This document shows, piece after piece, positions 1-64,000 of a stretch of 64,000 nucleotides of DNA. The notes under the pieces were generated by a model that did not search any database, was not told where the DNA came from, and saw only the letters and a list, made by a program, of their open reading frames with translations. Each line of letters opens with the position of its first letter. Position 1 is the first letter of the stretch. The position numbers were made by a program, and so were the translations under genes. Source of the DNA: an uncultured Clostridia bacterium (GTDB lineage: Bacteria > Bacillota > Clostridia > Christensenellales > CAG-917); assembly GCA_944349635.1 (NCBI GenBank), contig CALVNH010000001.1:400385-464384 (forward strand). The letters are read 5' to 3'.

Positions 1-223
1 TATGTAATTTCGCGCTCTATCTCTTATACGCATGCGTGCGCGTCGCGCGCACGCGCCGCGCACAAAAATTGCGTTATATATTTTCTTTCCCGTATTTATT
101 GTAATAAACCGTAATTGCATTCCTTTCCGGGTGTGACAACGGCTACTCCGCGCGACGGGCTCCTTTGGCAAGTTTACCCGCCGCCACACGATTGTCCGAA
201 ACACGGACTTTTCCGCCGTCGAT
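1..223. other. Intergenic left edge with GC-rich hairpin
   Basis: No gene is supported here. The clearest structure is a perfect inverted repeat with 9-base arms at 34-42 and 46-54 around a TCG loop. It lies in a long run of alternating pyrimidine and purine (about 25-43). The remainder is AT-rich (60-120) and then mixed sequence without a visible promoter. Confidence 0.5.
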
Positions 224-253
224 AAAAAAGCAGAGCCGCGAAGGCTCTGCTTG
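223..253 (-). terminator. Intrinsic terminator of the membrane-protein gene pair
   Basis: On the minus strand a GC-rich stem (GCAGAGCC pairing with GGCTCTGC, 231-251) is followed by six T residues (complement of 224-229). It lies about 40 bases past the stop codon at 292. Confidence 0.85.
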
Positions 254-291
254 ATTCGTTTGTTTTGCGTTGCCGCTTGTTGCGGAGGCTA

Positions 292-2184
292 TTATTCTTC
301 TCCGCCTTCCGCGTCTTCTCCGTATGCAGCTTCGGGAACGTCCGCGGCATCCGCCACGACGTTCGTTTCGGGAGTTGCCGCCGTTGCCGCCGCAGTTGCC
401 ACCGCGGGTTCTGCCGCGGGTTCTGCCGCGGGTTCTGCCGCGGGTTCTGCGCCGTTTGCCGCACCCTGCGCCGCTTCCGCCTGATATGCCGCCGCGTCTT
501 CCTTGATGCGCTTCTTGAATTCACGGCAGCAACCCGCCGCAAACACCATCAGAATGGAAACCGCACCGAAGATGAAGAACCAGTTGCGCAGAGACATGAC
601 CGACATGACGGCAAACAGCAGATTGTTGGACTGCATCCAGGTCATATACTGGTATCCCAACAAACCTCTCTCCACACTGAGCGGACGTACCGCAATCTGC
701 AATGCGCCGTCGTCGTTGATGAACACGCCGAGAGTGAGTCCTCTGTCGCCGGTTGCATCATTGATGACTTCGCGCAAGCCGTCGAGAAGATTGCCGACAA
801 GGTTCCCCGTAACATTGTTGACGAGGTCGAGCAATTCCGCGATGTTGAGTTCGCCTTTTAGTTCGGGCGCAATGCCGCTGAGGTCGATGGTGAGATTGTC
901 AATGGTGGCAACGTCCATGTTCTTGCCGTCCATATCCAGTATGCCCCACTTCATGGGCTGTTTCACATAGCAGCCCGTCACGATGTCGCCGTCGCGGACG
1001 GGGATAATCACCGCGCCTTCCGCAACTCCTCCGAGAGACACCAAGACAGGGTCTTTTTCGGTGCCTTTGTTGATTACGGCGTCTTTGACGTTGGCATTGA
1101 CGACACCCTTGTCACCGGACACCGTCCAGTCGATTGCGTTGGCGGCAGACAATGCGTCAAAGGTCGCTTTCATGTGGTACAGCTCGAAGAAGTAAGCGTC
1201 GGTGGGAATGACGACGTCCGTCTTGGATTCGTTGAGCGTGGCTTTGGCTCCGTCCGAGTAGGTGTAGCCGTCATTGAGTATGAGTCTCACGACGACAGGC
1301 ACCGTCATTCTCTGCGTGGTCGCATAAAGGATATACGGGTCGTCGAAAGTCACATAGCCGTCACTTTGCAGGCTGGCGTAGTTGTTCACGAAGAGATAAT
1401 TCATTCTCTCGTTGTTGAAGCCTTCCTTGACTATCTTTTGATACTCGGGGAGCACGTATGCCGCCATTGCGTAGCCGAGAGATGCTCTTTCCACGTTCAT
1501 TCCGAAATCGGACGGCATTTTCAACGCATAGGCATAGTCGGTGAGAATCCAGCTGTTGTAGACGAAATCGAACAATTCCACGAGCAGCGGGTCAAGTTGC
1601 GGGAGATAGTTGTTTTCGTAATATTCCTTCGTCATATTGAGGAATTTGCTTTCGTACTCGCTCTGATATGCCTGGACTTTCTCGTTGTTTTTCAGATTCT
1701 CGTAATAATATTTAGAATCGTAGTTGCCGTTGAAGATGTTGAGCATAAAGAACTTGTGGTCTATGCTCTGGTTGAATTTTGCCTGTTCGTCGTACTCGTT
1801 CACGATGTCCTGATAGAACAGCGTGTTGGAAGTAAGAGATTTGAGCAGGTCGGGAAGCACCACGTCGAGAGCCATTCCGACCACCGCGGTGAGAATGATT
1901 ACGGTAATCATAATCGAAACGGTTTGACTGCGGATACTTCTCTTTGATCTCTTTCTGCTGACGATGAGAACGACGATGAAGAATATCAGCGTGAACACAC
2001 CCGCGAGAATGGTGCCCACGAACGGCCAGAACGAATAGTACGGCACCAGCTGATAGGCTTCGTACCCGAACACCGCCGCAAGTATGACGATGATGGGGAA
2101 TGAGCAGATATAGAATACTACTTCGAGAGTGGTGAGTCCTGCGAGAATGCTTTTTGTGCTTTTACCGGTGGTTGCGTTCTTCAT
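292..2184 (-). CDS. Large membrane protein with four predicted TM segments and an Ala/Glu/Pro-rich tail (unknown function)
   Basis: The family is not recognised. The 630-residue protein has three hydrophobic segments near the N-terminus (about residues 20-46, 49-76 and 88-111). A polar domain of roughly 420 residues follows, then a fourth membrane segment (about 546-564) and a tail rich in Ala, Glu and Pro. This predicts a large extracytoplasmic domain held by membrane segments at both ends. The tail contains four AEPA units encoded by a 12-base tandem repeat. The start has an AGGAGGTGAG ribosome site inside the end of the upstream gene, whose stop lies one base away, so the two are co-transcribed. 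The upstream protein has the same topology, so they may be paralogues acting together; that is inference. Confidence 0.75.
   Translation of the reverse strand: MKNATTGKSTKSILAGLTTLEVVFYICSFPIIVILAAVFGYEAYQLVPYYSFWPFVGTILAGVFTLIFFIVVLIVSRKRSKRSIRSQTVSIMITVIILTAVVGMALDVVLPDLLKSLTSNTLFYQDIVNEYDEQAKFNQSIDHKFFMLNIFNGNYDSKYYYENLKNNEKVQAYQSEYESKFLNMTKEYYENNYLPQLDPLLVELFDFVYNSWILTDYAYALKMPSDFGMNVERASLGYAMAAYVLPEYQKIVKEGFNNERMNYLFVNNYASLQSDGYVTFDDPYILYATTQRMTVPVVVRLILNDGYTYSDGAKATLNESKTDVVIPTDAYFFELYHMKATFDALSAANAIDWTVSGDKGVVNANVKDAVINKGTEKDPVLVSLGGVAEGAVIIPVRDGDIVTGCYVKQPMKWGILDMDGKNMDVATIDNLTIDLSGIAPELKGELNIAELLDLVNNVTGNLVGNLLDGLREVINDATGDRGLTLGVFINDDGALQIAVRPLSVERGLLGYQYMTWMQSNNLLFAVMSVMSLRNWFFIFGAVSILMVFAAGCCREFKKRIKEDAAAYQAEAAQGAANGAEPAAEPAAEPAAEPAVATAAATAATPETNVVADAADVPEAAYGEDAEGGEE
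402..449. repeat. 12-bp tandem repeat, four copies
   Basis: Four exact in-frame copies of CCGCGGGTTCTG encode the Ala-Glu-Pro-Ala repeats in the C-terminal tail of the overlapping membrane protein. The copy number could vary by slippage without shifting the frame. Confidence 0.9.
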
Positions 2185-2185
2185 A

Positions 2186-4396
2186 TTATCTCACCTCCTG
2201 GTCGTTATCGGATACGACAATTGTGTCGGTGCCCTCCGAGGACAAATCGTCCGTCGTCACTCCGTCGTCCGCATACGCGAGCGGTTCGGCGGTATCGGCG
2301 GGAGTCGGCGCAAGAGGAGCGACGTCGTTCGCCTGAGGCGCGAGAACAGGGGTTGCTGCGGAATCTTCCGCGCCGAGTTCCGCGTCTTTCTTGCGGTTTT
2401 TCTTCTGTTTTGCTTTTTCCTGTCCCGTGGCAAAGAGCATTTCGCGTTCAGCCGCAATGCCGCTCAGAATGGTGAACAGCAGTGCAAACGGCAGGAATTC
2501 GACGAGCAGACATCTGACGCTGTACAGCGGATAATACACGCTCTTGTACTGCAAATCGATCTGCATCTGTCTGACCGCCGCGTAGCTTGCGAGTCCGAAG
2601 GAAGAGGGATAACTGCCGTCGCCGAGGTTGTCACCCGCAAGCAGACTGGCGCCGGGAATGAGCGTGGAACCTATCATATATCCGCGCATGCCGCCCTCGT
2701 AGATTGCTCTGTCGAGCATCGCATAAGCGGAACCGAGCTTTTCGGAAAGACCGAGTTCCTTCGCCGCATCTGCATAGTAGTCGTAAACGGGGTTGATTTC
2801 GGGGTCGGAGTACCAGTAGAGTCCGCCCAGCAAATCGAGGATAAGGTTGTAGATGACGTCTTCGGTGGTATTGCCCGCTTCCACCTTGATGGGAAGTTTG
2901 ACTCCGAGAAGTCCGAGCAGCTTGCCTACCGTGCCGAAAATGCCTTCGCCGCCGTTGAGAAGAGCGTTGAGAAGGTCGACGCCGGAGGAGTAACCCATGC
3001 CGCCGAGATATTTGGCGACAACGGTGTCGAGGAGATTTGCGATGGTGGGAATCAGCGACGCGTTGAGCTGAATGGCCACGGTTTCTTCGAACAGAGTGCC
3101 GGCATCACCGGAAAGGGTGACTTTGAGTCCCTGTTCGTAATCGGGCAACGTCGCATCCTGCACGAAGGTTATGCCGAGATACATACCGCCGCCGAGAGAA
3201 ATCTTGTTGAGGTCGAGAGAGGAATCCAGACCGAGAAGCGCCAGCAGTTCGGGCAACGCGGTGAGCAGTTTGCCGAGAGCGGCGTTCGCGCCGACGTTGC
3301 TTCCGACGGAATTGAGCAGCGCATTGAGTTCGCCCTTGGTGAGAGAGAGTTTCTCTTCGAGGCCGTCACCGTTGAGGTCCACGCCGCCGATTTCGAAACC
3401 GGTCTGTTTCCAGATGAAATATTTTTCGGACGCGGGGTCGGAAGTGTAATCCTCCTCTTGCAGTTCCGCCGCCTTTTTCACGATTTTGGCATAGTCGCTG
3501 TCGTTGCCGCCGAGAGCCGCCACGTCGAGCTGCCCTTTATAGTACTGTTCGAGAATGTTGAGCACGGTCTTGATTCCGAACACGTAACCTTCGGAGAGCA
3601 ATCCGTTGACGTTGTAATAAGCCGGGCCGTAGACGCCGTCTTTGAAATCGGAATCCCTGGACGTCTTGTACCAGACGTTGTTCTTGAACTCGTACTTGTC
3701 GTAAACCTTTCCGTCGACGACGAGTTGACCGTTTTCGTCGGGCTGAACCTTGACCAGACCGGTCTTGTCGCCGGTGTAGGCACCGTCGCCGTCTCTCCAC
3801 AGCTCCTCGTACCTCACGGGCATGTTCGCGGCGTTGCTTGCGATACCGTTGCTGATGACGGGCTCGAATTCGATGTGGTAGACGTCAAGCAGTTTTTCCA
3901 CCTGCTTGCAGAACTCCGCCGTGTAACCTTCCCTGACCTCGCCTTTGATGACGTAATTCGCAAGTTGCTCCTTGTAGGAAGGAATCACCACGCCGTCCGC
4001 CGCCGTTTCCTCTGCAAGTTTGTCGAGTTGCATGGGCATGACAATGTCCATCACCACGACGGGAACGAGCATCACAACGAAAGTCACGACCGCAACAAGC
4101 ATGGTGCGGGCTCTCGTGTTGTGCACGGTTTTCTTGAGAATGATGTGTATGATTGCAATAACAAGCCAAACGCCGAAAGCAACCCACACGCCGTAGAGTC
4201 CCGAACCGAAGAAAACGCTCTCGATACCTTCGTTGACTCCGAGGACGGGTTCGTTCACCGAGAACGGAAATTCGCCTACGAAATCAAGACCGGCTGAGAG
4301 CATCACGGCCAGGACGAAAAGAGGAACGCCTAGACAGTAGAAGAATACTTTTAGCGTACGGGAGAGTTTAATCTTTTTTTTGCTACGCTGATCCAT
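2186..4396 (-). CDS. Large membrane protein, first of a topologically matching pair (unknown function)
   Basis: The family is not recognised. The 736 residues show TM segments at about 16-36, 66-88 and 96-118, then an extracytoplasmic region of about 520 residues. A final TM segment lies near 645-668, followed by an acidic Ala/Pro-rich tail. The extracytoplasmic part is rich in Leu, Gly and Asn, with stretches such as KLLTALPELLALLGLD. A strong ribosome site (GAAAGGAG) precedes the ATG. The gene leads a two-gene operon whose probable promoter is at 4527-4555, leaving a leader of about 120 bases. Matching topology and adjacency to the 292-2184 gene suggest a complex or duplication; no enzymatic motif was found. 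Confidence 0.75.
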   Translation of the reverse strand: MDQRSKKKIKLSRTLKVFFYCLGVPLFVLAVMLSAGLDFVGEFPFSVNEPVLGVNEGIESVFFGSGLYGVWVAFGVWLVIAIIHIILKKTVHNTRARTMLVAVVTFVVMLVPVVVMDIVMPMQLDKLAEETAADGVVIPSYKEQLANYVIKGEVREGYTAEFCKQVEKLLDVYHIEFEPVISNGIASNAANMPVRYEELWRDGDGAYTGDKTGLVKVQPDENGQLVVDGKVYDKYEFKNNVWYKTSRDSDFKDGVYGPAYYNVNGLLSEGYVFGIKTVLNILEQYYKGQLDVAALGGNDSDYAKIVKKAAELQEEDYTSDPASEKYFIWKQTGFEIGGVDLNGDGLEEKLSLTKGELNALLNSVGSNVGANAALGKLLTALPELLALLGLDSSLDLNKISLGGGMYLGITFVQDATLPDYEQGLKVTLSGDAGTLFEETVAIQLNASLIPTIANLLDTVVAKYLGGMGYSSGVDLLNALLNGGEGIFGTVGKLLGLLGVKLPIKVEAGNTTEDVIYNLILDLLGGLYWYSDPEINPVYDYYADAAKELGLSEKLGSAYAMLDRAIYEGGMRGYMIGSTLIPGASLLAGDNLGDGSYPSSFGLASYAAVRQMQIDLQYKSVYYPLYSVRCLLVEFLPFALLFTILSGIAAEREMLFATGQEKAKQKKNRKKDAELGAEDSAATPVLAPQANDVAPLAPTPADTAEPLAYADDGVTTDDLSSEGTDTIVVSDNDQEVR

Positions 4397-4526
4397 AATT
4401 TTTCTCCTTTCAACCTATATCCTTCATCGGGAGAGAGCCGAAAGGGAAAGCGGACAGCTCCCCCCGACGACGCCCGCAGCGACGAAAAACGGATAACCAC
4501 ATAAAACAGTTTAATACTGCTTTAAT

Positions 4527-4555
4527 AATATAGCATAGTGTGCGGAATATTTCAA
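4527..4555 (-). promoter_or_regulatory. Sigma-A-like promoter of the membrane-protein pair
   Basis: On the minus strand TTGAAA (4550-4555) is separated by 17 bases from TATATT (4527-4532). Transcription would start near 4520 and run toward the gene starting at 4396. Confidence 0.6.
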
Positions 4556-5087
4556 CAACCATTTTGCATTATTTTGTCAACCCCACATTTGGACACCGAC
4601 TCCGTCGCACGCCCAATATTTGCCGTTTTCCGCCCGCCTTATGCCGAATCGTTCGGATTTCCCCTTTCGGAGCACCCGAAACGCCCTCCGAATCCGCCTT
4701 CCGAAACAACCGTCCCTCGGATTTTTTGTGCCGTTGCGCCTCAAAAAAATTTTTTCTTTTAATATTTCCCGACATTCACCGGCAATTTCTGCGAATTGCT
4801 CCCGCGCCGCGCTCTTCCGTCGCATAACGCACGCCAACCGTATCGGGATTCTCCGCCGCACCGTTCCAACGTGCGCCGCTCCGCCCTGCTCCGCTTTCTG
4901 TTTCGCCCGAACCGACCCATTATTGTCGGAATCCGCACCATCAACGTCGCGTTTGTGCTTTTGCGGATAGTATGTGCGTTTTCACGGCGTTTCCTTCATT
5001 TTGTGCAGACGAACCTCTTTGCGCCGATTTTCGGGCGGTAAACGGCTTTTTTATGCCCCGTCGACCCATTTTTTTTCGATTTGCTTA
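4556..5087. other. Gene-free stretch between divergent promoters
   Basis: The short open frames here overlap on both strands and have no ribosome sites or recognisable products. The plus strand is C/T-rich through much of the interval. Apart from the flanking promoters I see no RNA gene, riboswitch or repeat. Confidence 0.5.
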
Positions 5088-5116
5088 TTGACGGATTGTC
5101 GCGGCTGCATTATTAT
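5088..5116 (+). promoter_or_regulatory. Sigma-A-like promoter of gdhA
   Basis: TTGACG (5088-5093), a 17-base spacer and TATTAT (5111-5116). The leader to the gdhA ATG is about 60 bases and ends in an AAGGTGAGGTG ribosome site. Confidence 0.75.
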
Positions 5117-5185
5117 AACTGTAAACAAGTTGACCATATTTCGATATCAATCGGAATAAGTTAAATCCTAAGGTGAGGTGAAATT

Positions 5186-6532
5186 ATGTCTTATATCAGC
5201 GAAGTAATCGAAGCTACCGCGTTGAAGAATCCGGGTGAACCCGAATTCATGCAGACGGTAAAAGAGGTGCTGGAATCTCTGGCTCCCGCAATCGAACAAA
5301 ACGAGGCTCTCTACCGCAAACATTGCATTCTGGAAAGGCTCGTGGAACCCGACAGACAAATCATTTTCCGCGTTCCCTGGACGGACGACAAGGGCGTGAA
5401 CCACGTCAACCGCGGCTTCCGCGTTCAGTTCAACAACGCCATCGGACCCTACAAGGGCGGCCTGCGTTTCCAGCCCAACGTCAACCTTTCCGTAATGAAG
5501 TTTCTGGGCTTCGAACAGACTTTCAAAAACTCGCTTACCAGCCTGCCCATGGGCGGCGGCAAAGGCGGCTCCGACTTCGACCCCGCCGGCAAATCCGACA
5601 GCGAAGTCATGCGCTTCTGCTACAGCTTCATGAACGAACTCTACCGCCACATCGGCGCGGATACCGACGTGCCTGCGGGAGACATGGGCGTCGGCGCGAG
5701 AGAAATCGGCTATCTGTTCGGCGCTTACAAGAAAATCAAGGGCAACTACGAAAACGGCGTGCTCACCGGAAAAGGACTCTCCTTCGGCGGTTCGCTCATT
5801 CGTCCCGAAGCCACCGGTTTCGGCGCAACCTACTTCTTCAACGAAGTGCTTGCTCACCAGGGTGAAACCATTAAGGGCAAGACTTTCTGTCTTTCCGGCT
5901 TCGGCAACGTCGCCTGGGGTGCAGCCCTCAAAATCACGCAACTCGGAGGCAAGGTGCTCACTCTGTCCGGTCCCGACGGATTCATTCTCGACGAGGACGG
6001 CGTCAGCGGCGAGAAAATCGATTATATGCTGGAAATGCGTGCCAGCGGCAGAAACAAGGTTCAGGACTATGCCGACAAATACGGCTGCAAGTTCTTCGCC
6101 GGCAAAAAGCCCTGGGGCAACGTCAAAGCCGACGTCTATATGCCCTGCGCCATGCAGAACGAAATCCGCATAGAAGACGCCAAGGAAATGGTGAAAATCG
6201 GCGTCAAATATCTCAATGAAGTTTCCAACATGCCCACCACCAACGAAGCGCTTGCCTACCTGCAAGCCAACGGAGTCCTCGTCGCACCCTCCAAAGCGGT
6301 CAATGCGGGCGGCGTTGCGGTCAGCGGTCTGGAAATGAGCCAGAACAGCGAACGTCTCGCGTGGTCGGCAGCCGAAGTGGACGCAAAGCTGCAAGGAATC
6401 ATGAAAGGCATTCACAAGCAGATTACGGACGCTCTCGACGCCTACGGAATGGACTACAACCTTGTCGCAGGCGCAAACCTTGCGGGCTTCAAGAAGGTTG
6501 CGGACGCAATGATTGCACAGGGTCTTTACTGA
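5186..6532 (+). CDS. gdhA: NADP-type glutamate dehydrogenase
   Basis: This cytoplasmic enzyme interconverts 2-oxoglutarate plus ammonium and glutamate, linking carbon and nitrogen metabolism. The 448-residue length is typical of the bacterial hexameric (E. coli GdhA-like) family. The substrate-binding segment PYKGGLRF and the active-site motif LPMGGGKGG are present, with catalytic Lys126. The nucleotide-binding domain has the GFGNVAWG glycine-rich loop. The coenzyme is assigned from overall similarity to the NADP-linked form. The ATG follows a good ribosome site, and the gene has its own promoter and terminator, so it is monocistronic. Confidence 0.95.
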   Translation: MSYISEVIEATALKNPGEPEFMQTVKEVLESLAPAIEQNEALYRKHCILERLVEPDRQIIFRVPWTDDKGVNHVNRGFRVQFNNAIGPYKGGLRFQPNVNLSVMKFLGFEQTFKNSLTSLPMGGGKGGSDFDPAGKSDSEVMRFCYSFMNELYRHIGADTDVPAGDMGVGAREIGYLFGAYKKIKGNYENGVLTGKGLSFGGSLIRPEATGFGATYFFNEVLAHQGETIKGKTFCLSGFGNVAWGAALKITQLGGKVLTLSGPDGFILDEDGVSGEKIDYMLEMRASGRNKVQDYADKYGCKFFAGKKPWGNVKADVYMPCAMQNEIRIEDAKEMVKIGVKYLNEVSNMPTTNEALAYLQANGVLVAPSKAVNAGGVAVSGLEMSQNSERLAWSAAEVDAKLQGIMKGIHKQITDALDAYGMDYNLVAGANLAGFKKVADAMIAQGLY

Positions 6533-6562
6533 TAAGTCGCGCAACCGCGCCGCACAGAACAC

Positions 6563-6594
6563 AAAAAAGCACCGCCCTCGCGGTGCTTTTCTTT
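6563..6594 (+). terminator. Intrinsic terminator of gdhA
   Basis: A perfect 8-base stem (6568-6575 with 6580-6587) closes a CCTC loop and is followed by a T-rich run. Confidence 0.9.
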
Positions 6595-6721
6595 TGTGTT
6601 TGCTGTTTCTTTGTCCGTTTGCGCTGTACTGTTTGCGCTTGTCGTTTGCGGCATTCTGCTCCGTCTCAGCGCGTTTCCTCTCTGTTTTCCGACATCGGTT
6701 GAAGCGTTTGCGCCGGATTTT

Positions 6722-6746
6722 CCTTTTGTCGAAACAAAAGGTTTTT
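6722..6746. terminator. Hairpin with T-run between gdhA and purF
   Basis: CCTTTTGT (6722-6729) pairs with ACAAAAGG (6734-6741) around a CGAA loop and is followed by TTTTT on the plus strand. It may end purF transcription on the other strand, where the T-run is shorter. Confidence 0.4.
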
Positions 6747-6778
6747 CGGCATCTAACCGCATAAATTCGGTTTTTGCG

Positions 6779-8206
6779 TCAGTTTTTGTTGTTTGCCGCC
6801 AGTGCCGCGTCGCCGTCATCCACCGCCATGGGATAATTGCCGTCGAAACACGCCGTGCAATACGGACCTCCGCCGCAGCTTTTCACCATGCAGTCGAGCG
6901 GAATGTAATGCAGACTGTCGGCCCCTATCTCCTTGCAGATTTCCTCTTCGGACTTATATGCCCCGATGAGCTGCTCTCTCGTCTGCATGTCCACGCCGAA
7001 GAAGCAGGGGTGTTTGACGGGGGGAGAACCGACGAGCATGTGCACTTCGGTTGCTCCGCTTGCGCGCAGCAGATTTATTATTTTTTTGGACGTCGTTCCT
7101 CGGACGATGCTGTCGTCAATGAGAATAAGGCGTTTTCCCTTTATGTTGCTGCGGAAAGCGTTGAGTTTGATTTTCACTGCGCTTTCGCGCATGGACTGAC
7201 TGGGCTGAATGAAGGTTCTGCCGATGTATCTGTTTTTGGTGAGCGCGTCCACCATGGGAAGCCCGCTGACGTCGGCGTAACCTCTGGCGCATACCGTTGC
7301 GCTGTCGGGCACGCCCGCGACGATGTCCGCATCGATTTTGAAGCGCGAGGCGAGCTCTTTCCCGCAGTTGTAACGCGCCTCGTAAACGCTCACGCCGTCG
7401 ATTACGGAGTCGCTTCTTGCGAGATAAACGTATTCGAAAATGCATGGGTGGGAGTCCGGCACGGCGATGATTTCCGACTTGATTTTGCCGTCGGGGGTGA
7501 CGGTTATCATTTCGCCGGGCTTGACGTCGCGCACGAATTCGGCGTCCACGGCGTCGAGGGCGCAGGATTCGCTGGCGAAGATGACGGAGCCGTCTTTCTT
7601 GCCCATGACGAGCGGTTTGAGTCCGTATCTGTCACGGACGGCTATCAGCTTGTTGTCCGCCATACACACCACGGCAAAGGCGCCGACGAAGTCCATGCAC
7701 GCCTTCTTCACGCCGCTTTCCACGCTGGACGTGGTGTAGTAGTTTATGAGAGCGGCAACCACTTCGCTGTCCACGGAGGACTGGAAAATGTGTCCTCTGT
7801 CGATGAGCCAACTCTTTATGGCGGGAGCGTTGACGATGTTGCCGTTGTGGGCTATCGCCATTCTGCCGTATCTGCCGTAAAAGACGACGGGCTGCGCGTT
7901 GACGACGTTGCTGGACCCGCAGGTGGAATATCTGACGTGTCCGATTGCGATGTCGGTGTCGGGGAGCAACGAAAGCTCTTCTTCGGAAAAGACTTCGTTG
8001 ACAAGTCCCATGTTTTTGTAATAGGCGATTTTTCTGTCAGGCACGTTGACGGCTATGCCCGCGCTCTCCTGCCCTCTGTGCTGAAGGGCGAACAGCCCGT
8101 AGTAGACCTCACGGGCGAGAGGAGCGACGGAGGAAGACGTCACACCGTATATGCCGCATTCCTCGTGCACGCCGAAATCCCTTTCGGGAAGCAAAATACT
8201 TTTCAT
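6779..8206 (-). CDS. purF: Amidophosphoribosyltransferase
   Basis: It catalyses the first committed step of purine synthesis, turning PRPP and glutamine into phosphoribosylamine. The 475 residues comprise an N-terminal Ntn glutaminase domain and a C-terminal phosphoribosyltransferase domain with the PRPP loop LILIDDSIVRGTT. The mature N-terminal nucleophile would be Cys17 in ECGIYG, so a 16-residue propeptide must be removed. Cysteines in HPCIFEY, HPCFFG and YCTACFDG correspond to the four ligands of the 4Fe-4S cluster in the B. subtilis enzyme. The gene lies 21 bases downstream of purC with its own AAGGAG site. Confidence 0.96.
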   Translation of the reverse strand: MKSILLPERDFGVHEECGIYGVTSSSVAPLAREVYYGLFALQHRGQESAGIAVNVPDRKIAYYKNMGLVNEVFSEEELSLLPDTDIAIGHVRYSTCGSSNVVNAQPVVFYGRYGRMAIAHNGNIVNAPAIKSWLIDRGHIFQSSVDSEVVAALINYYTTSSVESGVKKACMDFVGAFAVVCMADNKLIAVRDRYGLKPLVMGKKDGSVIFASESCALDAVDAEFVRDVKPGEMITVTPDGKIKSEIIAVPDSHPCIFEYVYLARSDSVIDGVSVYEARYNCGKELASRFKIDADIVAGVPDSATVCARGYADVSGLPMVDALTKNRYIGRTFIQPSQSMRESAVKIKLNAFRSNIKGKRLILIDDSIVRGTTSKKIINLLRASGATEVHMLVGSPPVKHPCFFGVDMQTREQLIGAYKSEEEICKEIGADSLHYIPLDCMVKSCGGGPYCTACFDGNYPMAVDDGDAALAANNKN

Positions 8207-8227
8207 ATATCTCCTTGCTTCGGACGC

Positions 8228-8950
8228 TTATTTTGCGGTGATGCGTTTGATGATTTCGTTGTAAGCGTCCTCTACCCCGCCGAGGTCGCGACGGAAACGG
8301 TCCTTATCGAGACTGACGTGCTTTTCGGTGTTCCAGGTGCCGGCTTCCCAGAAGCGGCAGGTGTCGGGGGAAATTTCGTCGGCAAGCACTATTTCGCCGT
8401 GGAATCTGCCGAACTCGAGCTTGAAATCGATGAGGTCGATGCCGAGTTCTTTGAAAAACGCCTTCATTTCTTCGTTGACTTTGAAAGCCATCGCTTTGAT
8501 GGTCTCAATCTCTTCTTTTGTGGCAAGACGGAGAGCCAGCGCGTGATAGGTGTTGATGAGCGGGTCGCCGAGTTCGTCGTTCTTGTAGGAAAATTCGATG
8601 GTGGGAATGGCGAGTTCGGTGCCTTCCGCCACGCCGTAGCGTTTGGAAAAACTGCCCGCCGCCACGTTTCTGACAATGACTTCGAGGGGAACTATCTCGA
8701 CTTTTTTAACCAGGGTATCTCTGTCGGAAAGCTGTTCGACGAAATGAGTGGCAACGCCTTTTTTGGCCAGCATTTCCATCATAAGGTTGCTCATCTTGTT
8801 GTTGATGACGCCCTTGCCGACGATGGTGCCCTTTTTGAGTCCGTTGAACGCGGTCGCGTCGTCTTTGTAGGACACGATGACATAATCGGGATTGTCGGTT
8901 GCGAACACCTTTTTCGCTTTGCCCTCGTAAATTTGTTCCAGCTTTTGCAT
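8228..8950 (-). CDS. purC: SAICAR synthase
   Basis: Phosphoribosylaminoimidazole-succinocarboxamide synthase joins CAIR and aspartate using ATP in purine synthesis. The protein starts [16 protein letters not shown], the standard N-terminus of the family, and is 240 residues long. GGAGG at 8956-8960 precedes this ATG. The frame stays open upstream to 9097, but that part is the structured leader and is not family sequence. purC leads a purC-purF operon, and an intrinsic terminator just before its ribosome site suggests attenuation. Confidence 0.95.
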
Positions 8951-8962
8951 AATGGCCTCCGT

Positions 8963-8994
8963 AAAAAAATTAAAGCACGGCACAGCCATGCTTT
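8963..8994 (-). terminator. Leader terminator (probable attenuator) upstream of purC
   Basis: On the minus strand a stem (8985-8994 pairing with 8972-8981, one G-T pair) with a three-base loop is followed by a run of T residues (complement of 8963-8969). It lies after the promoter but before the purC ribosome site. Confidence 0.7.
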
Positions 8995-9104
8995 TACTTT
9001 CGGTTATTCTCCGCAGGGCGCACCTGTTCGGATTGCGAGCCGAAGCCGCAGCCGCGACGCTGTGTCGCCTTTCCCGAACCGTTGTGTCTGTCTGCATTTT
9101 TCAT
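8995..9104 (-). promoter_or_regulatory. Structured purC leader, candidate riboswitch or attenuator of unknown ligand
   Basis: The roughly 150-base leader contains several pairable segments: GCGAC with GTCGC, and GGTTCGG with CCGAAC. Near its 3' end, AACCG could compete for the same CGGTT. Such alternative pairing next to a terminator is the usual layout of a riboswitch. I could not match it to the guanine, PRPP/ppGpp, ZTP or tetrahydrofolate classes by eye. Confidence 0.4.
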
Positions 9105-9110
9105 AGGCAT

Positions 9111-9140
9111 ATATTAGCACAACGCACAAGGGCAAGGCAA
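9111..9140 (-). promoter_or_regulatory. Probable purC promoter
   Basis: Minus-strand TTGCCT (9135-9140), an 18-base spacer and TAATAT (9111-9116). Transcription would start near 9104. Confidence 0.45.
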
Positions 9141-9190
9141 ACGAATTGCACACCGTTTTTGAGCTTTTTTTGCGATTGTTTTTCCCGCTT

Positions 9191-9922
9191 TCAGTCTTTC
9201 TCCATGGCGGCAAGACGTTTGAGCATCTGCTTGTCGGTCATGTTTTCGATATCGGCGCCGTCGCGCATGAGTTCCAGCAACTGCATTCCGTCCACGGCCT
9301 CGGCGTCGGGAGTGATTTCTCCGAACTCGCCGACGGTACCCACGTCGTATTTGGCGAGAGCGGAATCGGCTTCCTTGCGGTAAATGAAGAACTTTTGCCA
9401 ACAAAATTCCAGCACGCCGTTTATGAGCATGACCGTGGCCTCGGCAAGCAAGCCCGCCACCTCGGTGTTGCCCAGCGCGTTTTTGACTTCGTGCACATAC
9501 CACGTCTGGAAAGGATAAAACGGCACATAGAACAAAAATGCCAGAATCATGGCCCTCGTGACATTGCCCGCCGATTTGAACGTGAACTTCCTGTTTATGG
9601 TGAAGTTCCACAGCACGGAAAGCGCAAGCGCTATGGTCGTCGCAAGGAACGTTGCGAGAGACATGTCCTCGACGATGAAATGAATGGTGCCGATGTTGTC
9701 TTTGATTACCCGTTGCAGAATCGCGAACGAAACGAACTGTATGAGTCCCGCGCTTGCCGTGCATACGGCGTATTTGAGCGCCTGAACCAGCGTTTTCCTC
9801 TTCGCGCGTTTGAGCTCTTTTTCCTCTTCTCGTTCCAGTTGCGCCACGGCTTCCGCGGGGTCGAACCATACGGTCTTTCCCGCGTCGGCACCGTTTTTGT
9901 CGTTCCTGCCGGTGTTTTCCAT
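9191..9922 (-). CDS. GtrA-like membrane protein
   Basis: The 243-residue protein resembles the GtrA family, four-helix proteins linked to moving lipid-linked sugars in cell-surface polysaccharide synthesis. Hydrophobic segments follow a charged N-terminal region rich in Glu, Lys and Arg. The segment LWNFTINRKFTFKS matches the family pattern of Asn-Phe then Arg then aromatic residues after the second helix. The C-terminal 60 residues are soluble and an unusual extension. The start at 9922 is set by GGAGGAG at 9928-9934. It may be a separate unit from purC, and its sugar partner is not evident nearby. Confidence 0.7.
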   Translation of the reverse strand: MENTGRNDKNGADAGKTVWFDPAEAVAQLEREEEKELKRAKRKTLVQALKYAVCTASAGLIQFVSFAILQRVIKDNIGTIHFIVEDMSLATFLATTIALALSVLWNFTINRKFTFKSAGNVTRAMILAFLFYVPFYPFQTWYVHEVKNALGNTEVAGLLAEATVMLINGVLEFCWQKFFIYRKEADSALAKYDVGTVGEFGEITPDAEAVDGMQLLELMRDGADIENMTDKQMLKRLAAMEKD

Positions 9923-10063
9923 ATTTCTCCTCCCTGTACGAACGGATATATTATACCACAATGCGACGGATATGGAATACCCTATTTTTTCGGAATCGTC
10001 CGCCTTCACTCCGTCTTCTTTCAGCAAACCCCGCGGGCGGTACGCTCCGTCATCGGACGCACG

Positions 10064-10094
10064 GGAATATTTTTTCTCCGCATTGTCCAAAATC
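10064..10094 (+). promoter_or_regulatory. Possible forespore (sigma-G-like) promoter of the ger operon
   Basis: GGAATA (10064-10069), 18 bases, then CAAAATC (10088-10094). This resembles the TGAATA and CATACTA boxes known for sigma G. The -10 match is partial, and the box ends only about 6 bases before the gerA ATG. Confidence 0.35.
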
Positions 10095-10099
10095 AAACG

Positions 10100-11554
10100 A
10101 TGAATACCGAAACACTCATTGAAAAAATCAAAACCGATTTTCACGATTCGGGAGATTTGCTTGTCAGAAAAATAACAAGAAACGGCTCGACGTGCTGCTT
10201 CTGCTACGTTGACGGACTGTCGGACAAGATGTTGCTGGAACAGGACGTAATCGCCCCCGTTTCGGAATGCGACGCCGTGTTCGAAAAAAAAGGGTTGTCT
10301 GCCGAAGAACTGAGAATCGAGTTGCTTGCCGCGGTGTCGTTCTGTCAGGACGTCGTTCCGCTCTCCTACGACGAGGGCGTCTCGAAAATCGCCGAGGGCG
10401 ACGTGGGCTTTTTCGCGGACGGTCAGGACGGATTTTTAATGTTCTCTCTCCGCAAATTCGACAAGCGCTCCGTGGCGGAACCGCCCACCTCCACCGTGCT
10501 GAAAGGTCCGCGGGAGGGCTTCATCGAAGAAATCAAGACCAACACGGCTCTCATCAGGCGGAGAATCAAATCTCCCGACCTCGTGTTCGAGAATCTGTCC
10601 GTCGGCAGATATTCCGCAACGCCCGTCAGCATAGCCTACGTTCACGGCGTCGCCGACCCCGTCGTCGTGGAAGAAATCAAAACCCGACTGTCGCAAATCG
10701 ACGTCGACGGTGTGGTGGACAGTGCGTATATAGCGGGATTTCTGGAACCCCGCAAATATTCTCTTTTCAAACAGGTGGGCAACACGGAAAAACCCGACGT
10801 TGTCGCCGCAAAACTCCTGGAAGGCAGAATCGCCGTCATTGCGGACGGTTCTCCCATCGTGCTCACGCTGCCCTTCGTGCTGCTCGAAGATATGCAGGAC
10901 GGCTACGATTATTATTCGGGAGACTGGCGGGCTTCCTTTGCCAGAATATTCCGCTTTTTCGGCGCCGCACTCACGGTGCTTCTGCCCGCGGCGTACGTCG
11001 CCCTGCAAAGCTATCACTATCACCTTCTGCCCACAAAATTTCTTGTGACGCTCGTCAGCGCAACTACGGCGATACCCTTCCCGCCCGCGGTGGAAATGCT
11101 GTTCGTGCTTCTGCTCTTCGAAATTCTCAACGAAGCGTCCGTGCGAATGCCGCGATACCTCGGAGTGTCGCTGTCCATCGTCGGAGCCATAGTCCTGGGC
11201 GATACAGCGGTAAAAGCGGGTCTGATTTCTTCGCCCGCCGTGCTCGTCGTGGCGCTGTCGTCGATAGGCGTGTTTTGCGTGCCCGACCAGGTGGGCACGC
11301 TGTCCATTCTGCGCATTGTCTTTCTCTGCGCAAGCTCCGTGCTCGGATTGTTCGGAATGATGGTGTGTATGCTGTGTCTCACGGGCTACCTCGCCTCCAT
11401 GAGCGGATACGGAGCGCCCTATCTTGCGCCGTACGCTCCGCGAATTTTCCCCGATTTGAAAGACGCTTTGCTGAAAAAGGGCGTTACGGAAATGACGACA
11501 CGCCCCCGTTCCTTCCCGAACAAAAACCGCACAAGAGCCAAAACCAGAGGTTAA
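10100..11554 (+). CDS. Spore germination protein, GerA family
   Basis: The 484-residue protein belongs to the GerA/GerBA/GerKA family, the A subunit of the nutrient germinant receptor in the spore inner membrane. The N-terminal soluble half includes motifs such as GPREGFIEEIKTN and NTALIRRRIKSPDL. The C-terminal half has about five membrane segments ending in a basic tail (RPRSFPNKNRTR). No Shine-Dalgarno sequence precedes the ATG. It is the first gene of a gerA-gerB-gerC operon, with 3 bases to gerB. The germinant cannot be inferred. Confidence 0.93.
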   Translation: MNTETLIEKIKTDFHDSGDLLVRKITRNGSTCCFCYVDGLSDKMLLEQDVIAPVSECDAVFEKKGLSAEELRIELLAAVSFCQDVVPLSYDEGVSKIAEGDVGFFADGQDGFLMFSLRKFDKRSVAEPPTSTVLKGPREGFIEEIKTNTALIRRRIKSPDLVFENLSVGRYSATPVSIAYVHGVADPVVVEEIKTRLSQIDVDGVVDSAYIAGFLEPRKYSLFKQVGNTEKPDVVAAKLLEGRIAVIADGSPIVLTLPFVLLEDMQDGYDYYSGDWRASFARIFRFFGAALTVLLPAAYVALQSYHYHLLPTKFLVTLVSATTAIPFPPAVEMLFVLLLFEILNEASVRMPRYLGVSLSIVGAIVLGDTAVKAGLISSPAVLVVALSSIGVFCVPDQVGTLSILRIVFLCASSVLGLFGMMVCMLCLTGYLASMSGYGAPYLAPYAPRIFPDLKDALLKKGVTEMTTRPRSFPNKNRTRAKTRG

Positions 11555-11557
11555 ATT

Positions 11558-12835
11558 ATGAATAACGTTGCACAAAACACCGATTTGCGCGATTGCGTCG
11601 CACAGCGCGGGGCGCGCCGTCATCTTGCCGGGCTCTCCTCGGAGAGCACTCTGCTTTACAACAGTCAGACGGGCGCCGTCGTCCTTTGCTGCGGAATCGT
11701 ATTCAAGGTTTCTTCCCTTCCGGGACTGGTTTCTCTCTCCCTCCAAAGCTCCACGCTCTGGCTCTACATCGTCATGTCCGCCGTGGATTTGGTCTGCCTT
11801 GCGGCAACCGTGTTCTTCGCTTACTCCGGTGCGGACGTCTTGCTCTCCCGTTCGTCGGGTTTCGTTTACAGGGCGTTCAACGCGCTGACGTGTGCCTACT
11901 TCACAGTCAAAGGTTACGTTTATTTCGTGTATGCGGTGATTTTTCTCACGGTGGATTTGTTCGTCGGCATAGCCCCATATATCGTGGTGCTGGTGCTTGC
12001 CGTGCCCGTGATATACCTCGGCGTCAAAGGCTTGCGCACCGTTGCGCGCTGTTGCGAAATTTTCGCTCTTCTGCTGCTTGGCATAATCGTCGTCAATCTG
12101 TGCTTCTTGAAAACGGACGCCGATTTCGGCAGAAACCTTCCCGTGTTCTCCGTCGCTCCCGGAGAATTCCTGGAACGCGGACTGCGCTTCGGGATGTGGC
12201 TCGGAGACCTCTTTCCTCTTATGTTCGCCGGAATACGCCGCAAGAAGTTGCCGTGGATAGGCATAAGCGCGGGCGTTTCCTATTCCCTTGTGGTAATCGT
12301 CGCCGCGCTTGCCGTGGCAATGTACGGGAACGCGCTCCCGTACGTCTACAACATGCTAATCAGAATTGCCGGCTTCAACCGTCTGTCCATGGAAATAGGC
12401 AGACTGGAATGGGCGGCGCTGTTCGTGGTAATAGTAATGGCGGTGCTGGGGCTTGCCCTGCTCTTTCACGGAGCTTCCGAAAGTTCTTTCCGCGCCTTCG
12501 GAAGCGCCTTGCCCGCAAGGTTGCTGTTCTCCGCGGCAATCACGGTCGGCGTGCTGGTCGTTCCGACGCCGCAGGACGTCGTGGAATTTTCCAAATCGGA
12601 TTTCGGCTATGTGATGTTCGCCCTCGCCGCGGCGATTGCCGTCTATCTCTTTGCGGCCGGCACATACGCCCGAAAGAAGGGACGGAGGTCTGCCGAAGAG
12701 GAGCGCCCGTTCCCCGAAGAGCCCGCGGAAAACGACGTCACCTCCTCCGTCGAAAGCGAAGCCGCATGTTCGTCCTTGCCGCAGGAAAAGGAAATTTCCG
12801 CAGACGGAACGTCGTCAAAAGGAGGATGCGTATGA
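11558..12835 (+). CDS. Spore germination protein, GerB family (transporter-like subunit)
   Basis: GerAB-type B subunits are 10-TM proteins of the amino acid-polyamine-organocation superfamily that bind the germinant. This 425-residue protein has about ten hydrophobic segments between residues 25 and 370. A hydrophilic acidic Ser/Glu-rich tail of about 55 residues follows and is longer than usual. It starts 3 bases after gerA, and its end overlaps the gerC start by 4 bases (ATGA), so translation is probably coupled. Confidence 0.88.
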   Translation: MNNVAQNTDLRDCVAQRGARRHLAGLSSESTLLYNSQTGAVVLCCGIVFKVSSLPGLVSLSLQSSTLWLYIVMSAVDLVCLAATVFFAYSGADVLLSRSSGFVYRAFNALTCAYFTVKGYVYFVYAVIFLTVDLFVGIAPYIVVLVLAVPVIYLGVKGLRTVARCCEIFALLLLGIIVVNLCFLKTDADFGRNLPVFSVAPGEFLERGLRFGMWLGDLFPLMFAGIRRKKLPWIGISAGVSYSLVVIVAALAVAMYGNALPYVYNMLIRIAGFNRLSMEIGRLEWAALFVVIVMAVLGLALLFHGASESSFRAFGSALPARLLFSAAITVGVLVVPTPQDVVEFSKSDFGYVMFALAAAIAVYLFAAGTYARKKGRRSAEEERPFPEEPAENDVTSSVESEAACSSLPQEKEISADGTSSKGGCV

Positions 12836-13998
12836 AAAAGTCTTCCGGCTTTCGCCGCACTCTGCACGACAGATTTTTCGGAACAAAATGGGCGGTGTTG
12901 CTTCTGGCCTCCGTTCTGCTCGTCTTCTTTGCGCAAACCGTCGACAACAAATCCCTGACGCAGTCCGCAATCGTCATAGGGCTGGGAATAGACCGCACCG
13001 ACGACGCATTCACCGTCAGCACGCAATCCGTGGTGATTACGGGCGGCGCGGGGGAAAGTCAGTCCTCACAGTCCTATGCCGTGCACACTGCGGACGGGCG
13101 AACAATTTCAGAGGCTCTCGACAAAATTTCGCAGAAAATGGGGCTTTTGGTGTCGCTTTCGCACTGTAACGTCCTTGTTCTGTCGCAAGAGGCGTTGCGT
13201 TCCGACCACGCCCTTCTGTTTGCGCCGCTCACGGGGACATACGCCCTTCCGGAACAGGCCGTGGTGGTGGCGTCTGCGGATACGCCCTCAAAGGTGCTGT
13301 CCGCACGCACGGCAACCACCGTGGCTTCGCCGTATTACATTCAGGCATCGCTGTTGCAGAACCTCGGCGGCGACGGACTGACGCCCGTCACGGTAAAAGA
13401 TTTTCTTGCCCACTCTTTGTCCAGAAGCGGAGCGGTGTGTCTGCCCTATGTCGAGATTTCCGAAATGCCTGACCAGCCGCAGACTCCCGACGGCGAAAGC
13501 GAAGGGGTGTCGGAATTCTTCCTCAACAAGAATCTCGTGGTCTGCAAGGACAGCAGCTTCGTCATCGGAGAAGAGCTGGCGCAAGCCGCAAATCTTTTCA
13601 ACCGCCGAGACACTCTCGGAAAGCTTTCCCCCGTGCTGCCGACGGGCGAAGCCGTGGAGTTCAGGGTTATCGACGTCAGGCAGTCGAAGAAAGCGGACGG
13701 TATGTCCGTGAAGTGCAAAATCGAAATCGCCGTTTCCTTTATGGAGGCACAGAACGTGGCGAACGGGGGAAAATTCACCCCGTCGTCGCAAGTTGTGTCC
13801 GCCGCCGCAAAAGAGCTGGAAAAGGAAATTTCCGACAATCTGGCGGAGTGCTACCGACTGTCCGTCGAACGGAATGCGGATTTTCTGCGCCTGCAAAACG
13901 AAGTTTACAAAAAAGCGGGACGGGAACTTCCCGAAGACTGCCTTGCGGACATCTCTTTCGGTTGCGAAGTAAAAGTGACGGTGAAAGAATCGGACTGA
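12832..13998 (+). CDS. Spore germination protein, GerC family, without a lipobox
   Basis: The C subunit of germinant receptors is normally a lipoprotein on the outer face of the spore inner membrane. The 388-residue protein shows the family block AIVIGLGIDRTDDAFTVS and a C-terminal domain with conserved spacing. Its N-terminal hydrophobic segment (about residues 19-34) has no cysteine, so no lipid attachment site is present; it may be held by this helix instead. GGAGG lies just before the overlapping start, and an upstream in-frame ATG two codons earlier is also possible. Confidence 0.85.
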   Translation: MKKSSGFRRTLHDRFFGTKWAVLLLASVLLVFFAQTVDNKSLTQSAIVIGLGIDRTDDAFTVSTQSVVITGGAGESQSSQSYAVHTADGRTISEALDKISQKMGLLVSLSHCNVLVLSQEALRSDHALLFAPLTGTYALPEQAVVVASADTPSKVLSARTATTVASPYYIQASLLQNLGGDGLTPVTVKDFLAHSLSRSGAVCLPYVEISEMPDQPQTPDGESEGVSEFFLNKNLVVCKDSSFVIGEELAQAANLFNRRDTLGKLSPVLPTGEAVEFRVIDVRQSKKADGMSVKCKIEIAVSFMEAQNVANGGKFTPSSQVVSAAAKELEKEISDNLAECYRLSVERNADFLRLQNEVYKKAGRELPEDCLADISFGCEVKVTVKESD

Positions 13999-14056
13999 CG
14001 GCACCTTCCCCTTCTCCGCGGAATATTATGTTAGCGGAAATCCACGGAGGCGCTGT

Positions 14057-14362
14057 ATGGACGTTTTGCTCCCATCCGACGAAGTTATGAAGAAAATGGC
14101 GGAAGAATACGCCCGTATGCTGGACGACGGTCGCCCTCGCGCGCAAGCGCTGGAATGCGCTCCCCTCCCGTCGTCACGCGAACGGAGCGGGTGTTGCTCC
14201 CTCGGCTTCCCCGCGTTTTTTGCGCTTTACTTTGCCTTCGCTTTGGGGTATAATTTCGGATATGGAAATGCAGTTGCTTACGCCGACGGAAATATGGGAG
14301 GGGTTCAATCCCGTAAAGGAGAACACGGAGACCTCGATTGTTTCTTCCCGCGAAAACGATAA
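14057..14362 (+). CDS. Doubtful small ORF after the ger operon
   Basis: A 101-codon frame begins 7 bases after a GGAGG site (14046-14050), which is its only support. The first 30 residues could be a helix (MKKMAEEYARMLDDGR). The last third overlaps the next, much better supported gene in another frame and has no recognisable domain. It may be a remnant or a short peptide that ends differently. Confidence 0.25.
   Translation: MDVLLPSDEVMKKMAEEYARMLDDGRPRAQALECAPLPSSRERSGCCSLGFPAFFALYFAFALGYNFGYGNAVAYADGNMGGVQSRKGEHGDLDCFFPRKR
14226..14254 (+). promoter_or_regulatory. Promoter abutting the hydrolase start codon (leaderless)
   Basis: TTTACT (14226-14231), a 17-base spacer and a perfect TATAAT (14249-14254). 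Only 7 bases separate the -10 box from the ATG at 14262, so the transcript should begin at or next to the start codon. A partial match to a sigma-F type -10 (GGGTATAAT) also exists. Confidence 0.7.
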
Positions 14363-15941
14363 CATCGTCACGTCGGAACTCTTTTTCACGTCCGAAAAAA
14401 CGCGGGACGGAAGAGTCCGCGTTTTCGCGCGCATAAGCTACGACATGAGATGGCGAGACCCCCGTCCCGCCATTTTGATTCTCCCTTCGCAGGATTCCTC
14501 CCGTCGCTTCGACGACATCTCCGCTTCTCTCGTCAAAGAGGGTTATGTGGTCTGTATATGCGACTATTGCGGCAATTTCGGAGGCGACGACGAAAACACG
14601 CACACGGCTTATCCCGACGAATACTCCTATGCGCAGGCGCCGAAATGTTTCGCGGGGCTTTACACTCTCACCACCACGGGCAGAGACTCGGCGTGGTTCC
14701 AATGGGCAAAAGTTGCCCGCCGCGCCATAACAATGATTTCGGAAATGCGCTACGTCGACGCGGAACGCATCGCCGTTATGGGCGCCGACAACGGCGCGCA
14801 GATTGCATGGCAGGTCGCGGGAATGGACGGCAGAGTCCGTGCCGCAATCCCCATTAACGGGGGCGGATATCTATGGTGCAAGGACCGCAGCCGTTTCGAA
14901 GGCAACACCCTTCCGCGAAACGACGAGGAACGTGCGTTTTCCGCGGGAGTCGGCGCAGAAACTTATGCAAAATTCGTCTCCTGCCCCGTATGTTATATCG
15001 TTTCCTCCAACTCCGTGTACACGGACGTGGACCGTGCGGGAGACATCCTCGCTCTCGTGCCGGCAAAAGCGAAAAACCTGATGATTGTCCGCGGCTCCGC
15101 CGCTCAAATCAGCCTGTCCGTATACGAAAGCCTTATGGTGTGGCTACGCAAGAATTTTGCCCACGACAGCGCCCCGACGCCCATGCCGTCCGTGCGCTTC
15201 GAAGCCGACGAGAACTCGTTGTACCTGCACGCGGTATCCCCCGCCTCTCCCGACAAGCTCTCCGTCTTCGTTTCCCGCGGCGAACCCGTTTCTTTCGCGA
15301 GAACGTGGGCGCCTCTCTCGGAAGGACAGCAGGTCGGCGACCACGAGCTCACCTTCCGAATTCCCGTCGAGAACCCCGACGAAATCGTGGTAGCGTACGC
15401 CTCGGCGGTGTCCGACGACGGAGTGCTTTCGTGCTCTCCCGTCTCCGCGTTTCTTCCTTCGGAAGCGGGCATTTCCGCCGTCACGGGCGCGAGCACGGGC
15501 TCTTCCCGCATAATCTATTCCGGCGACATGGGGAAAGGTCTGTTCTGGGTCACCACCGACGACTTCTTCCTGGACGACTCCCTGCCGTCGGTCACGACGG
15601 GTCCGTTCGGAATAAAAGGAATTTCCACTTCCAAAGGGAAGCTGGTGCTTTGCCGCACCACTCACGACGACTTTTCGTCGGGCAAAAACGCAATCTTGCA
15701 GATGGACGTTTACAGCCCCGAAAAAAAGACGGTCTGCTTCGGGTTCATCTCCTATCCCGACATGACGCTGTACCGAGGATACGTCGCCTTGCAAGGCGGA
15801 GACTTCTGGCAGAAAATCAAGCTTTCCGCTTCCGACATGAAGAGCGAGGAAGGCAGACCTCTTCCCCGTTTCGGAATCTGCAAACAGATGACGATTGCCG
15901 ACGCGGAAAACGTCGTGTTCAACAACATAATCTGGATTTGA
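14262..15941 (+). CDS. Alpha/beta-hydrolase-fold protein with Asp at the nucleophile elbow
   Basis: The N-terminal half of this 559-residue protein resembles acetyl xylan esterase or dienelactone-hydrolase-like enzymes, with the strand-turn-helix region RIAVMGADNGAQIAW. The usual GxSxG elbow reads G174-A-D-N-G178, so Asp176 replaces the serine nucleophile. The enzyme may use Asp (as haloalkane dehalogenases do) or be inactive. The C-terminal half (about 330-559) looks like beta-rich sequence. There is no signal peptide, so it is probably cytoplasmic. The start is placed at 14262 because the promoter ends 7 bases upstream and no ribosome site exists. The substrate is unknown. Confidence 0.65.
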   Translation: MEMQLLTPTEIWEGFNPVKENTETSIVSSRENDNIVTSELFFTSEKTRDGRVRVFARISYDMRWRDPRPAILILPSQDSSRRFDDISASLVKEGYVVCICDYCGNFGGDDENTHTAYPDEYSYAQAPKCFAGLYTLTTTGRDSAWFQWAKVARRAITMISEMRYVDAERIAVMGADNGAQIAWQVAGMDGRVRAAIPINGGGYLWCKDRSRFEGNTLPRNDEERAFSAGVGAETYAKFVSCPVCYIVSSNSVYTDVDRAGDILALVPAKAKNLMIVRGSAAQISLSVYESLMVWLRKNFAHDSAPTPMPSVRFEADENSLYLHAVSPASPDKLSVFVSRGEPVSFARTWAPLSEGQQVGDHELTFRIPVENPDEIVVAYASAVSDDGVLSCSPVSAFLPSEAGISAVTGASTGSSRIIYSGDMGKGLFWVTTDDFFLDDSLPSVTTGPFGIKGISTSKGKLVLCRTTHDDFSSGKNAILQMDVYSPEKKTVCFGFISYPDMTLYRGYVALQGGDFWQKIKLSASDMKSEEGRPLPRFGICKQMTIADAENVVFNNIIWI

Positions 15942-15947
15942 GAAGTT

Positions 15948-15977
15948 TTGCCATTTAATCGCTGGCTCCGCATAAAT
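15948..15977 (+). promoter_or_regulatory. Promoter abutting the lepB start codon
   Basis: TTGCCA (15948-15953) and, after 17 bases, CATAAA (15971-15976; ATAAAT one base later is an alternative). The ATG is at 15985, 7-8 bases after the -10 box, and no ribosome site is visible. Confidence 0.55.
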
Positions 15978-15984
15978 TATTGCT

Positions 15985-16554
15985 ATGGAAGAACAAGAGA
16001 GAGTTTTGAACGAAAGCCCCTTTCAGAAAAAAAGACGCGTCGTTTCCGCACTGATTGCCGTTGCGGTGATTCTCGTGCTTGCCACCGCCGCCGCGCTGCT
16101 GGTCCGCCACTACGTGCTGGCGACTTTCATCGTGGACGGTCCCTCGATGAACCCAACCCTGAACGGAGGCGGAGAGGCTCTCGACGACGGAGACACCCTC
16201 GTGCTGAATCGCGTCGCGACGCCGAAACGCGGCGACATAGTGGTCTTTTACTTCGACGGTGACGGCAACGGGCGCAATCTCGTGAAAAGAGTTATCGCGG
16301 TGGGCGGCGACACCGTCACAATCAAGAACAACGCCGTCTACCTGAACGGCGAACTTCTGCAAGAGAACTACGTTGCGGAGCCCATGGTGACCGCCGACAT
16401 CGAAGTCACCGTGTCGGAGGGCTGTCTGTTCGTTATGGGCGACAACCGCAACGAGAGTTACGACAGCAGATTTTTCGGGGAAATTTCCTGCGACAGCGTT
16501 GTGGGAAAATGTTTTTTGATTGTAGGCACCGACAACAAATTGCGTCTTCCGTGA
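15985..16554 (+). CDS. lepB: Signal peptidase I
   Basis: This membrane protease removes signal peptides from exported proteins. The 189-residue protein has one N-terminal membrane anchor (about 21-41). Catalytic Ser54 lies in GPSMNPTL and the general base Lys101 in LVKRVIAVGGD. The conserved GDNRNESYDSR box follows. The size and single anchor are typical of Gram-positive type I peptidases. It is preceded by a promoter directly against the ATG and followed by a terminator, so it is probably monocistronic. Confidence 0.94.
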   Translation: MEEQERVLNESPFQKKRRVVSALIAVAVILVLATAAALLVRHYVLATFIVDGPSMNPTLNGGGEALDDGDTLVLNRVATPKRGDIVVFYFDGDGNGRNLVKRVIAVGGDTVTIKNNAVYLNGELLQENYVAEPMVTADIEVTVSEGCLFVMGDNRNESYDSRFFGEISCDSVVGKCFLIVGTDNKLRLP

Positions 16555-16616
16555 GTCCCGACGCGCTTTTCCGACGACGTCGCTTCCGAGACAACGCACC
16601 GAATCGCAAATTTGAC

Positions 16617-16642
16617 AAAAGCGCGGTTTGTCCGCGCTTTTT
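16617..16642. terminator. Bidirectional terminator between lepB and the oxidoreductase
   Basis: GCGCGG (16621-16626) pairs with CCGCGC (16632-16637), extended by A/T pairs, with T-runs on both strands. It can end both convergent genes. Confidence 0.75.
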
Positions 16643-16737
16643 CATTGCTTGAACCTGTTGTTTTTGAAATTTTGCATGGTTTGCCGCTTCAACGAAACGT
16701 CCGCTTCGCACGGCGTGCCGCACCGCCCTGCCGTCGT

Positions 16738-18078
16738 TTACGAGCGCGTTTCCTTTCCGTAAAGACGCAACAGCCTGCGCTCCCACGCCCTCGCAGTGGC
16801 TTCGTTGAAGTTGCGCGGGATGTTCTTTCCGCGGCGGTACGCGACAAGACTCTTTTGCAGCATTGCATTGACTTTGAGCAACGTTCCCAGTTTTTTCAGT
16901 CCGGCTTTGCGGACTTTTCTCAACGCCTCCGCGGGAGATATTCTCAACATTCCCCCGCCCGCCAGCGCACCGATTTCGTCGTTGTCGAGCAGGTCGGAGC
17001 CCAACAGCCAGCCGATGATTCCGTCGTCCATGGCAAGCACGCCTCTTTTCATCACATCGATGCCGCAATGCTCCGCGCCGAACTCTCCGAACACCTTTAC
17101 CTGATATTTCCAAAGTCTCGCCACGTCGAAGAGTTCCCTCCCCTTTACGCCGCGTGACATGAATTCGCCCACCGTCTCCGCAAGCAACGTGCCCGCCACC
17201 ATGGAAGACGCTATTCCGCTTCCCAGCATCGGAATGGTGAGATATGCGCTGTCGCCGACGGCGGCATAGCCGTTCGCCACCATACGCGTGGCGGGATAAC
17301 GCACGGGAATACGACACACCGTTCCGCCGCGCACGATTTTTTCGCCTATCGTCGGATTCTCCTCTTTCAACGAGGCAAGCGCGCGTGACAGCGTCGCGTC
17401 GTCCATCTTTCCCAATCTGCCCACCAGGACGTTCACGAGTTTTCCGGGCGGGTCCTGTATCGCCCAGGAAATCCCCGCCTCTCCCAGGTGTTTGAGATAT
17501 GCCTTGCTGACGTATTTAGGTTCGGGCGCGTCGGGGTTCTTTTCGTAAAACGCTCTGTACGCGACGAACACTTCGTCCTCATCGTGCACGCTCACCCCGA
17601 ACTCCGCCGGCAAAGACTTTTTGAGCACGGAGTCAACGCCCAGGCTGTCCACGACCAAATCGGCGGCAACTTCGGCGCCGTTTACCCGCACGCCCGAAAC
17701 GCGCCCCTCGGAAATCAATGCGGATTCGACCGTCGCTCCGAAAACGATATCGGCAACTGCCGACGCTCTGTTTGCCAACATCGCGTTCAGCGGTCTCCGT
17801 TCCACGGAATAATCCGCGTTCTCCTCGTCCTGACGGAAATTTCTGACGACGGTGCCGTGAGGCGCCACGAACGTCCAGCTGCGTTTTTTGAAGCTCTCCT
17901 CGGGCAATTTCATTCCCAACCGACGGAACACGGAAGGATTGACGTCGTCGTGCCAATCGTACCTCATTTCGTCTAGACTCGCCGCCCTTTCGAACACGGT
18001 GACGTCAAAACCCAGTTTTCCCAATTTTTCCGCGGCGACCAGTCCGCCTATGCCCGCTCCCGCAACGACAACTTTCAT
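16738..18078 (-). CDS. FAD-dependent oxidoreductase, geranylgeranyl-reductase-like
   Basis: The 446-residue protein opens with the dinucleotide-binding motif VVVAGAGIGG followed by VFERA. It has a second FAD-contacting segment, GYAAVGDSAYLTIPMLGSG, typical of the p-hydroxybenzoate hydroxylase/geranylgeranyl reductase superfamily. The substrate is unknown; isoprenoid double-bond reduction is one possibility. The C-terminal 90 residues are helical and basic. The start at 18078 is preceded by GAAAGGAGG; an upstream ATG nine codons earlier lacks such a site. Confidence 0.75.
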   Translation of the reverse strand: MKVVVAGAGIGGLVAAEKLGKLGFDVTVFERAASLDEMRYDWHDDVNPSVFRRLGMKLPEESFKKRSWTFVAPHGTVVRNFRQDEENADYSVERRPLNAMLANRASAVADIVFGATVESALISEGRVSGVRVNGAEVAADLVVDSLGVDSVLKKSLPAEFGVSVHDEDEVFVAYRAFYEKNPDAPEPKYVSKAYLKHLGEAGISWAIQDPPGKLVNVLVGRLGKMDDATLSRALASLKEENPTIGEKIVRGGTVCRIPVRYPATRMVANGYAAVGDSAYLTIPMLGSGIASSMVAGTLLAETVGEFMSRGVKGRELFDVARLWKYQVKVFGEFGAEHCGIDVMKRGVLAMDDGIIGWLLGSDLLDNDEIGALAGGGMLRISPAEALRKVRKAGLKKLGTLLKVNAMLQKSLVAYRRGKNIPRNFNEATARAWERRLLRLYGKETRS

Positions 18079-18209
18079 TTTTCCTCCTTTCGGCAAGTGC
18101 GGCACGCGCCTCCTCGGCGCGCCCGACGACCTTACGTTACAATTCTAATTCATTTTTTCCGCCGTTTCAAGTCGCGTTGCGTTTTGCGCTGCCAAAACCC
18201 GCTTGCACG

Positions 18210-18239
18210 GTATAGACTCACGCTTCCGCGGCAATAATC
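18210..18239 (+). promoter_or_regulatory. Possible forespore (sigma-F-like) promoter of yyaC
   Basis: GTATA (18210-18214), 15 bases, then GGCAATAATC (18230-18239). The GG and A-rich spacing recall sigma-F -10 boxes. The box ends about 6 bases before the ATG. The match is incomplete. Confidence 0.35.
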
Positions 18240-18244
18240 TGCTT

Positions 18245-18721
18245 ATGCACGCTTTGACACGTCAGATAGTTGTTGTTTGTTTCGGCACGCCCTCGATTTC
18301 GGGCGATTCGCTGGGGCCCGAAGTCGGCTCCCTGCTCCGCGAGGACGAAAGATTCCCCGCCTACGTCTACGGCACTCTCGACCGCCCGATAACGGGCAGA
18401 AACATGAGCGAGTGGATTTCCTTCGTGGAAGAGGCGCACAGGGACGCGCTCTTCGTCGCCGTGGACGCGTGCCTGGGTGACCGTCGGAATCTCGGAAAAA
18501 TCTCCGTGCGCTCCGACGGAGTCTGCCCCGCCGCCGTGGGTGGAAGAAAAAAACGGTTCGGCGACGTGGGAATCATCGCCGTAGTCGGCGACAAAACAAA
18601 GGACGCCCTGTCCGAACTTATGCAGGTAAACGCGGTTTACGTGTCCGAACTCGCGCTTAAAGTCTCGGATATGATAAAAGCCGCCGTTTCGTCACTCGAC
18701 TCTCCCGCCGTGGTATTTTAA
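18245..18721 (+). CDS. yyaC: YyaC-like sporulation protein (DUF1256)
   Basis: The 158-residue protein matches the YyaC family, distant relatives of the GPR spore protease, by the blocks GDSLGPEVG, YVYGTLDRPI and VAVDACLGD. Its biochemical role is not settled. It supports the conclusion that this organism sporulates. The ATG at 18245 has no ribosome site and lies just after a possible forespore promoter. A TTG upstream at 18203 would add 14 residues unlike the family. It is divergent from the oxidoreductase gene. Confidence 0.85.
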   Translation: MHALTRQIVVVCFGTPSISGDSLGPEVGSLLREDERFPAYVYGTLDRPITGRNMSEWISFVEEAHRDALFVAVDACLGDRRNLGKISVRSDGVCPAAVGGRKKRFGDVGIIAVVGDKTKDALSELMQVNAVYVSELALKVSDMIKAAVSSLDSPAVVF

Positions 18722-18804
18722 TATTCGTTTAATTTGCGCGTTTTAATCTTTTTGCGAAAGCGGATTTCCGTCGGTGCCGCGGCACCCTATTTTGTCTTAC
18801 GGCG

Positions 18805-18833
18805 TTGACTTTTTTGCTTTTAGTTTCTATAAT
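18805..18833 (+). promoter_or_regulatory. Sigma-A promoter of ftsH
   Basis: TTGACT (18805-18810), a 17-base spacer and TATAAT (18828-18833). The leader is about 67 bases and ends in GGGAGGAAAA before the ATG at 18907. Confidence 0.85.
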
Positions 18834-18906
18834 ATAGAACATATTATTTACGTTGGGTTTTTTCCCGACGTTTGCACACGCTCGCGGGCGTTGTGCGGGA
18901 GGAAAA

Positions 18907-20940
18907 ATGAAACCATCTGCCAGACGCGCCATAATCATCGTTTCCGTGGGTCTGCTCATTCTGCTTGCCATTGCGCTTGCATTGAGCCTTTCGGGCCCCA
19001 AGGAAATATATTTCAGCGGAGAAGAAAACAGCTTCGAGACCCTCTATAAAGCAGGCAAAATCGACACCGTGTACGTTGACGGCGGCTACCGCGTCAACAT
19101 AAAACTCGTCGGCGAAAAGAATTATTCTTACTACTGCTTCGTTTCCAGCCGCAGCGAGGTTCTGGAAACCCTGGACCGCTGGGACGCGGAACTGGCCGGC
19201 GGACAGACTAAGCCTTCCGTCAAAATCGTTTACAACGACCCGTCCAGCGCTTCCATGCTGACGTCCTTCCTCGTACCCCTGCTCATGATTGTGGTGCTTG
19301 CCGTGGTGTTCATCATCATCATGCGCAAGTCCAACGGCGCCAACAACAAGGCGCTCAACTTCGGCAAGACAAAAGCCACTCAGGTGCGCGACAGCAAAGT
19401 GCGCTTCAACGACGTGGCGGGTGCGGAAGAAGAAAAGCAGGAGTTGCAGGAAATCGTCGACTTCCTCAAAGACCCCAAAAAATTCACGGAAATCGGTGCG
19501 AGAATTCCGAAAGGCGTTTTGCTTGTCGGCCCTCCCGGAACGGGTAAAACTCTGTTTGCGAAAGCCGTGGCGGGCGAAGCCAACGTGCCCTTCTTCTCCA
19601 TAAGCGGCTCCGACTTTGTCGAGATGTTCGTCGGCGTGGGCGCAAGCCGCGTGCGCGACCTGTTCGAACAGGCGAAACACAGCATGCCCTGCATAGTGTT
19701 CATCGATGAAATCGACGCCGTCGGCAGACAGAGAGGCGCGGGCCTCGGCGGCGGTAACGACGAAAGGGAGCAGACACTCAACCAGTTGCTCGTCCAGATG
19801 GACGGGTTCGAGTCCAACGACAGCATCATCGTCATGGCGGCGACCAACCGCGCCGACATTCTCGACCCCGCGCTCATGCGTCCGGGCAGATTCGACAGAC
19901 AGATTTACGTCAACATTCCCGACGTAAAAGGCAGGGAAGAAATCTTCAAGGTGCACAGCCGCAACAAACCGCTTGCCCCCGACATCAACTTCAAAAGTCT
20001 TGCCCGTCTGACCTCGGGATTTACGGGTGCGGACATCGAAAATCTGCTCAACGAAGCCGCCATTCTCGCGGCGCGCGCCAACAGAAAGATGATAAACATG
20101 GAGGACATCTCCGAAGCCATAAACAAGGTCATCGCGGGTCCCGCAAAGAAGAGCCGCGTGGTGACGGAACGCGACAAGCGCATCACCGCCTACCACGAGT
20201 CCGGTCACGCCATCATCGCGAAACTGTGCAAGAACTGCGACAACGTGCACGAAGTCAGCATCATTCCGAGAGGCATGGCGGCGGGCTACACCATCACTCT
20301 GCCCGAGAACGACGACAACCACTACACAAAACAGAAACTTCTGGACCAGATTGCAATGATGCTGGGCGGCAGAGCCGCGGAAGAAATCGTCATCAAAGAC
20401 GTGTCCGCGGGTGCGTCCAACGACATTCAGCGCGCCTCCAAAATCGCGCGAAAGATGGTCACCGAATGGGGTATGTCCGACGAAATCGGCAATCTCTATC
20501 TCGGCTCTTCGGAAGAGGTGTTCATAGGCAGAGACTATCAGACACAGCTCAATTACAGCGATGAAATGGCCGCGAAAATAGACAAGGAAATCAAGAACAT
20601 CATCGATGGTCAGTATCGCGTCGCTCTCGACATTCTGAAAGCCAACCGCGACATTATGGACAAGATGGTCAAACTGCTCTACGAAAAGGAAACCATCTAC
20701 GAGGCCGAAATCGACGCTCTGTTCGAGCGGAAGCCCGACGGCGACGGCGGCGACGGCGACAGAGAGAAGAACGACGACTGCGACGCGGCGACGACCGTTG
20801 CAACCGCGGTGACGGAACCCGCAACGACGGAATCCGCGGCAGAACCCGCCGCCAAAAAGCCGCGAGGGAAAGCCGCTTCCGAAAAGGTTGCCGACGCTGA
20901 AAACGCTTCCGACAAGGACGCGGACGCAAAAAACGAATAA
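18907..20940 (+). CDS. ftsH: ATP-dependent zinc metalloprotease FtsH
   Basis: FtsH is a membrane-anchored AAA protease that degrades misfolded membrane proteins and regulators. The 677-residue protein has two N-terminal membrane segments (about 7-29 and 120-142). Walker A GPPGTGKT is at 208-215, followed by Walker [12 protein letters not shown] and a second region of homology ending in RPGRFDR. The zinc site HESGH is at 430-434, with a downstream SAGASNDIQ segment carrying the third ligand. The last 60 residues are an Ala/Asp/Glu/Lys-rich tail longer than in most homologues. It has its own promoter, with cysE 44 bases downstream. Confidence 0.96.
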
Positions 20941-20984
20941 TCCTCTTTATCACACGCAGCAAGGGTTTGGCATAGGGTTGAACT

Positions 20985-21740
20985 ATGGGAGAAGACAAAA
21001 AACACATTCCTACATGGAAAGAAATACGCGAAGCCAAGAAAGCGGATTTGAAAACCGTCATGGAAAAGGACCCCGCCGCAACATCGGAGTGGTCCGTAAA
21101 ACACACCTACGCGGGCTATAAGGCTCTCGCGGCATATCGCGTTGCGCACAGACTGTACCTGAAAGGACACCCAACGCTTGCGAAGCTCATAGCCAACGAC
21201 GCGCGCCGGCGCACCGGTGTGGAAATCCACCCCGCCGCCGTCATAGGCAAAGGCATTATGATTGACCACGGGAGCGGCGTCGTCATAGGCGAAACGTCGG
21301 AAGTGGGCGACGGGTGCATTCTGTATCAGGGGGTCACGCTCGGCGGCACGGGAAAAGACACGGGCAAGCGTCACCCCACCCTGGAACACGACGTAATGGT
21401 CAGCGCAGGCGCGAAAGTGCTGGGTCCGCTCACCGTGGGCGCACACTCAAAAATCGGTGCGGGAAGCGTGGTGCTCAAAGACGTCCCGCCCTATTCCACC
21501 GTCGTGGGAGTGCCCGGACGCGTGGTCAAACAGGACGGCAAACGAGTCGCAGACATGGACCAGATTCTGCTGCCGGACCCCATTATGGAAGAGTTCAAAC
21601 GCCTCAACCGCCGCATTGCCGAACTGGAAAAGCGCACGGGCGTAAAGATTGAACCCGCACTTGCCGCCGACGGCAACGTCGTGGCGCAAGCCGCCATTTC
21701 GGAATTCGAAAAAGTCGGAGAGGAAGATAACAGGGAGTGA
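20985..21740 (+). CDS. cysE: Serine O-acetyltransferase
   Basis: The enzyme makes O-acetylserine from serine and acetyl-CoA for cysteine synthesis. The 251-residue protein has a helical N-terminus, then left-handed beta-helix hexapeptide repeats including the catalytic segment MIDHGSGVVIGETSEVGDG and the loop GGTGKDTGKRHP. The extra C-terminal 55 residues are helical and charged. The ribosome site is weak (AGGG about 8 bases upstream). It forms a pair with cysS, 19 bases downstream, an arrangement seen in many Bacillota that couples cysteine synthesis to tRNA charging. Confidence 0.93.
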   Translation: MGEDKKHIPTWKEIREAKKADLKTVMEKDPAATSEWSVKHTYAGYKALAAYRVAHRLYLKGHPTLAKLIANDARRRTGVEIHPAAVIGKGIMIDHGSGVVIGETSEVGDGCILYQGVTLGGTGKDTGKRHPTLEHDVMVSAGAKVLGPLTVGAHSKIGAGSVVLKDVPPYSTVVGVPGRVVKQDGKRVADMDQILLPDPIMEEFKRLNRRIAELEKRTGVKIEPALAADGNVVAQAAISEFEKVGEEDNRE

Positions 21741-21759
21741 CCGACACGGTCGGATAACA

Positions 21760-23154
21760 ATGAAAATTTACAACACGCTGACAAGAAGAAAGGAAGACTT
21801 CGTCCCCATCGAAGGAAACAAGGTAAACATGTACGCCTGCGGCATCACGGTGTCGGGCGACGCCCACATCGGACACGCCTATCAGGCGCTCATTTACGAT
21901 ATCATCAGAAAATACCTGCAAAAGAAAGGCTATGACGTCACGTATGCCAGAAACTACACCGACGTCGACGACAAAATCATCGCGCGTTCTCACGAGACGG
22001 GCATTCCCGCCGCGCAGTATGCCGAAATGATGATTGAGAAAATCGACAAGGAAATGCGCGCTCTGCAAGTGGACGACCCCGACGTGTGGCTGAAAGCCAC
22101 CTGCACCATGGACGGCATTATCTCCTTTGTTTCCGAACTCATCGAAAAAGGACACGCCTATCCCACGCCCGAGGGCGACGTATACTTCGCCGTGGACAGC
22201 TTCCCCGGATACGGAAAACTTTCGGGCAGAAATCTCGACGACGCCCGCGAAGGCGTCAGAATCGAGAACGAGGAGAACAAGAAAAATCCCCTGGACTTCG
22301 CGCTTTGGAAATCCGCGAAAGAGGGAGAGCCTTTCTGGGAATCTCCGTGGGGCAAAGGCAGACCCGGCTGGCACATAGAGTGCTCTGCCATGAACATGAA
22401 AGCGTTCGGAACTCAGATTGACATCCACGGCGGCGGTCGCGACCTAATCTTCCCACATCACGAAAACGAAATCGCGCAAACGGAAGCGCTCACGGGAAAA
22501 CAGTTCGCCAAATACTGGATTCACAACGGACTCATAAAGGTCAACGGTCAGAAGATGAGCAAGTCTTTGGGCAACAGCCTGCTGCTTGCCGACCTGCTGG
22601 CGCAATACTCCCCCGAAACGCTGAAATTCGCCCTGTTGCAGACCAACTACCGCGGAGACATCAACGTCACGGACTCGCTCTTCCCCGACGCCGAAAAACA
22701 CCTTTGCGGCTTCTACAAAGTGTTTGCCGACGCCAACGCGCAGGGCGTAGCCGCCGACGGCAGCGACGCGAAGATTGACGCGGAATTCGACGCCTGCATG
22801 GACGACGACTTCAACACCGCAAAAGCCGTTGCCAACCTGTTCGGCTATTTCAAAACGGCTTCGGCACTGCTTCGCAACGGCGACAAAGAGGGAGCGAACA
22901 ATGTGCTCGGACAGATAAAAAAGACCTACGACCTGCTCGGACTCTTCCGCTCCGACGCCGCCGCGTTCCTGAAAAAGTACGGTGCGCCAAAGGTCTCCGA
23001 CGTTCCCGCCGAAGTGCTGGCGCTCGTGCAACGCCGCGCCGCCGCGAAAGCCGAAAAGAACTGGGCGGAAGCCGACGCGGTAAGGGCGCAAATTGCCGCG
23101 CTCGGCTATTCCGTCAAGGATACGAAAGAGGGTCCCGTGGTGGAAAAGCTCTGA
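21760..23154 (+). CDS. cysS: Cysteinyl-tRNA synthetase
   Basis: This class I synthetase charges tRNA-Cys. The 464 residues include the zinc-binding start YACGITV (Cys27), HIGH at 36-39 and KMSKS at 265-269, with HENEIAQTEA between them. The start at 21760 matches the family N-terminus; the frame is open upstream into cysE but has no support there. I found no T-box leader before cysE or cysS. Confidence 0.96.
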   Translation: MKIYNTLTRRKEDFVPIEGNKVNMYACGITVSGDAHIGHAYQALIYDIIRKYLQKKGYDVTYARNYTDVDDKIIARSHETGIPAAQYAEMMIEKIDKEMRALQVDDPDVWLKATCTMDGIISFVSELIEKGHAYPTPEGDVYFAVDSFPGYGKLSGRNLDDAREGVRIENEENKKNPLDFALWKSAKEGEPFWESPWGKGRPGWHIECSAMNMKAFGTQIDIHGGGRDLIFPHHENEIAQTEALTGKQFAKYWIHNGLIKVNGQKMSKSLGNSLLLADLLAQYSPETLKFALLQTNYRGDINVTDSLFPDAEKHLCGFYKVFADANAQGVAADGSDAKIDAEFDACMDDDFNTAKAVANLFGYFKTASALLRNGDKEGANNVLGQIKKTYDLLGLFRSDAAAFLKKYGAPKVSDVPAEVLALVQRRAAAKAEKNWAEADAVRAQIAALGYSVKDTKEGPVVEKL

Positions 23155-23168
23155 CATGGCAATGCTTG

Positions 23169-23195
23169 CCGCGGCGGAAACGCCGCGGTTTTTAT
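23169..23195 (+). terminator. Intrinsic terminator of cysE-cysS
   Basis: CCGCGGCG and CGCCGCGG form a perfect 8-base stem with a GAAA tetraloop, followed by TTTTTATTT. Confidence 0.92.
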
Positions 23196-23342
23196 TTCTC
23201 CCGTTTTGCACAAAAATGCCGCAATCTCATGTTTATCTGCGCAAAATTGCCGTTCATTGCCGCATTTTGCCGTTTGCGGCGAGACCTTTCGGATTTTGAC
23301 GGGCTTTTTCCTTTTCATATTTCATTTCGTTTCCGCTTATAC

Positions 23343-23371
23343 TTGCGCTTATCGATATGGTATATTATAAT
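23343..23371 (+). promoter_or_regulatory. Promoter of the CvpA-like operon
   Basis: TTGCGC (23343-23348), a 17-base spacer and TATAAT (23366-23371), with a ribosome site AAAGGAG before the ATG at 23405. Confidence 0.65.
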
Positions 23372-23404
23372 ATATGATGTAGTATTATCACAAAGGAGTC
23401 GCTT

Positions 23405-24151
23405 ATGTCCGTTACCGCTATGCTTTCCGCCACCGCATGGTACGCCGACGTCGCCGTCGCCGTATTTTTCGCATTGCTTATTCTGGCAGGCATATTGAGG
23501 GGCTTTGCAAAATCCACCAAGGGCTTTCTCGTTTCCGTTTTCATCGTGTGCATTTCTCTTCTGCTTATGGGAGTGACTCACGAATCCGCTCTCGGCTCCG
23601 GAATGGGAACCGGCATTCACGACAAGCTCATGGAGAAATCCGCCGATTGGGGACTTGCCTTCAACAGTCCCGTCTACATCGACGACGACGGCACCGTTTT
23701 CGTGGTGGTCGAAGGTCAGAATGTGGAACTCAACGCCGCCGAGTTCGGCACAAAGGGCGCGTTTGCCAAATTCTTCGCCGAAAAATTCGTCACGGAAAAC
23801 GGAGTTTCGGTTGCCGAAAGCGCGGTGAACAGCATCACGAGCGTGTGCGTGTTTGCCATTCTGTTCGTCATCTACGTTGCGGCAATCACGTTGCTGTTCA
23901 TGTTGTTGCGAATGCTGTGCCGCCCGCTGCTGGACACTCAATCCACGGGCCTGCGCGTGCTGGACAAATCCATGGGCGTGGTGTTCAATCTCGTTGTCGG
24001 GCTGGTGTTTGTCTGGATTGTGTTTGCCGTCATCGCATCTTTGCAGGATAAAATTCCGTCGGCCCACTCCGCTCTGAGCGATTCGGCCTTTGCCGGCTTG
24101 CTTTACAGAAACAACCCCATCGCAACCGTATTTCTCCGTATCTTCGGATAG
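23405..24151 (+). CDS. CvpA-like membrane protein
   Basis: The 248-residue protein has two hydrophobic segments near the N-terminus (about 13-30 and 40-58), a polar loop of about 80 residues, and two near the C-terminus (about 140-170 and 190-215). The pattern GILRGFAKSTKGF after helix 1 and RVLDKSMGVVFNLVVG before the last helix resembles the CvpA family, which is linked to membrane-adjacent cell-wall processes. The loop is longer than usual. It is followed after 18 bases by the 1139-residue repeat protein, so they probably act together. Confidence 0.65.
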   Translation: MSVTAMLSATAWYADVAVAVFFALLILAGILRGFAKSTKGFLVSVFIVCISLLLMGVTHESALGSGMGTGIHDKLMEKSADWGLAFNSPVYIDDDGTVFVVVEGQNVELNAAEFGTKGAFAKFFAEKFVTENGVSVAESAVNSITSVCVFAILFVIYVAAITLLFMLLRMLCRPLLDTQSTGLRVLDKSMGVVFNLVVGLVFVWIVFAVIASLQDKIPSAHSALSDSAFAGLLYRNNPIATVFLRIFG

Positions 24152-24169
24152 TGCTTTCGGGAGGCTGAA

Positions 24170-27100
24170 ATGAAAGTCATCAATTTTATCGTCGGCATGA
24201 TTGTGGGAATGGTTCTGCTGGTCGTTGCCGTTTGCGGCACAATTGTCGCCGCCGGCTCCCTGGTCAGCGTCGGCCAGCTTGAAAACACTTTGGGCACGGA
24301 CATTTTCGAAGACGAAAGCGACGTTGTCAACAAAACCCTGCTGGAAGTCGCGAAGGATTTGATTGGCGACCTCAAAAATCTCGACGGATTGACCATCAAC
24401 ACGCTCAAAACGAAGTACGGTCTCAAAATTCCTTCCGAAATCAGCGGAATCGACATCTCCGTGCTTTTCGATTACCCCGTCACGCAGGTTGCAGACCATC
24501 TCGGCGACGTCGTCAACAATATGACGCTCCGCGACGTGGGAGAATTTCTCAATATGGATTTCGAGAACGACTACAACATTCCCGTTCTCACGGACAATCT
24601 CGACAATCACGTCAACGTCGCCCTCGACAACATCCTGAAATCCATAGACGGCGAAAAACTCACTCTGGCGCAGATAGAGGCAAACTTCAACATCTCCTTC
24701 GGCGACAATGCCGTGTTGTCTGCGCTTTACCATGCGCCGCTCTCCTCTTTCGGAGAACTCATTGACTCTCTGCCGCTCAGAACGGTCATCGGCGTGGATT
24801 CCGACCTTTTCGTCAAGACGGGCGCCAACGAAGTGTACGTCGACCTCTCGCAACAGTCCGTCTACGAAGCCGTTTCCGAAACGGAATTCGCGCTCGTCAA
24901 GGACGGAGCCGAAACGTATATAGCGGGCGCGAAGGATGGAGCTCCCGTCTATAAAGAGCTGCGTTACGTCAGAAACGACGACGGCACTTATTCCGTAAAC
25001 AACGCCTCAAACGCAGACGGGTTTACCGCAGACGACACCGTCTATTACCGCCACTTGCTCTACAAGCCGTATTCCGGCACGGAAGGCGCCGGTGCGACAT
25101 ACTGCGTGCCCGCCTATTACAACGCTTTCGCGCTCGCGCAAAACGGAAGCTACGCTCCCGTATCCGCGGGCTTTGTCTCTCTCAAAACTCTCTATACCGC
25201 CGCAGACGCCTCATCGTCCTACAACGACACGGTGAGCGGCTCCGTCGTCACGATAGGCGAAACGTTCGTGAAAAACGGCGAAGCGGCATTTGCGGCGGCA
25301 ACGCCGTTCGGCGTGGATTCCTCCGTGCTCCCCGCCGCCGACACCCGCCTGCAAGAGGGCTTTGCCGGCTATCTCCGCGTTTACGAAGGCACTTCGGACG
25401 GAGCCGTGCAGGCCATTGCCGATTGCAGCGTGAGCGCACTCAACAACGCCACGTCTCAAATTACGGGATTGTCGATAGGCGAAATCATCGACATCGACTC
25501 ATCTTCCGCGAAAATCCTTCAAAAGCTGAAAGACACCCCCGTCCGCGACCTCTCCGCAGCGCTCGACTCCCTCGTGCTTGCCGACGTAACAGACATAAAC
25601 ATGAGCACTTACGTCGTTTCCGAAAACGGCGCTTACGTTTACGTTCCCTCTCCCGCCGCGTTCGTGCCGTACGACGCCGCCGACCCCTCGCACGCAGGAG
25701 CGACCCGGTACAGCTTCGATTACGTCTCTTCCGCCGACGGCGATTATGTGCTGTTCGACGGCAGATATTATCGCTACTCGGCTTCGGACTCCCGTTTCGA
25801 CGGGTGTCCCCGCTACGAAAGACGCTTTTTCCGAGTGACGACGTCCTCGCCCGCTTTGCGCGGCGAATTCGTATCGGAGGGCGGCTATTACACTCTTTAC
25901 ACGCCCGCGTTTTCCGACCCCGTCGTCGACCTTTCCGTCCGCTACGACAGAATTTACGACGCCTCGAAGGATTCTCCCGCGGCATTGCAGAGACTGGCTT
26001 TCGTCGCCGTTCCCGACATCTCCGCACAGTTTGCGAACATGGTGCTCGCCGACACGATGACAGTCGACCTCGACGTGTTCGGCAAAATTTCTCTCGGCAC
26101 CGCTTTCGACGCTGCGGAAACCTACTATGTGTTCGACGGGTTTTACCGCAGAGCCGACGCCGTCAACGCCGAAAATTTCGATTCCTACGTTGTGGACGGA
26201 CTCTATACGCGTATTTCGGAAGGCGCCTCGAACTCCGTAATCAAACAGCTTGCCTATGTGACCATTGACGGCGTTCCCGCCGCAATGGACGACATAATAA
26301 ACGACATGTTGCTCTCCGACATCATCGACGTCGTCGCAATCACATCGGTTCGGGAAGAAGCGTTGTCGCCCGATGCCGTTTTCTCGGAAACAGACGCGTC
26401 GAGGTGGTTGTTCGAAAAGAATCCTTATTTCACGGAAAGCTCCGCCGACGGAACGGTCAGACACTACACCTACGTTTACGACGGCAACGGCAAATATTAC
26501 CGCACGGACGAACTTTTCTCCGAAGTGCAGCCGGGACAAGTCGTCAAACTGCACGACGGGGCGTTCTCCTATGCCGCAATCGACGACGTAAACTCGGTTT
26601 TCACGGTTTCGTCAAGCGGCGTGGAATATTCGGACAACGTCTATTTCCTCTCTGCCGACGGCAAATATTTCACCAACCCCGCGCTTCTCTCCTACTACGC
26701 GGTTAAATACGGAAACGACATTCTTTCGCACGTCGACCTTTATTCGCGTGTGGCGGGCTCCGACGTCGCCTACACCGCTTACGAAAACAACGTCTCCGCA
26801 ACGGGCAGCGGTCTTTACGTCAAAATCTTCGGACAATACGTTCGCTACGATTCGGACAATCTCGTCCACGCAAACGAACAACTCTACTTCAAATATACCG
26901 ACGGCTACTATCCGGCTTCCGCGGATACAGCCGACTTGCAAAGTTACTTTTTCGATTTCGCAAGCGCGACGTTCTCTTCCTCTCCCTCGGCGTCGTCCTT
27001 CAAATACGTCATGCTGCCGGGCACGGAAAAGTGGTACTATTCCCGCATAGACTCCGCCTACACGCAAGGCACGCCCAAGTTCTCCAAGAGGGAGTGCGAG

Positions 27101-27589
27101 GAAATTCTGCTCTCCGACGGAACGTCCGTCACGGGGTATGTCGGCAACAATGCCGCGAATATGCTGCTGGGCGCGGACGGTGCTTTCAACAAGTCCACCA
27201 TGCTCACGCAAACCCTCGTATCCGTCATAGAAGAAAAGAGTCCCGTTGTGTTGACGTCTCTGCTTTCAAAAAAAGTGACCGTCGGCAATATGAGCGAAAA
27301 ACTCAACGCCCTCACCCTCGAAGAGTTGATTGACATAGAAGATGGCTCCATTCTCTCCGACGAATCGATAAGAACGGCGAAGATTGACGAAATCTCGATG
27401 AGGCTCTCCTCTCTGTTCTCCGACATGACGATAGGCGAACTGATTTTATACACCAACATTTCCGTGAACGGCGACGTCGCATTCATTCTCAACGATTTTT
27501 CCTTGCAGGACTTTTTCTCCGCGCTGGAATTCGACGCCTCGGTCGGAAGCGTAACGGTGAACCTCGGAAAACTCTACGGACTGGAATAA
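24170..27589 (+). CDS. Large extracytoplasmic repeat protein with N-terminal membrane anchor (unknown)
   Basis: The family is not recognised. The 1139-residue protein starts with one membrane segment (about 5-31) that lacks a lipobox, and everything after it is predicted outside. Two repeat types are visible. One is a helical unit around leucine-rich phrases such as LSIGEIIDID, TPVRDLSAALDSLVLADV, MLLSDIIDV and LTLEELIDIED, seen near both ends and in the middle. The other is an aromatic motif of the form DGxYYR, for example LFDGRYYRYS, VFDGFYRRAD, GNGKYYRTDE and SADGKYFTN. This suggests a surface binding or scaffold protein. It is co-transcribed with the CvpA-like gene and ends at a terminator. 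Confidence 0.75.
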   Translation: MKVINFIVGMIVGMVLLVVAVCGTIVAAGSLVSVGQLENTLGTDIFEDESDVVNKTLLEVAKDLIGDLKNLDGLTINTLKTKYGLKIPSEISGIDISVLFDYPVTQVADHLGDVVNNMTLRDVGEFLNMDFENDYNIPVLTDNLDNHVNVALDNILKSIDGEKLTLAQIEANFNISFGDNAVLSALYHAPLSSFGELIDSLPLRTVIGVDSDLFVKTGANEVYVDLSQQSVYEAVSETEFALVKDGAETYIAGAKDGAPVYKELRYVRNDDGTYSVNNASNADGFTADDTVYYRHLLYKPYSGTEGAGATYCVPAYYNAFALAQNGSYAPVSAGFVSLKTLYTAADASSSYNDTVSGSVVTIGETFVKNGEAAFAAATPFGVDSSVLPAADTRLQEGFAGYLRVYEGTSDGAVQAIADCSVSALNNATSQITGLSIGEIIDIDSSSAKILQKLKDTPVRDLSAALDSLVLADVTDINMSTYVVSENGAYVYVPSPAAFVPYDAADPSHAGATRYSFDYVSSADGDYVLFDGRYYRYSASDSRFDGCPRYERRFFRVTTSSPALRGEFVSEGGYYTLYTPAFSDPVVDLSVRYDRIYDASKDSPAALQRLAFVAVPDISAQFANMVLADTMTVDLDVFGKISLGTAFDAAETYYVFDGFYRRADAVNAENFDSYVVDGLYTRISEGASNSVIKQLAYVTIDGVPAAMDDIINDMLLSDIIDVVAITSVREEALSPDAVFSETDASRWLFEKNPYFTESSADGTVRHYTYVYDGNGKYYRTDELFSEVQPGQVVKLHDGAFSYAAIDDVNSVFTVSSSGVEYSDNVYFLSADGKYFTNPALLSYYAVKYGNDILSHVDLYSRVAGSDVAYTAYENNVSATGSGLYVKIFGQYVRYDSDNLVHANEQLYFKYTDGYYPASADTADLQSYFFDFASATFSSSPSASSFKYVMLPGTEKWYYSRIDSAYTQGTPKFSKRECEEILLSDGTSVTGYVGNNAANMLLGADGAFNKSTMLTQTLVSVIEEKSPVVLTSLLSKKVTVGNMSEKLNALTLEELIDIEDGSILSDESIRTAKIDEISMRLSSLFSDMTIGELILYTNISVNGDVAFILNDFSLQDFFSALEFDASVGSVTVNLGKLYGLE

Positions 27590-27617
27590 TCCTTCCGCCC
27601 GATTCCCATCAAAACGA

Positions 27618-27645
27618 AAGAGCGCCCGACAGGCGCTCTTTTTCG
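27618..27645 (+). terminator. Intrinsic terminator after the repeat protein
   Basis: AAGAGCGCC (27618-27626) pairs with GGCGCTCTT (27632-27640) around CGACA, followed by TTT. Confidence 0.88.
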
Positions 27646-27660
27646 TTTGATTTTTTCCGT

Positions 27661-27689
27661 AAAAAAACAACCGTGCGGAACACGGTTGT
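27661..27689 (-). terminator. Intrinsic terminator of tRNA-Asn
   Basis: On the minus strand a 9-base stem ACAACCGTG/CACGGTTGT is followed by seven T residues, just past the tRNA 3' end. Confidence 0.88.
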
Positions 27690-27692
27690 CTG

Positions 27693-27768
27693 TGGCGCCT
27701 GTTGAGGGACTCGAACCCCCGACACTGCGGTTAACAGCCGCATGCTCTACCGACTGAGCTAAACAGGC
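27693..27768 (-). tRNA. tRNA-Asn (anticodon GTT)
   Basis: The 76-base minus-strand sequence folds as a cloverleaf. The acceptor stem is GCCTGTT/AACAGGC, and the D arm contains AGCTCAGTCGGTAGAGC. The anticodon stem is TGCGG/CCGCA with loop CTGTTAA, and the T arm has GGTTCGAGTCC. The discriminator is G and CCA is encoded. A terminator follows directly, so it is a single-tRNA unit. Confidence 0.96.
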
Positions 27769-27848
27769 ATTTTTCGAATGCTTATTTATAATAATATCGT
27801 CATCGGTGTTTGTCAACTGTTTTTGCGATTTTGAGACTCCGCCCCGTA

Positions 27849-27878
27849 TTGACAAATATTGGCGCGTCCGTTTATAAT
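27849..27878 (+). promoter_or_regulatory. Consensus sigma-A promoter of the DUF4345-like gene
   Basis: TTGACA (27849-27854), an 18-base spacer and TATAAT (27873-27878); a GCGGAGG ribosome site follows. Confidence 0.88.
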
Positions 27879-27894
27879 TTTTGCGGAGGAAACC

Positions 27895-28323
27895 ATGAAA
27901 GAAATCATCGCGGCAAATATTGCTTCAACGGTAGCAACCATAGGTCTTTGCATATACTTTTTCTGCACGGCAATCGTCTTTGTCTGCAAGCCGGAAAAGT
28001 ACGGCAAACAATACTCCGTTCAACCCGTCGACAACGCAGGTAAAACGGAAATCCGCGTCTATTACGGCGGCATTTCCTTTGCTCTGGGGCTCTTCCTTGC
28101 CGTGTTGGCGTTCGTGTTCGGACACCCGTTCTACTCTCTCGTGGGCGGTCTGATTTTTGCAAACACGGTATTCTTCACGCGTCTGACGTTCACCTTCGTC
28201 GATAAAGCGTGGGGCTGCCCTTACACAAAACTCGCAATTCCCGCCGAAGGCGCTTTTATCGTTGTGTTGTGGATTTGCTTTGCCGTGGCGGTCGCCGTGG
28301 AAAACGCGCTTACCGTAGGCTGA
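27895..28323 (+). CDS. Small four-TM membrane protein, DUF4345-like
   Basis: The 142-residue protein has four hydrophobic segments (about 8-28, 52-72, 75-95 and 112-135). The block YYGGISFALGLFLAVLAF resembles the conserved YGG and LGL pattern of DUF4345 proteins, whose function is unknown. The start at 27895 follows GCGGAGGAAACC; an upstream in-frame start would run through the promoter. It is a single-gene unit with a strong promoter and terminator. Confidence 0.7.
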   Translation: MKEIIAANIASTVATIGLCIYFFCTAIVFVCKPEKYGKQYSVQPVDNAGKTEIRVYYGGISFALGLFLAVLAFVFGHPFYSLVGGLIFANTVFFTRLTFTFVDKAWGCPYTKLAIPAEGAFIVVLWICFAVAVAVENALTVG

Positions 28324-28350
28324 CGCACCTTGTGTCACGGTAATCAACAA

Positions 28351-28385
28351 AAAAAGAGCCGCTCTTTCATGGCGGCTCTTTTTGC
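28351..28385 (+). terminator. Intrinsic terminator after the DUF4345-like gene
   Basis: AAAGAGCCGC and GCGGCTCTTT form a 10-base stem with a 9-base loop, followed by T residues. Confidence 0.85.
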
Positions 28386-28448
28386 TCCTTGCATTATCGG
28401 GTTTTGTTTTTTTGCTTAAAAGCTGTTTCCGAGTTTTATCTTCCGTTT

Positions 28449-29414
28449 TTATATATGTAAAACGTCGAATTTGAAAATTGCCGAGATTATATAGGCAAAC
28501 GCAACGGACACGACGAACATTGTGAAAAAGATGGCGAGGTTCTCTTTTGTTCTGCTCTTGTTTTTGAAAAGCACGGCAAACGCGATACCGGCATTCATGA
28601 GCAATCCGCCCACCGTTGCGCCGAATCCCAGCCCTCCCATAAGATAGAGATTGCTGAGCACGACGGATGACGCGCAGTTCGGAATGGCTCCCACTATGAC
28701 GGCAAACAGAGGTGCCGCGTATTTGTTCGCGGAAAGAAATTCCGTGAGGTTCGCCTGTCCGACACGGAAGATTATCAGTCCGAAAATTATGTTGATTACA
28801 AAGACGTAAACAAATATTTTCAAACTGTGTTCCAGCGGGTGAAGAAGATACTGTTTGATTTTCTTTTTTCTGTTTTCGCCCGCCAGTTGTTTTTCAGAGC
28901 CGCAGGGCTCCTCGCATTCCTCGTGGTTGTGCTCATCCTCGGCAACGTCGTTTTCGATGGCGTGTCCGCAACATCCAAAATGAATTTCCTCTTCGTGTTC
29001 GCAATTCTCGCCGTGGGCCGCCACTTCCTTTGCGCTGCCGGTGAAAACGGCGTCGGCAACATACCCAACCAAGAGCCCTATAACGAATTTCAAGGCGAGT
29101 ATCGGGAGAATGTGCAACGCGCCGTCTATGTTTGCTAGAAAGACGGGAAGCGCCTCGTCTGAGGTGGCCAGATATACTCCCAACAGCGTTCCGACGGTGA
29201 TGTGTCTCTTTTGATAAAGGTCTGTTGCCACAACGCTGAAACCGCACTGCGGAAACAACCCCAGGGTGACGCCTACCAGCGGGGCAAGCTTCCCTTTCAG
29301 TTTTACTTTCCCCGCAAGCCTCGGTTCCGCCAATGCCACGACGATGTTTATCGGCAGGAGAACGGCCAGCACTTTGAGAGAATCTATAAACGCATCGAGA
29401 AAAACTTCACCCAT
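28449..29414 (-). CDS. Putative heavy-metal exporter, ArsP_2-like
   Basis: The 321-residue protein has about eight to ten membrane segments in two halves. Matching motifs LFPQCGFSVVATDLY and AIPNCASSVVLSNLY occur in the first and second halves, as in the putative 10-TM metal exporter family (PF11449). The halves are joined by a cytoplasmic loop of about 55 residues rich in His, Cys, Glu and Asp (for example HFGCCGHAIEN and EHNHEECEEPC), a probable metal-binding region. The start codon directly follows the recF stop (TGAATG), so the two genes are translationally coupled. The exported ion is unknown. Confidence 0.75.
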   Translation of the reverse strand: MGEVFLDAFIDSLKVLAVLLPINIVVALAEPRLAGKVKLKGKLAPLVGVTLGLFPQCGFSVVATDLYQKRHITVGTLLGVYLATSDEALPVFLANIDGALHILPILALKFVIGLLVGYVADAVFTGSAKEVAAHGENCEHEEEIHFGCCGHAIENDVAEDEHNHEECEEPCGSEKQLAGENRKKKIKQYLLHPLEHSLKIFVYVFVINIIFGLIIFRVGQANLTEFLSANKYAAPLFAVIVGAIPNCASSVVLSNLYLMGGLGFGATVGGLLMNAGIAFAVLFKNKSRTKENLAIFFTMFVVSVAFAYIISAIFKFDVLHI

Positions 29415-30506
29415 TCACTCTCCGTCTGCGGCCCTGCCGTCTTCTATCAGTATTCTGCGGCAATTCACATTGAGTCTGAATTCCGTACAAGTGAGAATTG
29501 TCTGTATTCCCGCCGTCAGTTCGACGAGTTGTCTTTGCCTCACCTCGTCGAGTTCGCTCATGACGTCGTCAAGCAGAAGCACGGGCGTTTCGCCGCTTTC
29601 CGAAGAAAACATCTCCACTTCCCCGAATTTCATCGCAAGCGCGATTGAGCGTTGTTGTCCCTGCGAAGCGAACTTTCTGGCGTCGGTTCCGTTAAGGCAT
29701 ATTGCGATGTCGTCGCGATGAGGTCCCACCGTTCCGAAACCGAGTTGTTTGTCTTTTTCGCGGCTCTGAACGATTTTGAGATAAAGCTCCTCTTTCAGCC
29801 CGGCCTCGTCCGCTGCCCGCATCGGAGTTTCGTACGTCAGTGAAAGGTTTTCTTTGTTTTCGCTGATTGCGGCATGATATTTTGCCGCCGCGGCGTTCAG
29901 TTGTTCGACATATCTCTTTCTCCTGAAAACAAGCGCGGCGCCGTACTCCGCAAGTTGAGCGTCCCACACCGAAAGCATATCGTCGGCGTTATGCACGTAT
30001 CTGTTGTCCTTCAAAAGATTGTTTTTCTGTTTCAACACCTTGTTGTAGCGCGACAATGCCGAAAAATACGCCTTTTGCTGTTGTGAAAGTCCGACGTCGA
30101 GAAACCTTCTTCTTTCTGCGGGAGTTTCTTTTACCAGTCTCATTTCGTCGGGTGAAAAATAAACCACTCCGAGCACACCGATGAGCTCTGCGGCACGCTT
30201 TACAGGAAGCCCGTCAACCGCAACCTTTTTCTTTCCGTTCGCCTCTATCTGCATGGCTACCGTGTGTGTGCCGAACTTTTTTTCCACAGTGGCTTTGATT
30301 CTTGCTTTTTCCGCACCGAACATCACCAGTTCCTTGTCTTTCGTGGTGCGCGGTGAGGTGAAAAGCGAAAGCAGATACACACTCTCGAGAGCGTTTGTCT
30401 TTCCTGCCCCGTTTTTGCCGTAAAGGACGTTCAATCCGTCTCCGAAACGGATGTTTTGGGAATGGTAATTCCGGAATTTTTCGAGTTGAATTGACGTGAT
30501 TTTCAT
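29415..30506 (-). CDS. recF: DNA replication and repair protein RecF
   Basis: RecF is an SMC-like ATPase that loads RecA at single-strand gaps as part of RecFOR. The 363-residue protein carries Walker A GKNGAGKT at 30-37. The ABC-type signature region, around SQGQQRSIALAMK, and Walker B LLLDDVMSELD are near the C-terminus. It is divergent from dnaA with only about 100 bases between starts, and it is followed in the same unit by the metal exporter gene. The ribosome site is weak (AAGAG). Confidence 0.95.
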   Translation of the reverse strand: MKITSIQLEKFRNYHSQNIRFGDGLNVLYGKNGAGKTNALESVYLLSLFTSPRTTKDKELVMFGAEKARIKATVEKKFGTHTVAMQIEANGKKKVAVDGLPVKRAAELIGVLGVVYFSPDEMRLVKETPAERRRFLDVGLSQQQKAYFSALSRYNKVLKQKNNLLKDNRYVHNADDMLSVWDAQLAEYGAALVFRRKRYVEQLNAAAAKYHAAISENKENLSLTYETPMRAADEAGLKEELYLKIVQSREKDKQLGFGTVGPHRDDIAICLNGTDARKFASQGQQRSIALAMKFGEVEMFSSESGETPVLLLDDVMSELDEVRQRQLVELTAGIQTILTCTEFRLNVNCRRILIEDGRAADGE

Positions 30507-30574
30507 TCGCTCTTACGGTGTTTTGCGGCTCGACGTCTATATGTAGTGGTTTGTTTTTATTTTGACTTTTCCGC

Positions 30575-30603
30575 TTGAAAAAATCAAGCGTTTTTATTAT
30601 AAT
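30575..30603 (+). promoter_or_regulatory. Promoter abutting the dnaA start codon (leaderless)
   Basis: TTGAAA (30575-30580), 17 bases, TATAAT (30598-30603). Only 7 bases, GTCTCCT, lie between the -10 box and the ATG at 30611, and no Shine-Dalgarno sequence is present. Confidence 0.75.
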
Positions 30604-30610
30604 GTCTCCT

Positions 30611-31981
30611 ATGGTCAACAAGGAAGAGTTTTGGAGCGACGTAAAAAACGAGCTTTCAAAAACCATGCAGGCAATAAGCTACGAGGTTTGGATTGAAAAG
30701 CTCGAGCCTGTTTGTTTTATGGACAACGTTTTTGTTTTGTCCACCATTTCCGCGACCTCAAAAAAGACCATAGAAAACAGATATCTCGACCAGATTCGCG
30801 AAATCGTCAACAATCTTAACTCTTTCATCACCGATGTGGAAATAATAATTCAGGACCAAGAAGAGGAATATCTTAAAAAACAAAGCATTTCCCTTCCTGA
30901 AAAAGGTCTGATTATCGACGGCGTTTCTCCCGTCAAACCGGAAAAACGCGCCCCCTTCCTCGAAAAATACACATTCGACACTTTCGTACAGGGTAAATCC
31001 AACGAATATGCCCTTGCCGCAGCCAAAACCGTCGCGGAAAATCCCGGCGGAAAGTACAATCCTCTTTTTATTTACAGCGGCGTGGGTCTCGGAAAAACAC
31101 ATCTTCTGCACGCGATAGGGAATTTCCTTGCGAAAAACTCTCCGAAAACCAAGGTTGTTTACGCAAATTCCGAAAAAATCGTCAACGACCTCATCGGCGT
31201 CATTCGCGGCAACAGCAACGAACAGACCAACCTTTTCAGGGAAAGATACCGTTCCTGCGACGTGCTTATGATTGACGACGTACAGTTTTTGAGCGGAAAA
31301 GAGGCCACACAGGAAGCCTTCTTCCACATCTTCAACGACCTCTATCAGTCAAACAAACAAATCATTCTCACTTCCGACAGGGCGCCGAAAGACTTACCCA
31401 CACTCGAAGAGCGTCTGCGCACGAGGTTTTCGTGGGGCTTGTCCGTCGACATTCAGCCGCCGGATATGGAAACAAGAGTTGCCATTCTGAAAATGAAAGC
31501 CTCGCATGAAAAATTCATGCTTTCGGACGAAGTCGCGGAATTTATCGCCGAAAACGCGACCACGAACATCCGTGATATGGAAGGGCTGCTCAACAAGATT
31601 ATCTTTTTCAGTTCCTTGACCAACCGCCCTATAAACACTAGGGAATTGGCATACGACGCGTTGCAGGATTTCATCGACGAAAAGAAAGACACGCTCGACG
31701 CAGGCGATATCGTATCAACGGTGTGCAAATATTTCAAAATAACGACAGCCGACATTTTTTCGAAAAAGAAAACCAAAAACATCGTAGAGCCGAGAATGAT
31801 TGCTATTTACCTGATTACGGAACTGCTCTCCATGCCTCTCGTGTCAATCGGACAGATGTTCGGAGGGCGTGACCACACCACCGTAATTCACGCGCGCGAC
31901 AAAATCAGCGAGGAAATAAAGACAAACACGAGAATAAAAATCGTTGTTGCCGACCTGAAAAACATGTTGTTGAACAGATAA
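30611..31981 (+). CDS. dnaA: Chromosomal replication initiator protein DnaA
   Basis: DnaA binds origin boxes, opens the duplex and recruits the helicase. From ATG 30611 the protein is 456 residues, with domain I at the N-terminus and a short acidic linker. The AAA+ domain has Walker A GVGLGKTH at 157-164 and Walker B MIDDVQFL. The C-terminal DNA-binding domain carries the signature GRDHTTVIHA. The frame is open to 30575, but that part is the promoter. Its context is unusual: dnaN lies downstream in the opposite direction and recF is divergent. Confidence 0.97.
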   Translation: MVNKEEFWSDVKNELSKTMQAISYEVWIEKLEPVCFMDNVFVLSTISATSKKTIENRYLDQIREIVNNLNSFITDVEIIIQDQEEEYLKKQSISLPEKGLIIDGVSPVKPEKRAPFLEKYTFDTFVQGKSNEYALAAAKTVAENPGGKYNPLFIYSGVGLGKTHLLHAIGNFLAKNSPKTKVVYANSEKIVNDLIGVIRGNSNEQTNLFRERYRSCDVLMIDDVQFLSGKEATQEAFFHIFNDLYQSNKQIILTSDRAPKDLPTLEERLRTRFSWGLSVDIQPPDMETRVAILKMKASHEKFMLSDEVAEFIAENATTNIRDMEGLLNKIIFFSSLTNRPINTRELAYDALQDFIDEKKDTLDAGDIVSTVCKYFKITTADIFSKKKTKNIVEPRMIAIYLITELLSMPLVSIGQMFGGRDHTTVIHARDKISEEIKTNTRIKIVVADLKNMLLNR

Positions 31982-31989
31982 CGTCAATT

Positions 31990-32039
31990 AAATCGGATTC
32001 CGCGGCGGTATGGCGATTTTCGGAATCCGATTTTTTTTT
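31990..32039 (+). terminator. Intrinsic terminator of dnaA
   Basis: A 13-base perfect stem (31990-32002 with 32021-32033) is followed by a run of T residues. Confidence 0.9.
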
Positions 32040-32080
32040 ATTCTTCGGTTGATAAATAATATACCGCACGAAGAATCCTG

Positions 32081-32110
32081 AAAAAAAACACCCTCTTTCG
32101 AGAGTGTTTT
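32081..32110 (-). terminator. Intrinsic terminator of dnaN
   Basis: On the minus strand a stem (AAAACACTCT pairing with AGAGGGTGTTTT, one bulged base) is followed by a run of T residues (complement of 32081-32088). Confidence 0.8.
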
Positions 32111-32121
32111 TGTTTTTCCTG

Positions 32122-33222
32122 TCAAACAATTACGCGCAACGGCAGAATCAGATACAACCAGCCGTCCGTTGCTCCTTTTATGATTACCGGCGCGGTGGAT
32201 GTTGTGAAGTGGAAAGTGACAAATTCCTCGTCTATTGCTTTCATGCACTCCATTATGAATTTGCTGTTGAATCCCGCCGTCAAATCCTTGCCTTTGAGAG
32301 AAATGGGTACACGCTCGTTCACTGTGCCCTCTTCGCTTTCCGCGCTGAGATTCATGCTGTCCTCTTTGATGTCGAATTTGACGCAATATCTTTTTGAATT
32401 TCTGTTTATGAGAGATACGCGGTCAATCGCATTTTCAAAGATTTTTTTGTCTATTGTAACTTCCGTGTTGAAAACCGTCTGAATGATTTTGCTGTAACTT
32501 ATATAATTTTCGGCAATCAGTCTGGTGACGATTTTGGTGTGGAAAAGGTCGACCATGATGTAGTTTTTGTCGACATAGACGGTCATTGTTTCGTCCTCGT
32601 CGTCGATGAGTCTGCTGAGCTCCATCATGCTTTTTGCGGGAACGACGATGCTGTCCACGATGCCGTTGTTTTTAATCGGCATTTTTGAAAGCGCGAGCCT
32701 GTAACCGTCAGAAGCCACTCCTTCGAGTTCCTCTTCTTTTATATTCAGACAACATCCTCTTAAAGAAGGACGGGCTTCATCCGTAGCAACGTTGAAAATT
32801 ATTTTGTTGATGAGGTCTTTGAGATTCTTTTTCAGAATGATAAAAGAATTCTCTTTTGCCACTTCGTTGAAAACCGGGTAGTCGTCGGCATCGTAACATT
32901 TTATTGAAACGTCGCTGTCGAGGTATTTGATAATAAGTTTGTTTTCGCCGGTGGCATCGAGTTCCACCTGCTCTTCTTCTATTTTTTTCGCATAATCGGC
33001 AAGCAGTTTTCCGGGAACGACGCATTCCCCTTCAATGAGGACTTCCGCATTTATCTTTTTTTCGATGGCAAGTTCGAGGTCTGTAGCGAAAACGGTGAGA
33101 GTGTCGCCTTCCGCAGTAAGTTTAACTCCGTCGAGAATGGGATTGCTTCTTTTTACCGGCAATGCTTTTGTGACTTTCGCAAGAGCGTCGCTGAGTTCCG
33201 CTCCTTGACAAACAACTTTCAT
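32122..33222 (-). CDS. dnaN: DNA polymerase III beta subunit (sliding clamp)
   Basis: DnaN forms the ring that tethers replicative polymerase to DNA. The 366 residues make the three repeated clamp domains, start with MKVVCQGAELSDALAKVTKA and end with LPLRVIV, close to the usual clamp C-terminus. An AGAAGGCGG ribosome site precedes the ATG. The gene is convergent with dnaA and divergent from parA, unlike the common dnaA-dnaN operon. Confidence 0.96.
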   Translation of the reverse strand: MKVVCQGAELSDALAKVTKALPVKRSNPILDGVKLTAEGDTLTVFATDLELAIEKKINAEVLIEGECVVPGKLLADYAKKIEEEQVELDATGENKLIIKYLDSDVSIKCYDADDYPVFNEVAKENSFIILKKNLKDLINKIIFNVATDEARPSLRGCCLNIKEEELEGVASDGYRLALSKMPIKNNGIVDSIVVPAKSMMELSRLIDDEDETMTVYVDKNYIMVDLFHTKIVTRLIAENYISYSKIIQTVFNTEVTIDKKIFENAIDRVSLINRNSKRYCVKFDIKEDSMNLSAESEEGTVNERVPISLKGKDLTAGFNSKFIMECMKAIDEEFVTFHFTTSTAPVIIKGATDGWLYLILPLRVIV

Positions 33223-33368
33223 AATCCGCCTTCTTATATTGTTTTTATTTTTAATAATAATAGCATAAATAAGCTATGTTGACAAGTGGAAAAAATCGCC
33301 CCGACACAACCGGTTGAAAAGATAAAACAGACACATCCCAACATATAGAAAAAACAGGAAGTAAACGG

Positions 33369-33427
33369 TGTGCACAATTTCAGCAAAAACGTCACAATCC
33401 GACCACATTGCGTTAAAGTTGTGCACA
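33369..33427. promoter_or_regulatory. Inverted pair of DnaA-box-like 9-mers upstream of parA
   Basis: TGTGCACAA (33369-33377) and TTGTGCACA (33419-33427) are exact inverted copies, each one mismatch from the DnaA box TTATNCACA. They lie in the 282-base dnaN-parA gap next to an AT-rich run (33235-33275). They could be DnaA boxes or an operator for the divergent genes. Confidence 0.45.
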
Positions 33428-33469
33428 CGGGTGTCCGACAAACAATCGTGAAACTTTTTGTGAAACAAC

Positions 33470-33498
33470 TTGAAAAAAAGCGTCTGTTAATATATACT
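33470..33498 (+). promoter_or_regulatory. Promoter abutting the parA start codon (leaderless)
   Basis: TTGAAA (33470-33475), 17 bases, TATACT (33493-33498), then 6 bases to the ATG at 33505. No Shine-Dalgarno sequence is visible. The layout matches that of dnaA. Confidence 0.75.
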
Positions 33499-33504
33499 CA
33501 AAAT

Positions 33505-34272
33505 ATGGCAAAGGTAATTTCGTTTTCCAATCAAAAGGGAGGCGTCGGAAAGACGACAACCTGTGTGAATCTTGCGGCATATATAGCGCTGTCCGGAAAG
33601 AAGGTGCTTGTTGTCGACATGGACCCGCAGGGCAACGCGTCCAGCGCGTTGGGGTTTTTCGAAAGAACGGACAAAAAATCTGTGTATGAAGTTCTTTGCA
33701 ACAATCTTTCCGTCGGAAGTGCCGTCAAAAAAACGGAAATAGAAAACCTTTTCATCATCACGTCTTCCAACAATCTTGCGGGAGCCGAACTCGAACTTGC
33801 GCAGGTGGTGATAGGAAGAGAGCGCGTACTTGAAGAAAAAATCGAAGAAATAAAAGCGTTTTACGATTATATTTTCATTGACTGTCCCCCTTCTCTCGGG
33901 CTTCTCACGGTGAATGCGCTTTGTGCCTGCGACGGGGTCGTCGTGCCGATACAATGCGAATATTTCGCCCTCGAAGGGTTGTCGCAGATGATGAACACAA
34001 TAAAGCTCGTCAAAAAATTTCTTAAACCCGAAATAAGCGTCGAAGGCGTTGTGTTGACGCTTTACGACAGTCGCTCGAAACTCTCCAAAGAAGTGGGAAG
34101 CGAAATAGACAAATTCTTTGCAAACAAAGTGTTTTCGGTAAAAATTCCGAGAAACGTGAGGCTAGCGGAAGCTCCGAGTTACGGAAAACCCGTTGCGCTT
34201 TACGACAACAAATGTGCCGGCGCCGTGGCTTACAAGGCACTGGCGGAAGAATTTTCAGAAAAAATAAAGTGA
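33505..34272 (+). CDS. parA: Chromosome partitioning ATPase ParA (Soj)
   Basis: ParA dimerises on DNA with ATP and is driven by ParB to move origins; in Bacillus it also modulates DnaA. The 255-residue protein has the deviant Walker A KGGVGKTT at 11-18 with signature Lys11, then DMDPQGNASS and DCPPSLGLLTVNAL. There is no N-terminal extension, so it is the short Soj-type. The frame is open upstream, but the ATG at 33505 matches the family start and follows directly on its promoter. parB starts 7 bases downstream. Confidence 0.96.
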   Translation: MAKVISFSNQKGGVGKTTTCVNLAAYIALSGKKVLVVDMDPQGNASSALGFFERTDKKSVYEVLCNNLSVGSAVKKTEIENLFIITSSNNLAGAELELAQVVIGRERVLEEKIEEIKAFYDYIFIDCPPSLGLLTVNALCACDGVVVPIQCEYFALEGLSQMMNTIKLVKKFLKPEISVEGVVLTLYDSRSKLSKEVGSEIDKFFANKVFSVKIPRNVRLAEAPSYGKPVALYDNKCAGAVAYKALAEEFSEKIK

Positions 34273-34279
34273 GGTAATT

Positions 34280-35173
34280 ATGGCTGCAAAAGGCGGACTC
34301 GGCGGAAAAGGATTGACTGCTCTTTTCACCGACAACGAAGAAAACGTGAAGGTCGAAGTTAAGGATATGCCTACAACCGAGGTCGATATCTCTCTTATAG
34401 ACCGCAACCCAAACCAACCCAGAAAAACCTTCGATGAGGACAGCCTTAAAGAGATGTCCACATCAATTGCCGCATACGGGGTATTGCAACCGCTGTTGCT
34501 GGTAAAACACGAAGGCGGAAGGTATCTGATAATAGCGGGCGAACGCCGTTTTCGCGCCGCGATGATGGCGGGATTGAAAAAAGTTCCCGCAATCATAAGA
34601 GATTTCACCGAACAACAAATTCAGGAAATTTCACTTATCGAGAACCTGCACCGTGAAGATTTGAACGCAATCGAAGCGGCGGAAGGAATGCGTGAACTCA
34701 TGGAGAATCACGGCCTCACTCAAGAGGATGTGGCAATAAGACTCGGTAAATCCAGACCGTACGTCACAAACACTTTGAGACTGTTGCAGCTGCCGTCGGA
34801 AGTAACTGAGCTTGTCCGCTCGGGAGCACTCTCCCCCGGCCATGCGCGCGCTCTGATTTCGATAGACGACAAAGAGTATCTCATCAATCTCGCAAAGCAG
34901 GCGTGCGACAACAAACTCACCGTTCGCGAAATAGAAAACAGAGTGCGCCTCTATTTCACCAGAAAAGCGATTCCGGGAGGCCCGAGAAAAGAGAGAGAGG
35001 TTTCCGTCGAACTCAAAGAAATGGTCAGCGACATGAAGAGAATTTTCGCAACCAAAGTCAAATTGCTCGGCAACGACAAAAAAGGCAGAATCATCATAGA
35101 TTATTTCAATGAGGACGACATCGACAGAATACACGCGTTGATACAAATTCTCAAACTCAACGAAAAACTGTAA
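34280..35173 (+). CDS. parB: Chromosome partitioning protein ParB (Spo0J)
   Basis: ParB is a CTP-dependent clamp that loads at parS and organises the origin. The 297-residue protein shows the N-terminal NPNQPR segment (43-48), the CTP-binding motif GERRFRA (87-93) and ENLHRE (121-126). A helix-turn-helix around LTQEDVAIRLGKSRPYV binds parS. The C-terminal dimerisation region ends in IHALIQILKL. Three probable target parS sites lie at 41.5-41.9 kb. Confidence 0.96.
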   Translation: MAAKGGLGGKGLTALFTDNEENVKVEVKDMPTTEVDISLIDRNPNQPRKTFDEDSLKEMSTSIAAYGVLQPLLLVKHEGGRYLIIAGERRFRAAMMAGLKKVPAIIRDFTEQQIQEISLIENLHREDLNAIEAAEGMRELMENHGLTQEDVAIRLGKSRPYVTNTLRLLQLPSEVTELVRSGALSPGHARALISIDDKEYLINLAKQACDNKLTVREIENRVRLYFTRKAIPGGPRKEREVSVELKEMVSDMKRIFATKVKLLGNDKKGRIIIDYFNEDDIDRIHALIQILKLNEKL

Positions 35174-35187
35174 AAACCAGAACAAAC

Positions 35188-35215
35188 AAAAAAATCCGCT
35201 TCACAGCGGATTTTT
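35188..35215. terminator. Bidirectional terminator between parB and rsmG
   Basis: AAAATCCGCT (35191-35200) pairs with AGCGGATTTT (35205-35214) around TCAC, with A- and T-runs on both sides. The last codons of rsmG lie inside the hairpin. Confidence 0.88.
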
Positions 35216-35896
35216 CTTTATCAGAGAATATCTTCTCGGGTAAGCCTTCGGTGTATCCTTTTGTTTTTCGAAGCACATTATACAACGGCTGTCTCCGTTC
35301 GGCAAAGAAAAAGAAAACAAATCTTTCAACACACCACTCAAAGTTTTGAGAGCGTTGCGCGCCGTTTCCGCTTCCGAGATGTCTGTTTTGTACGCCACAA
35401 AAAATCCACCCTTTTTCAACAGAGGAAAAGAGAGTTCCAACAGCACCGGTAACGAGGCAACGGCTCTTGCGCACACGACGTCGAACAAAGCCGACAAATC
35501 CGAGCAATCTTCGGCTCTGGCGCATTTTCCGTGCACATTGTCAATGCCGAGTTCGCGAACGGCGGAATTGACGAAAACGATTTTCTTTTCCGTGGAATCC
35601 AACGCGATAAAATCGACGTCAGGACGAACAACGGCCAGAGGAACACACGGAAATCCTGCACCGGCACCAATATCGCAGGCCTTTGCGTTGAGAGGAAAGA
35701 ACCGTTCGCCCGCCAAAGAGTCCACAAGATGTTTGACGGTGAACGAATCTGCGTCGGTCAAAGCCGTGAGATTGAACTTTTCGTTTGCTTCCGTCACGAG
35801 AGCAAAAAAACCGTCAAGCAATTCGGCTTGCGCTTCCGAAAGAGGAAACCCGAAAGTTTTCGACGCAGCGGAAAGAAGTTTATAATCAATTCGCAT
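35201..35896 (-). CDS. rsmG: 16S rRNA (guanine-527-N7)-methyltransferase
   Basis: RsmG (GidB) methylates G527 of 16S rRNA using SAM. The 231-residue protein has the SAM-binding motif DIGAGAGFPCVPLA and later VCARAVASLPVLLE, both diagnostic. A GGAG site precedes the ATG. Its first 11 bases overlap the end of the upstream MFS gene, so the pair is co-transcribed. Its proximity to parAB is conserved in many Bacillota, though here it is convergent with them. Confidence 0.94.
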   Translation of the reverse strand: MRIDYKLLSAASKTFGFPLSEAQAELLDGFFALVTEANEKFNLTALTDADSFTVKHLVDSLAGERFFPLNAKACDIGAGAGFPCVPLAVVRPDVDFIALDSTEKKIVFVNSAVRELGIDNVHGKCARAEDCSDLSALFDVVCARAVASLPVLLELSFPLLKKGGFFVAYKTDISEAETARNALKTLSGVLKDLFSFSLPNGDSRCIMCFEKQKDTPKAYPRRYSLIKKNPL

Positions 35897-37643
35897 CGTC
35901 AGTCTCCGCAGCTTCGGTTGGTCCGTCTTTTTTGATTGCTTGTTCCCGCAAATCTTCGTTTACCTTTTCTTCGGCGCCCTCAGAGAAAAATTCGTTGGTT
36001 GTGACGGCTTCGGAAACGTCGTTTTCAGCCGCGACCGACGACACGTCGAACCGTTCTTCCGCTCCGTCTTCGGACGATTGCCCGCTCTCCGATTCCGAAA
36101 CAAGGACATCTTTTCCTCCCGTGGAAGCCTTTTGCCTTTTTACGGGCATTTTGCCTTTGATAATCACGGTAAACAACAAGGCGAGCACGAGGAAGAAAAT
36201 ACTGTATGGGAAGAGGACGCGGAAGCCCGCGTTTTCTCCGCCTCCGAACCACGCTCCTCCGACATCGATGAGAGCTCCGGACAAAATCGGAGTTATGACC
36301 ATCGCAACCGTCATCGACATGGCGAAAAGCCCTGTATCTGTGCCGAGAGCCGTCTCCTTCGAAGTTTCCAGGAAGAAAGGATAGATATTGACCATCACAA
36401 GCCCGAAACTTACGCCGAGAACCATGAATATGAAGTACAACGCAGGGTGAGGAGTACTGAAAGCAATACTTGCCGAAAACGCGGCAATCATTATGACAAA
36501 TCCTATCAGGATTGTGTTTTTGCGTCCGATTTTGTTTGACAAAATACTGGCGAGAGGGAATGCAACCATTGCCGCGACCTGAGCAAGAATGAGCGGGACT
36601 ATGGCTTGATTTTGCTGGAAATTCAGAATGTATTCCGCATATTTGATAAAGTTCGACGTAAGTGCGTTGTATGTCATGTAAAAACAGAACACAATCAGCA
36701 GAATGCACACCCTGTTGAAATATCTGTTGTCGCGGAAACTCGGTTTTCTTTCGCCCGTTGCCCGAGATGCAAGCCATTGAGCGCGACGATATTTAATCAA
36801 ATCGAAAACAGAGGGGTGCTCTTTTTCGGGAAGATGCAAAAACTCTTCTTCCTGTGCGGCGTCTTCCGCCGGGGCTGTCGACGTTTCCGTGTTGCCCGAC
36901 GCGATTTCTTCCGCCGACACCGCCGCCGCGTCCGCGCACAAAACCGTGTTTTCGGGGTCGGCTTCCACTATCGGGGCTTCTGCGGCTTCATGTGAAAGCC
37001 TCTCTTTTTCTGCCTGCTCTTCCGCAAGCTTTGCACGCTCCATGTCCTCGACGAACTTCGGTTCTTTTACAGTAAGGCAGAAGCCGAGCAACATAATCAG
37101 CGTGGTTATCGTGAAAGCCGCGCCTATCGCATAGTATCCGTCGAACTGCATGAATATGTAGAAATACAACATCGCCACGACGGTCAGAATGACGGAAACG
37201 ACGTTGCTCACCGCGTTTGCGATACTGCGGAATTTGTCGGCGTTGATGTCCGGAACGAGGGCAAGTGCCGGGCTGCGGTATGCCGCCATTGCGGCAAGCG
37301 TAATCAACAGCGAAATTATAAAAGGAACGAAATAGTCTTTGCCGAGGGAGGCAAAGACGCAAACGCCGAACCAACCCAGCATCGAAACTATCGTTCCTAT
37401 GACGACAAAAGGCTTTCGTTTTCCGAAGCGCGAATGCGATTTGTCCGACAATCTTCCGAACAGCGGCAATAAAAACAAACCGAGAATGTTGTCCGCCGCG
37501 ATGATTACGCCGTGCCATGTGGAGCTGAGCCCGAACACGTCGTAATCGAACAACTGCATAATCGAGTCGTACGAGCCCCAGAAAAGGGAAATCCATCCGA
37601 AAGCCAAAGAACAGGCAAGAGTGCGTTTGAGATTGAATTTCAT
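35886..37643 (-). CDS. MFS transporter, GPH/SLC45-like, with long acidic insert
   Basis: The 585-residue protein has about 12 membrane segments. The loop LFGRLSDKSHSRFGKRKP after helix 2 is typical of sugar transporters related to the GPH and SLC45 families. Between the two six-helix halves lies a hydrophilic insert of about 110 residues rich in Glu and Ala. A further acidic tail of about 90 residues follows the last helix. The substrate may be a glycoside; glycosidase genes occur 20 kb away but not adjacent. The promoter ends 6 bases before the ATG and there is no ribosome site. Confidence 0.75.
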   Translation of the reverse strand: MKFNLKRTLACSLAFGWISLFWGSYDSIMQLFDYDVFGLSSTWHGVIIAADNILGLFLLPLFGRLSDKSHSRFGKRKPFVVIGTIVSMLGWFGVCVFASLGKDYFVPFIISLLITLAAMAAYRSPALALVPDINADKFRSIANAVSNVVSVILTVVAMLYFYIFMQFDGYYAIGAAFTITTLIMLLGFCLTVKEPKFVEDMERAKLAEEQAEKERLSHEAAEAPIVEADPENTVLCADAAAVSAEEIASGNTETSTAPAEDAAQEEEFLHLPEKEHPSVFDLIKYRRAQWLASRATGERKPSFRDNRYFNRVCILLIVFCFYMTYNALTSNFIKYAEYILNFQQNQAIVPLILAQVAAMVAFPLASILSNKIGRKNTILIGFVIMIAAFSASIAFSTPHPALYFIFMVLGVSFGLVMVNIYPFFLETSKETALGTDTGLFAMSMTVAMVITPILSGALIDVGGAWFGGGENAGFRVLFPYSIFFLVLALLFTVIIKGKMPVKRQKASTGGKDVLVSESESGQSSEDGAEERFDVSSVAAENDVSEAVTTNEFFSEGAEEKVNEDLREQAIKKDGPTEAAETDDAN

Positions 37644-37649
37644 AATAGA

Positions 37650-37678
37650 ATGATAGCATTAAAAAACACTTAAAGCAA
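37650..37678 (-). promoter_or_regulatory. Promoter abutting the MFS start codon (leaderless)
   Basis: Minus-strand TTGCTT (37673-37678), a 17-base spacer and TATCAT (37650-37655), then 6 bases to the ATG. No Shine-Dalgarno sequence is present. Confidence 0.6.
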
Positions 37679-37837
37679 GTGGATTGTCTTGGAGAAACGA
37701 AGTTGAACGGGTGTCGAGAAAAGAAAGACGTTTAACATAAAAGCGCGTTAATCAATTCAAAATGTCGGATAAACACGAGATTTTGCGCAATATATATACG
37801 CGCCGCCGTCTAGACCTTATAAATATCGTCAACTTTG

Positions 37838-37866
37838 TTGAAATCCTTTTCCGCAAGTGTTAAAAT
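37838..37866 (+). promoter_or_regulatory. Promoter of mtnN
   Basis: TTGAAA (37838-37843), a 17-base spacer and TAAAAT (37861-37866). The predicted leader is only about 12 bases but includes GGGAG. Confidence 0.6.
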
Positions 37867-37884
37867 CGGAGCGGGAGATTTCAT

Positions 37885-38610
37885 ATGAGAATTGGAATAG
37901 TAACGGCAATGGCGGAAGAAACTCTGCCCGTATATCGCAAGCTCGGCAACGTCGTTGCGGAAGACAACGTTTCGGGTGTTGCAATCAAGCAAATCGAAAC
38001 CGAAGGACACACCGTATATCTCGCAACGTCGGGAATCGGAGAAATCAGAGCCGCGCTCGCCGTACAGTTGCTCGTGGACCTTTTCGACATCGAGGCGGTG
38101 CTGAATTTCGGATTTGTCGGCTCGCTGAATCCCAAATTGTCCGTAGGAGAAATCGTAATTGCCGAAAAGGCCGTGCACCACCAGTTTGACCTTTCAGCCG
38201 TCAACAACATAGAACCAGGACGTTACGACGGCCATGACACGCCGTTTTTCTTCACGGATAAGGACATCATCGCCAAAGTCGCGGGGCTCATGCCCTCGCC
38301 TTTGAAAAAAGTTACCGTGGCAAGCGGAGACGTTTTTGTGGCGGACGGGGAAACAAAAGAAAGGCTGCGCGCTGTTTTCGGTGCGGACGTATGTGAAATG
38401 GAGCTGGCGGGAATCTGTCTTGCCGCGGAAAGGAACAGCCTGCCCGTTTTTTCAATGAAAGTCGTTTCAGACGGTGCGGACGAGAGCGCGCCTGTCGGTT
38501 TTGACGAGGTGCTGAAAAAAGGGATAACGGGATATGAAGAAAGGCTGCCGTACGTTTTGAAGGCGTTGTCCGAAACGAAGAGGGATTCCCTGCCCGTCAA
38601 CCTCATCTGA
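37885..38610 (+). CDS. mtnN: 5'-methylthioadenosine/S-adenosylhomocysteine nucleosidase
   Basis: The enzyme cleaves adenine from methylthioadenosine and S-adenosylhomocysteine, recycling methyl-transfer by-products and supplying an AI-2 precursor. The 241 residues carry the family blocks IVTAMAEE, SGIGEIRAALA, FGFVGSL, VASGDVFV and CEMELAGICLA. The last contains the purine and ribose-binding Glu residues, and the catalytic Asp lies in KVVSDGADES. It is a single-gene unit ended by a strong terminator. Confidence 0.92.
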   Translation: MRIGIVTAMAEETLPVYRKLGNVVAEDNVSGVAIKQIETEGHTVYLATSGIGEIRAALAVQLLVDLFDIEAVLNFGFVGSLNPKLSVGEIVIAEKAVHHQFDLSAVNNIEPGRYDGHDTPFFFTDKDIIAKVAGLMPSPLKKVTVASGDVFVADGETKERLRAVFGADVCEMELAGICLAAERNSLPVFSMKVVSDGADESAPVGFDEVLKKGITGYEERLPYVLKALSETKRDSLPVNLI

Positions 38611-38687
38611 AAAACCGCAGCATGTGTGGGTTGCGGCGCGGTCGTGAAAATCCGTGCCGACCGAACCGCATTTTCAGAGAAAGCGAC

Positions 38688-38715
38688 AAAAACCTGCGTT
38701 CTAACGCAGGTTTTT
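38688..38715. terminator. Bidirectional terminator between mtnN and the acetyltransferase
   Basis: AAACCTGCGT (38690-38699) pairs with ACGCAGGTTT (38704-38713) around TCTA, with A- and T-runs on both flanks. Confidence 0.9.
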
Positions 38716-38752
38716 GATATGTTTGACGCAGTTAGCGCACAGCCTGAAACCG

Positions 38753-39403
38753 TCAATGCACGGGAGGAGCGATGCCGTGTTTTTCGAACATTCTGTCGGC
38801 GTCGGTGATTTCACGAATGACTTTGCAGGGAACGCCGCCCGCAAGCACTCCTGCGGGAACGTCGCGCGTCACCACGCTGCCCGCGGCAATGACGCTGTTG
38901 TCTCCGATTTTTACACCCCCGCACACGATGACCCCGCTTGCAATCCAGACGTTGTCGCCGATTTCCACGGGCTTCGCATACTCCCAGTCGTGGAAACCGT
39001 CGGCATATTCGTGCGCGATTCGTTCATCCGCAACCAAGGGATGACAAGGTGTCGCCACGGTGACTCGCGGTCCGAACATGACGTTGTTTCCGATTGTAAT
39101 GGGGGCGACATCGAGGAGCTGGCAGTCGAAATTCATATAAAAATTGTCGCCGAAGCGGGTGTTGAATCCGTACTCCACGTGAATAGGCGGCTCAAAGAAA
39201 GCGTTTTTTCCACCGTTGGGGAACAGCTTGCGAATGATTGCGTTTCTGTGCGGAATGCTCCAAGCGCGCGTTCTGTTGAATCTGTCGGCAAGACAGCGCG
39301 CTCGTGTGCGTGCGAAAAGAATATCCCATCCTATGGGGTTGTAGAACTCCCCTGATACCATTTTTTCTTTGTTGGTTTTTTCGCCGGACGCGGGTTTTTT
39401 CAC
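38753..39403 (-). CDS. Hexapeptide-repeat acetyltransferase, maltose/galactoside type
   Basis: The protein resembles maltose O-acetyltransferase and galactoside acetyltransferase, which acetylate sugars with acetyl-CoA. An N-terminal helical domain is followed by a left-handed beta-helix with VEYGFNTRFGDNFYMNFDC, then FGPRVTVATPCHPL (catalytic His), then GDNVWIASGVIVCGGVKIGDNSVI. I place the start at the GTG of 39403 because GGAGGG (39408-39413) lies 4 bases upstream and the promoter -10 box covers the earlier in-frame ATG. This gives 216 residues. The natural substrate is unknown. Confidence 0.85.
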   Translation of the reverse strand: MKKPASGEKTNKEKMVSGEFYNPIGWDILFARTRARCLADRFNRTRAWSIPHRNAIIRKLFPNGGKNAFFEPPIHVEYGFNTRFGDNFYMNFDCQLLDVAPITIGNNVMFGPRVTVATPCHPLVADERIAHEYADGFHDWEYAKPVEIGDNVWIASGVIVCGGVKIGDNSVIAAGSVVTRDVPAGVLAGGVPCKVIREITDADRMFEKHGIAPPVH

Positions 39404-39428
39404 GGTGCCCTCCAAAATCTTTTTTTTA

Positions 39429-39457
39429 AGCATAACACCGAGCCGGTCTGCCGTCAA
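39429..39457 (-). promoter_or_regulatory. Promoter of the acetyltransferase gene
   Basis: Minus-strand TTGACG (39452-39457), a 17-base spacer and TATGCT (39429-39434). Transcription starting near 39422 excludes the ATG at 39433 as a start codon. Confidence 0.7.
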
Positions 39458-41016
39458 TATGGCGCAACGCAAACACGCGACAACGGCGAAGGGAACGTGA
39501 ATTTACAGCATGCGGCAAACAAAGTACCGTCAAAGCGGCCGCGCAGCGGATACTATCGGAAAAAGCGAAAACAAGAAAACATAGACAATCCTCTATATAT
39601 AGATGTTTCTCAATGTGATTCGGACAAGCAAAAGCGCACGGCAAACGCACGAGGTTTTACGCTTATAAACAAAAAGGTGGTTTCGGAAGCTTTTATCTGC
39701 AAGTGCGGTTGTTGCGTCTGATTGTTCGAGCGGTTTTTAATGTGCAGATGTTGTAAGTTTTCCGCGTCTCTGTTGCGCGTCTCTCTCGATGTGACGCGAA
39801 TGCCGTTGCAAGTCCGCAATTTACCGCTTTCGAAACAGCGTAATTTTTACCGTCGACTGAGCGGATTGAGTTGATTTCAATTATTCGTATGCAAATCGAC
39901 GGATATATTGTCGTTTTTTTCTGTCCTGTCTTAAAACGGGGCGATACATAAGCAAGTTATTGTTGATTATTGATTTGCGGAAGAGCAAAGCGGCATCAGA
40001 ACGGCAGAAAAACGGATATAATCGAAAATAAAAACGCGTTTTTCAAAAGAGCGCCGAACCGTCGTTTGTCCGCGCAACAAAATTTTCGGAAGCAAAGGCA
40101 ACAAAAAACGCGACGATTCCGCATGAACGTCTTTTTTTGACGTTGCATCGTTGAGCCGAGAGCTCGTTGTTGCACGATTGCGTACGGCGCAGAGGACTTT
40201 GCGGCGAACAGAGTGTGGACAACCTCCGCGAAAAAGGGCGATTTCACACAAAAAACTGAAAAATGCGGTGTTTTGGGGCGCTAAAACGCCCTGGCATACA
40301 TCTTTTTGTGCCGACGGGGGTTTATTCGCGGATTTGCTTTGCAAAACAACAGGATTCCGAATCCTGAATGCGGACCTCTCTGCTCATTCCCGTCCCTTGT
40401 TTATAGTTCCGAATTGCCGAACCCGCGAGGAAAGAGTCAGGCGCGCAAGCCTTTTTTCGTCGGATTAAGAAGGCAGTTTTTCACGGCGGCGCTTTGCAAA
40501 AGGCGGCATGCATGCATAAAACCGGTCTTCCGTTAGACCTCGCGCAGAGAGAGACCGTCTTCGACGGCGTTCGAGATACGGGGTTTTGCTGTTTGTCTTC
40601 GAGTTTACGGCATCGTTGCGCCATACGCACGCAAGAAAGGAAACGTCGGTAGACTGTCGCACCCGTCAAGGTCAGACTTGCGTCGCAAGAGAATGTGTGG
40701 CAAAAACGCCGATGCTTTTGTAAAAGGCAGTCCGATTTTAACGGTTGTGGCGTTGTTTTTCGAAAACAAGGCTGCTTTTCTCGAATTGGTGCCATGCCAC
40801 GAAAGCTACGCCGGATGAGGCGGAAGCGTTTTGCGCCGATTTGCAAAAACCGTCTAAACCGAGCGACAGCAATGCAATGCCGTCGCGCCGTCAAGAGTCA
40901 TGCGGGCAACCCCCCCCGAAAACATCGGTGATGTACGGCACAAGAGAGGAAACGGCGATTGCAAACACAAAAAAGCAAGTCTTTGAATCTCCAGCCTTTT
41001 GAGGGTCATTTGCTTG

Positions 41017-41055
41017 CAAAAAAACACAAAAGCGCCCACGCTTTGTATGGGCGCT
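41017..41055 (-). terminator. Orphan minus-strand terminator
   Basis: On the minus strand AGCGCCCA and TGGGCGCT (41048-41055 with 41031-41038) form a stem with a 9-base loop, followed by TTTTGTGTTTTTTT. No gene lies upstream of it on that strand, so it may end an untranslated RNA. Confidence 0.55.
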
Positions 41056-41502
41056 CGCAAACAACGCAACAACGCGCATAAAGACAAAAAACCGACAAAA
41101 CCGCACTAAAAAGAGGCAAAAAGCGCGCTCAATGCATAAAGTCTTGTGTCCGACATCGCAAACAGCGCGGCGCTCAATTCGGCCATAAACGACGGCAACG
41201 GCAAAGGCGCGAACCTGTTGGCGTGATGCCAAACCGAAGATTTCGAAAAGTCGAAACGGCACAAGAATCTGTCCCAACAAGTTAAGCCGCAAATTCAAGC
41301 CAAGCGTATCGGACAACGAGTGACAGCAGAACAAAAGCGTGCAAAACACAAGAACGAAAACCAAACGGTCGACGGTACCGCTGTCTTACAAAAAACAAAC
41401 CTTTTAGGAACACAGCCACAACCCAATAAACAAAGAGAAAAAGGGTTCCGTTTTGACTCGCAACAGGACGAACAGAACGAAACAAGATAAGAAAAATTGC
41501 AA

Positions 41503-41518
41503 TGTTTCACGTGAAACA
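41503..41518. promoter_or_regulatory. parS site 1 (exact consensus)
   Basis: TGTTTCACGTGAAACA is the exact palindromic ParB-binding sequence known from Bacillus Spo0J. Confidence 0.96.
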
Positions 41519-41873
41519 CAGACTTTTCTATTAAAAAAATTAACAACTCGCGCCGAGCGGGTATTAAGAGATATTAAAAACTTGTTGCAAATCACGCGCT
41601 GCTCCCACAAAACACCCGTGCCACAAGGCGCCCCGAGCACAGTTTGGCGTGAAGTGCCGTGTAATGGCGCGGCAAGCTCGGAAAGGTGTAACGCGCATCA
41701 ACAGACGCACAACCGCAGCCGTGATGAAAAAGCGCAAAAAAACGACCGAACCGTTGTTCCGCAGAAAAATGTGTTGGGCTTGATGAATGAGGAGTTGAGT
41801 CCAACGGAGCGCAGCGTGGGGCGGGAATCGACGAGAGTTTTGTTTCAGTCTATAAAATTAACTATAAATAATA

Positions 41874-41889
41874 AGTTTCACGTGAAACA
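41874..41889. promoter_or_regulatory. parS site 2
   Basis: AGTTTCACGTGAAACA keeps the full 14-base palindrome GTTTCACGTGAAAC and differs only at the outer base. Confidence 0.93.
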
Positions 41890-41905
41890 ATTTTTCCGAC
41901 GGTCG

Positions 41906-41921
41906 GGTTTCACGTGAAACG
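41906..41921. promoter_or_regulatory. parS site 3
   Basis: GGTTTCACGTGAAACG keeps the 14-base core. It lies 32 bases from site 2, about three helical turns, so the two face the same side of the helix. Confidence 0.92.
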
Positions 41922-42280
41922 CAATCTGATGAAAAACTGCCAAAAAGTCTACTGAACAGTGGAGATTTTTGTGTGTTATTTATTGATTTTAGCTGTGAAA
42001 AATAATTTTGTGCTCTTTCTCCGAGAGAATTTTTACAGAAAAAATTTATGTCTTTCATCCGAATTTTTTGAGGTAAAATGTTACACAAAAATTATAGAAA
42101 AATCGGCTTTGTTTCACGGATGATGTTGATATGTTGACAACATGTCTTTTGCGGAGAAAAATATAGAAAATTTTTCTGTAATTTATGCAAAAGCATCCGT
42201 AAATGCCTGATTTTCGGAGTGATACAGGCTCAAATCGATGACGCTGTTCGGAAAGCTCGGCTGAGTTTGCGCGTCGGAAA

Positions 42281-42333
42281 CGGTGCGGGAGGCACCGCGA
42301 CGGAGAATTTTTTTGAATTTTCCGCGTCGGTGC
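42281..42333. promoter_or_regulatory. Competing hairpins upstream of nagB
   Basis: GCACCG (42292-42297) can pair with CGGTGC upstream (42281-42286, 5-base loop). It can instead pair with CGGTGC downstream (42328-42333) as the base of an 18-base stem with one 3x3 internal loop. The two folds exclude each other, as in RNA switches. No T-run directly follows. Confidence 0.45.
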
Positions 42334-42791
42334 GTAGAAATGTGCTTTTTTAAAGTGCGTCGCGAGGAGTTTCGCGACGGCGGTTCAAAGGTTCCAACAA
42401 AATTCAGGCGTGCGTGCGCGTATGAAAGCCGCTTGCACGATGGAACGTGGACAGCCGGGTCTCGCCCTACGGGAAAAGGCGATAAATTTTCGGTAAAAGC
42501 CGTACCTTTTTGTCCGACGGCGGCCATTTTGCATATATTGAGCGTGGCGACGAAGAAAAACGCGTGGCGAAAGGCGGTTTGCGTTGTTTTGCGGACTTTT
42601 GTCGGTTCGCTTTGCCGCGAGTGCGTCCTGCGGGACGTCTGATTGTGCGGTCAGAGAACAATGTGCGGCAGTAAGTTCCTCAGTCGCGGAGTCGGTCGCG
42701 CGCTCGCAAGGGCGTATGCGACGATTGGTGATATAAAATAAATGTATTGCAAGAGTGCGCCGAACGTGGTAAAATTGTCAGGAGGTGGTTT

Positions 42792-43541
42792 ATGAAATTT
42801 GCACTTGTAAAAAACAACAAAGAGCTCGGCGAGAGAGCGTTTTTCGAAATAAAGCAGGTTCTCGACGCAAAGCCCGACGCCGTAATCGGCTTTGCCACGG
42901 GTTCCACGCCTCTTCCGCTGTATGCGAAGATGGTTGACGATTACAAAAAGAACGGAACCAGTTATAAAGCGGTCAGGGCAGTCAACCTCGACGAATACGT
43001 GGGGCTTGACGCAAAAGACAAGAACAGTTACGCGCGTTTCATGAGAGAAAATCTGTTCGACCATATCGATATTCTTCCCGAAAACACCGATATTCCGAAC
43101 GGAATGGCTCAGGATTTGGAAGCGGAATGCGCGCGTTATTCCGAAATGCTGTCCGTCACGCCGCGCGATATTCAGATTCTCGGCATCGGTGCGAACGGTC
43201 ACATCGGATTCAACGAACCTTATACCAAAAAGGACAGCACGACTCACATCGTGAGTCTTACAGCGCGGACGAGAGCGGATAATGCCGCGGGGTTCAAGAA
43301 TCCCGCCGCGGTGCCCATTTACGCTCTGACGATGGGCATATCCGAGATTCTTGCCGCAAAGAAGATAATTCTTCTTGCCACGGGAGAGAAGAAAGCGCAG
43401 GCGATTTACGATATGCTGAGAGCGAGAGAGGATTTGTCTTGTCCCGCAACGGCACTTCGCGGACACCCCGACGTTACGGTCATTCTGGACAAAGAAGCGG
43501 CGTCGTTGCTCAAATTCGACGAATGGACTCCTGCGGAATAG
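42792..43541 (+). CDS. nagB: Glucosamine-6-phosphate deaminase
   Basis: NagB converts glucosamine-6-phosphate to fructose-6-phosphate and ammonia in amino-sugar catabolism. The 249 residues include TGSTPLPLY, the catalytic VNLDEYVGL and the GIGANGHIGFNEP signature. The start at 42792 follows AGGAGGTGG. No nagA lies beside it. Together with glmM and galU nearby it points to an amino-sugar and nucleotide-sugar cluster, although these genes are on different strands. A long 3' untranslated part of about 195 bases precedes its terminator. Confidence 0.95.
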   Translation: MKFALVKNNKELGERAFFEIKQVLDAKPDAVIGFATGSTPLPLYAKMVDDYKKNGTSYKAVRAVNLDEYVGLDAKDKNSYARFMRENLFDHIDILPENTDIPNGMAQDLEAECARYSEMLSVTPRDIQILGIGANGHIGFNEPYTKKDSTTHIVSLTARTRADNAAGFKNPAAVPIYALTMGISEILAAKKIILLATGEKKAQAIYDMLRAREDLSCPATALRGHPDVTVILDKEAASLLKFDEWTPAE

Positions 43542-43854
43542 CGAAATCGGGCGGAAGACTTTATTAACCCTAGTTAATATTAGGGCGAGACTTCCGTTAT
43601 GCGGGCGGATTGCGCCGGGTTGCGGTAAATTCGCGGACGGCGCGAGCGGAAAGGCATGGTGTTTTCTGCGGTCGAAAGCGGAACTGCGGAAACGAATTTC
43701 GGATTCGGGGTAAAGAGGAGAAACCGACGACGGTAAAAACACGGGAACATAGTTCCCGTGTTTGATTTTATGGGATTGCAAAGTTGTGTTGTTCGCCGCA
43801 ACGGCGTTGTCGACGAAAACCGGGTTGCCGCCGCATATTGTTTGACGGCAGGAA
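43542..43854. other. Gene-free gap after nagB
   Basis: It holds an imperfect hairpin around 43551-43600 (CGGAAG with CTTCCG, with an inner CCCTA/TAGGG stem) and the nagB terminator at 43737-43766. Nothing else is recognisable. Confidence 0.5.
43737..43766 (+). terminator. Intrinsic terminator of nagB
   Basis: A 12-base perfect stem (43737-43748 with 43752-43763) and an ATA loop, followed by T-rich sequence. Confidence 0.8.
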
Positions 43855-44892
43855 TCAGGGGAGAAATTTTGCCGAGCGGACGTTTTTTTCGGGTTGAACC
43901 GAGGGCAGAGAAGGGACGGAATCCATTCGTCCGCCGGACCCGACGGAAGGCGCCGTGACGTGTGGAAAATACGGTGCGCCGACGCGCGGAGAGGCGCGGC
44001 GCTCTTTTCTTTTTTGGGAATGAAGCCTTATGGTATCGAAGTCCCCGATATACACTTTGTTTCGGGGTTTCGTGACGTTCACTTTGAGCGAGCCTTCCAC
44101 CGCGACGGCATCTCCGTCCACGTCGAATACGCATTTGCCGTTCAGTTTTATATCGAGATTGCGCACTCCTTTGAAAACCAGATTTTTGCTCTCCGTTTCA
44201 CGGCGAAACCCTATGAAAAACGCGCGGAACAGCGGGAAAAATATTTTAATTCTGTTGAGCAGGGAATCTTTCCCCGGGCTCTTTATCAGCAAAAGATGAA
44301 TTTTTCCGTCGTCGGGGGCGTAAAGCTTGTTGAAAGGAAAGCCGAAACAGCGTACGGAATCTATTGCCATAATCAGGGTATAATCTCCCTTGTACACGGC
44401 GTCGTCCGCAGTGACGGCGGCTCCAATCGAATAAACCCTGTATTCCTTTATTACGCGCAAAAGGTATGCGAGAATGCCGAGACGCTGTTTTTTTTCGGCG
44501 GGGATAACGTAGCCGAGAGGGGTGAACGACCCCGCCGCCGCGACATAGCCGAAATATTCTCCGTTGGCGCAGGCGTATTCCGAAAGACCGATGAACTCTC
44601 CTTTGTCTTTGTTTTTGCCTTTTGCCTTCGCGCACTCGTTGAAAGTGCCGGCGCCGTAATATATGAGGTCGGCGCCGTCTTCTGCACAGACGTTGAGCGC
44701 GCGGTTGAAAGTTCCGTCGCCGCCGCATGCAACCACGAGAGAAAAGCCCTTCGCGCTCCACGTATCGGAGGGGGAGAGAATCCTTTTGACATAGACGGAA
44801 TATGCGGCGCCGAATTTTTCCACAAGCGCGGTTTCGTCGATTCTTGAAGAGCGTCCGCTCAGGGTGTTGATGACGATAAGGCATTTTTTCAT
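43855..44892 (-). CDS. Diacylglycerol kinase family lipid kinase
   Basis: The 345-residue protein resembles the DagK/YegS/sphingosine kinase family, which phosphorylates lipid alcohols. It has the nucleotide-binding motif VVACGGDGTFNRAL and the conserved late motif FDVDGDAV. The second domain is a beta-sandwich. The last 50 residues (after SQKRKERRAS) are basic, then Pro/Ser-rich, and are an unusual extension. No clear ribosome site precedes the ATG; a possible promoter ends about 55 bases upstream. It is divergent from galU. Confidence 0.85.
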   Translation of the reverse strand: MKKCLIVINTLSGRSSRIDETALVEKFGAAYSVYVKRILSPSDTWSAKGFSLVVACGGDGTFNRALNVCAEDGADLIYYGAGTFNECAKAKGKNKDKGEFIGLSEYACANGEYFGYVAAAGSFTPLGYVIPAEKKQRLGILAYLLRVIKEYRVYSIGAAVTADDAVYKGDYTLIMAIDSVRCFGFPFNKLYAPDDGKIHLLLIKSPGKDSLLNRIKIFFPLFRAFFIGFRRETESKNLVFKGVRNLDIKLNGKCVFDVDGDAVAVEGSLKVNVTKPRNKVYIGDFDTIRLHSQKRKERRASPRVGAPYFPHVTAPSVGSGGRMDSVPSLPSVQPEKNVRSAKFLP

Positions 44893-45010
44893 AGTAAGAG
44901 GTCTGCGGTTGTGCGTCGAGGCAACCGGTCATTCACTATTATGCGCAGAAAAAACGGAATTGTGTAAAAAGTCGGCAAAAGGATTGTGTTGGTCGAAAAG
45001 AGGTGCGGAG

Positions 45011-45039
45011 TTGCAAAAACGGCCGCAGTGGTATAAAAT
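45011..45039 (+). promoter_or_regulatory. Promoter of galU
   Basis: TTGCAA (45011-45016), a 17-base spacer and TAAAAT (45034-45039). The 80-base leader contains a perfect 8-base hairpin (45062-45069 with 45073-45080) with a TCG loop. Confidence 0.6.
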
Positions 45040-45125
45040 AATATAAGAAGCTCAAAAGGCTGTTCCGCGTCGCGCGGAACGGCAGGGCGTCCGTCCGAAA
45101 GGCGCGAACATCCGAGGAGGTGCGT

Positions 45126-45977
45126 ATGCGGAAAATCACGAAAGCGGTAATTCCGGCCGCGGGTCACGGCACACGGTTTTTGCCCGTGACGAAAGCGGTG
45201 CCGAAAGAGATGCTCGCCATCATCGACAAGCCCGCCGTCCATTACATAGCGCAGGAAGCCGCGGACAGCGGAATTACGGACATACTGTTTGTAGTAAGCC
45301 GCGACAAAGCCGCAATAAAGAACTATTTTTCCGCAGGCGGTGCGGGCGGCGACGAGCTGGACGAGCTGTTGCGTCGCGTGCGCGTCGATTTTGCATATCA
45401 GGACGAGGCAACGGGAACGGCGGGAGCCGTGAAACTCGCCAGAGAGTTTACGGGAGACGACGCGTTTGCCGTGATGTACGGCGACGACGTCATCGTGAAC
45501 GAGGGCGGCAAGCCTTGCGTGGCGCAGCTTGCCGAAGTGTATTATAACACGGGAAAACCCGTTCTGGGCGTTCAGGAAAGACCGGAGGAAGAGGCAACGA
45601 AGTACGCCGTGATAAAAAAAGGAAGAACCGAGGGTAGGTGCACCGAGGTGTTGGGCATAGCGGAAAAACCCGCCATCGGGAACATGGCGTCCAACCTTTG
45701 CAGTTTGGGAAGATACATTCTGACGCCTGCCGTTTACGACGCCATAGAGCGCGCTCCGCTGTTTCGCGGGGAAAGATATCTCACGCACGCGATAGAGCTT
45801 ATGATTCCGGAAGGGGTGTACGCCTACGATTTCGAGGGAACGAGGTACGACCTCGGCGACAAATTCGGTTTTTTGCAGGCAAACGTCGAGGAGGGACTGC
45901 GCCGTTACGGCGACAAACTCGCAAGCTATCTGCGCGGATTGCTCTCCGACGGAAGCGACGGCAAAACGGAGAGATAG
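45126..45977 (+). CDS. galU: UTP-glucose-1-phosphate uridylyltransferase
   Basis: The enzyme makes UDP-glucose for glycolipid, polysaccharide and galactose metabolism. The 283-residue protein begins with the nucleotidyltransferase signature PAAGHGTRFLPVTKAVPKEM and contains VVSRDKAAIKNYF and VMYGDDVIV. The ATG at 45126 is preceded by GAGGAGGTG. UDP-glucose, together with the lipid kinase and glmM alongside, suggests an envelope precursor neighbourhood. Confidence 0.93.
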   Translation: MRKITKAVIPAAGHGTRFLPVTKAVPKEMLAIIDKPAVHYIAQEAADSGITDILFVVSRDKAAIKNYFSAGGAGGDELDELLRRVRVDFAYQDEATGTAGAVKLAREFTGDDAFAVMYGDDVIVNEGGKPCVAQLAEVYYNTGKPVLGVQERPEEEATKYAVIKKGRTEGRCTEVLGIAEKPAIGNMASNLCSLGRYILTPAVYDAIERAPLFRGERYLTHAIELMIPEGVYAYDFEGTRYDLGDKFGFLQANVEEGLRRYGDKLASYLRGLLSDGSDGKTER

Positions 45978-46008
45978 AGTTAGGCGCGTAAAACGGGCGA
46001 TAAAAAGA

Positions 46009-46037
46009 CAAAACGCACGCAAAAACGTGCGTTTTTG
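46009..46037. terminator. Terminator between galU and glmM
   Basis: AAAACGCACG (46010-46019) and CGTGCGTTTT (46026-46035) form a perfect stem followed by T residues on the plus strand; the opposite strand has a weaker T-run. Confidence 0.82.
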
Positions 46038-46061
46038 TTTTATTCGGCTTGATTTGTCGAA

Positions 46062-47390
46062 TCAAAGGGAGTAATTGCTCCTTATGAACAGTTCTATGCT
46101 GCGGGCGGCAAAGCCCGCAAGAAAGCCGTCCTCGCTTTCCGCCATTATGCGGATTTTCTTTTCCGTGCCGCTGGGACGCAACATGATTCTTCCGCGTTCC
46201 CCCAGCATGTCCTCTATCGTGCGGACGTAATCACGCAGGCGTTTGTCGCAAACGATTTTTTCTTTTTCCGCCGTGACGATTTCGGCGTTTACCTGCGGGA
46301 AGGGGCGGCAATCGTTGAGAGCGGAAAGTTTGCCGCCCGAAGCCCGAACCGCATTTGCAAGCACAGCGCCCGCCAGCATTCCGTCACCCGTCTGGGAAAA
46401 CTCGCGCAGGATGATGTGTCCCGACTGTTCGCCGCCAACAGACAAACCCTCATCGCACATCTTTTCGATTACGTTGTGGTCTCCGACGTCCGTTCTGACG
46501 AGGGAAATTCCGAGGCTTCCGAGCGCGGCTTCCACTCCCATGTTTGTGTGAATGGTGCCAACCACGGTGTCGTGTGGGAGCCGCCCCTGCGATTTCAGCC
46601 TGCGGGCGAGAATGTAAATTATCATATCTCCGTCCACGACTTTTCCGTTTTCGTCGACGGCAATGACTCTGTCGGCGTCTCCGTCGAAAGAAAAGCCCAT
46701 ATCCGCGCCCGTACGCAGAACCTCTTTTGCCACGGCGTCCGGGTGCAGGGCACCGCACCCCGCGTTTATCAGGCGTCCGTCGGACGAGTCGTTGACGACA
46801 AACACGCAGGCACCCGCGCGGCGGAAAAGCTCCGGAGCAACGGCGCCCGCCGCTCCGTTGGCGCAATCCAGCACTATGTTCAGTCCGTCGAGCTTGCACG
46901 CGGAGCGGAACATTTTGTCGTAACAGGCAAAGGCGTCGTCGCTTCCGACGGTATTGCCGCGGTACTGAGCGTAATATAGTTTGGCTTCGGCAATGTGTTT
47001 TTCCACCTCGATTTCCTTTGATTCGGAGAGCTTTTTGCCGTCATTGCCGAAAATTTTGATTCCGTTGTAGGCGGGAGGATTGTGAGAGGCGCTTATCATT
47101 ACGCCGAAAGTCGCGTTTCGACACGCCGTGACGAAAGCAACGCAGGGAGTTGGCACAACCCCCATATCCATGACGTCCGCGCCCGCCGCAAGCGCCCCTT
47201 CGCACACGGCACGCGCGAGATTGTTCCCGCTGACGCGAGTATCGCGTCCGACGACGACAAGTCCGCCTTTTGCACTCATACCCAGCTTGTTTCCCACCAG
47301 CATGGCAAGACCGTCGGTGAGTTCTTCACCGTAAATTCCGCGGATTCCGTCCGTTCCGAAATATCTTTTGCACGAGCTGTGATTTGACAT
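46062..47390 (-). CDS. glmM: Phosphoglucosamine mutase
   Basis: GlmM converts glucosamine-6-phosphate to glucosamine-1-phosphate for UDP-GlcNAc and cell wall synthesis. The 442-residue protein starts with RYFGTDGIRG. It has the phosphoserine loop MISASHNPPAYNG (Ser102), the metal-binding loop FDGDADR and the C-terminal phosphate-binding LRPSGTEKKIR. It opposes nagB metabolically. No ribosome site precedes the ATG; a promoter -10 box ends 6 bases upstream. Confidence 0.95.
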   Translation of the reverse strand: MSNHSSCKRYFGTDGIRGIYGEELTDGLAMLVGNKLGMSAKGGLVVVGRDTRVSGNNLARAVCEGALAAGADVMDMGVVPTPCVAFVTACRNATFGVMISASHNPPAYNGIKIFGNDGKKLSESKEIEVEKHIAEAKLYYAQYRGNTVGSDDAFACYDKMFRSACKLDGLNIVLDCANGAAGAVAPELFRRAGACVFVVNDSSDGRLINAGCGALHPDAVAKEVLRTGADMGFSFDGDADRVIAVDENGKVVDGDMIIYILARRLKSQGRLPHDTVVGTIHTNMGVEAALGSLGISLVRTDVGDHNVIEKMCDEGLSVGGEQSGHIILREFSQTGDGMLAGAVLANAVRASGGKLSALNDCRPFPQVNAEIVTAEKEKIVCDKRLRDYVRTIEDMLGERGRIMLRPSGTEKKIRIMAESEDGFLAGFAARSIELFIRSNYSL

Positions 47391-47396
47391 AGTGCA

Positions 47397-47426
47397 AATA
47401 TATTCCGCAAGAAGGACGCAGGTTAA
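47397..47426 (-). promoter_or_regulatory. Promoter abutting the glmM start codon (leaderless)
   Basis: Minus-strand TTAACC (47421-47426), an 18-base spacer and TATATT (47397-47402), then 6 bases to the ATG. No Shine-Dalgarno sequence. Confidence 0.55.
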
Positions 47427-47463
47427 AAAATCGGGAAAAAAATAAAAATTTTTGCAAAAACTA

Positions 47464-47491
47464 TTGACAAGGACACAAAGAGTGTTACAAT
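47464..47491 (+). promoter_or_regulatory. Sigma-A promoter of hsp20
   Basis: TTGACA (47464-47469), a 16-base spacer and TACAAT (47486-47491). The start of transcription falls inside the CIRCE element. Confidence 0.85.
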
Positions 47492-47492
47492 A

Positions 47493-47519
47493 TTAGCAGT
47501 CGATGGCGATGATTGCTAA
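47493..47519. promoter_or_regulatory. CIRCE element (HrcA operator)
   Basis: TTAGCAGTC, nine bases, then GATTGCTAA. This differs from the CIRCE consensus TTAGCACTC-N9-GAGTGCTAA at one base per arm. Its position over the transcription start predicts HrcA repression relieved by heat. Confidence 0.92.
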
Positions 47520-47588
47520 CAAACAAACAGCAGGAGTGCCAACATCGCCGGGGACACAATAATACGTTACTTAAAGGAGTGTGCAAAT

Positions 47589-48023
47589 ATGAAAAACTAT
47601 CTTACCGGCTACAACCGTTCGAACAATTCTCTCGACTTCTTCGAAAACGCTTTTGACGACTTCTTCCGTCCGCTGTTTTACGACGAGAAGTTCGACTCCA
47701 TGAAGACGGACATAAAGGAGACTCCCAACGCGTACGAACTCGACGTCGAGATGCCCGGATTTGACAAGGAAGACATTTCCGTGAGCGTCGAAAACGGCTA
47801 TATGACCGTTCGCGCCGAGAAGAAAGAAAAAGAAGAGAGCGGCAAAGAAGAGAAGCGTTATGTCAGAAAAGAGCGCAGCGTCTCTTGCCAGAGAAGCTAT
47901 TACATCGGCGACACCGAGGAAGACACCATCAAGGCGAAATACGAAAACGGACTGCTGACCGTCACCGTGCCCAAGAAGGAAGAAAAGAAGCCCGAAGGCA
48001 AGAAAAGCATTTCCATCGAATGA
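47589..48023 (+). CDS. Small heat-shock protein, Hsp20/alpha-crystallin family
   Basis: The 144-residue chaperone holds unfolding proteins. An N-terminal aromatic region is followed by the alpha-crystallin domain with YELDVEMPGFDKEDISVSVE, and by the beta-strand segment with AKYENGLLTVTVPK. The C-terminal motif ends ISIE, a form of the I-x-I tail. The AAAGGAG site is well placed. It is a single-gene unit under a CIRCE promoter. The hrcA gene is not in this window. Confidence 0.95.
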   Translation: MKNYLTGYNRSNNSLDFFENAFDDFFRPLFYDEKFDSMKTDIKETPNAYELDVEMPGFDKEDISVSVENGYMTVRAEKKEKEESGKEEKRYVRKERSVSCQRSYYIGDTEEDTIKAKYENGLLTVTVPKKEEKKPEGKKSISIE

Positions 48024-48067
48024 CAAAAACGCCGCTTTAAGCGCGAAAAAACATCGGATAAACACAT

Positions 48068-48104
48068 AAAAGAGGCGGTTTGCTTTATGCGAACCGCTTC
48101 TTTT
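48068..48104. terminator. Terminator after hsp20
   Basis: A 13-base stem with one G-T pair (48068-48080 with 48092-48104) and an 11-base loop. A/T ends on both sides let it serve the convergent lipoprotein gene as well. Confidence 0.78.
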
Positions 48105-48130
48105 GCATTTTTGAAAACACATAGGCGCCG

Positions 48131-49165
48131 TCAAAACGGAGGAGAAAGAGAAAGCCTTTCGGAGAGAGCTGCGAGAGCTCCGCTTTCGTATGCGGTCACG
48201 CGCAACACGCACTCGGTATCGGGCAAAAACGCGGAAACGTCGGCCTCCGTTTCCGAGGTCGTGACAACGCGAACTCCGTTGACGGAAACGACAAAGAGAG
48301 CGCCCCGCGCAAGGTTTTCCGCAGACCACGAGAGTATGCCGTCCGTACAGACGAGATTTCCGACAGACGGTCGAGGCGCGCAGAGTGACAGTGCGAAAGG
48401 TGATGATTCGGAGGTGACGTCGGCGGCAAAGACGGACACCGTTACGGTGCATTCGTCGGTGAAGAGGTCGCTCATGTTTGCGAAAACGACAAGCGTGCCG
48501 TCGGCGGAAAGTTCGGCGTAAAACTCTGCTTCTTTACCGTCGAAGCACAGAGAACCCGTTTCTCCCGCCGCGGGCAGGGCGGCTTGTGCGAAGCCTTGCG
48601 CGTCGGAAGATTGAGCGCTTACGCCGAAAGCGTCTGCCTCTTTGTCCACGGAGAATGCAAGAACGGTTTTGCCGTTGTCGCGGATTATGCCGAATATTTC
48701 CGGCACGGAGAGGGTTGCGGGCGGAACGGGTTCTTCGTCGCCTTCACCGCCTTCTTCCGGCGGAGTTTCGCCTTCGTCGTCGGGGTCCGACGGGTTTTCG
48801 CCCTCTTCGGGCGGTTCTTCCGCAGGAGAAGAAAGTTTTGCCGTCACATTCATATCGTAAGCCGTTCCCGTTACTTTGTAATAATCGGGAGAAAACGTAT
48901 AGCCTTCGGCGAAAAAGCCCACGACGTCGTTGTAAACGAGCCCCGTCAAAGAGTAAATCCCGTCGCGTTGCGTCTTTGTAACGGGTTCGCCGTTGACGAG
49001 CACGGACACTCCTTCCACGGGCTTTCCGTCACAGGTGACGATACCCGCAACCGCGTATCCCGTTTCCACGGACGATGCGGGCGGTCGGTCGCAGGCGCAG
49101 AGAACCGTCGCGCCCGTCAGCGCAATCGCGAAGGCAAGAATCAAAACAAAAGCATGTTTTTTCAT
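48131..49165 (-). CDS. Lipoprotein with carboxypeptidase-regulatory-like domain
   Basis: The 344-residue protein has a signal peptide ending in the lipobox LCAC with lipidated Cys25. Residues about 36-110 resemble a peptidase-regulatory (CarboxypepD_reg-like) beta-sandwich, with VAGIVTCDGKPVEGVSVLVN. A Pro/Glu/Gly-rich acidic linker (about 115-150) follows. The remainder is beta-rich and probably one or two Ig or fibronectin III-like domains. Its start overlaps the end of the upstream gene by 4 bases, so the two secreted proteins form an operon. The function is unknown. Confidence 0.75.
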   Translation of the reverse strand: MKKHAFVLILAFAIALTGATVLCACDRPPASSVETGYAVAGIVTCDGKPVEGVSVLVNGEPVTKTQRDGIYSLTGLVYNDVVGFFAEGYTFSPDYYKVTGTAYDMNVTAKLSSPAEEPPEEGENPSDPDDEGETPPEEGGEGDEEPVPPATLSVPEIFGIIRDNGKTVLAFSVDKEADAFGVSAQSSDAQGFAQAALPAAGETGSLCFDGKEAEFYAELSADGTLVVFANMSDLFTDECTVTVSVFAADVTSESSPFALSLCAPRPSVGNLVCTDGILSWSAENLARGALFVVSVNGVRVVTTSETEADVSAFLPDTECVLRVTAYESGALAALSERLSLSPPF

Positions 49166-50052
49166 AGGACGATTTCTCCGTTGACCACAGAGAAACTCAG
49201 AGTTTTCGCGGAGCCCTCTTCCGTGTTGCGGACGGCTTTGACTTTAAGTGTGTAGGAGCCGTCGCCACAGAGTGCGGACGTGATGTCCGCAAACGTATGT
49301 TCGGTGAAGAAACGTCCAGTGCAGGTGCCGTCGCGATAGACGTAGCAGACAAACGCTTCCGCTGAGGGGTCGGTGTCGCACCAGCTTGCCAACAGCCTGT
49401 CGGGAAGCGCGCACAGAGTGACGGCATACGGTGCCGCGGGCGGAAGTTCGAAAGAAAAGTTCAGAATGGCGGGAGCGGAAGGAAGCAGGAGTTCGTCGTC
49501 CGAAAACGCGGTGACGGTTGCCGCAAAATCGCCGCTGTCGGCAAGAAGAGGAGAAAGGTCGAAGAGAGAATCGGAGCAAACCCCGACGTAAACGCCGTTC
49601 AAAGTTATTTCGTAACGGGTGGCGCCCGCCGTCGGTTTCCATGACAGGATTCCGCCGGACAGGGAAAGCAACGAGGGAGAGGGAAGCGGTGCGGAAAAGT
49701 CGAAAGACACGCTCTCTTTCAGTGCGGAGCCGTCGTCGAATACCGCCTGCAAAGAAAACGAATATTTTCCGCCGCCTTGCAAAAATCCGCTCACGTCAAC
49801 GGAGCGGAAAGACGACGGCATGGAAACGAGGACTTCGCCGTCGGCGGAGAGCAACAGAAATTCTCTGGCGCCGGGAACGGGGTTCCACGACAAAAACGCG
49901 CCTTGCGCGGAAACGTCTGCGCGGAGGGATAACGGAAACTCGGCGATTGCCGTACCCTCCCCGAAAGGCAACAACGCTGAAACGGCGACGACGGCAATGC
50001 ACAAAAAGCAGAAGACCGCGCGCCGAAATTTCGTCTTCCGTAAAATATTCAT
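49162..50052 (-). CDS. Secreted protein with fibronectin III-like repeats
   Basis: The 296-residue protein begins with a basic stretch and a hydrophobic segment (about 12-30), a signal peptide or anchor without a lipobox. Three beta-rich units of about 85 residues follow with recurring phrases GAFLSWNPVPGAREFLL, GGILSWKPTAGATRYEI and PDRLLASWCDTDPSAEAF, a pattern common in fibronectin III-like domains. It leads an operon with the lipoprotein gene and is transcribed divergently from gyrB. The ribosome site is close (AAGGG with 2 bases spacing). The ligand is unknown. Confidence 0.7.
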   Translation of the reverse strand: MNILRKTKFRRAVFCFLCIAVVAVSALLPFGEGTAIAEFPLSLRADVSAQGAFLSWNPVPGAREFLLLSADGEVLVSMPSSFRSVDVSGFLQGGGKYSFSLQAVFDDGSALKESVSFDFSAPLPSPSLLSLSGGILSWKPTAGATRYEITLNGVYVGVCSDSLFDLSPLLADSGDFAATVTAFSDDELLLPSAPAILNFSFELPPAAPYAVTLCALPDRLLASWCDTDPSAEAFVCYVYRDGTCTGRFFTEHTFADITSALCGDGSYTLKVKAVRNTEEGSAKTLSFSVVNGEIVL

Positions 50053-50074
50053 AACCCTTGCCCAATCCGATTAC

Positions 50075-50103
50075 AGAGTATTACAGCGCGTCGGAAATGT
50101 CAA
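50075..50103 (-). promoter_or_regulatory. Promoter of the secreted-protein operon
   Basis: Minus-strand TTGACA (50098-50103), a 17-base spacer and TACTCT (50075-50080). The predicted leader is about 16 bases. Confidence 0.6.
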
Positions 50104-50146
50104 TAACCCCTTTGGCGGGAAGCCGCAAGAAAATGTTTCAAAAAAG

Positions 50147-50175
50147 TTGATTTTGGCTTATTATACTGTTATAAT
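50147..50175 (+). promoter_or_regulatory. Promoter of gyrB-gyrA
   Basis: TTGATT (50147-50152), a 17-base spacer and TATAAT (50170-50175), followed by a very AT-rich 60-base leader and TTAGGAGGAACC. Confidence 0.82.
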
Positions 50176-50214
50176 TATCTTAACTATCTTTATTGATATT
50201 AAATATAGTAATAA

Positions 50215-52149
<1,935 letters not shown>

Positions 52150-52161
52150 GGAGAAAGAACG

Positions 52162-54729
52162 ATGAGTACAAATCAGAAAGACAAAGAATATCTCGAACAT
52201 CTCGCCGACAGTAAAATCGTCAACGTCGAGGTGGAAAACGAACTCAAAAAGTCCTTTATCTCCTATGCAATGGCGGTCAACGTGTCGCGTGCCATTCCCG
52301 ATGTCCGCGACGGTTTGAAACCCGTTCACAGAAGAATCCTGTACGCCATGAGCGAACTCAACCTCACTCCCGACAAGCCTTACCGCAAGAGCGCAATGGT
52401 GGTCGGCGAAGTGCTTGGCAAATATCACCCTCACGGCGACAGCTCAGTCTACGACGCCATGGTAAGACTGGCGCAGGACTTCTCCATCAGATGCCCCCTC
52501 GTGGACGGACACGGCAACTTCGGCTCCGTGGACGGAGACCCTCCCGCGGCATACCGTTACACCGAAGCGCGTCTTTCCAAGATAGCGTTGGAAATGATTC
52601 GCGACATCGATAAGAAGACCGTGGATTTCTATCCCAACTTCGACGACACGCGCGAACAACCCGTGGTGTTGCCGTCGCGTTTTCCCAACCTGCTCGTCAA
52701 CGGTTCCGACGGAATAGCGGTCGGCATGGCGACCAGCATACCTCCCCACAACCTCGGCGAGGTCATCGACGCCACGATTGCGCTCATTAAGAATCCCGAA
52801 CTCGAAGTGGACGACCTCATGGAATACATTCCCGCGCCAGACTATCCCACGGCGGGGCTTGTGCTGGGCAGAGCGGCAATCAGGCAGGCGTACCGCACGG
52901 GGCGCGGTGGAGCGGTGCTTCGCGCCAGGACGGAAATCGAAGAGCTTGCCGGCGGAAAGAGCCGTATCGTCATCACGGAGATTCCCTATCAGGTCAACAA
53001 AGCGAAACTCATCGAAAACATCGCCGACCAGGTCAAGGACAAGCGTCTCGAAGGCATTTCCGACATCAGCGAAGAAACCGACCGCACGGGAATGCGCATC
53101 GTCATCGACATCAAAAAGGATTACAACCCGCAAGTCGTGCTCAATCAGCTGTTCAAGCAGACCAATCTGCAAATCAGCAATTCCATAATTCTGCTTGCTC
53201 TCGTTGACGGAGTGCCCCGCATTCTCAACCTCAAACAGATTCTGGAAAATTACGTTGCGCATCAGGAGGACGTCATCGTCCGTCGCACGAAGTTCGACCT
53301 CGAAAAAGCCGAGGAGAGAGAACATATTCTCAACGGACTCGCCATTGCTCTCGCCAACATCGACGAGGTGGTCGATTTGCTCAAAAAGAGCGCGGACAGA
53401 CAGGCGGCAATCGACAACCTCATGGAAAGATTCCTGCTTTCCGAAAAGCAGTCCGTGGCAATTCTGGAAATGCGTCTGCAAAGGCTCACCGGACTCGAAG
53501 TGGAAAAAATCAACGAGGAACTGGAACAGAAGCGTGAGGAAATCAAGGAGTACAAGCGCATTCTCGCGTCCGAAGAGGCGGTCAAGGAAATCATCGTAAA
53601 CGAACTTACCGAAATCAAGGAGACATACGGTACCCCCAGACTTTCCGAACTCAGCTACGACTATTCCGAAATCAACATTGCCGACCTCATCGACAAAGAA
53701 GACATCGTCGTGTCGATGACTCACGGCGGCTATATCAAGCGTCTTGCCGTTGCCGAGTATCATTCCCAGAGACGCGGCGGAATGGGCATAACGGCCCACA
53801 AGGCAAAGGACGACGACTTTGTGGAGCACATCTTCGTCAGCAATACGCATCAGGATATCATGTTCTTCACCAATATGGGCAAAGCGTTCACGATGAAGGG
53901 CTACGAAATCCCCGAAGCCGGCAGAACGTCGCGCGGTCGCGCAATCATCAATCTGCTGCAACTCGTTCCCGGCGAAAAAGTGCAGGCGTTGCTCGCCTTG
54001 CCCGAGGAGCGCGAGGGATATTATCTTATGCTTGCCACCAAGAACGGGCTCATCAAGAAGACCCCGCTGTCGGAATTCGCGTCCATCAAGCGCAACGGGA
54101 AGATTGCCATCAAGTTCAACGAGGACGACGAACTCATCGAAGCCGTGCTCACCAACGGCGACGACCAACTCATAATGGCTTCCAGCGAGGGCTATTGCAT
54201 CAGATTCAACGAACGCGACGTCCGTCCCACGGGCAGAACGGCAATGGGCGTGAAGTCAATGAGATTGCCCGAAGGCTACAAGATGGTTGACCTTGCCGTC
54301 ATCAAGGAGGACAGCGAAATACTCACCGTGACGTCGCAAGGCTACGGCAAACGCAGCAGTGTGGCGGATTATCCGTTGCAGGGCAGAGCCGGCAAGGGCG
54401 TCAAGGCGGGCGTGTTCAACGAGAAGACGGGCGTGCTCACGGGTCTGAAAGTCATTCCCGCAGACACCGACGTGATGATGATAACCGACAGCGGCATAAT
54501 CATCAGGGTGCAGGCCAACGGTATTTCCAAGCTAGGAAGAGCAACGCAAGGCGTCCGCATCATGAAACTCAAAGACGAAAACGCCAAAGTGGCAGGCATC
54601 GCACTCACGCCTCACGAGGACGAGGAAGAGGAGCCCGAACAGGGCGCCGAAGGTGCGGCGGAAGGCGCTGCGGAAGCTCCTGCGGAACAAGCCGCAACAA
54701 GTCCTGACGAAAGCGGAGAAAACGCATAA
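52162..54729 (+). CDS. gyrA: DNA gyrase subunit A
   Basis: GyrA cuts and rejoins DNA. The catalytic tyrosine is Tyr133 in [11 protein letters not shown]. The quinolone-binding region reads [12 protein letters not shown], with the Ser94 and Asp98 positions unaltered. The GyrA box QRRGGMG, needed for DNA wrapping, starts the C-terminal beta-pinwheel, which distinguishes it from ParC. The 855-residue length includes a Glu/Ala-rich tail of about 40 residues. AAGGAG precedes the ATG. Confidence 0.97.
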
Positions 54730-54747
54730 CCGAACGATAATCGATGC

Positions 54748-54775
54748 AAAACGGCGGAAAAACCGCCGTTTTGTT
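54748..54775 (+). terminator. Intrinsic terminator of gyrB-gyrA
   Basis: AAAACGGCGG and CCGCCGTTTT form a 10-base stem with an A-rich loop, followed by a T-rich sequence. Confidence 0.9.
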
Positions 54776-54942
54776 ATGTTTGATGCACTGCTTACCATGC
54801 GCGAAAAGTGCTTTCGTTCGGTGCGCAAGTCCTCGTCCGTTCCGTTCGGCGCAAAGAGCGGAGCGCCTCGTTTGCGGCAAAAGATTTCGGTGTGTCCGTC
54901 GAACGGAATGCGTAAAAAACGGGAGTTGTTTTTCAAAGAATA

Positions 54943-54971
54943 TTGAAAGAAAAGGGTAAATTTGTTAATAT
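54943..54971 (+). promoter_or_regulatory. Promoter of the glycosidase genes
   Basis: TTGAAA (54943-54948), a 17-base spacer and TAATAT (54966-54971). The leader is about 95 bases and GC-rich. Confidence 0.55.
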
Positions 54972-55072
54972 ATTGTAGGTCGGTGCGCACGCGCACCTGT
55001 TTTCCGCGCGTCCGTGCGCTCTTGTGTGCAAGACGGGAACGGCGGCGCGGCGAAAAGGACGAAGGAGAGATT

Positions 55073-56743
55073 ATGAAAAAGACTTGGTTCAAAGAATTGT
55101 CCGTTTATCAGATTTGGCCGCGCAGTTTTTGCGACGGCAACGGCGACGGAATAGGCGACCTCAAAGGCGTGCTCGGCAAGCTGGATTACATAAAGAGCCT
55201 GGGCGTGGACGCGATATGGTTTTCGCCGCTTTACGCGTCCCCGCAGAAGGACTACGGCTACGACATCTCCGATTACCGTGCGATAGCTCCAGAATACGGC
55301 ACTATGGACGACTTCAGGGCAGTGCTCGAAGGCGCGCACGCAAGAGGACTCAAAGTGGTGATGGATTTGGTTGTCAACCACACTTCCGACCGGCACGAGT
55401 GGTTCAAAAAGAGTGCGGCGGGAGACCCGAAATACAAGGATTATTACATCTGGCGTCCCGGCAGGGGCAAGGACGGGAAAAAGTTCCCCAACAACTGGAT
55501 GGCGACATTCCCCGGCGACGGCTGGCAATGGAACGAAGAAAGAGGGGAATATTATCTGCATCTTTTCGCCGTCGAACAGCCCGACCTCAATCACGACAAT
55601 CCCGCCGTTCGCGAAGAGGTCAAAAGCATAATGCGTTTCTGGTTGGACATGGGTGTGGACGGCTTCCGTGAGGACGTCATCACCTATATCAGCAAGAGGG
55701 AAGGACTGCCGAACGGGTTTCCGTTGCCCGTCATGCGCGGAATGGAGCATTACAGCCCCGGTCCCAACATTCACAAATATCTTCTCGAATACAGGCAGGT
55801 GCTCAAAGATTACGACGCGTTCCAGCTGGGCGAAGCGCCCATGATGACGCCGAAGAACGCGTTGAAATACATCACCGAGGGCGACAATCAGCAGCTTGAC
55901 ATGATGTTTCAGTTCCAGACAATGGAGGCGGACTGTCTGTTCATAAGCTACATCCGCACGAAATTCCGTCTGCGCAAACTGAAAAAGGTGTACGAACGCT
56001 GGCAGACCAAGCTTTTTGGCAAGGCGTGGAACACCAACTATCTCGAAAATCACGACCAGCCCCGCATAATTTCGCGATACGGCAGCGAGAAGTTCCGCGT
56101 GGAAAGCGGCAAGGCGCTTGCCACGATGTACACGTTTATGTCGGGTACGCACTTCGTCTATCAGGGGCAGGAAATCGGAATGACGGACTATCCGTTCAAG
56201 GATTGGAGCGATTTCACGGACGTCGCCACGTTCTGTGCAAAAGAGCTTATGGAAAAGACGCACCTTTTCGGCGCGAAAAAAATCTTTGAAAACTGTGCGT
56301 ACGCCGCGCGCGACAATTCCCGCACGCCCGTGCAGTGGAGCGCGGAAGAAAATGCGGGCTTTACCACGGGCACGCCGTGGTTCCACGTCAATCCCAACTA
56401 CAAGGAAATCAACGTGGCGGCGGCAGAGAAAGACCCCGACAGCCTGCTGAACTATTACCGCACCGTCATCGCCCTGCGCAAGGAGTACAAGGATGCGGCA
56501 ATTTACGGCAGATTCGTTCAGCACATGAAATGCGACAAACACGTCATGGTCTACGACAAGATAGCGGAGGACGGTTCCAAGCTCACCGTTGTCACCAATA
56601 TGTCCGATAAGTCCGTGTCGGCACACCGCGCCGCGAAGTTCGTCCCCGCAGGCGCAAAAAGACTTGCCGGCACCTACAACGGCTCTATGGCGGCAGTGCT
56701 CAAACCCTACGAAGCGCACGTCTATTTCACGTCCGCAAAATGA
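55073..56743 (+). CDS. GH13 alpha-glucosidase (oligo-1,6-glucosidase type)
   Basis: The 556-residue protein is an alpha-amylase family glycosidase resembling oligo-1,6-glucosidase and related exo-acting enzymes. The TIM barrel shows the expected order: DLVVNHTSD, the nucleophile Asp201 in GFREDVIT, the general acid Glu254 in LGEAP, and Asp328 in ENHDQPR. The calcium-like loop DGNGDGIGDL is at 21-30. There is no signal peptide, so it acts on imported sugars. AAGGAG precedes the ATG. A GH27 gene follows 85 bases downstream, suggesting use of alpha-linked oligosaccharides. Confidence 0.92.
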   Translation: MKKTWFKELSVYQIWPRSFCDGNGDGIGDLKGVLGKLDYIKSLGVDAIWFSPLYASPQKDYGYDISDYRAIAPEYGTMDDFRAVLEGAHARGLKVVMDLVVNHTSDRHEWFKKSAAGDPKYKDYYIWRPGRGKDGKKFPNNWMATFPGDGWQWNEERGEYYLHLFAVEQPDLNHDNPAVREEVKSIMRFWLDMGVDGFREDVITYISKREGLPNGFPLPVMRGMEHYSPGPNIHKYLLEYRQVLKDYDAFQLGEAPMMTPKNALKYITEGDNQQLDMMFQFQTMEADCLFISYIRTKFRLRKLKKVYERWQTKLFGKAWNTNYLENHDQPRIISRYGSEKFRVESGKALATMYTFMSGTHFVYQGQEIGMTDYPFKDWSDFTDVATFCAKELMEKTHLFGAKKIFENCAYAARDNSRTPVQWSAEENAGFTTGTPWFHVNPNYKEINVAAAEKDPDSLLNYYRTVIALRKEYKDAAIYGRFVQHMKCDKHVMVYDKIAEDGSKLTVVTNMSDKSVSAHRAAKFVPAGAKRLAGTYNGSMAAVLKPYEAHVYFTSAK

Positions 56744-56828
56744 CGGGATTACGCCGCGGAAGGCATGTCCCGACGGACGGCGACGGTGAGTCGAAAACAA
56801 CGATAAATTCAAAAACAAGGAGTTTATT

Positions 56829-58451
56829 ATGCAAAAACGAAACAAAATGTGTCCGTTTTGTTATTTGAGAAAGATGTTCGCGGGAGCGCCGAAAGTTTCG
56901 GAAAGGCAGTTTCCGCCCTATGAAAACGGCGTGAGAAAAACGCCTCTCATGGGATGGTCCAGCTGGAATACTTTCCGCAACAGAATCAGCCACGAACTGA
57001 TTGTTGAAACGGCAAAAGCAATGAAGGAAAAGGGCTTGCTCGACGCGGGGTACGGTTACGTCAATCTGGACGACAACTGGCACTCGAACCTCCGCGACGA
57101 CAATGGCGAATGGCAGGGCGACCTGGTGCGGTTTTCCAAAGGCATTCCCGCGCTCGTGAAGGAAGTCAACGATTTGGGATTCAAAGTCGGGCTGTATTCC
57201 TCCAACGGGACGCTGACCTGCGAGGATTTGCCCGCCAGTCTGCACCGCGAGGAAGCGGACGCGCGCACTCTCGCGAAATGGGGAGTGGAATACTTCAAGT
57301 ACGATTTTTGCCACAACGAGAAGATTTCGTCTTATGCGCCTCTCGTCTATGCGTTGGAGGTGGCTCCTCTCGGCGGTGGGGAAAGCAAAGAGATTCAGGT
57401 GTCAAACGCCCTGCTCAAAGGGCTTGCCCGCAGAATGAAGAGCAAGGAGCTTCCCGGCGGGCTTTACGTTTCCGGGCTGGACTCCGGGTCGGGCAGGCTG
57501 ATTTTCGACAACGTGACCGTGGACAAGGCGGGAAAGTACGTGCTTACGGTCTGCATAAAGAAGCACGGGCGTTACGAAAAATATCTTGCCGTGGACGTCA
57601 ACGGCAAACCGTGCGGCGGCATAGATTTTCCTCCGCAGAAAAAGTACAACGTCACGGCGCGTTTTCAGATTGTCGCGGAACTTGTCGCGGGCAGAAACAC
57701 CGTGGAGCTTTACAATCCCGTGACCGATTCTCCCGCCAGCGCGGCAATTCAGTACCGCAAAATGGCGTACGCGCTTAAAAAAGCGACGAAGCAGGTTGCC
57801 GAGCAGACGGGACAACCCGAAAAACCCATTTTGTTCTCCATTTGCGAATGGGGATTCCGCAAGCCCTGGAAATGGGGTTACAGCGCTGGCAATATGTGGC
57901 GCACCACGCCCGACATCCGTCCCTGGTGGCACTGGATTAAAATCATTTACGAGCGCAACGTAAAACTGCACGGTTATGCGTCGGCGGGTCACTTCAACGA
58001 CCCCGACATGCTGGAAGTCGGCAACGGCAAACTGACTTACGAGCAGAACATGTCGCACTTTGCGCTCTGGTGTATGATGAGTGCGCCGCTTGTTCTGGGC
58101 AACGACATTCGCAACGTTTCCAAACCCGTGCTTGACATAGTGACCAACAAAGGATTGATAGCCGTCAACCAGGACGCGCTTGCCAAACAGGCAAAGAGGG
58201 TGCGCAAGGGGTGCGTGGACGTGCTTGCCAAACCGCTTGCCGACGGTAGCACCGCGGTGTGCTTCTTCAACAAGACCGGTTTTTCGCGCAAGAGTTCTTT
58301 CAACCTTGCTCCGCTGTGCCGCGACGATTATGTCGCAATGCCCGAACTAAAAGGCGAATGCAAGGTGCTGGCGGGCAAAGCCGAGCTGAAAGACGGCAAG
58401 TTGAGTGCGACTCTCGCGCCCGACGGAGTGGCTGTCGTCAGAATAAGATAG
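56829..58451 (+). CDS. GH27 alpha-galactosidase with an inserted carbohydrate-binding-like domain
   Basis: The barrel begins TPLMGWSSWNTF, and the nucleophile is Asp159 in KYDFCHNE. The acid/base is probably Asp362 in WRTTPDIRPWW, and HFNDPDMLEVGN follows, all typical of GH27. Between the nucleophile strand and the next barrel strand is an extra segment (about 180-310). It reads like a galactose-binding beta-sandwich of the CBM6/35 type, with GLYVSGLDSGSGRLIFDNVTVD and NTVELYNP. No signal peptide is present, so it is cytoplasmic; 540 residues. Raffinose or melibiose-type sugars are likely substrates. The N-terminus has an odd MCPFCYLRK stretch. Confidence 0.88.
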   Translation: MQKRNKMCPFCYLRKMFAGAPKVSERQFPPYENGVRKTPLMGWSSWNTFRNRISHELIVETAKAMKEKGLLDAGYGYVNLDDNWHSNLRDDNGEWQGDLVRFSKGIPALVKEVNDLGFKVGLYSSNGTLTCEDLPASLHREEADARTLAKWGVEYFKYDFCHNEKISSYAPLVYALEVAPLGGGESKEIQVSNALLKGLARRMKSKELPGGLYVSGLDSGSGRLIFDNVTVDKAGKYVLTVCIKKHGRYEKYLAVDVNGKPCGGIDFPPQKKYNVTARFQIVAELVAGRNTVELYNPVTDSPASAAIQYRKMAYALKKATKQVAEQTGQPEKPILFSICEWGFRKPWKWGYSAGNMWRTTPDIRPWWHWIKIIYERNVKLHGYASAGHFNDPDMLEVGNGKLTYEQNMSHFALWCMMSAPLVLGNDIRNVSKPVLDIVTNKGLIAVNQDALAKQAKRVRKGCVDVLAKPLADGSTAVCFFNKTGFSRKSSFNLAPLCRDDYVAMPELKGECKVLAGKAELKDGKLSATLAPDGVAVVRIR

Positions 58452-58492
58452 CAGGCAAAACAGAGAAACGTCCGCATGTCGGACGACAACGA

Positions 58493-58518
58493 AAAGCGGG
58501 CTTCGGGCCCGCTTTTAT
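58493..58518 (+). terminator. Intrinsic terminator after the glycosidase genes
   Basis: AAAAGCGGGC (58493-58502) pairs with GCCCGCTTTT (58508-58517) around TTCGG. Confidence 0.88.
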
Positions 58519-58716
58519 TGTTGTGAACAAAGATGCGGCATCGGCAAGGGCGACGAAAAGGACTACTCAAAAACGATGTTTGCCGAGGTCGCACGGGGTC
58601 GACGCCAGACGGCGCGGAAATCCGCTTCGTCGCACACGTTGCGATTCGCGCCCGCGACAATGTCTTTGCCGCGGAGCTTTTGAGCGAGAGCGTATGTCGG
58701 CGGGCGTCGCTTTCCG

Positions 58717-59475
58717 TCAGTAAATTACGGCGAACGACACGGGGACAAGCAGAGCGACGTATGCGGCGAAAGGCAACATGGATTTGGTTTTCATCAAGGA
58801 AAGGAAAAATCTGATTGCCACGCACCCCGACAAGAATGCGGCGGCAACGCCCGTCAGCAAAGGGAGTACGGACACGTCGCCCAGTCCGCCCGTCAATCCC
58901 AGTTCGACGCCCTCGTACAGAGCGGAGCCGAGAATTACGGGCACGGAGAGCAGAAAGGTAAATTCCGCCGCGCTGCTTTTTTCCACTCCGCAGAAGCGCA
59001 GAGCGGCAATGGTGGCGCCGCTTCGCGAAACGCCCGGCAGAACCGCGACTCCTTGCAAAACGCCCGTTAAAACACTCGTTTTGACGTCAAGAAACCCGTT
59101 TTTATGCGGAACAAGTTTTTCCGTGGCAAACAGCAGAACCGCCGTCACGGCAAAGCCCAGCGGCAGATACGCTCCGTCTATCAAAGAGGGCGCAAGGTAT
59201 TTGAAGAGCAGCGCGAGCGCCACGGTGGGAATGCAGGCGAGGGCGATGTAACCCGTCGTTTTGCAAAACGGTTTTTTCAGCAGATTGAGGACGGGTTGCC
59301 TCATGCATACCAGCACGGAAAGCAGAGTGCCCAGGTGAAGGCAGATGTTGAAAAACAGGTCTTCTTCGCCGATTCCCGCCTTTTCCAGCAGCAGGAGATG
59401 TCCCGACGAGGACACGGGCAGGAATTCGCCCGCCCCTTGCACGAGTCCCAGAATAAGCGCGTGGAGTATTTCCAT
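58717..59475 (-). CDS. uppP: Undecaprenyl-diphosphatase UppP (BacA)
   Basis: This membrane enzyme recycles the undecaprenyl carrier of peptidoglycan synthesis; over-production is known to give bacitracin resistance. The 252-residue protein has about eight membrane segments and both signatures, GAGEFLPVSSSGHL (residues 15-28) and PGVSRSGATIA. A G-rich ribosome site lies 4 bases before the ATG. It is a single gene, divergent from ychF. Confidence 0.95.
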   Translation of the reverse strand: MEILHALILGLVQGAGEFLPVSSSGHLLLLEKAGIGEEDLFFNICLHLGTLLSVLVCMRQPVLNLLKKPFCKTTGYIALACIPTVALALLFKYLAPSLIDGAYLPLGFAVTAVLLFATEKLVPHKNGFLDVKTSVLTGVLQGVAVLPGVSRSGATIAALRFCGVEKSSAAEFTFLLSVPVILGSALYEGVELGLTGGLGDVSVLPLLTGVAAAFLSGCVAIRFFLSLMKTKSMLPFAAYVALLVPVSFAVIY

Positions 59476-59512
59476 ATTTCCCCCCCGATTGTCCGTGTTT
59501 TCGTTTATTTTC

Positions 59513-59541
59513 TTTACTAATTACGAAAGTTGTTTTATAAT
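59513..59541 (+). promoter_or_regulatory. Promoter of ychF-argS
   Basis: TTTACT (59513-59518), a 17-base spacer and TATAAT (59536-59541). Confidence 0.75.
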
Positions 59542-59595
59542 CGATTTACTTTATTAAAGAGCGTCGGCGGATAGAACTCCGCCCGAGAGGTGAAA

Positions 59596-60678
59596 ATGAA
59601 ACTCGGCGTCGTCGGATTGCCCAATGTTGGCAAAAGCACTCTTTTCAACGCAATTACCAAGGCGGGAGCGCAAGCCGCGAATTACGCTTTTTGCACGATA
59701 GAACCCAATGTCGGCGTGGTTGCCGTCCCCGACGAGAGACTGGAAAAACTCGCCGCGCTTTACGACAGCAAAAAAATCACGCCCACCACGTTGGAATTCG
59801 TGGACATAGCGGGGCTTGTGAAAGGCGCAAGCAAAGGGGAGGGTCTCGGCAACAAATTTCTTTCTCATATCAGGGAAGTGGACGCAATCGTGCACGTTGT
59901 GAGATGTTTCGACGACGAAAACATCATTCACGTCGACGGCTCGGTGAATCCCGTCCGCGACATGGAAACGATAAACCTCGAACTGATTTTCGCCGACCTC
60001 GAAACGCTGGAAAGGCGCATGGGCAAGGCTCAGACCATGCTCAAGGCCGACAAGAAGTACGCCGAAGACGTCGACAGACTTTCGGCAATGCAGAAGTGGC
60101 TTGAAGAAGGAAAGCCCTTGCGCTCAATGTCCGTCAACGAGGAATTCAAAGCCTTCATCGACGAACAGTTCCTGTTGACGGCAAAGCCCGTGATTTACGT
60201 TGCCAACACCGACGAGAGCGGAATGGGCGGCAACGAATACACCGCGCAGGTCGAGAAAGAAGCGGCAAAAGAAGGCGCGGGTTGCATAGTGCTTTGCGCG
60301 AAGCTCGAAGAGGATTTGTCCGAACTCGACGATGAAGAACGCGCAATGTTCATGGAAGAGTACGGGCTGAAAGAGAGCGGGCTCGACAAGTTGGTGTCCG
60401 CGTCGTATAAACTGCTCGGGCTCATAAGCTATCTCACCGCGGGCGAAAAGGAAACCAGGGCGTGGACGATAACCAAGGGCACCAAGGCACCCCAGGCGGC
60501 GGGCAAAATCCACAGCGATTTCGAGAAAGGATTCATTCGCGCCGAAATCGTGGATTACAAAACGCTGTTGGAATGCGGGTCTTTCGCCGCGGCGAAAGAG
60601 AAGGGCAAGGTTCGCAGCGAAGGCAAGGACTATGTGATGCAGGACGATGACGTGGTGCTGTTCAGATTCAACGTCTGA
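59596..60678 (+). CDS. ychF: Redox-regulated ATPase YchF (OLA1 family)
   Basis: YchF is a ribosome-associated Obg-family P-loop protein that prefers ATP. The 360 residues show GLPNVGKS at 7-14, DIAGLVKGASKGEGLGNKFL and the C-terminal TGS domain ending VMQDDDVVLFRFNV. The ATG at 59596 follows GAGAGGTG; a GTG two codons upstream is an alternative. argS lies 81 bases downstream with no terminator between. Confidence 0.95.
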   Translation: MKLGVVGLPNVGKSTLFNAITKAGAQAANYAFCTIEPNVGVVAVPDERLEKLAALYDSKKITPTTLEFVDIAGLVKGASKGEGLGNKFLSHIREVDAIVHVVRCFDDENIIHVDGSVNPVRDMETINLELIFADLETLERRMGKAQTMLKADKKYAEDVDRLSAMQKWLEEGKPLRSMSVNEEFKAFIDEQFLLTAKPVIYVANTDESGMGGNEYTAQVEKEAAKEGAGCIVLCAKLEEDLSELDDEERAMFMEEYGLKESGLDKLVSASYKLLGLISYLTAGEKETRAWTITKGTKAPQAAGKIHSDFEKGFIRAEIVDYKTLLECGSFAAAKEKGKVRSEGKDYVMQDDDVVLFRFNV

Positions 60679-60759
60679 CAACGAATGCGCCGTCCCGCGC
60701 GAAAGGCGGACGGCAAAACGGATTTGAAAGCGGAGCGCGACAAGCGCGCGGAGAAAGAT

Positions 60760-62451
60760 ATGTTCGAAAAGGAAATAGCGGAAAAAATAGCAGGAGCAAG
60801 CGTTCTCGACGCGGAAGAAATCCGCGCCGCACTCGAAGTTCCCAAGGACGGCAGAATGGGCGACCTCGCCCTGCCGTGCTTCAAATTCGCGGGCAAGTTG
60901 CGCAAGGCGCCCGCGGCAATCGCCGCGGAACTCTCTGCCGCTCTCGACGGTTTGAACGTCATAGGCAAAAAGGAAATCGTGGGAGGGTATCTCAACCTGT
61001 TTTTCGACAGGGAAGCCGTCGTCGGAAAACTTGCGGAGCTCTCTTCCTGGGACGGCGTCGCCACCCGCGGGGAGCGCGAGGGCGCAGGGAAAACCGTCTG
61101 CATAGATTACAGTTCCGTCAACATTGCCAAACCTTTTCACATCGGGCACCTGTCCACAACGGTGATAGGCGGCGCACTATACAGGATTTTCGGGTATCTC
61201 GGCTATACCGTCGTGGGAATCAATCACCTGGGGGACTGGGGAACTCAGTTCGGCAAGCTGATTGTGGCCGTGCGTTCCTGGTCCACGCTCGACGAAGTGC
61301 GCGGCAAGGACGAATATTTCCTCAATTCGCTGTACGTTCGCTATCACAAGGAAGCGGAAACTCATCCGGAAATGGACGACGAAGCCCGCGCCTGGTTCAA
61401 ACGGATAGAGGACGGCGACCCCGAAGCCAACGAGTATTTCGACGTATTCCGCGAAGTGACGATGCGCGCCGTTGAGAAAATATACAAGCGGTTGAAAATC
61501 CGCTTCGATTCCTATGCGGGCGAGAGCTTTTACAACGACAAAATGCAGCCCTGCCTCGACATTCTGAGGGAGAAAGGACTGCTCACGGAATCGGACGGAG
61601 CACAGGTGGTGCGCCTGGACGATTACGACATGCCTCCCTGCCTGCTGGTCAAGGCGGACGGCGCCACGTTGTATGCCACGCGCGACATCGCGGCGGCGTA
61701 TTACCGCAAGCAGACCTACGATTTTTACAAGTGCCTGTATGTTGTGGCTTATCAGCAGAATCTGCACTTCAAACAGCTGTTTAAGGTGCTTGAACTCATG
61801 GATTTTGCGGGTGCAAAGGATATGGAGCATATCGCTTTCGGCATGGTTTCGTTGGAAGACGGTGCGATGTCCACGCGCGGCGGAAGAGTCGTATGGCTTG
61901 CCGAAGTGCTGGACAAGGCGGTGGAAAAGGCCTACAACATCGTCAACGAAAAGAATCCCGACCTTGCCGACAAGGACAAAATCGCCGAGAGCGTCGGCGT
62001 GGGCGCGGTGGTGTTCTCCGCGCTGTGGAACAACAGAATCAAGGACATAGTGTTTTCTTTCGACAAGGTACTCAACTTCGACGGCGAAACCGCGCCTTAT
62101 GTACAGTACACACACGCCCGTTGCGTCAGCGCGTTGCGCAAGGGGGGCGCATACAATATCGCGGAGGCGGACTGGTCCGCCGTGGCGTCGAACGAAGGTT
62201 ACGAGGTGGCGAAATGCCTGTTGTCTTTCGAGGACGTCGTGAGAACGGCGGCGCGCCTGCGCGAACCCTGTCACGTAACCCGTTACACCGTGGAACTTGC
62301 CGAGAAGTTCAACCGCTTTTACATCGGCCACCGCATAGTGGTCGAGGACAAGGGCGTGATGAACGCAAGACTTTTCCTCACGGATTGTGTGGAAAAGACG
62401 CTTCGGGTTGCGTTGCGTCTGGTGGGGATAGACGCGCCCGACTGTATGTAA
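60760..62451 (+). CDS. argS: Arginyl-tRNA synthetase
   Basis: This class I synthetase charges tRNA-Arg. The 563-residue protein has the N-terminal additional domain, HIGH at 127-130 in [12 protein letters not shown], and a KMSKS-equivalent region reading GAMSTRGG. The C-terminal anticodon-binding domain includes [20 protein letters not shown]. The start is placed at 60760, where GCGGAGAAAG precedes the ATG; the frame is open 75 bases further upstream but is unlike the family there. Confidence 0.95.
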
Positions 62452-62540
62452 ACGGAAAAACCGGGGCGGCGGGAGCCGCTCCCGAAATTCTCTTTTGCCG
62501 CCGCTGTCGTTTTCAAGTGAGCGCTGTGTGCTCAAAACAG

Positions 62541-62570
62541 TTGACAGACAGGGCGGTTTTTACTTATAAT
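62541..62570 (+). promoter_or_regulatory. Consensus promoter of rpmH-rnpA-yidD-yidC
   Basis: TTGACA (62541-62546), an 18-base spacer and TATAAT (62565-62570). A second TATAAT (62666-62671), with a poor -35, lies nearer rpmH. Confidence 0.85.
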
Positions 62571-62696
62571 TACACAGTATATTTTCGTTTCGCGCACGCG
62601 TACGGATACGGGCGGTCAAATTTACTTTACCGCATTTTACGGCGTCGGGCGGAACGTACCGAGACTATAATGAGGGCGTTGCCCTTGGAGGCTGAA

Positions 62697-62831
62697 ATGA
62701 AGCAAACTTATCAACCCAAGAAAAGACAGAGAAGCAAAGTTCACGGATTCCGCGAGAGAATGAAGTCCACCAGCGGCAGAAAGGTTCTGAAAAGACGTCG
62801 CGCCAGAGGCAGGAAGAATCTCACCGCGTAA
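62697..62831 (+). CDS. rpmH: Ribosomal protein L34
   Basis: The 44-residue basic protein of the large subunit has the standard sequence [18 protein letters not shown] and [23 protein letters not shown] ribosome site precedes it. It is the first gene of the conserved rpmH-rnpA-yidD-yidC operon, with 6 bases to rnpA. Confidence 0.97.
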
Positions 62832-62837
62832 TTTTCC

Positions 62838-63173
62838 ATGAAGAGGGAGTACCGGCTTAAAAAGCGGGCGGCTTTCACTTACGTGTACAAACGCGGAGAG
62901 AAGTCGGCATCCCGCCATCTGTTGTTGCTTTGCGCAAAGTCGGGCGAAGGTTTGAAAATCGGGCTTTCCGTTTCCAAAAAAGTCGGAAACGCCGTAACCA
63001 GAAACAGGGTAAAAAGACTGCTCCGCGAAGGGCTCCGCCCTTTGGAACAAAAAATCAATCCGTCGTTTATGTACGTGATAGTGGCTCACCCTTCCGTGGC
63101 GGAGCTTGATTATGCGGACGTCTGTGCCGAGGTGGAAAAGGTATTCCGCAGGGCAGGCAAGCTGTCGGAGTGA
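62838..63173 (+). CDS. rnpA: Ribonuclease P protein component
   Basis: RnpA assists RNase P RNA in trimming the 5' ends of tRNAs. The 111-residue basic protein carries the signature SKKVGNAVTRNRVKRLLRE in its expected place. The RNA component gene is not in the window. The spacing to its neighbours is short, and yidD starts 2 bases after its stop. Confidence 0.96.
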   Translation: MKREYRLKKRAAFTYVYKRGEKSASRHLLLLCAKSGEGLKIGLSVSKKVGNAVTRNRVKRLLREGLRPLEQKINPSFMYVIVAHPSVAELDYADVCAEVEKVFRRAGKLSE

Positions 63174-63175
63174 AC

Positions 63176-63418
63176 ATGCGGTTCTTAGGGCATTTTCTTT
63201 TGAGGCTTTACAAGCGTACCTTATCGCCGTTTTTGGGCAATAATTGTCGGTATACTCCCACCTGTTCCATGTACGCATACGACGCGATAAGCCGTTACGG
63301 GCTTTTGGCGGGAAGCGCGATGGGGCTGTGGCGGGTGCTGAGGTGCAATCCTTTTTCCAAGGGAGGTTTCGACCCCGTGCCCGAGAATTATCGAGGAAAA
63401 ATCAAATGGCTGGTCTAG
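63176..63418 (+). CDS. yidD: Membrane protein insertion efficiency factor YidD
   Basis: The 80-residue protein helps YidC-dependent insertion. The conserved core NCRYTPTCSMYAYDAISRYG and LRCNPFSKGGFDPVP are present. The ATG at 63176 has GGAG 5 bases upstream; a GTG six bases earlier is an alternative. Its end overlaps the yidC start by 13 bases. Confidence 0.94.
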   Translation: MRFLGHFLLRLYKRTLSPFLGNNCRYTPTCSMYAYDAISRYGLLAGSAMGLWRVLRCNPFSKGGFDPVPENYRGKIKWLV

Positions 63419-64000
63419 ATTTCAGACGCAGAAGAATGTTCTCCGTTTATGCGGTGGTCATATTGCTTGTGATATGCTGCTGCGTGCTTTCCGCTTGCGA
63501 CGCCGACAGAGGCGTTTTCGACGTTTCGGGAGATACAGTCAGCGAACCCACGCATTTCATCGCGAAACTCATGTATCAGCTGAACGACAACATCAAAGTG
63601 TTCGGCTGGACGGTCATTGCATTTACCGTAATTCTCAAACTCGTGCTTTCTCCTCTCGACATCTGGCAGAAGGTCATTTCCCGTCGCAACGCAAAAGCAA
63701 TGGAGCGCATGCGTCCGCAACTCGAAGCGCTTGCCGAGAAGTGCGGCGACGACAAACAACGCTATCAGCAGGAGCAGATGGCTCTTTACAAAAAAGAGAA
63801 ATATTCGATGGTGGGCGCGTGTCTGCCGTCGCTTGTCACCATCATCGTGTTCATAGTGCTGTTTGCGGGATTCCGCGAGATGGTCGGCTATCAGTTCGCG
63901 CAGGACTACAAGTCGGCGCACAACGTGTTCCAGACGTCCGTCAACCGTCAGCTCGAAGAGGAATGGGGCGTCACCGACATTTCTCTCGTCGATAAAACGG
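63406..64000 (+). CDS. yidC: Membrane protein insertase YidC/SpoIIIJ, partial
   Basis: The frame runs off the window end after 198 codons. The N-terminus is a signal peptide with lipobox LSAC, as in Gram-positive YidC/SpoIIIJ. It is followed by a short outside segment and the first conserved helix around FGWTVIAFTVILKLVLSPLD. The charged hairpin region AMERMRPQLEALAEKC and the next helix, LPSLVTIIVFIVLF, follow. GAGG precedes the ATG, which overlaps the end of yidD. YidC inserts membrane proteins, and in Bacillus the SpoIIIJ form is needed in sporulation. Confidence 0.94.
   Translation, partial: MAGLDFRRRRMFSVYAVVILLVICCCVLSACDADRGVFDVSGDTVSEPTHFIAKLMYQLNDNIKVFGWTVIAFTVILKLVLSPLDIWQKVISRRNAKAMERMRPQLEALAEKCGDDKQRYQQEQMALYKKEKYSMVGACLPSLVTIIVFIVLFAGFREMVGYQFAQDYKSAHNVFQTSVNRQLEEEWGVTDISLVDKT

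Follow-up and report, generated by a model that had tools for sequence, protein, structure and literature searches.

Several housekeeping genes in a 64,000-nt stretch of DNA from an uncultured Clostridia bacterium, hereafter the window, lie directly behind promoter-like sequences, which raises the question of whether their mRNAs begin at the start codon itself. Based on sequence comparisons, we consider it highly probable that these genes are leaderless or nearly leaderless transcription units (leaders of 0 to ~3 nt). A sigma-A-type housekeeping promoter (TTGnnn / 17-18 nt / TATAnT) would be placed directly on the start codon, and RNA polymerase would initiate at the A of the ATG or immediately upstream of it, ~7 nt past the -10 box, with T at -1 and A at +1. 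Needing no Shine-Dalgarno (SD) contact, the ribosome may then engage the 5'-terminal AUG. Most other genes, including the neighboring parB, would use ordinary SD sites.

Promoter layout at six genes of the window

The initial annotation described the arrangement for six genes, given here with their candidate promoters.

14226..14254, plus strand: candidate hyd promoter, -35 box at 14226-14231, -10 box TATAAT at 14249-14254, 7 nt to the ATG at 14262
14262..15941, plus strand: hydrolase gene (hyd), predicted leaderless from the layout only, weak match to PF01738 (dienelactone hydrolase family)
15948..15978, plus strand: candidate lepB promoter, -35 box TTGCCA at 15948-15953, -10 box TAAATT at 15973-15978, 6 nt to the ATG at 15985
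15985..16554, plus strand: lepB, signal peptidase I (TIGR02227), predicted leaderless
30575..30603, plus strand: candidate dnaA promoter, -35 box TTGAAA at 30575-30580, -10 box TATAAT at 30598-30603, 7 nt to the ATG at 30611
30611..31981, plus strand: dnaA (TIGR00362), predicted leaderless
33470..33498, plus strand: candidate parA promoter, -35 box TTGAAA at 33470-33475, -10 box TATACT at 33493-33498, 6 nt to the ATG at 33505
33505..34272, plus strand: parA, ParA-type ATPase (profile matches), predicted leaderless
35886..37643, minus strand: MFS transporter gene (PF07690), predicted leaderless
37650..37678, minus strand: candidate MFS promoter, -35 box at 37678-37673 (3/6 match), -10 box TATCAT at 37655-37650, 6 nt to the ATG at 37643
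46062..47390, minus strand: glmM, phosphoglucosamine mutase (TIGR01455, above cut-off), predicted leaderless
47397..47426, minus strand: candidate glmM promoter, -35 box TTAACC at 47426-47421, -10 box TATATT at 47402-47397, 6 nt to the ATG at 47390

Three nearby genes serve for comparison.

29415..30506, minus strand: recF, with the layout in most family relatives and absent from the window copy
32122..33222, minus strand: dnaN, SD-led contrast gene
34280..35173, plus strand: parB, SD-led contrast gene (gaggt), downstream neighbor of parA

The six genes indeed lack an SD, with no run of at least 4 nt complementary to the anti-SD at any of them; recF, dnaN and parB score 4, 4 and 5 under the same rule. 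The -10 box, placed 6-8 bases before the ATG by the initial annotation, is matched by a -10-like hexamer ending at 6-7 nt in all six. A -35 box at a spacing of 17-18 was likewise claimed throughout and holds for dnaA, parA, hyd and glmM (at least 4/6 match), but not for lepB or the MFS gene. lepB has further weak points, as its -10 matches the consensus at 4/6 positions and its best -35 lies at a spacing of 19.

Within the window, a -10 at 6-7 nt precedes 6 of 17 in-frame ATGs without an SD, where the background rate is 0.051 each (binomial P ~2e-4, computed for n = 18). These automatically found cases comprise five of the six genes and a DUF1256 gene at 18245. parA is absent because the automatic rule scored an SD before a downstream in-frame ATG at 33619 and so classed the gene as SD-led.

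Spacing of -10 hexamers across the genome

The distribution of -10-to-ATG distances, proposed as a check by the initial annotation, was compiled for 638 genes in 864 of the 1,348 kb of the genome. It peaks at 6-7 nt, and the peak is confined to genes without an SD (31 observed against 9.5 expected, P = 2.6e-8). With the window removed, the peak stands at 25 against 8.8 (P = 6e-6). There is no such peak at out-of-frame ATGs (7 against 7.4) or SD genes (5 against 25.1 expected). The peak recurs in a genus mate (G006; 15 against 4.9, P = 2e-4) and a family mate (G012; 9 against 2.6, P = 0.0013), and is not seen in a genome from another family of the same order (G074; 3 against 3.3).

The coexistence of two initiation modes, also noted at the outset, is borne out by 496 of the 638 sampled genes being SD-led and by the intact GGATCACCTCCTTT end of 16S rRNA in a genus mate. 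16S rRNA was not found in the MAG that holds the window, and the copies of G008 and G014 were read instead.

Two features were counted over the window's genome, G006 and G012 together. A same-strand neighbor lies within 25 nt of 1/55 candidates and 219/641 SD starts (6 and 35, respectively, being at a stretch end), and the layout occurs at 55/312 ATG, 12/177 GTG and 11/209 TTG starts. Orthologue pairs with the genus mate G006 (identity at least 35%; 153 of the 168) share a -10 at 6 nt in 8 cases, and at other distances in 0-5, mostly 0-3. The spacing peak, the base at -1 described below, the position at the head of operons, the preference for AUG and the spacing retained by orthologues all favor the leaderless interpretation put forward initially. 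The best reading of the sequences is that leaderless or nearly leaderless mRNAs arise at ~3-4% of genes alongside SD initiation.

It is improbable that these genes instead have ordinary leaders from promoters farther upstream, that initiation is SD-independent and A/U-rich or S1-type, and that TATAAT marks an unstructured AT-rich patch. Several upstream regions are AT-rich, and five AT-rich permutations of TATAAT are also raised 2.1-2.5 fold at 6-7 nt. The peak is nevertheless frame-specific and highest for TATAAT itself, which ranks first among its 20 letter permutations (3.26-fold, the next 2.46). A -35 match of at least 4/6 at promoter spacing is enriched as well (13/31 candidates against 64/339, P = 0.004), although under a looser 3/6 rule the difference is not significant (18/31 against 168/339, P = 0.24). 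Several glmM upstream regions are GC-rich apart from the -35 and -10, and a pyrimidine occupies -1 in 50/55 candidates of the three pooled genomes, against 436/641 SD starts (P = 1e-4).

An unsupervised two-motif model run from eight seeds did not settle on TATAAT as a second motif, probably since the share of leaderless genes is too small; one seed of the eight did yield a second motif resembling TATA, which peaked at 0 and 6 nt, at a likelihood that was no better. Spacing histograms of genes unsplit by SD, in which SD genes dilute the peak, replicate only weakly in a held-out half of the sample (5 against 2.4, P = 0.09; 5 against 1.6, P = 0.02; and 10 against 7.5, P = 0.22, under three rules). 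A k-mer scan is dominated by SD words, with TANNNT at 6 nt prominent (13/243 starts) and no TATAAT word among the words listed. Coarse whole-genome patterns give 70 matches to TATAATN4-9ATG against 32 to the reversed pattern, and 266 to TAWAMTN3-12ATG against 211. For TATAATN6-7ATG relative to the N11-12 form, 43 genomes of the family give a ratio of 1.75, 57 genomes from other families within the order 1.33, and 122 from other orders within the class 1.13; this last figure omits six entries that belong to the window's own genome or to genomes of its order. A 50-kb control stretch of E. coli (36 genes) is too small to inform.

Conservation of the layout in relatives

The layout at dnaA is kept in 23/23 distinct orthologues and, in an overlapping set, in 14/14 family genomes, two of which also have a 4-nt SD run. 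parA retains it in 13/14 distinct orthologues, lepB in 25/28 (window copy counted) and glmM in 11/14; one of the 14 glmM orthologues has an SD of 5 nt or longer. recF differs within the family: 19/25 distinct orthologues have the layout and 3/25 an SD of at least 5 nt. Of 24 distinct dnaN orthologues, 1 has the layout and 14 have an SD of 5 nt or longer. At parB, all 18 distinct orthologues have an SD of at least 5 nt; a -10-like hexamer lies at 9-10 nt in 5/18 despite the SD-led start, so single matches can be chance.

The glmM footprint keeps the -10 and the -35 core while the intervening stretch varies. GAATATA[C/T]T occurs in 9/9 genus sequences (own and eight mates), and the AC of the -35 is in register in 8/9; starts were chosen by a nearby TATA and no sequence was dropped. 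The glmM -10 is just 5 nt from the ATG in 9/11 orthologues, which is short for a start at the A. Column counts for lepB, whose sequences were chosen for a TATA near the ATG, were left out of the evidence.

Of two MFS orthologues, one has the layout and one has an SD of 5 nt or longer, and no hyd orthologue was found in the genome pool. The hyd and MFS cases rest almost wholly on the window itself.

These comparisons also bear on where the genes begin. Start codons called in a MAG are uncertain, and a coding-score caller set the parA start at 33565 and the MFS start at 37607. With the SD-like run that the automatic rule places before the parA ATG at 33619, this could suggest true SD-led starts downstream, the promoter then yielding a normal leader. 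We consider this very unlikely: alignments with orthologues begin at residue 1 for dnaA, parA, most recF and part of lepB and glmM, and the Pfam domains DnaA_N (from residue 5) and ParA ATPase (from residue 2) need these N-termini. The ATG at 33619 lies 38 codons into parA, and the other five genes lack an SD at any nearby in-frame start.

Least credible is a chance, promoter-rich reading of a single window near the origin, for although the window is richer than the remaining genome and striking cases had been selected, the peak persists outside it and in two further genomes and orthologues retain the layout, which refutes chance for the genome set, if not for hyd or the MFS gene singly.

DnaA boxes (TTWTNCACA) number 10 against 4.5 expected but are scattered, and therefore no origin was placed from them.

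Relation to known leaderless genes

The mechanism is already known in other bacteria and usually rare in Clostridia. Zheng et al. (2011) describe TA-led genes with TANNNT ~12 nt upstream of the start (from the first T) and no SD, alongside SD genes; they report them in 56 of 209 Firmicutes genomes, averaging 4.2% there (PMC3160421). The Firmicutes cases in that account concentrate in Lactobacillales and Mycoplasma, whereas the present ones come from an uncultured Clostridia family; the word Clostridia is absent from its main text (PMC3160421).

Reports on mapped Clostridia describe a minority of transcripts that start at AUG. For C. phytofermentans the share is 4% of InterS TSS and for three clostridia ~2-3% of transcripts, while C. 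difficile has 15 such genes and C. acetobutylicum 212 such transcripts (PMC5171806, PMC9045289, PMC7438776, PMC4533764). The frequency here is close to these. The initial annotation expected leaderless genes to be infrequent in Clostridia. The excess in this genome is only ~3-4% of genes; since that is in line with the 2-4% from other Clostridia TSS maps, the genome is less unusual than the window suggests. Unlike in those reports, the candidates here are genes without an SD whose layout is kept across a family.

Actinobacteria and Deinococcus-Thermus are described as sharing the promoter-on-ATG geometry and the mixture of initiation modes (PMC3160421; GeneMarkS-2 figures quoted in PMC9581028), but their leaderless share averages 19% and 39% of genes, compared with ~3-4% here (PMC3160421, PMC9581028).

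The newer element is the family-wide conservation of the predicted layout at replication and segregation genes; at these core chromosome genes the spacing is kept despite large sequence divergence. Leaderless gene usage would thereby extend to a gut family of uncultured Clostridia. We speculate, while thinking it rather unlikely, that this family maintains leaderless initiation as a means of controlling genes of chromosome replication, segregation and repair (dnaA, parA, recF, ung, pcrA), whose output would follow the state of the initiation machinery (e.g., IF2/IF3 balance, free 70S ribosomes), unlike the SD-led bulk (dnaN, parB). Gene finders that expect an SD may misplace the starts of such genes, and antibiotics described as sparing leaderless initiation could act differently on them (PMC9581028).

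Promoter-like hexamers at six start codons

The initial annotation proposed that six genes in the window lack a Shine-Dalgarno (SD) sequence and carry a -10 box just before the ATG, with a -35 box 17-18 nt further up. Direct reading bears out the first two points: a -10-like hexamer ends 6 or 7 nt before every ATG, and an SD-complementary run of at least 4 nt is absent at all six genes. The -35 claim stands for dnaA, parA, hyd and glmM and fails for the MFS gene and lepB.

ATG 14262, forward strand: hyd, hydrolase (weak Pfam match to dienelactone hydrolase); -10 at 7 nt; -35 4/6 at spacing 17, acceptable
ATG 15985, forward strand: lepB, signal peptidase I (family model, above cut-off); -10 at 6 nt, matching 4/6; -35 found only at spacing 19
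ATG 30611, forward strand: dnaA (family model, above cut-off); -10 at 7 nt; -35 TTGAAA, 5/6 at spacing 17, good
ATG 33505, forward strand: parA, ParA-type ATPase (family model, below equivalog cut-offs); -10 at 6 nt; -35 TTGAAA, 5/6 at spacing 17, good
ATG 37643, reverse strand: MFS transporter (Pfam); -10 at 6 nt; -35 weak, 3/6
ATG 47390, reverse strand: glmM (family model, above cut-off); -10 at 6 nt; -35 4/6 at spacing 18, acceptable

A DUF1256 gene (18245-18721) is possibly a seventh leaderless case within the window: an in-frame ATG is preceded at 6 nt by AATAAT, in this gene as in its orthologue in the genus mate G006. Leaders of a few nucleotides and no leader at all look alike in sequence, and the messages are predicted to be leaderless or nearly so.

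Genome-wide spacing of the -10 hexamer

The source genome (1.35 Mb, 89% complete, 17 contigs), of which the window is part, was sampled in stretches totalling 864 of 1,348 kb. A simple custom gene caller yielded 638 genes with a usable start, 496 with an SD and 142 without. Hexamers matching at least 4/6, with A2 and T6 required, were counted against an expectation from distances 10-45. The spacing peak anticipated for genes without SD is present: 31 of 185 in-frame ATGs have a -10 at 6-7 nt (9.5 expected, P = 2.6e-8), and 25 remain with the window removed (8.8 expected, P = 6e-6). Out-of-frame ATGs in the same genes gave 7 against 7.4 expected. SD starts gave 5 against 25.1; an SD at that place leaves scant room for a -10. 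TATAAT ranks first among its 20 permutations at 6-7 nt. The peak was present but weak in a held-out sample unsplit by SD, and an unsupervised model did not recover the signal. The rule detects six genes within the window (hyd, lepB, dnaA, MFS, glmM and the DUF1256 gene); parA is scored as SD-led because of an in-frame ATG downstream, and the count therefore errs low there.

G006 (15 versus 4.9 expected) and the family mate G012 (9 versus 2.6) also show an excess; G074, from another family of the order, shows none (3 versus 3.3). We calculate the excess above background as ~21/638 genes in the source genome and ~38/991 across three family genomes, which is 3-4% of all genes and, in the source genome, ~15% of those without SD. 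The layout also precedes ung (L016:16015, reverse), a pcrA-like helicase gene (L108:4969, forward) and tilS (L106:16069, forward) of the same genome, and is retained at ung in G006.

Conservation among orthologues and relatives

Orthologues (identity at least 35%) came from dnaA, glmM and lepB searches, dnaA loci of family genomes and sampled stretches; identical 40-nt upstreams were counted once, and the -10 was scored at 5-10 nt. It occurs in 23/23 distinct orthologues of dnaA (18 at 7 nt), 13/14 of parA (12 at 6), 25/28 of lepB (17 at 6) and 11/14 of glmM (9 at 5), the window's own copy being counted for the latter two. The 5-nt spacing at glmM of relatives is tight, which weighs against the leaderless reading. 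The SD-led contrast genes dnaN (32122-33222, reverse) and parB (34280-35173, forward) score 1/24 and 5/18; an SD of 5 nt or more precedes 14 of the dnaN and all 18 of the parB orthologues. One of the control windows, 25-30 nt, likewise gives hits at dnaA (17/23), whose AT-rich -35 region lies there. The layout is present at 19/25 recF orthologues, though absent from recF of the window itself.

Within the genus (own copy and eight mates), glmM has GAATATA[C/T]T in 9/9; in 8/9 the -35 keeps its AC in register, and most positions between the two boxes vary, the pattern of a promoter footprint. In this promoter (47397-47426), the invariant GAA directly before the -10 differs from TGn, the usual -10 extension.

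A search of 61 genomes of the order located dnaA in 56, and 54 of the upstream regions were examined (one contig-edge and one incomplete case dropped); these genomes partly overlap those of the orthologue counts. A -10 of 5/6 or better at 5-10 nt precedes dnaA in 14/14 genomes of the source family (f1). It precedes dnaA in 8/40 genomes from 31 other families (in f5, f7, f9, f13, f15, f19 and f24), the f9 and f15 cases being doubtful, one lying 102 nt ahead of where the match begins and the other inside the matched part. SD-like runs of at least 4 nt precede dnaA in 27/40 genomes of other families versus 2/14 in f1. Whole-genome ratios of TATAATN6-7ATG over N11-12 fall from 2.35 in the genus (10 genomes) and 1.75 in the family (43) to 1.33 in the order's other families (57) and 1.13 in the class's other orders (122; family versus class P = 9e-18, uncorrected for relatedness).

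Precedents, start-site context and setting

The TANNNT signal was described by Zheng et al. 2011 (PMC3160421), who give 4.2% for Firmicutes, concentrated in Lactobacillales and Mycoplasma. Transcription start maps of Clostridia report few leaderless transcripts (PMC5171806, PMC9045289, PMC7438776), that of C. acetobutylicum lists 212 (PMC4533764), and 21.6% of bacterial species were predicted by GeneMarkS-2 to use leaderless transcription (figure quoted in PMC9581028). Among open-licence PMC papers, no leaderless report was attributable to the source lineage. The finding therefore extends a known mechanism to a new lineage; the family-wide constancy at dnaA and parA is unusual.

In candidates pooled from the three family genomes, the base preceding the ATG is a pyrimidine in 50/55 cases, versus 74/121 other no-SD and 436/641 SD starts. 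RNA polymerase favours a pyrimidine at -1 followed by a purine at +1. A same-strand neighbour lies within 25 nt upstream in 1/55, versus 47/121 and 219/641, a contrast partly built in because a promoter requires room. By start codon, the layout is more frequent at ATG (55/312) than at GTG (12/177) or TTG (11/209).

A search for 16S in the source genome itself gave no gene; the 16S gene of the genus mate G008 contains GGATCACCTCCTTTT, an intact anti-SD. Across 29415-33222, which holds recF (reverse), dnaA (forward) and dnaN (reverse), there is a dip in GC content and a turn in cumulative GC skew, as near an origin. dnaA and dnaN, which usually form an operon, are convergent here and share none.
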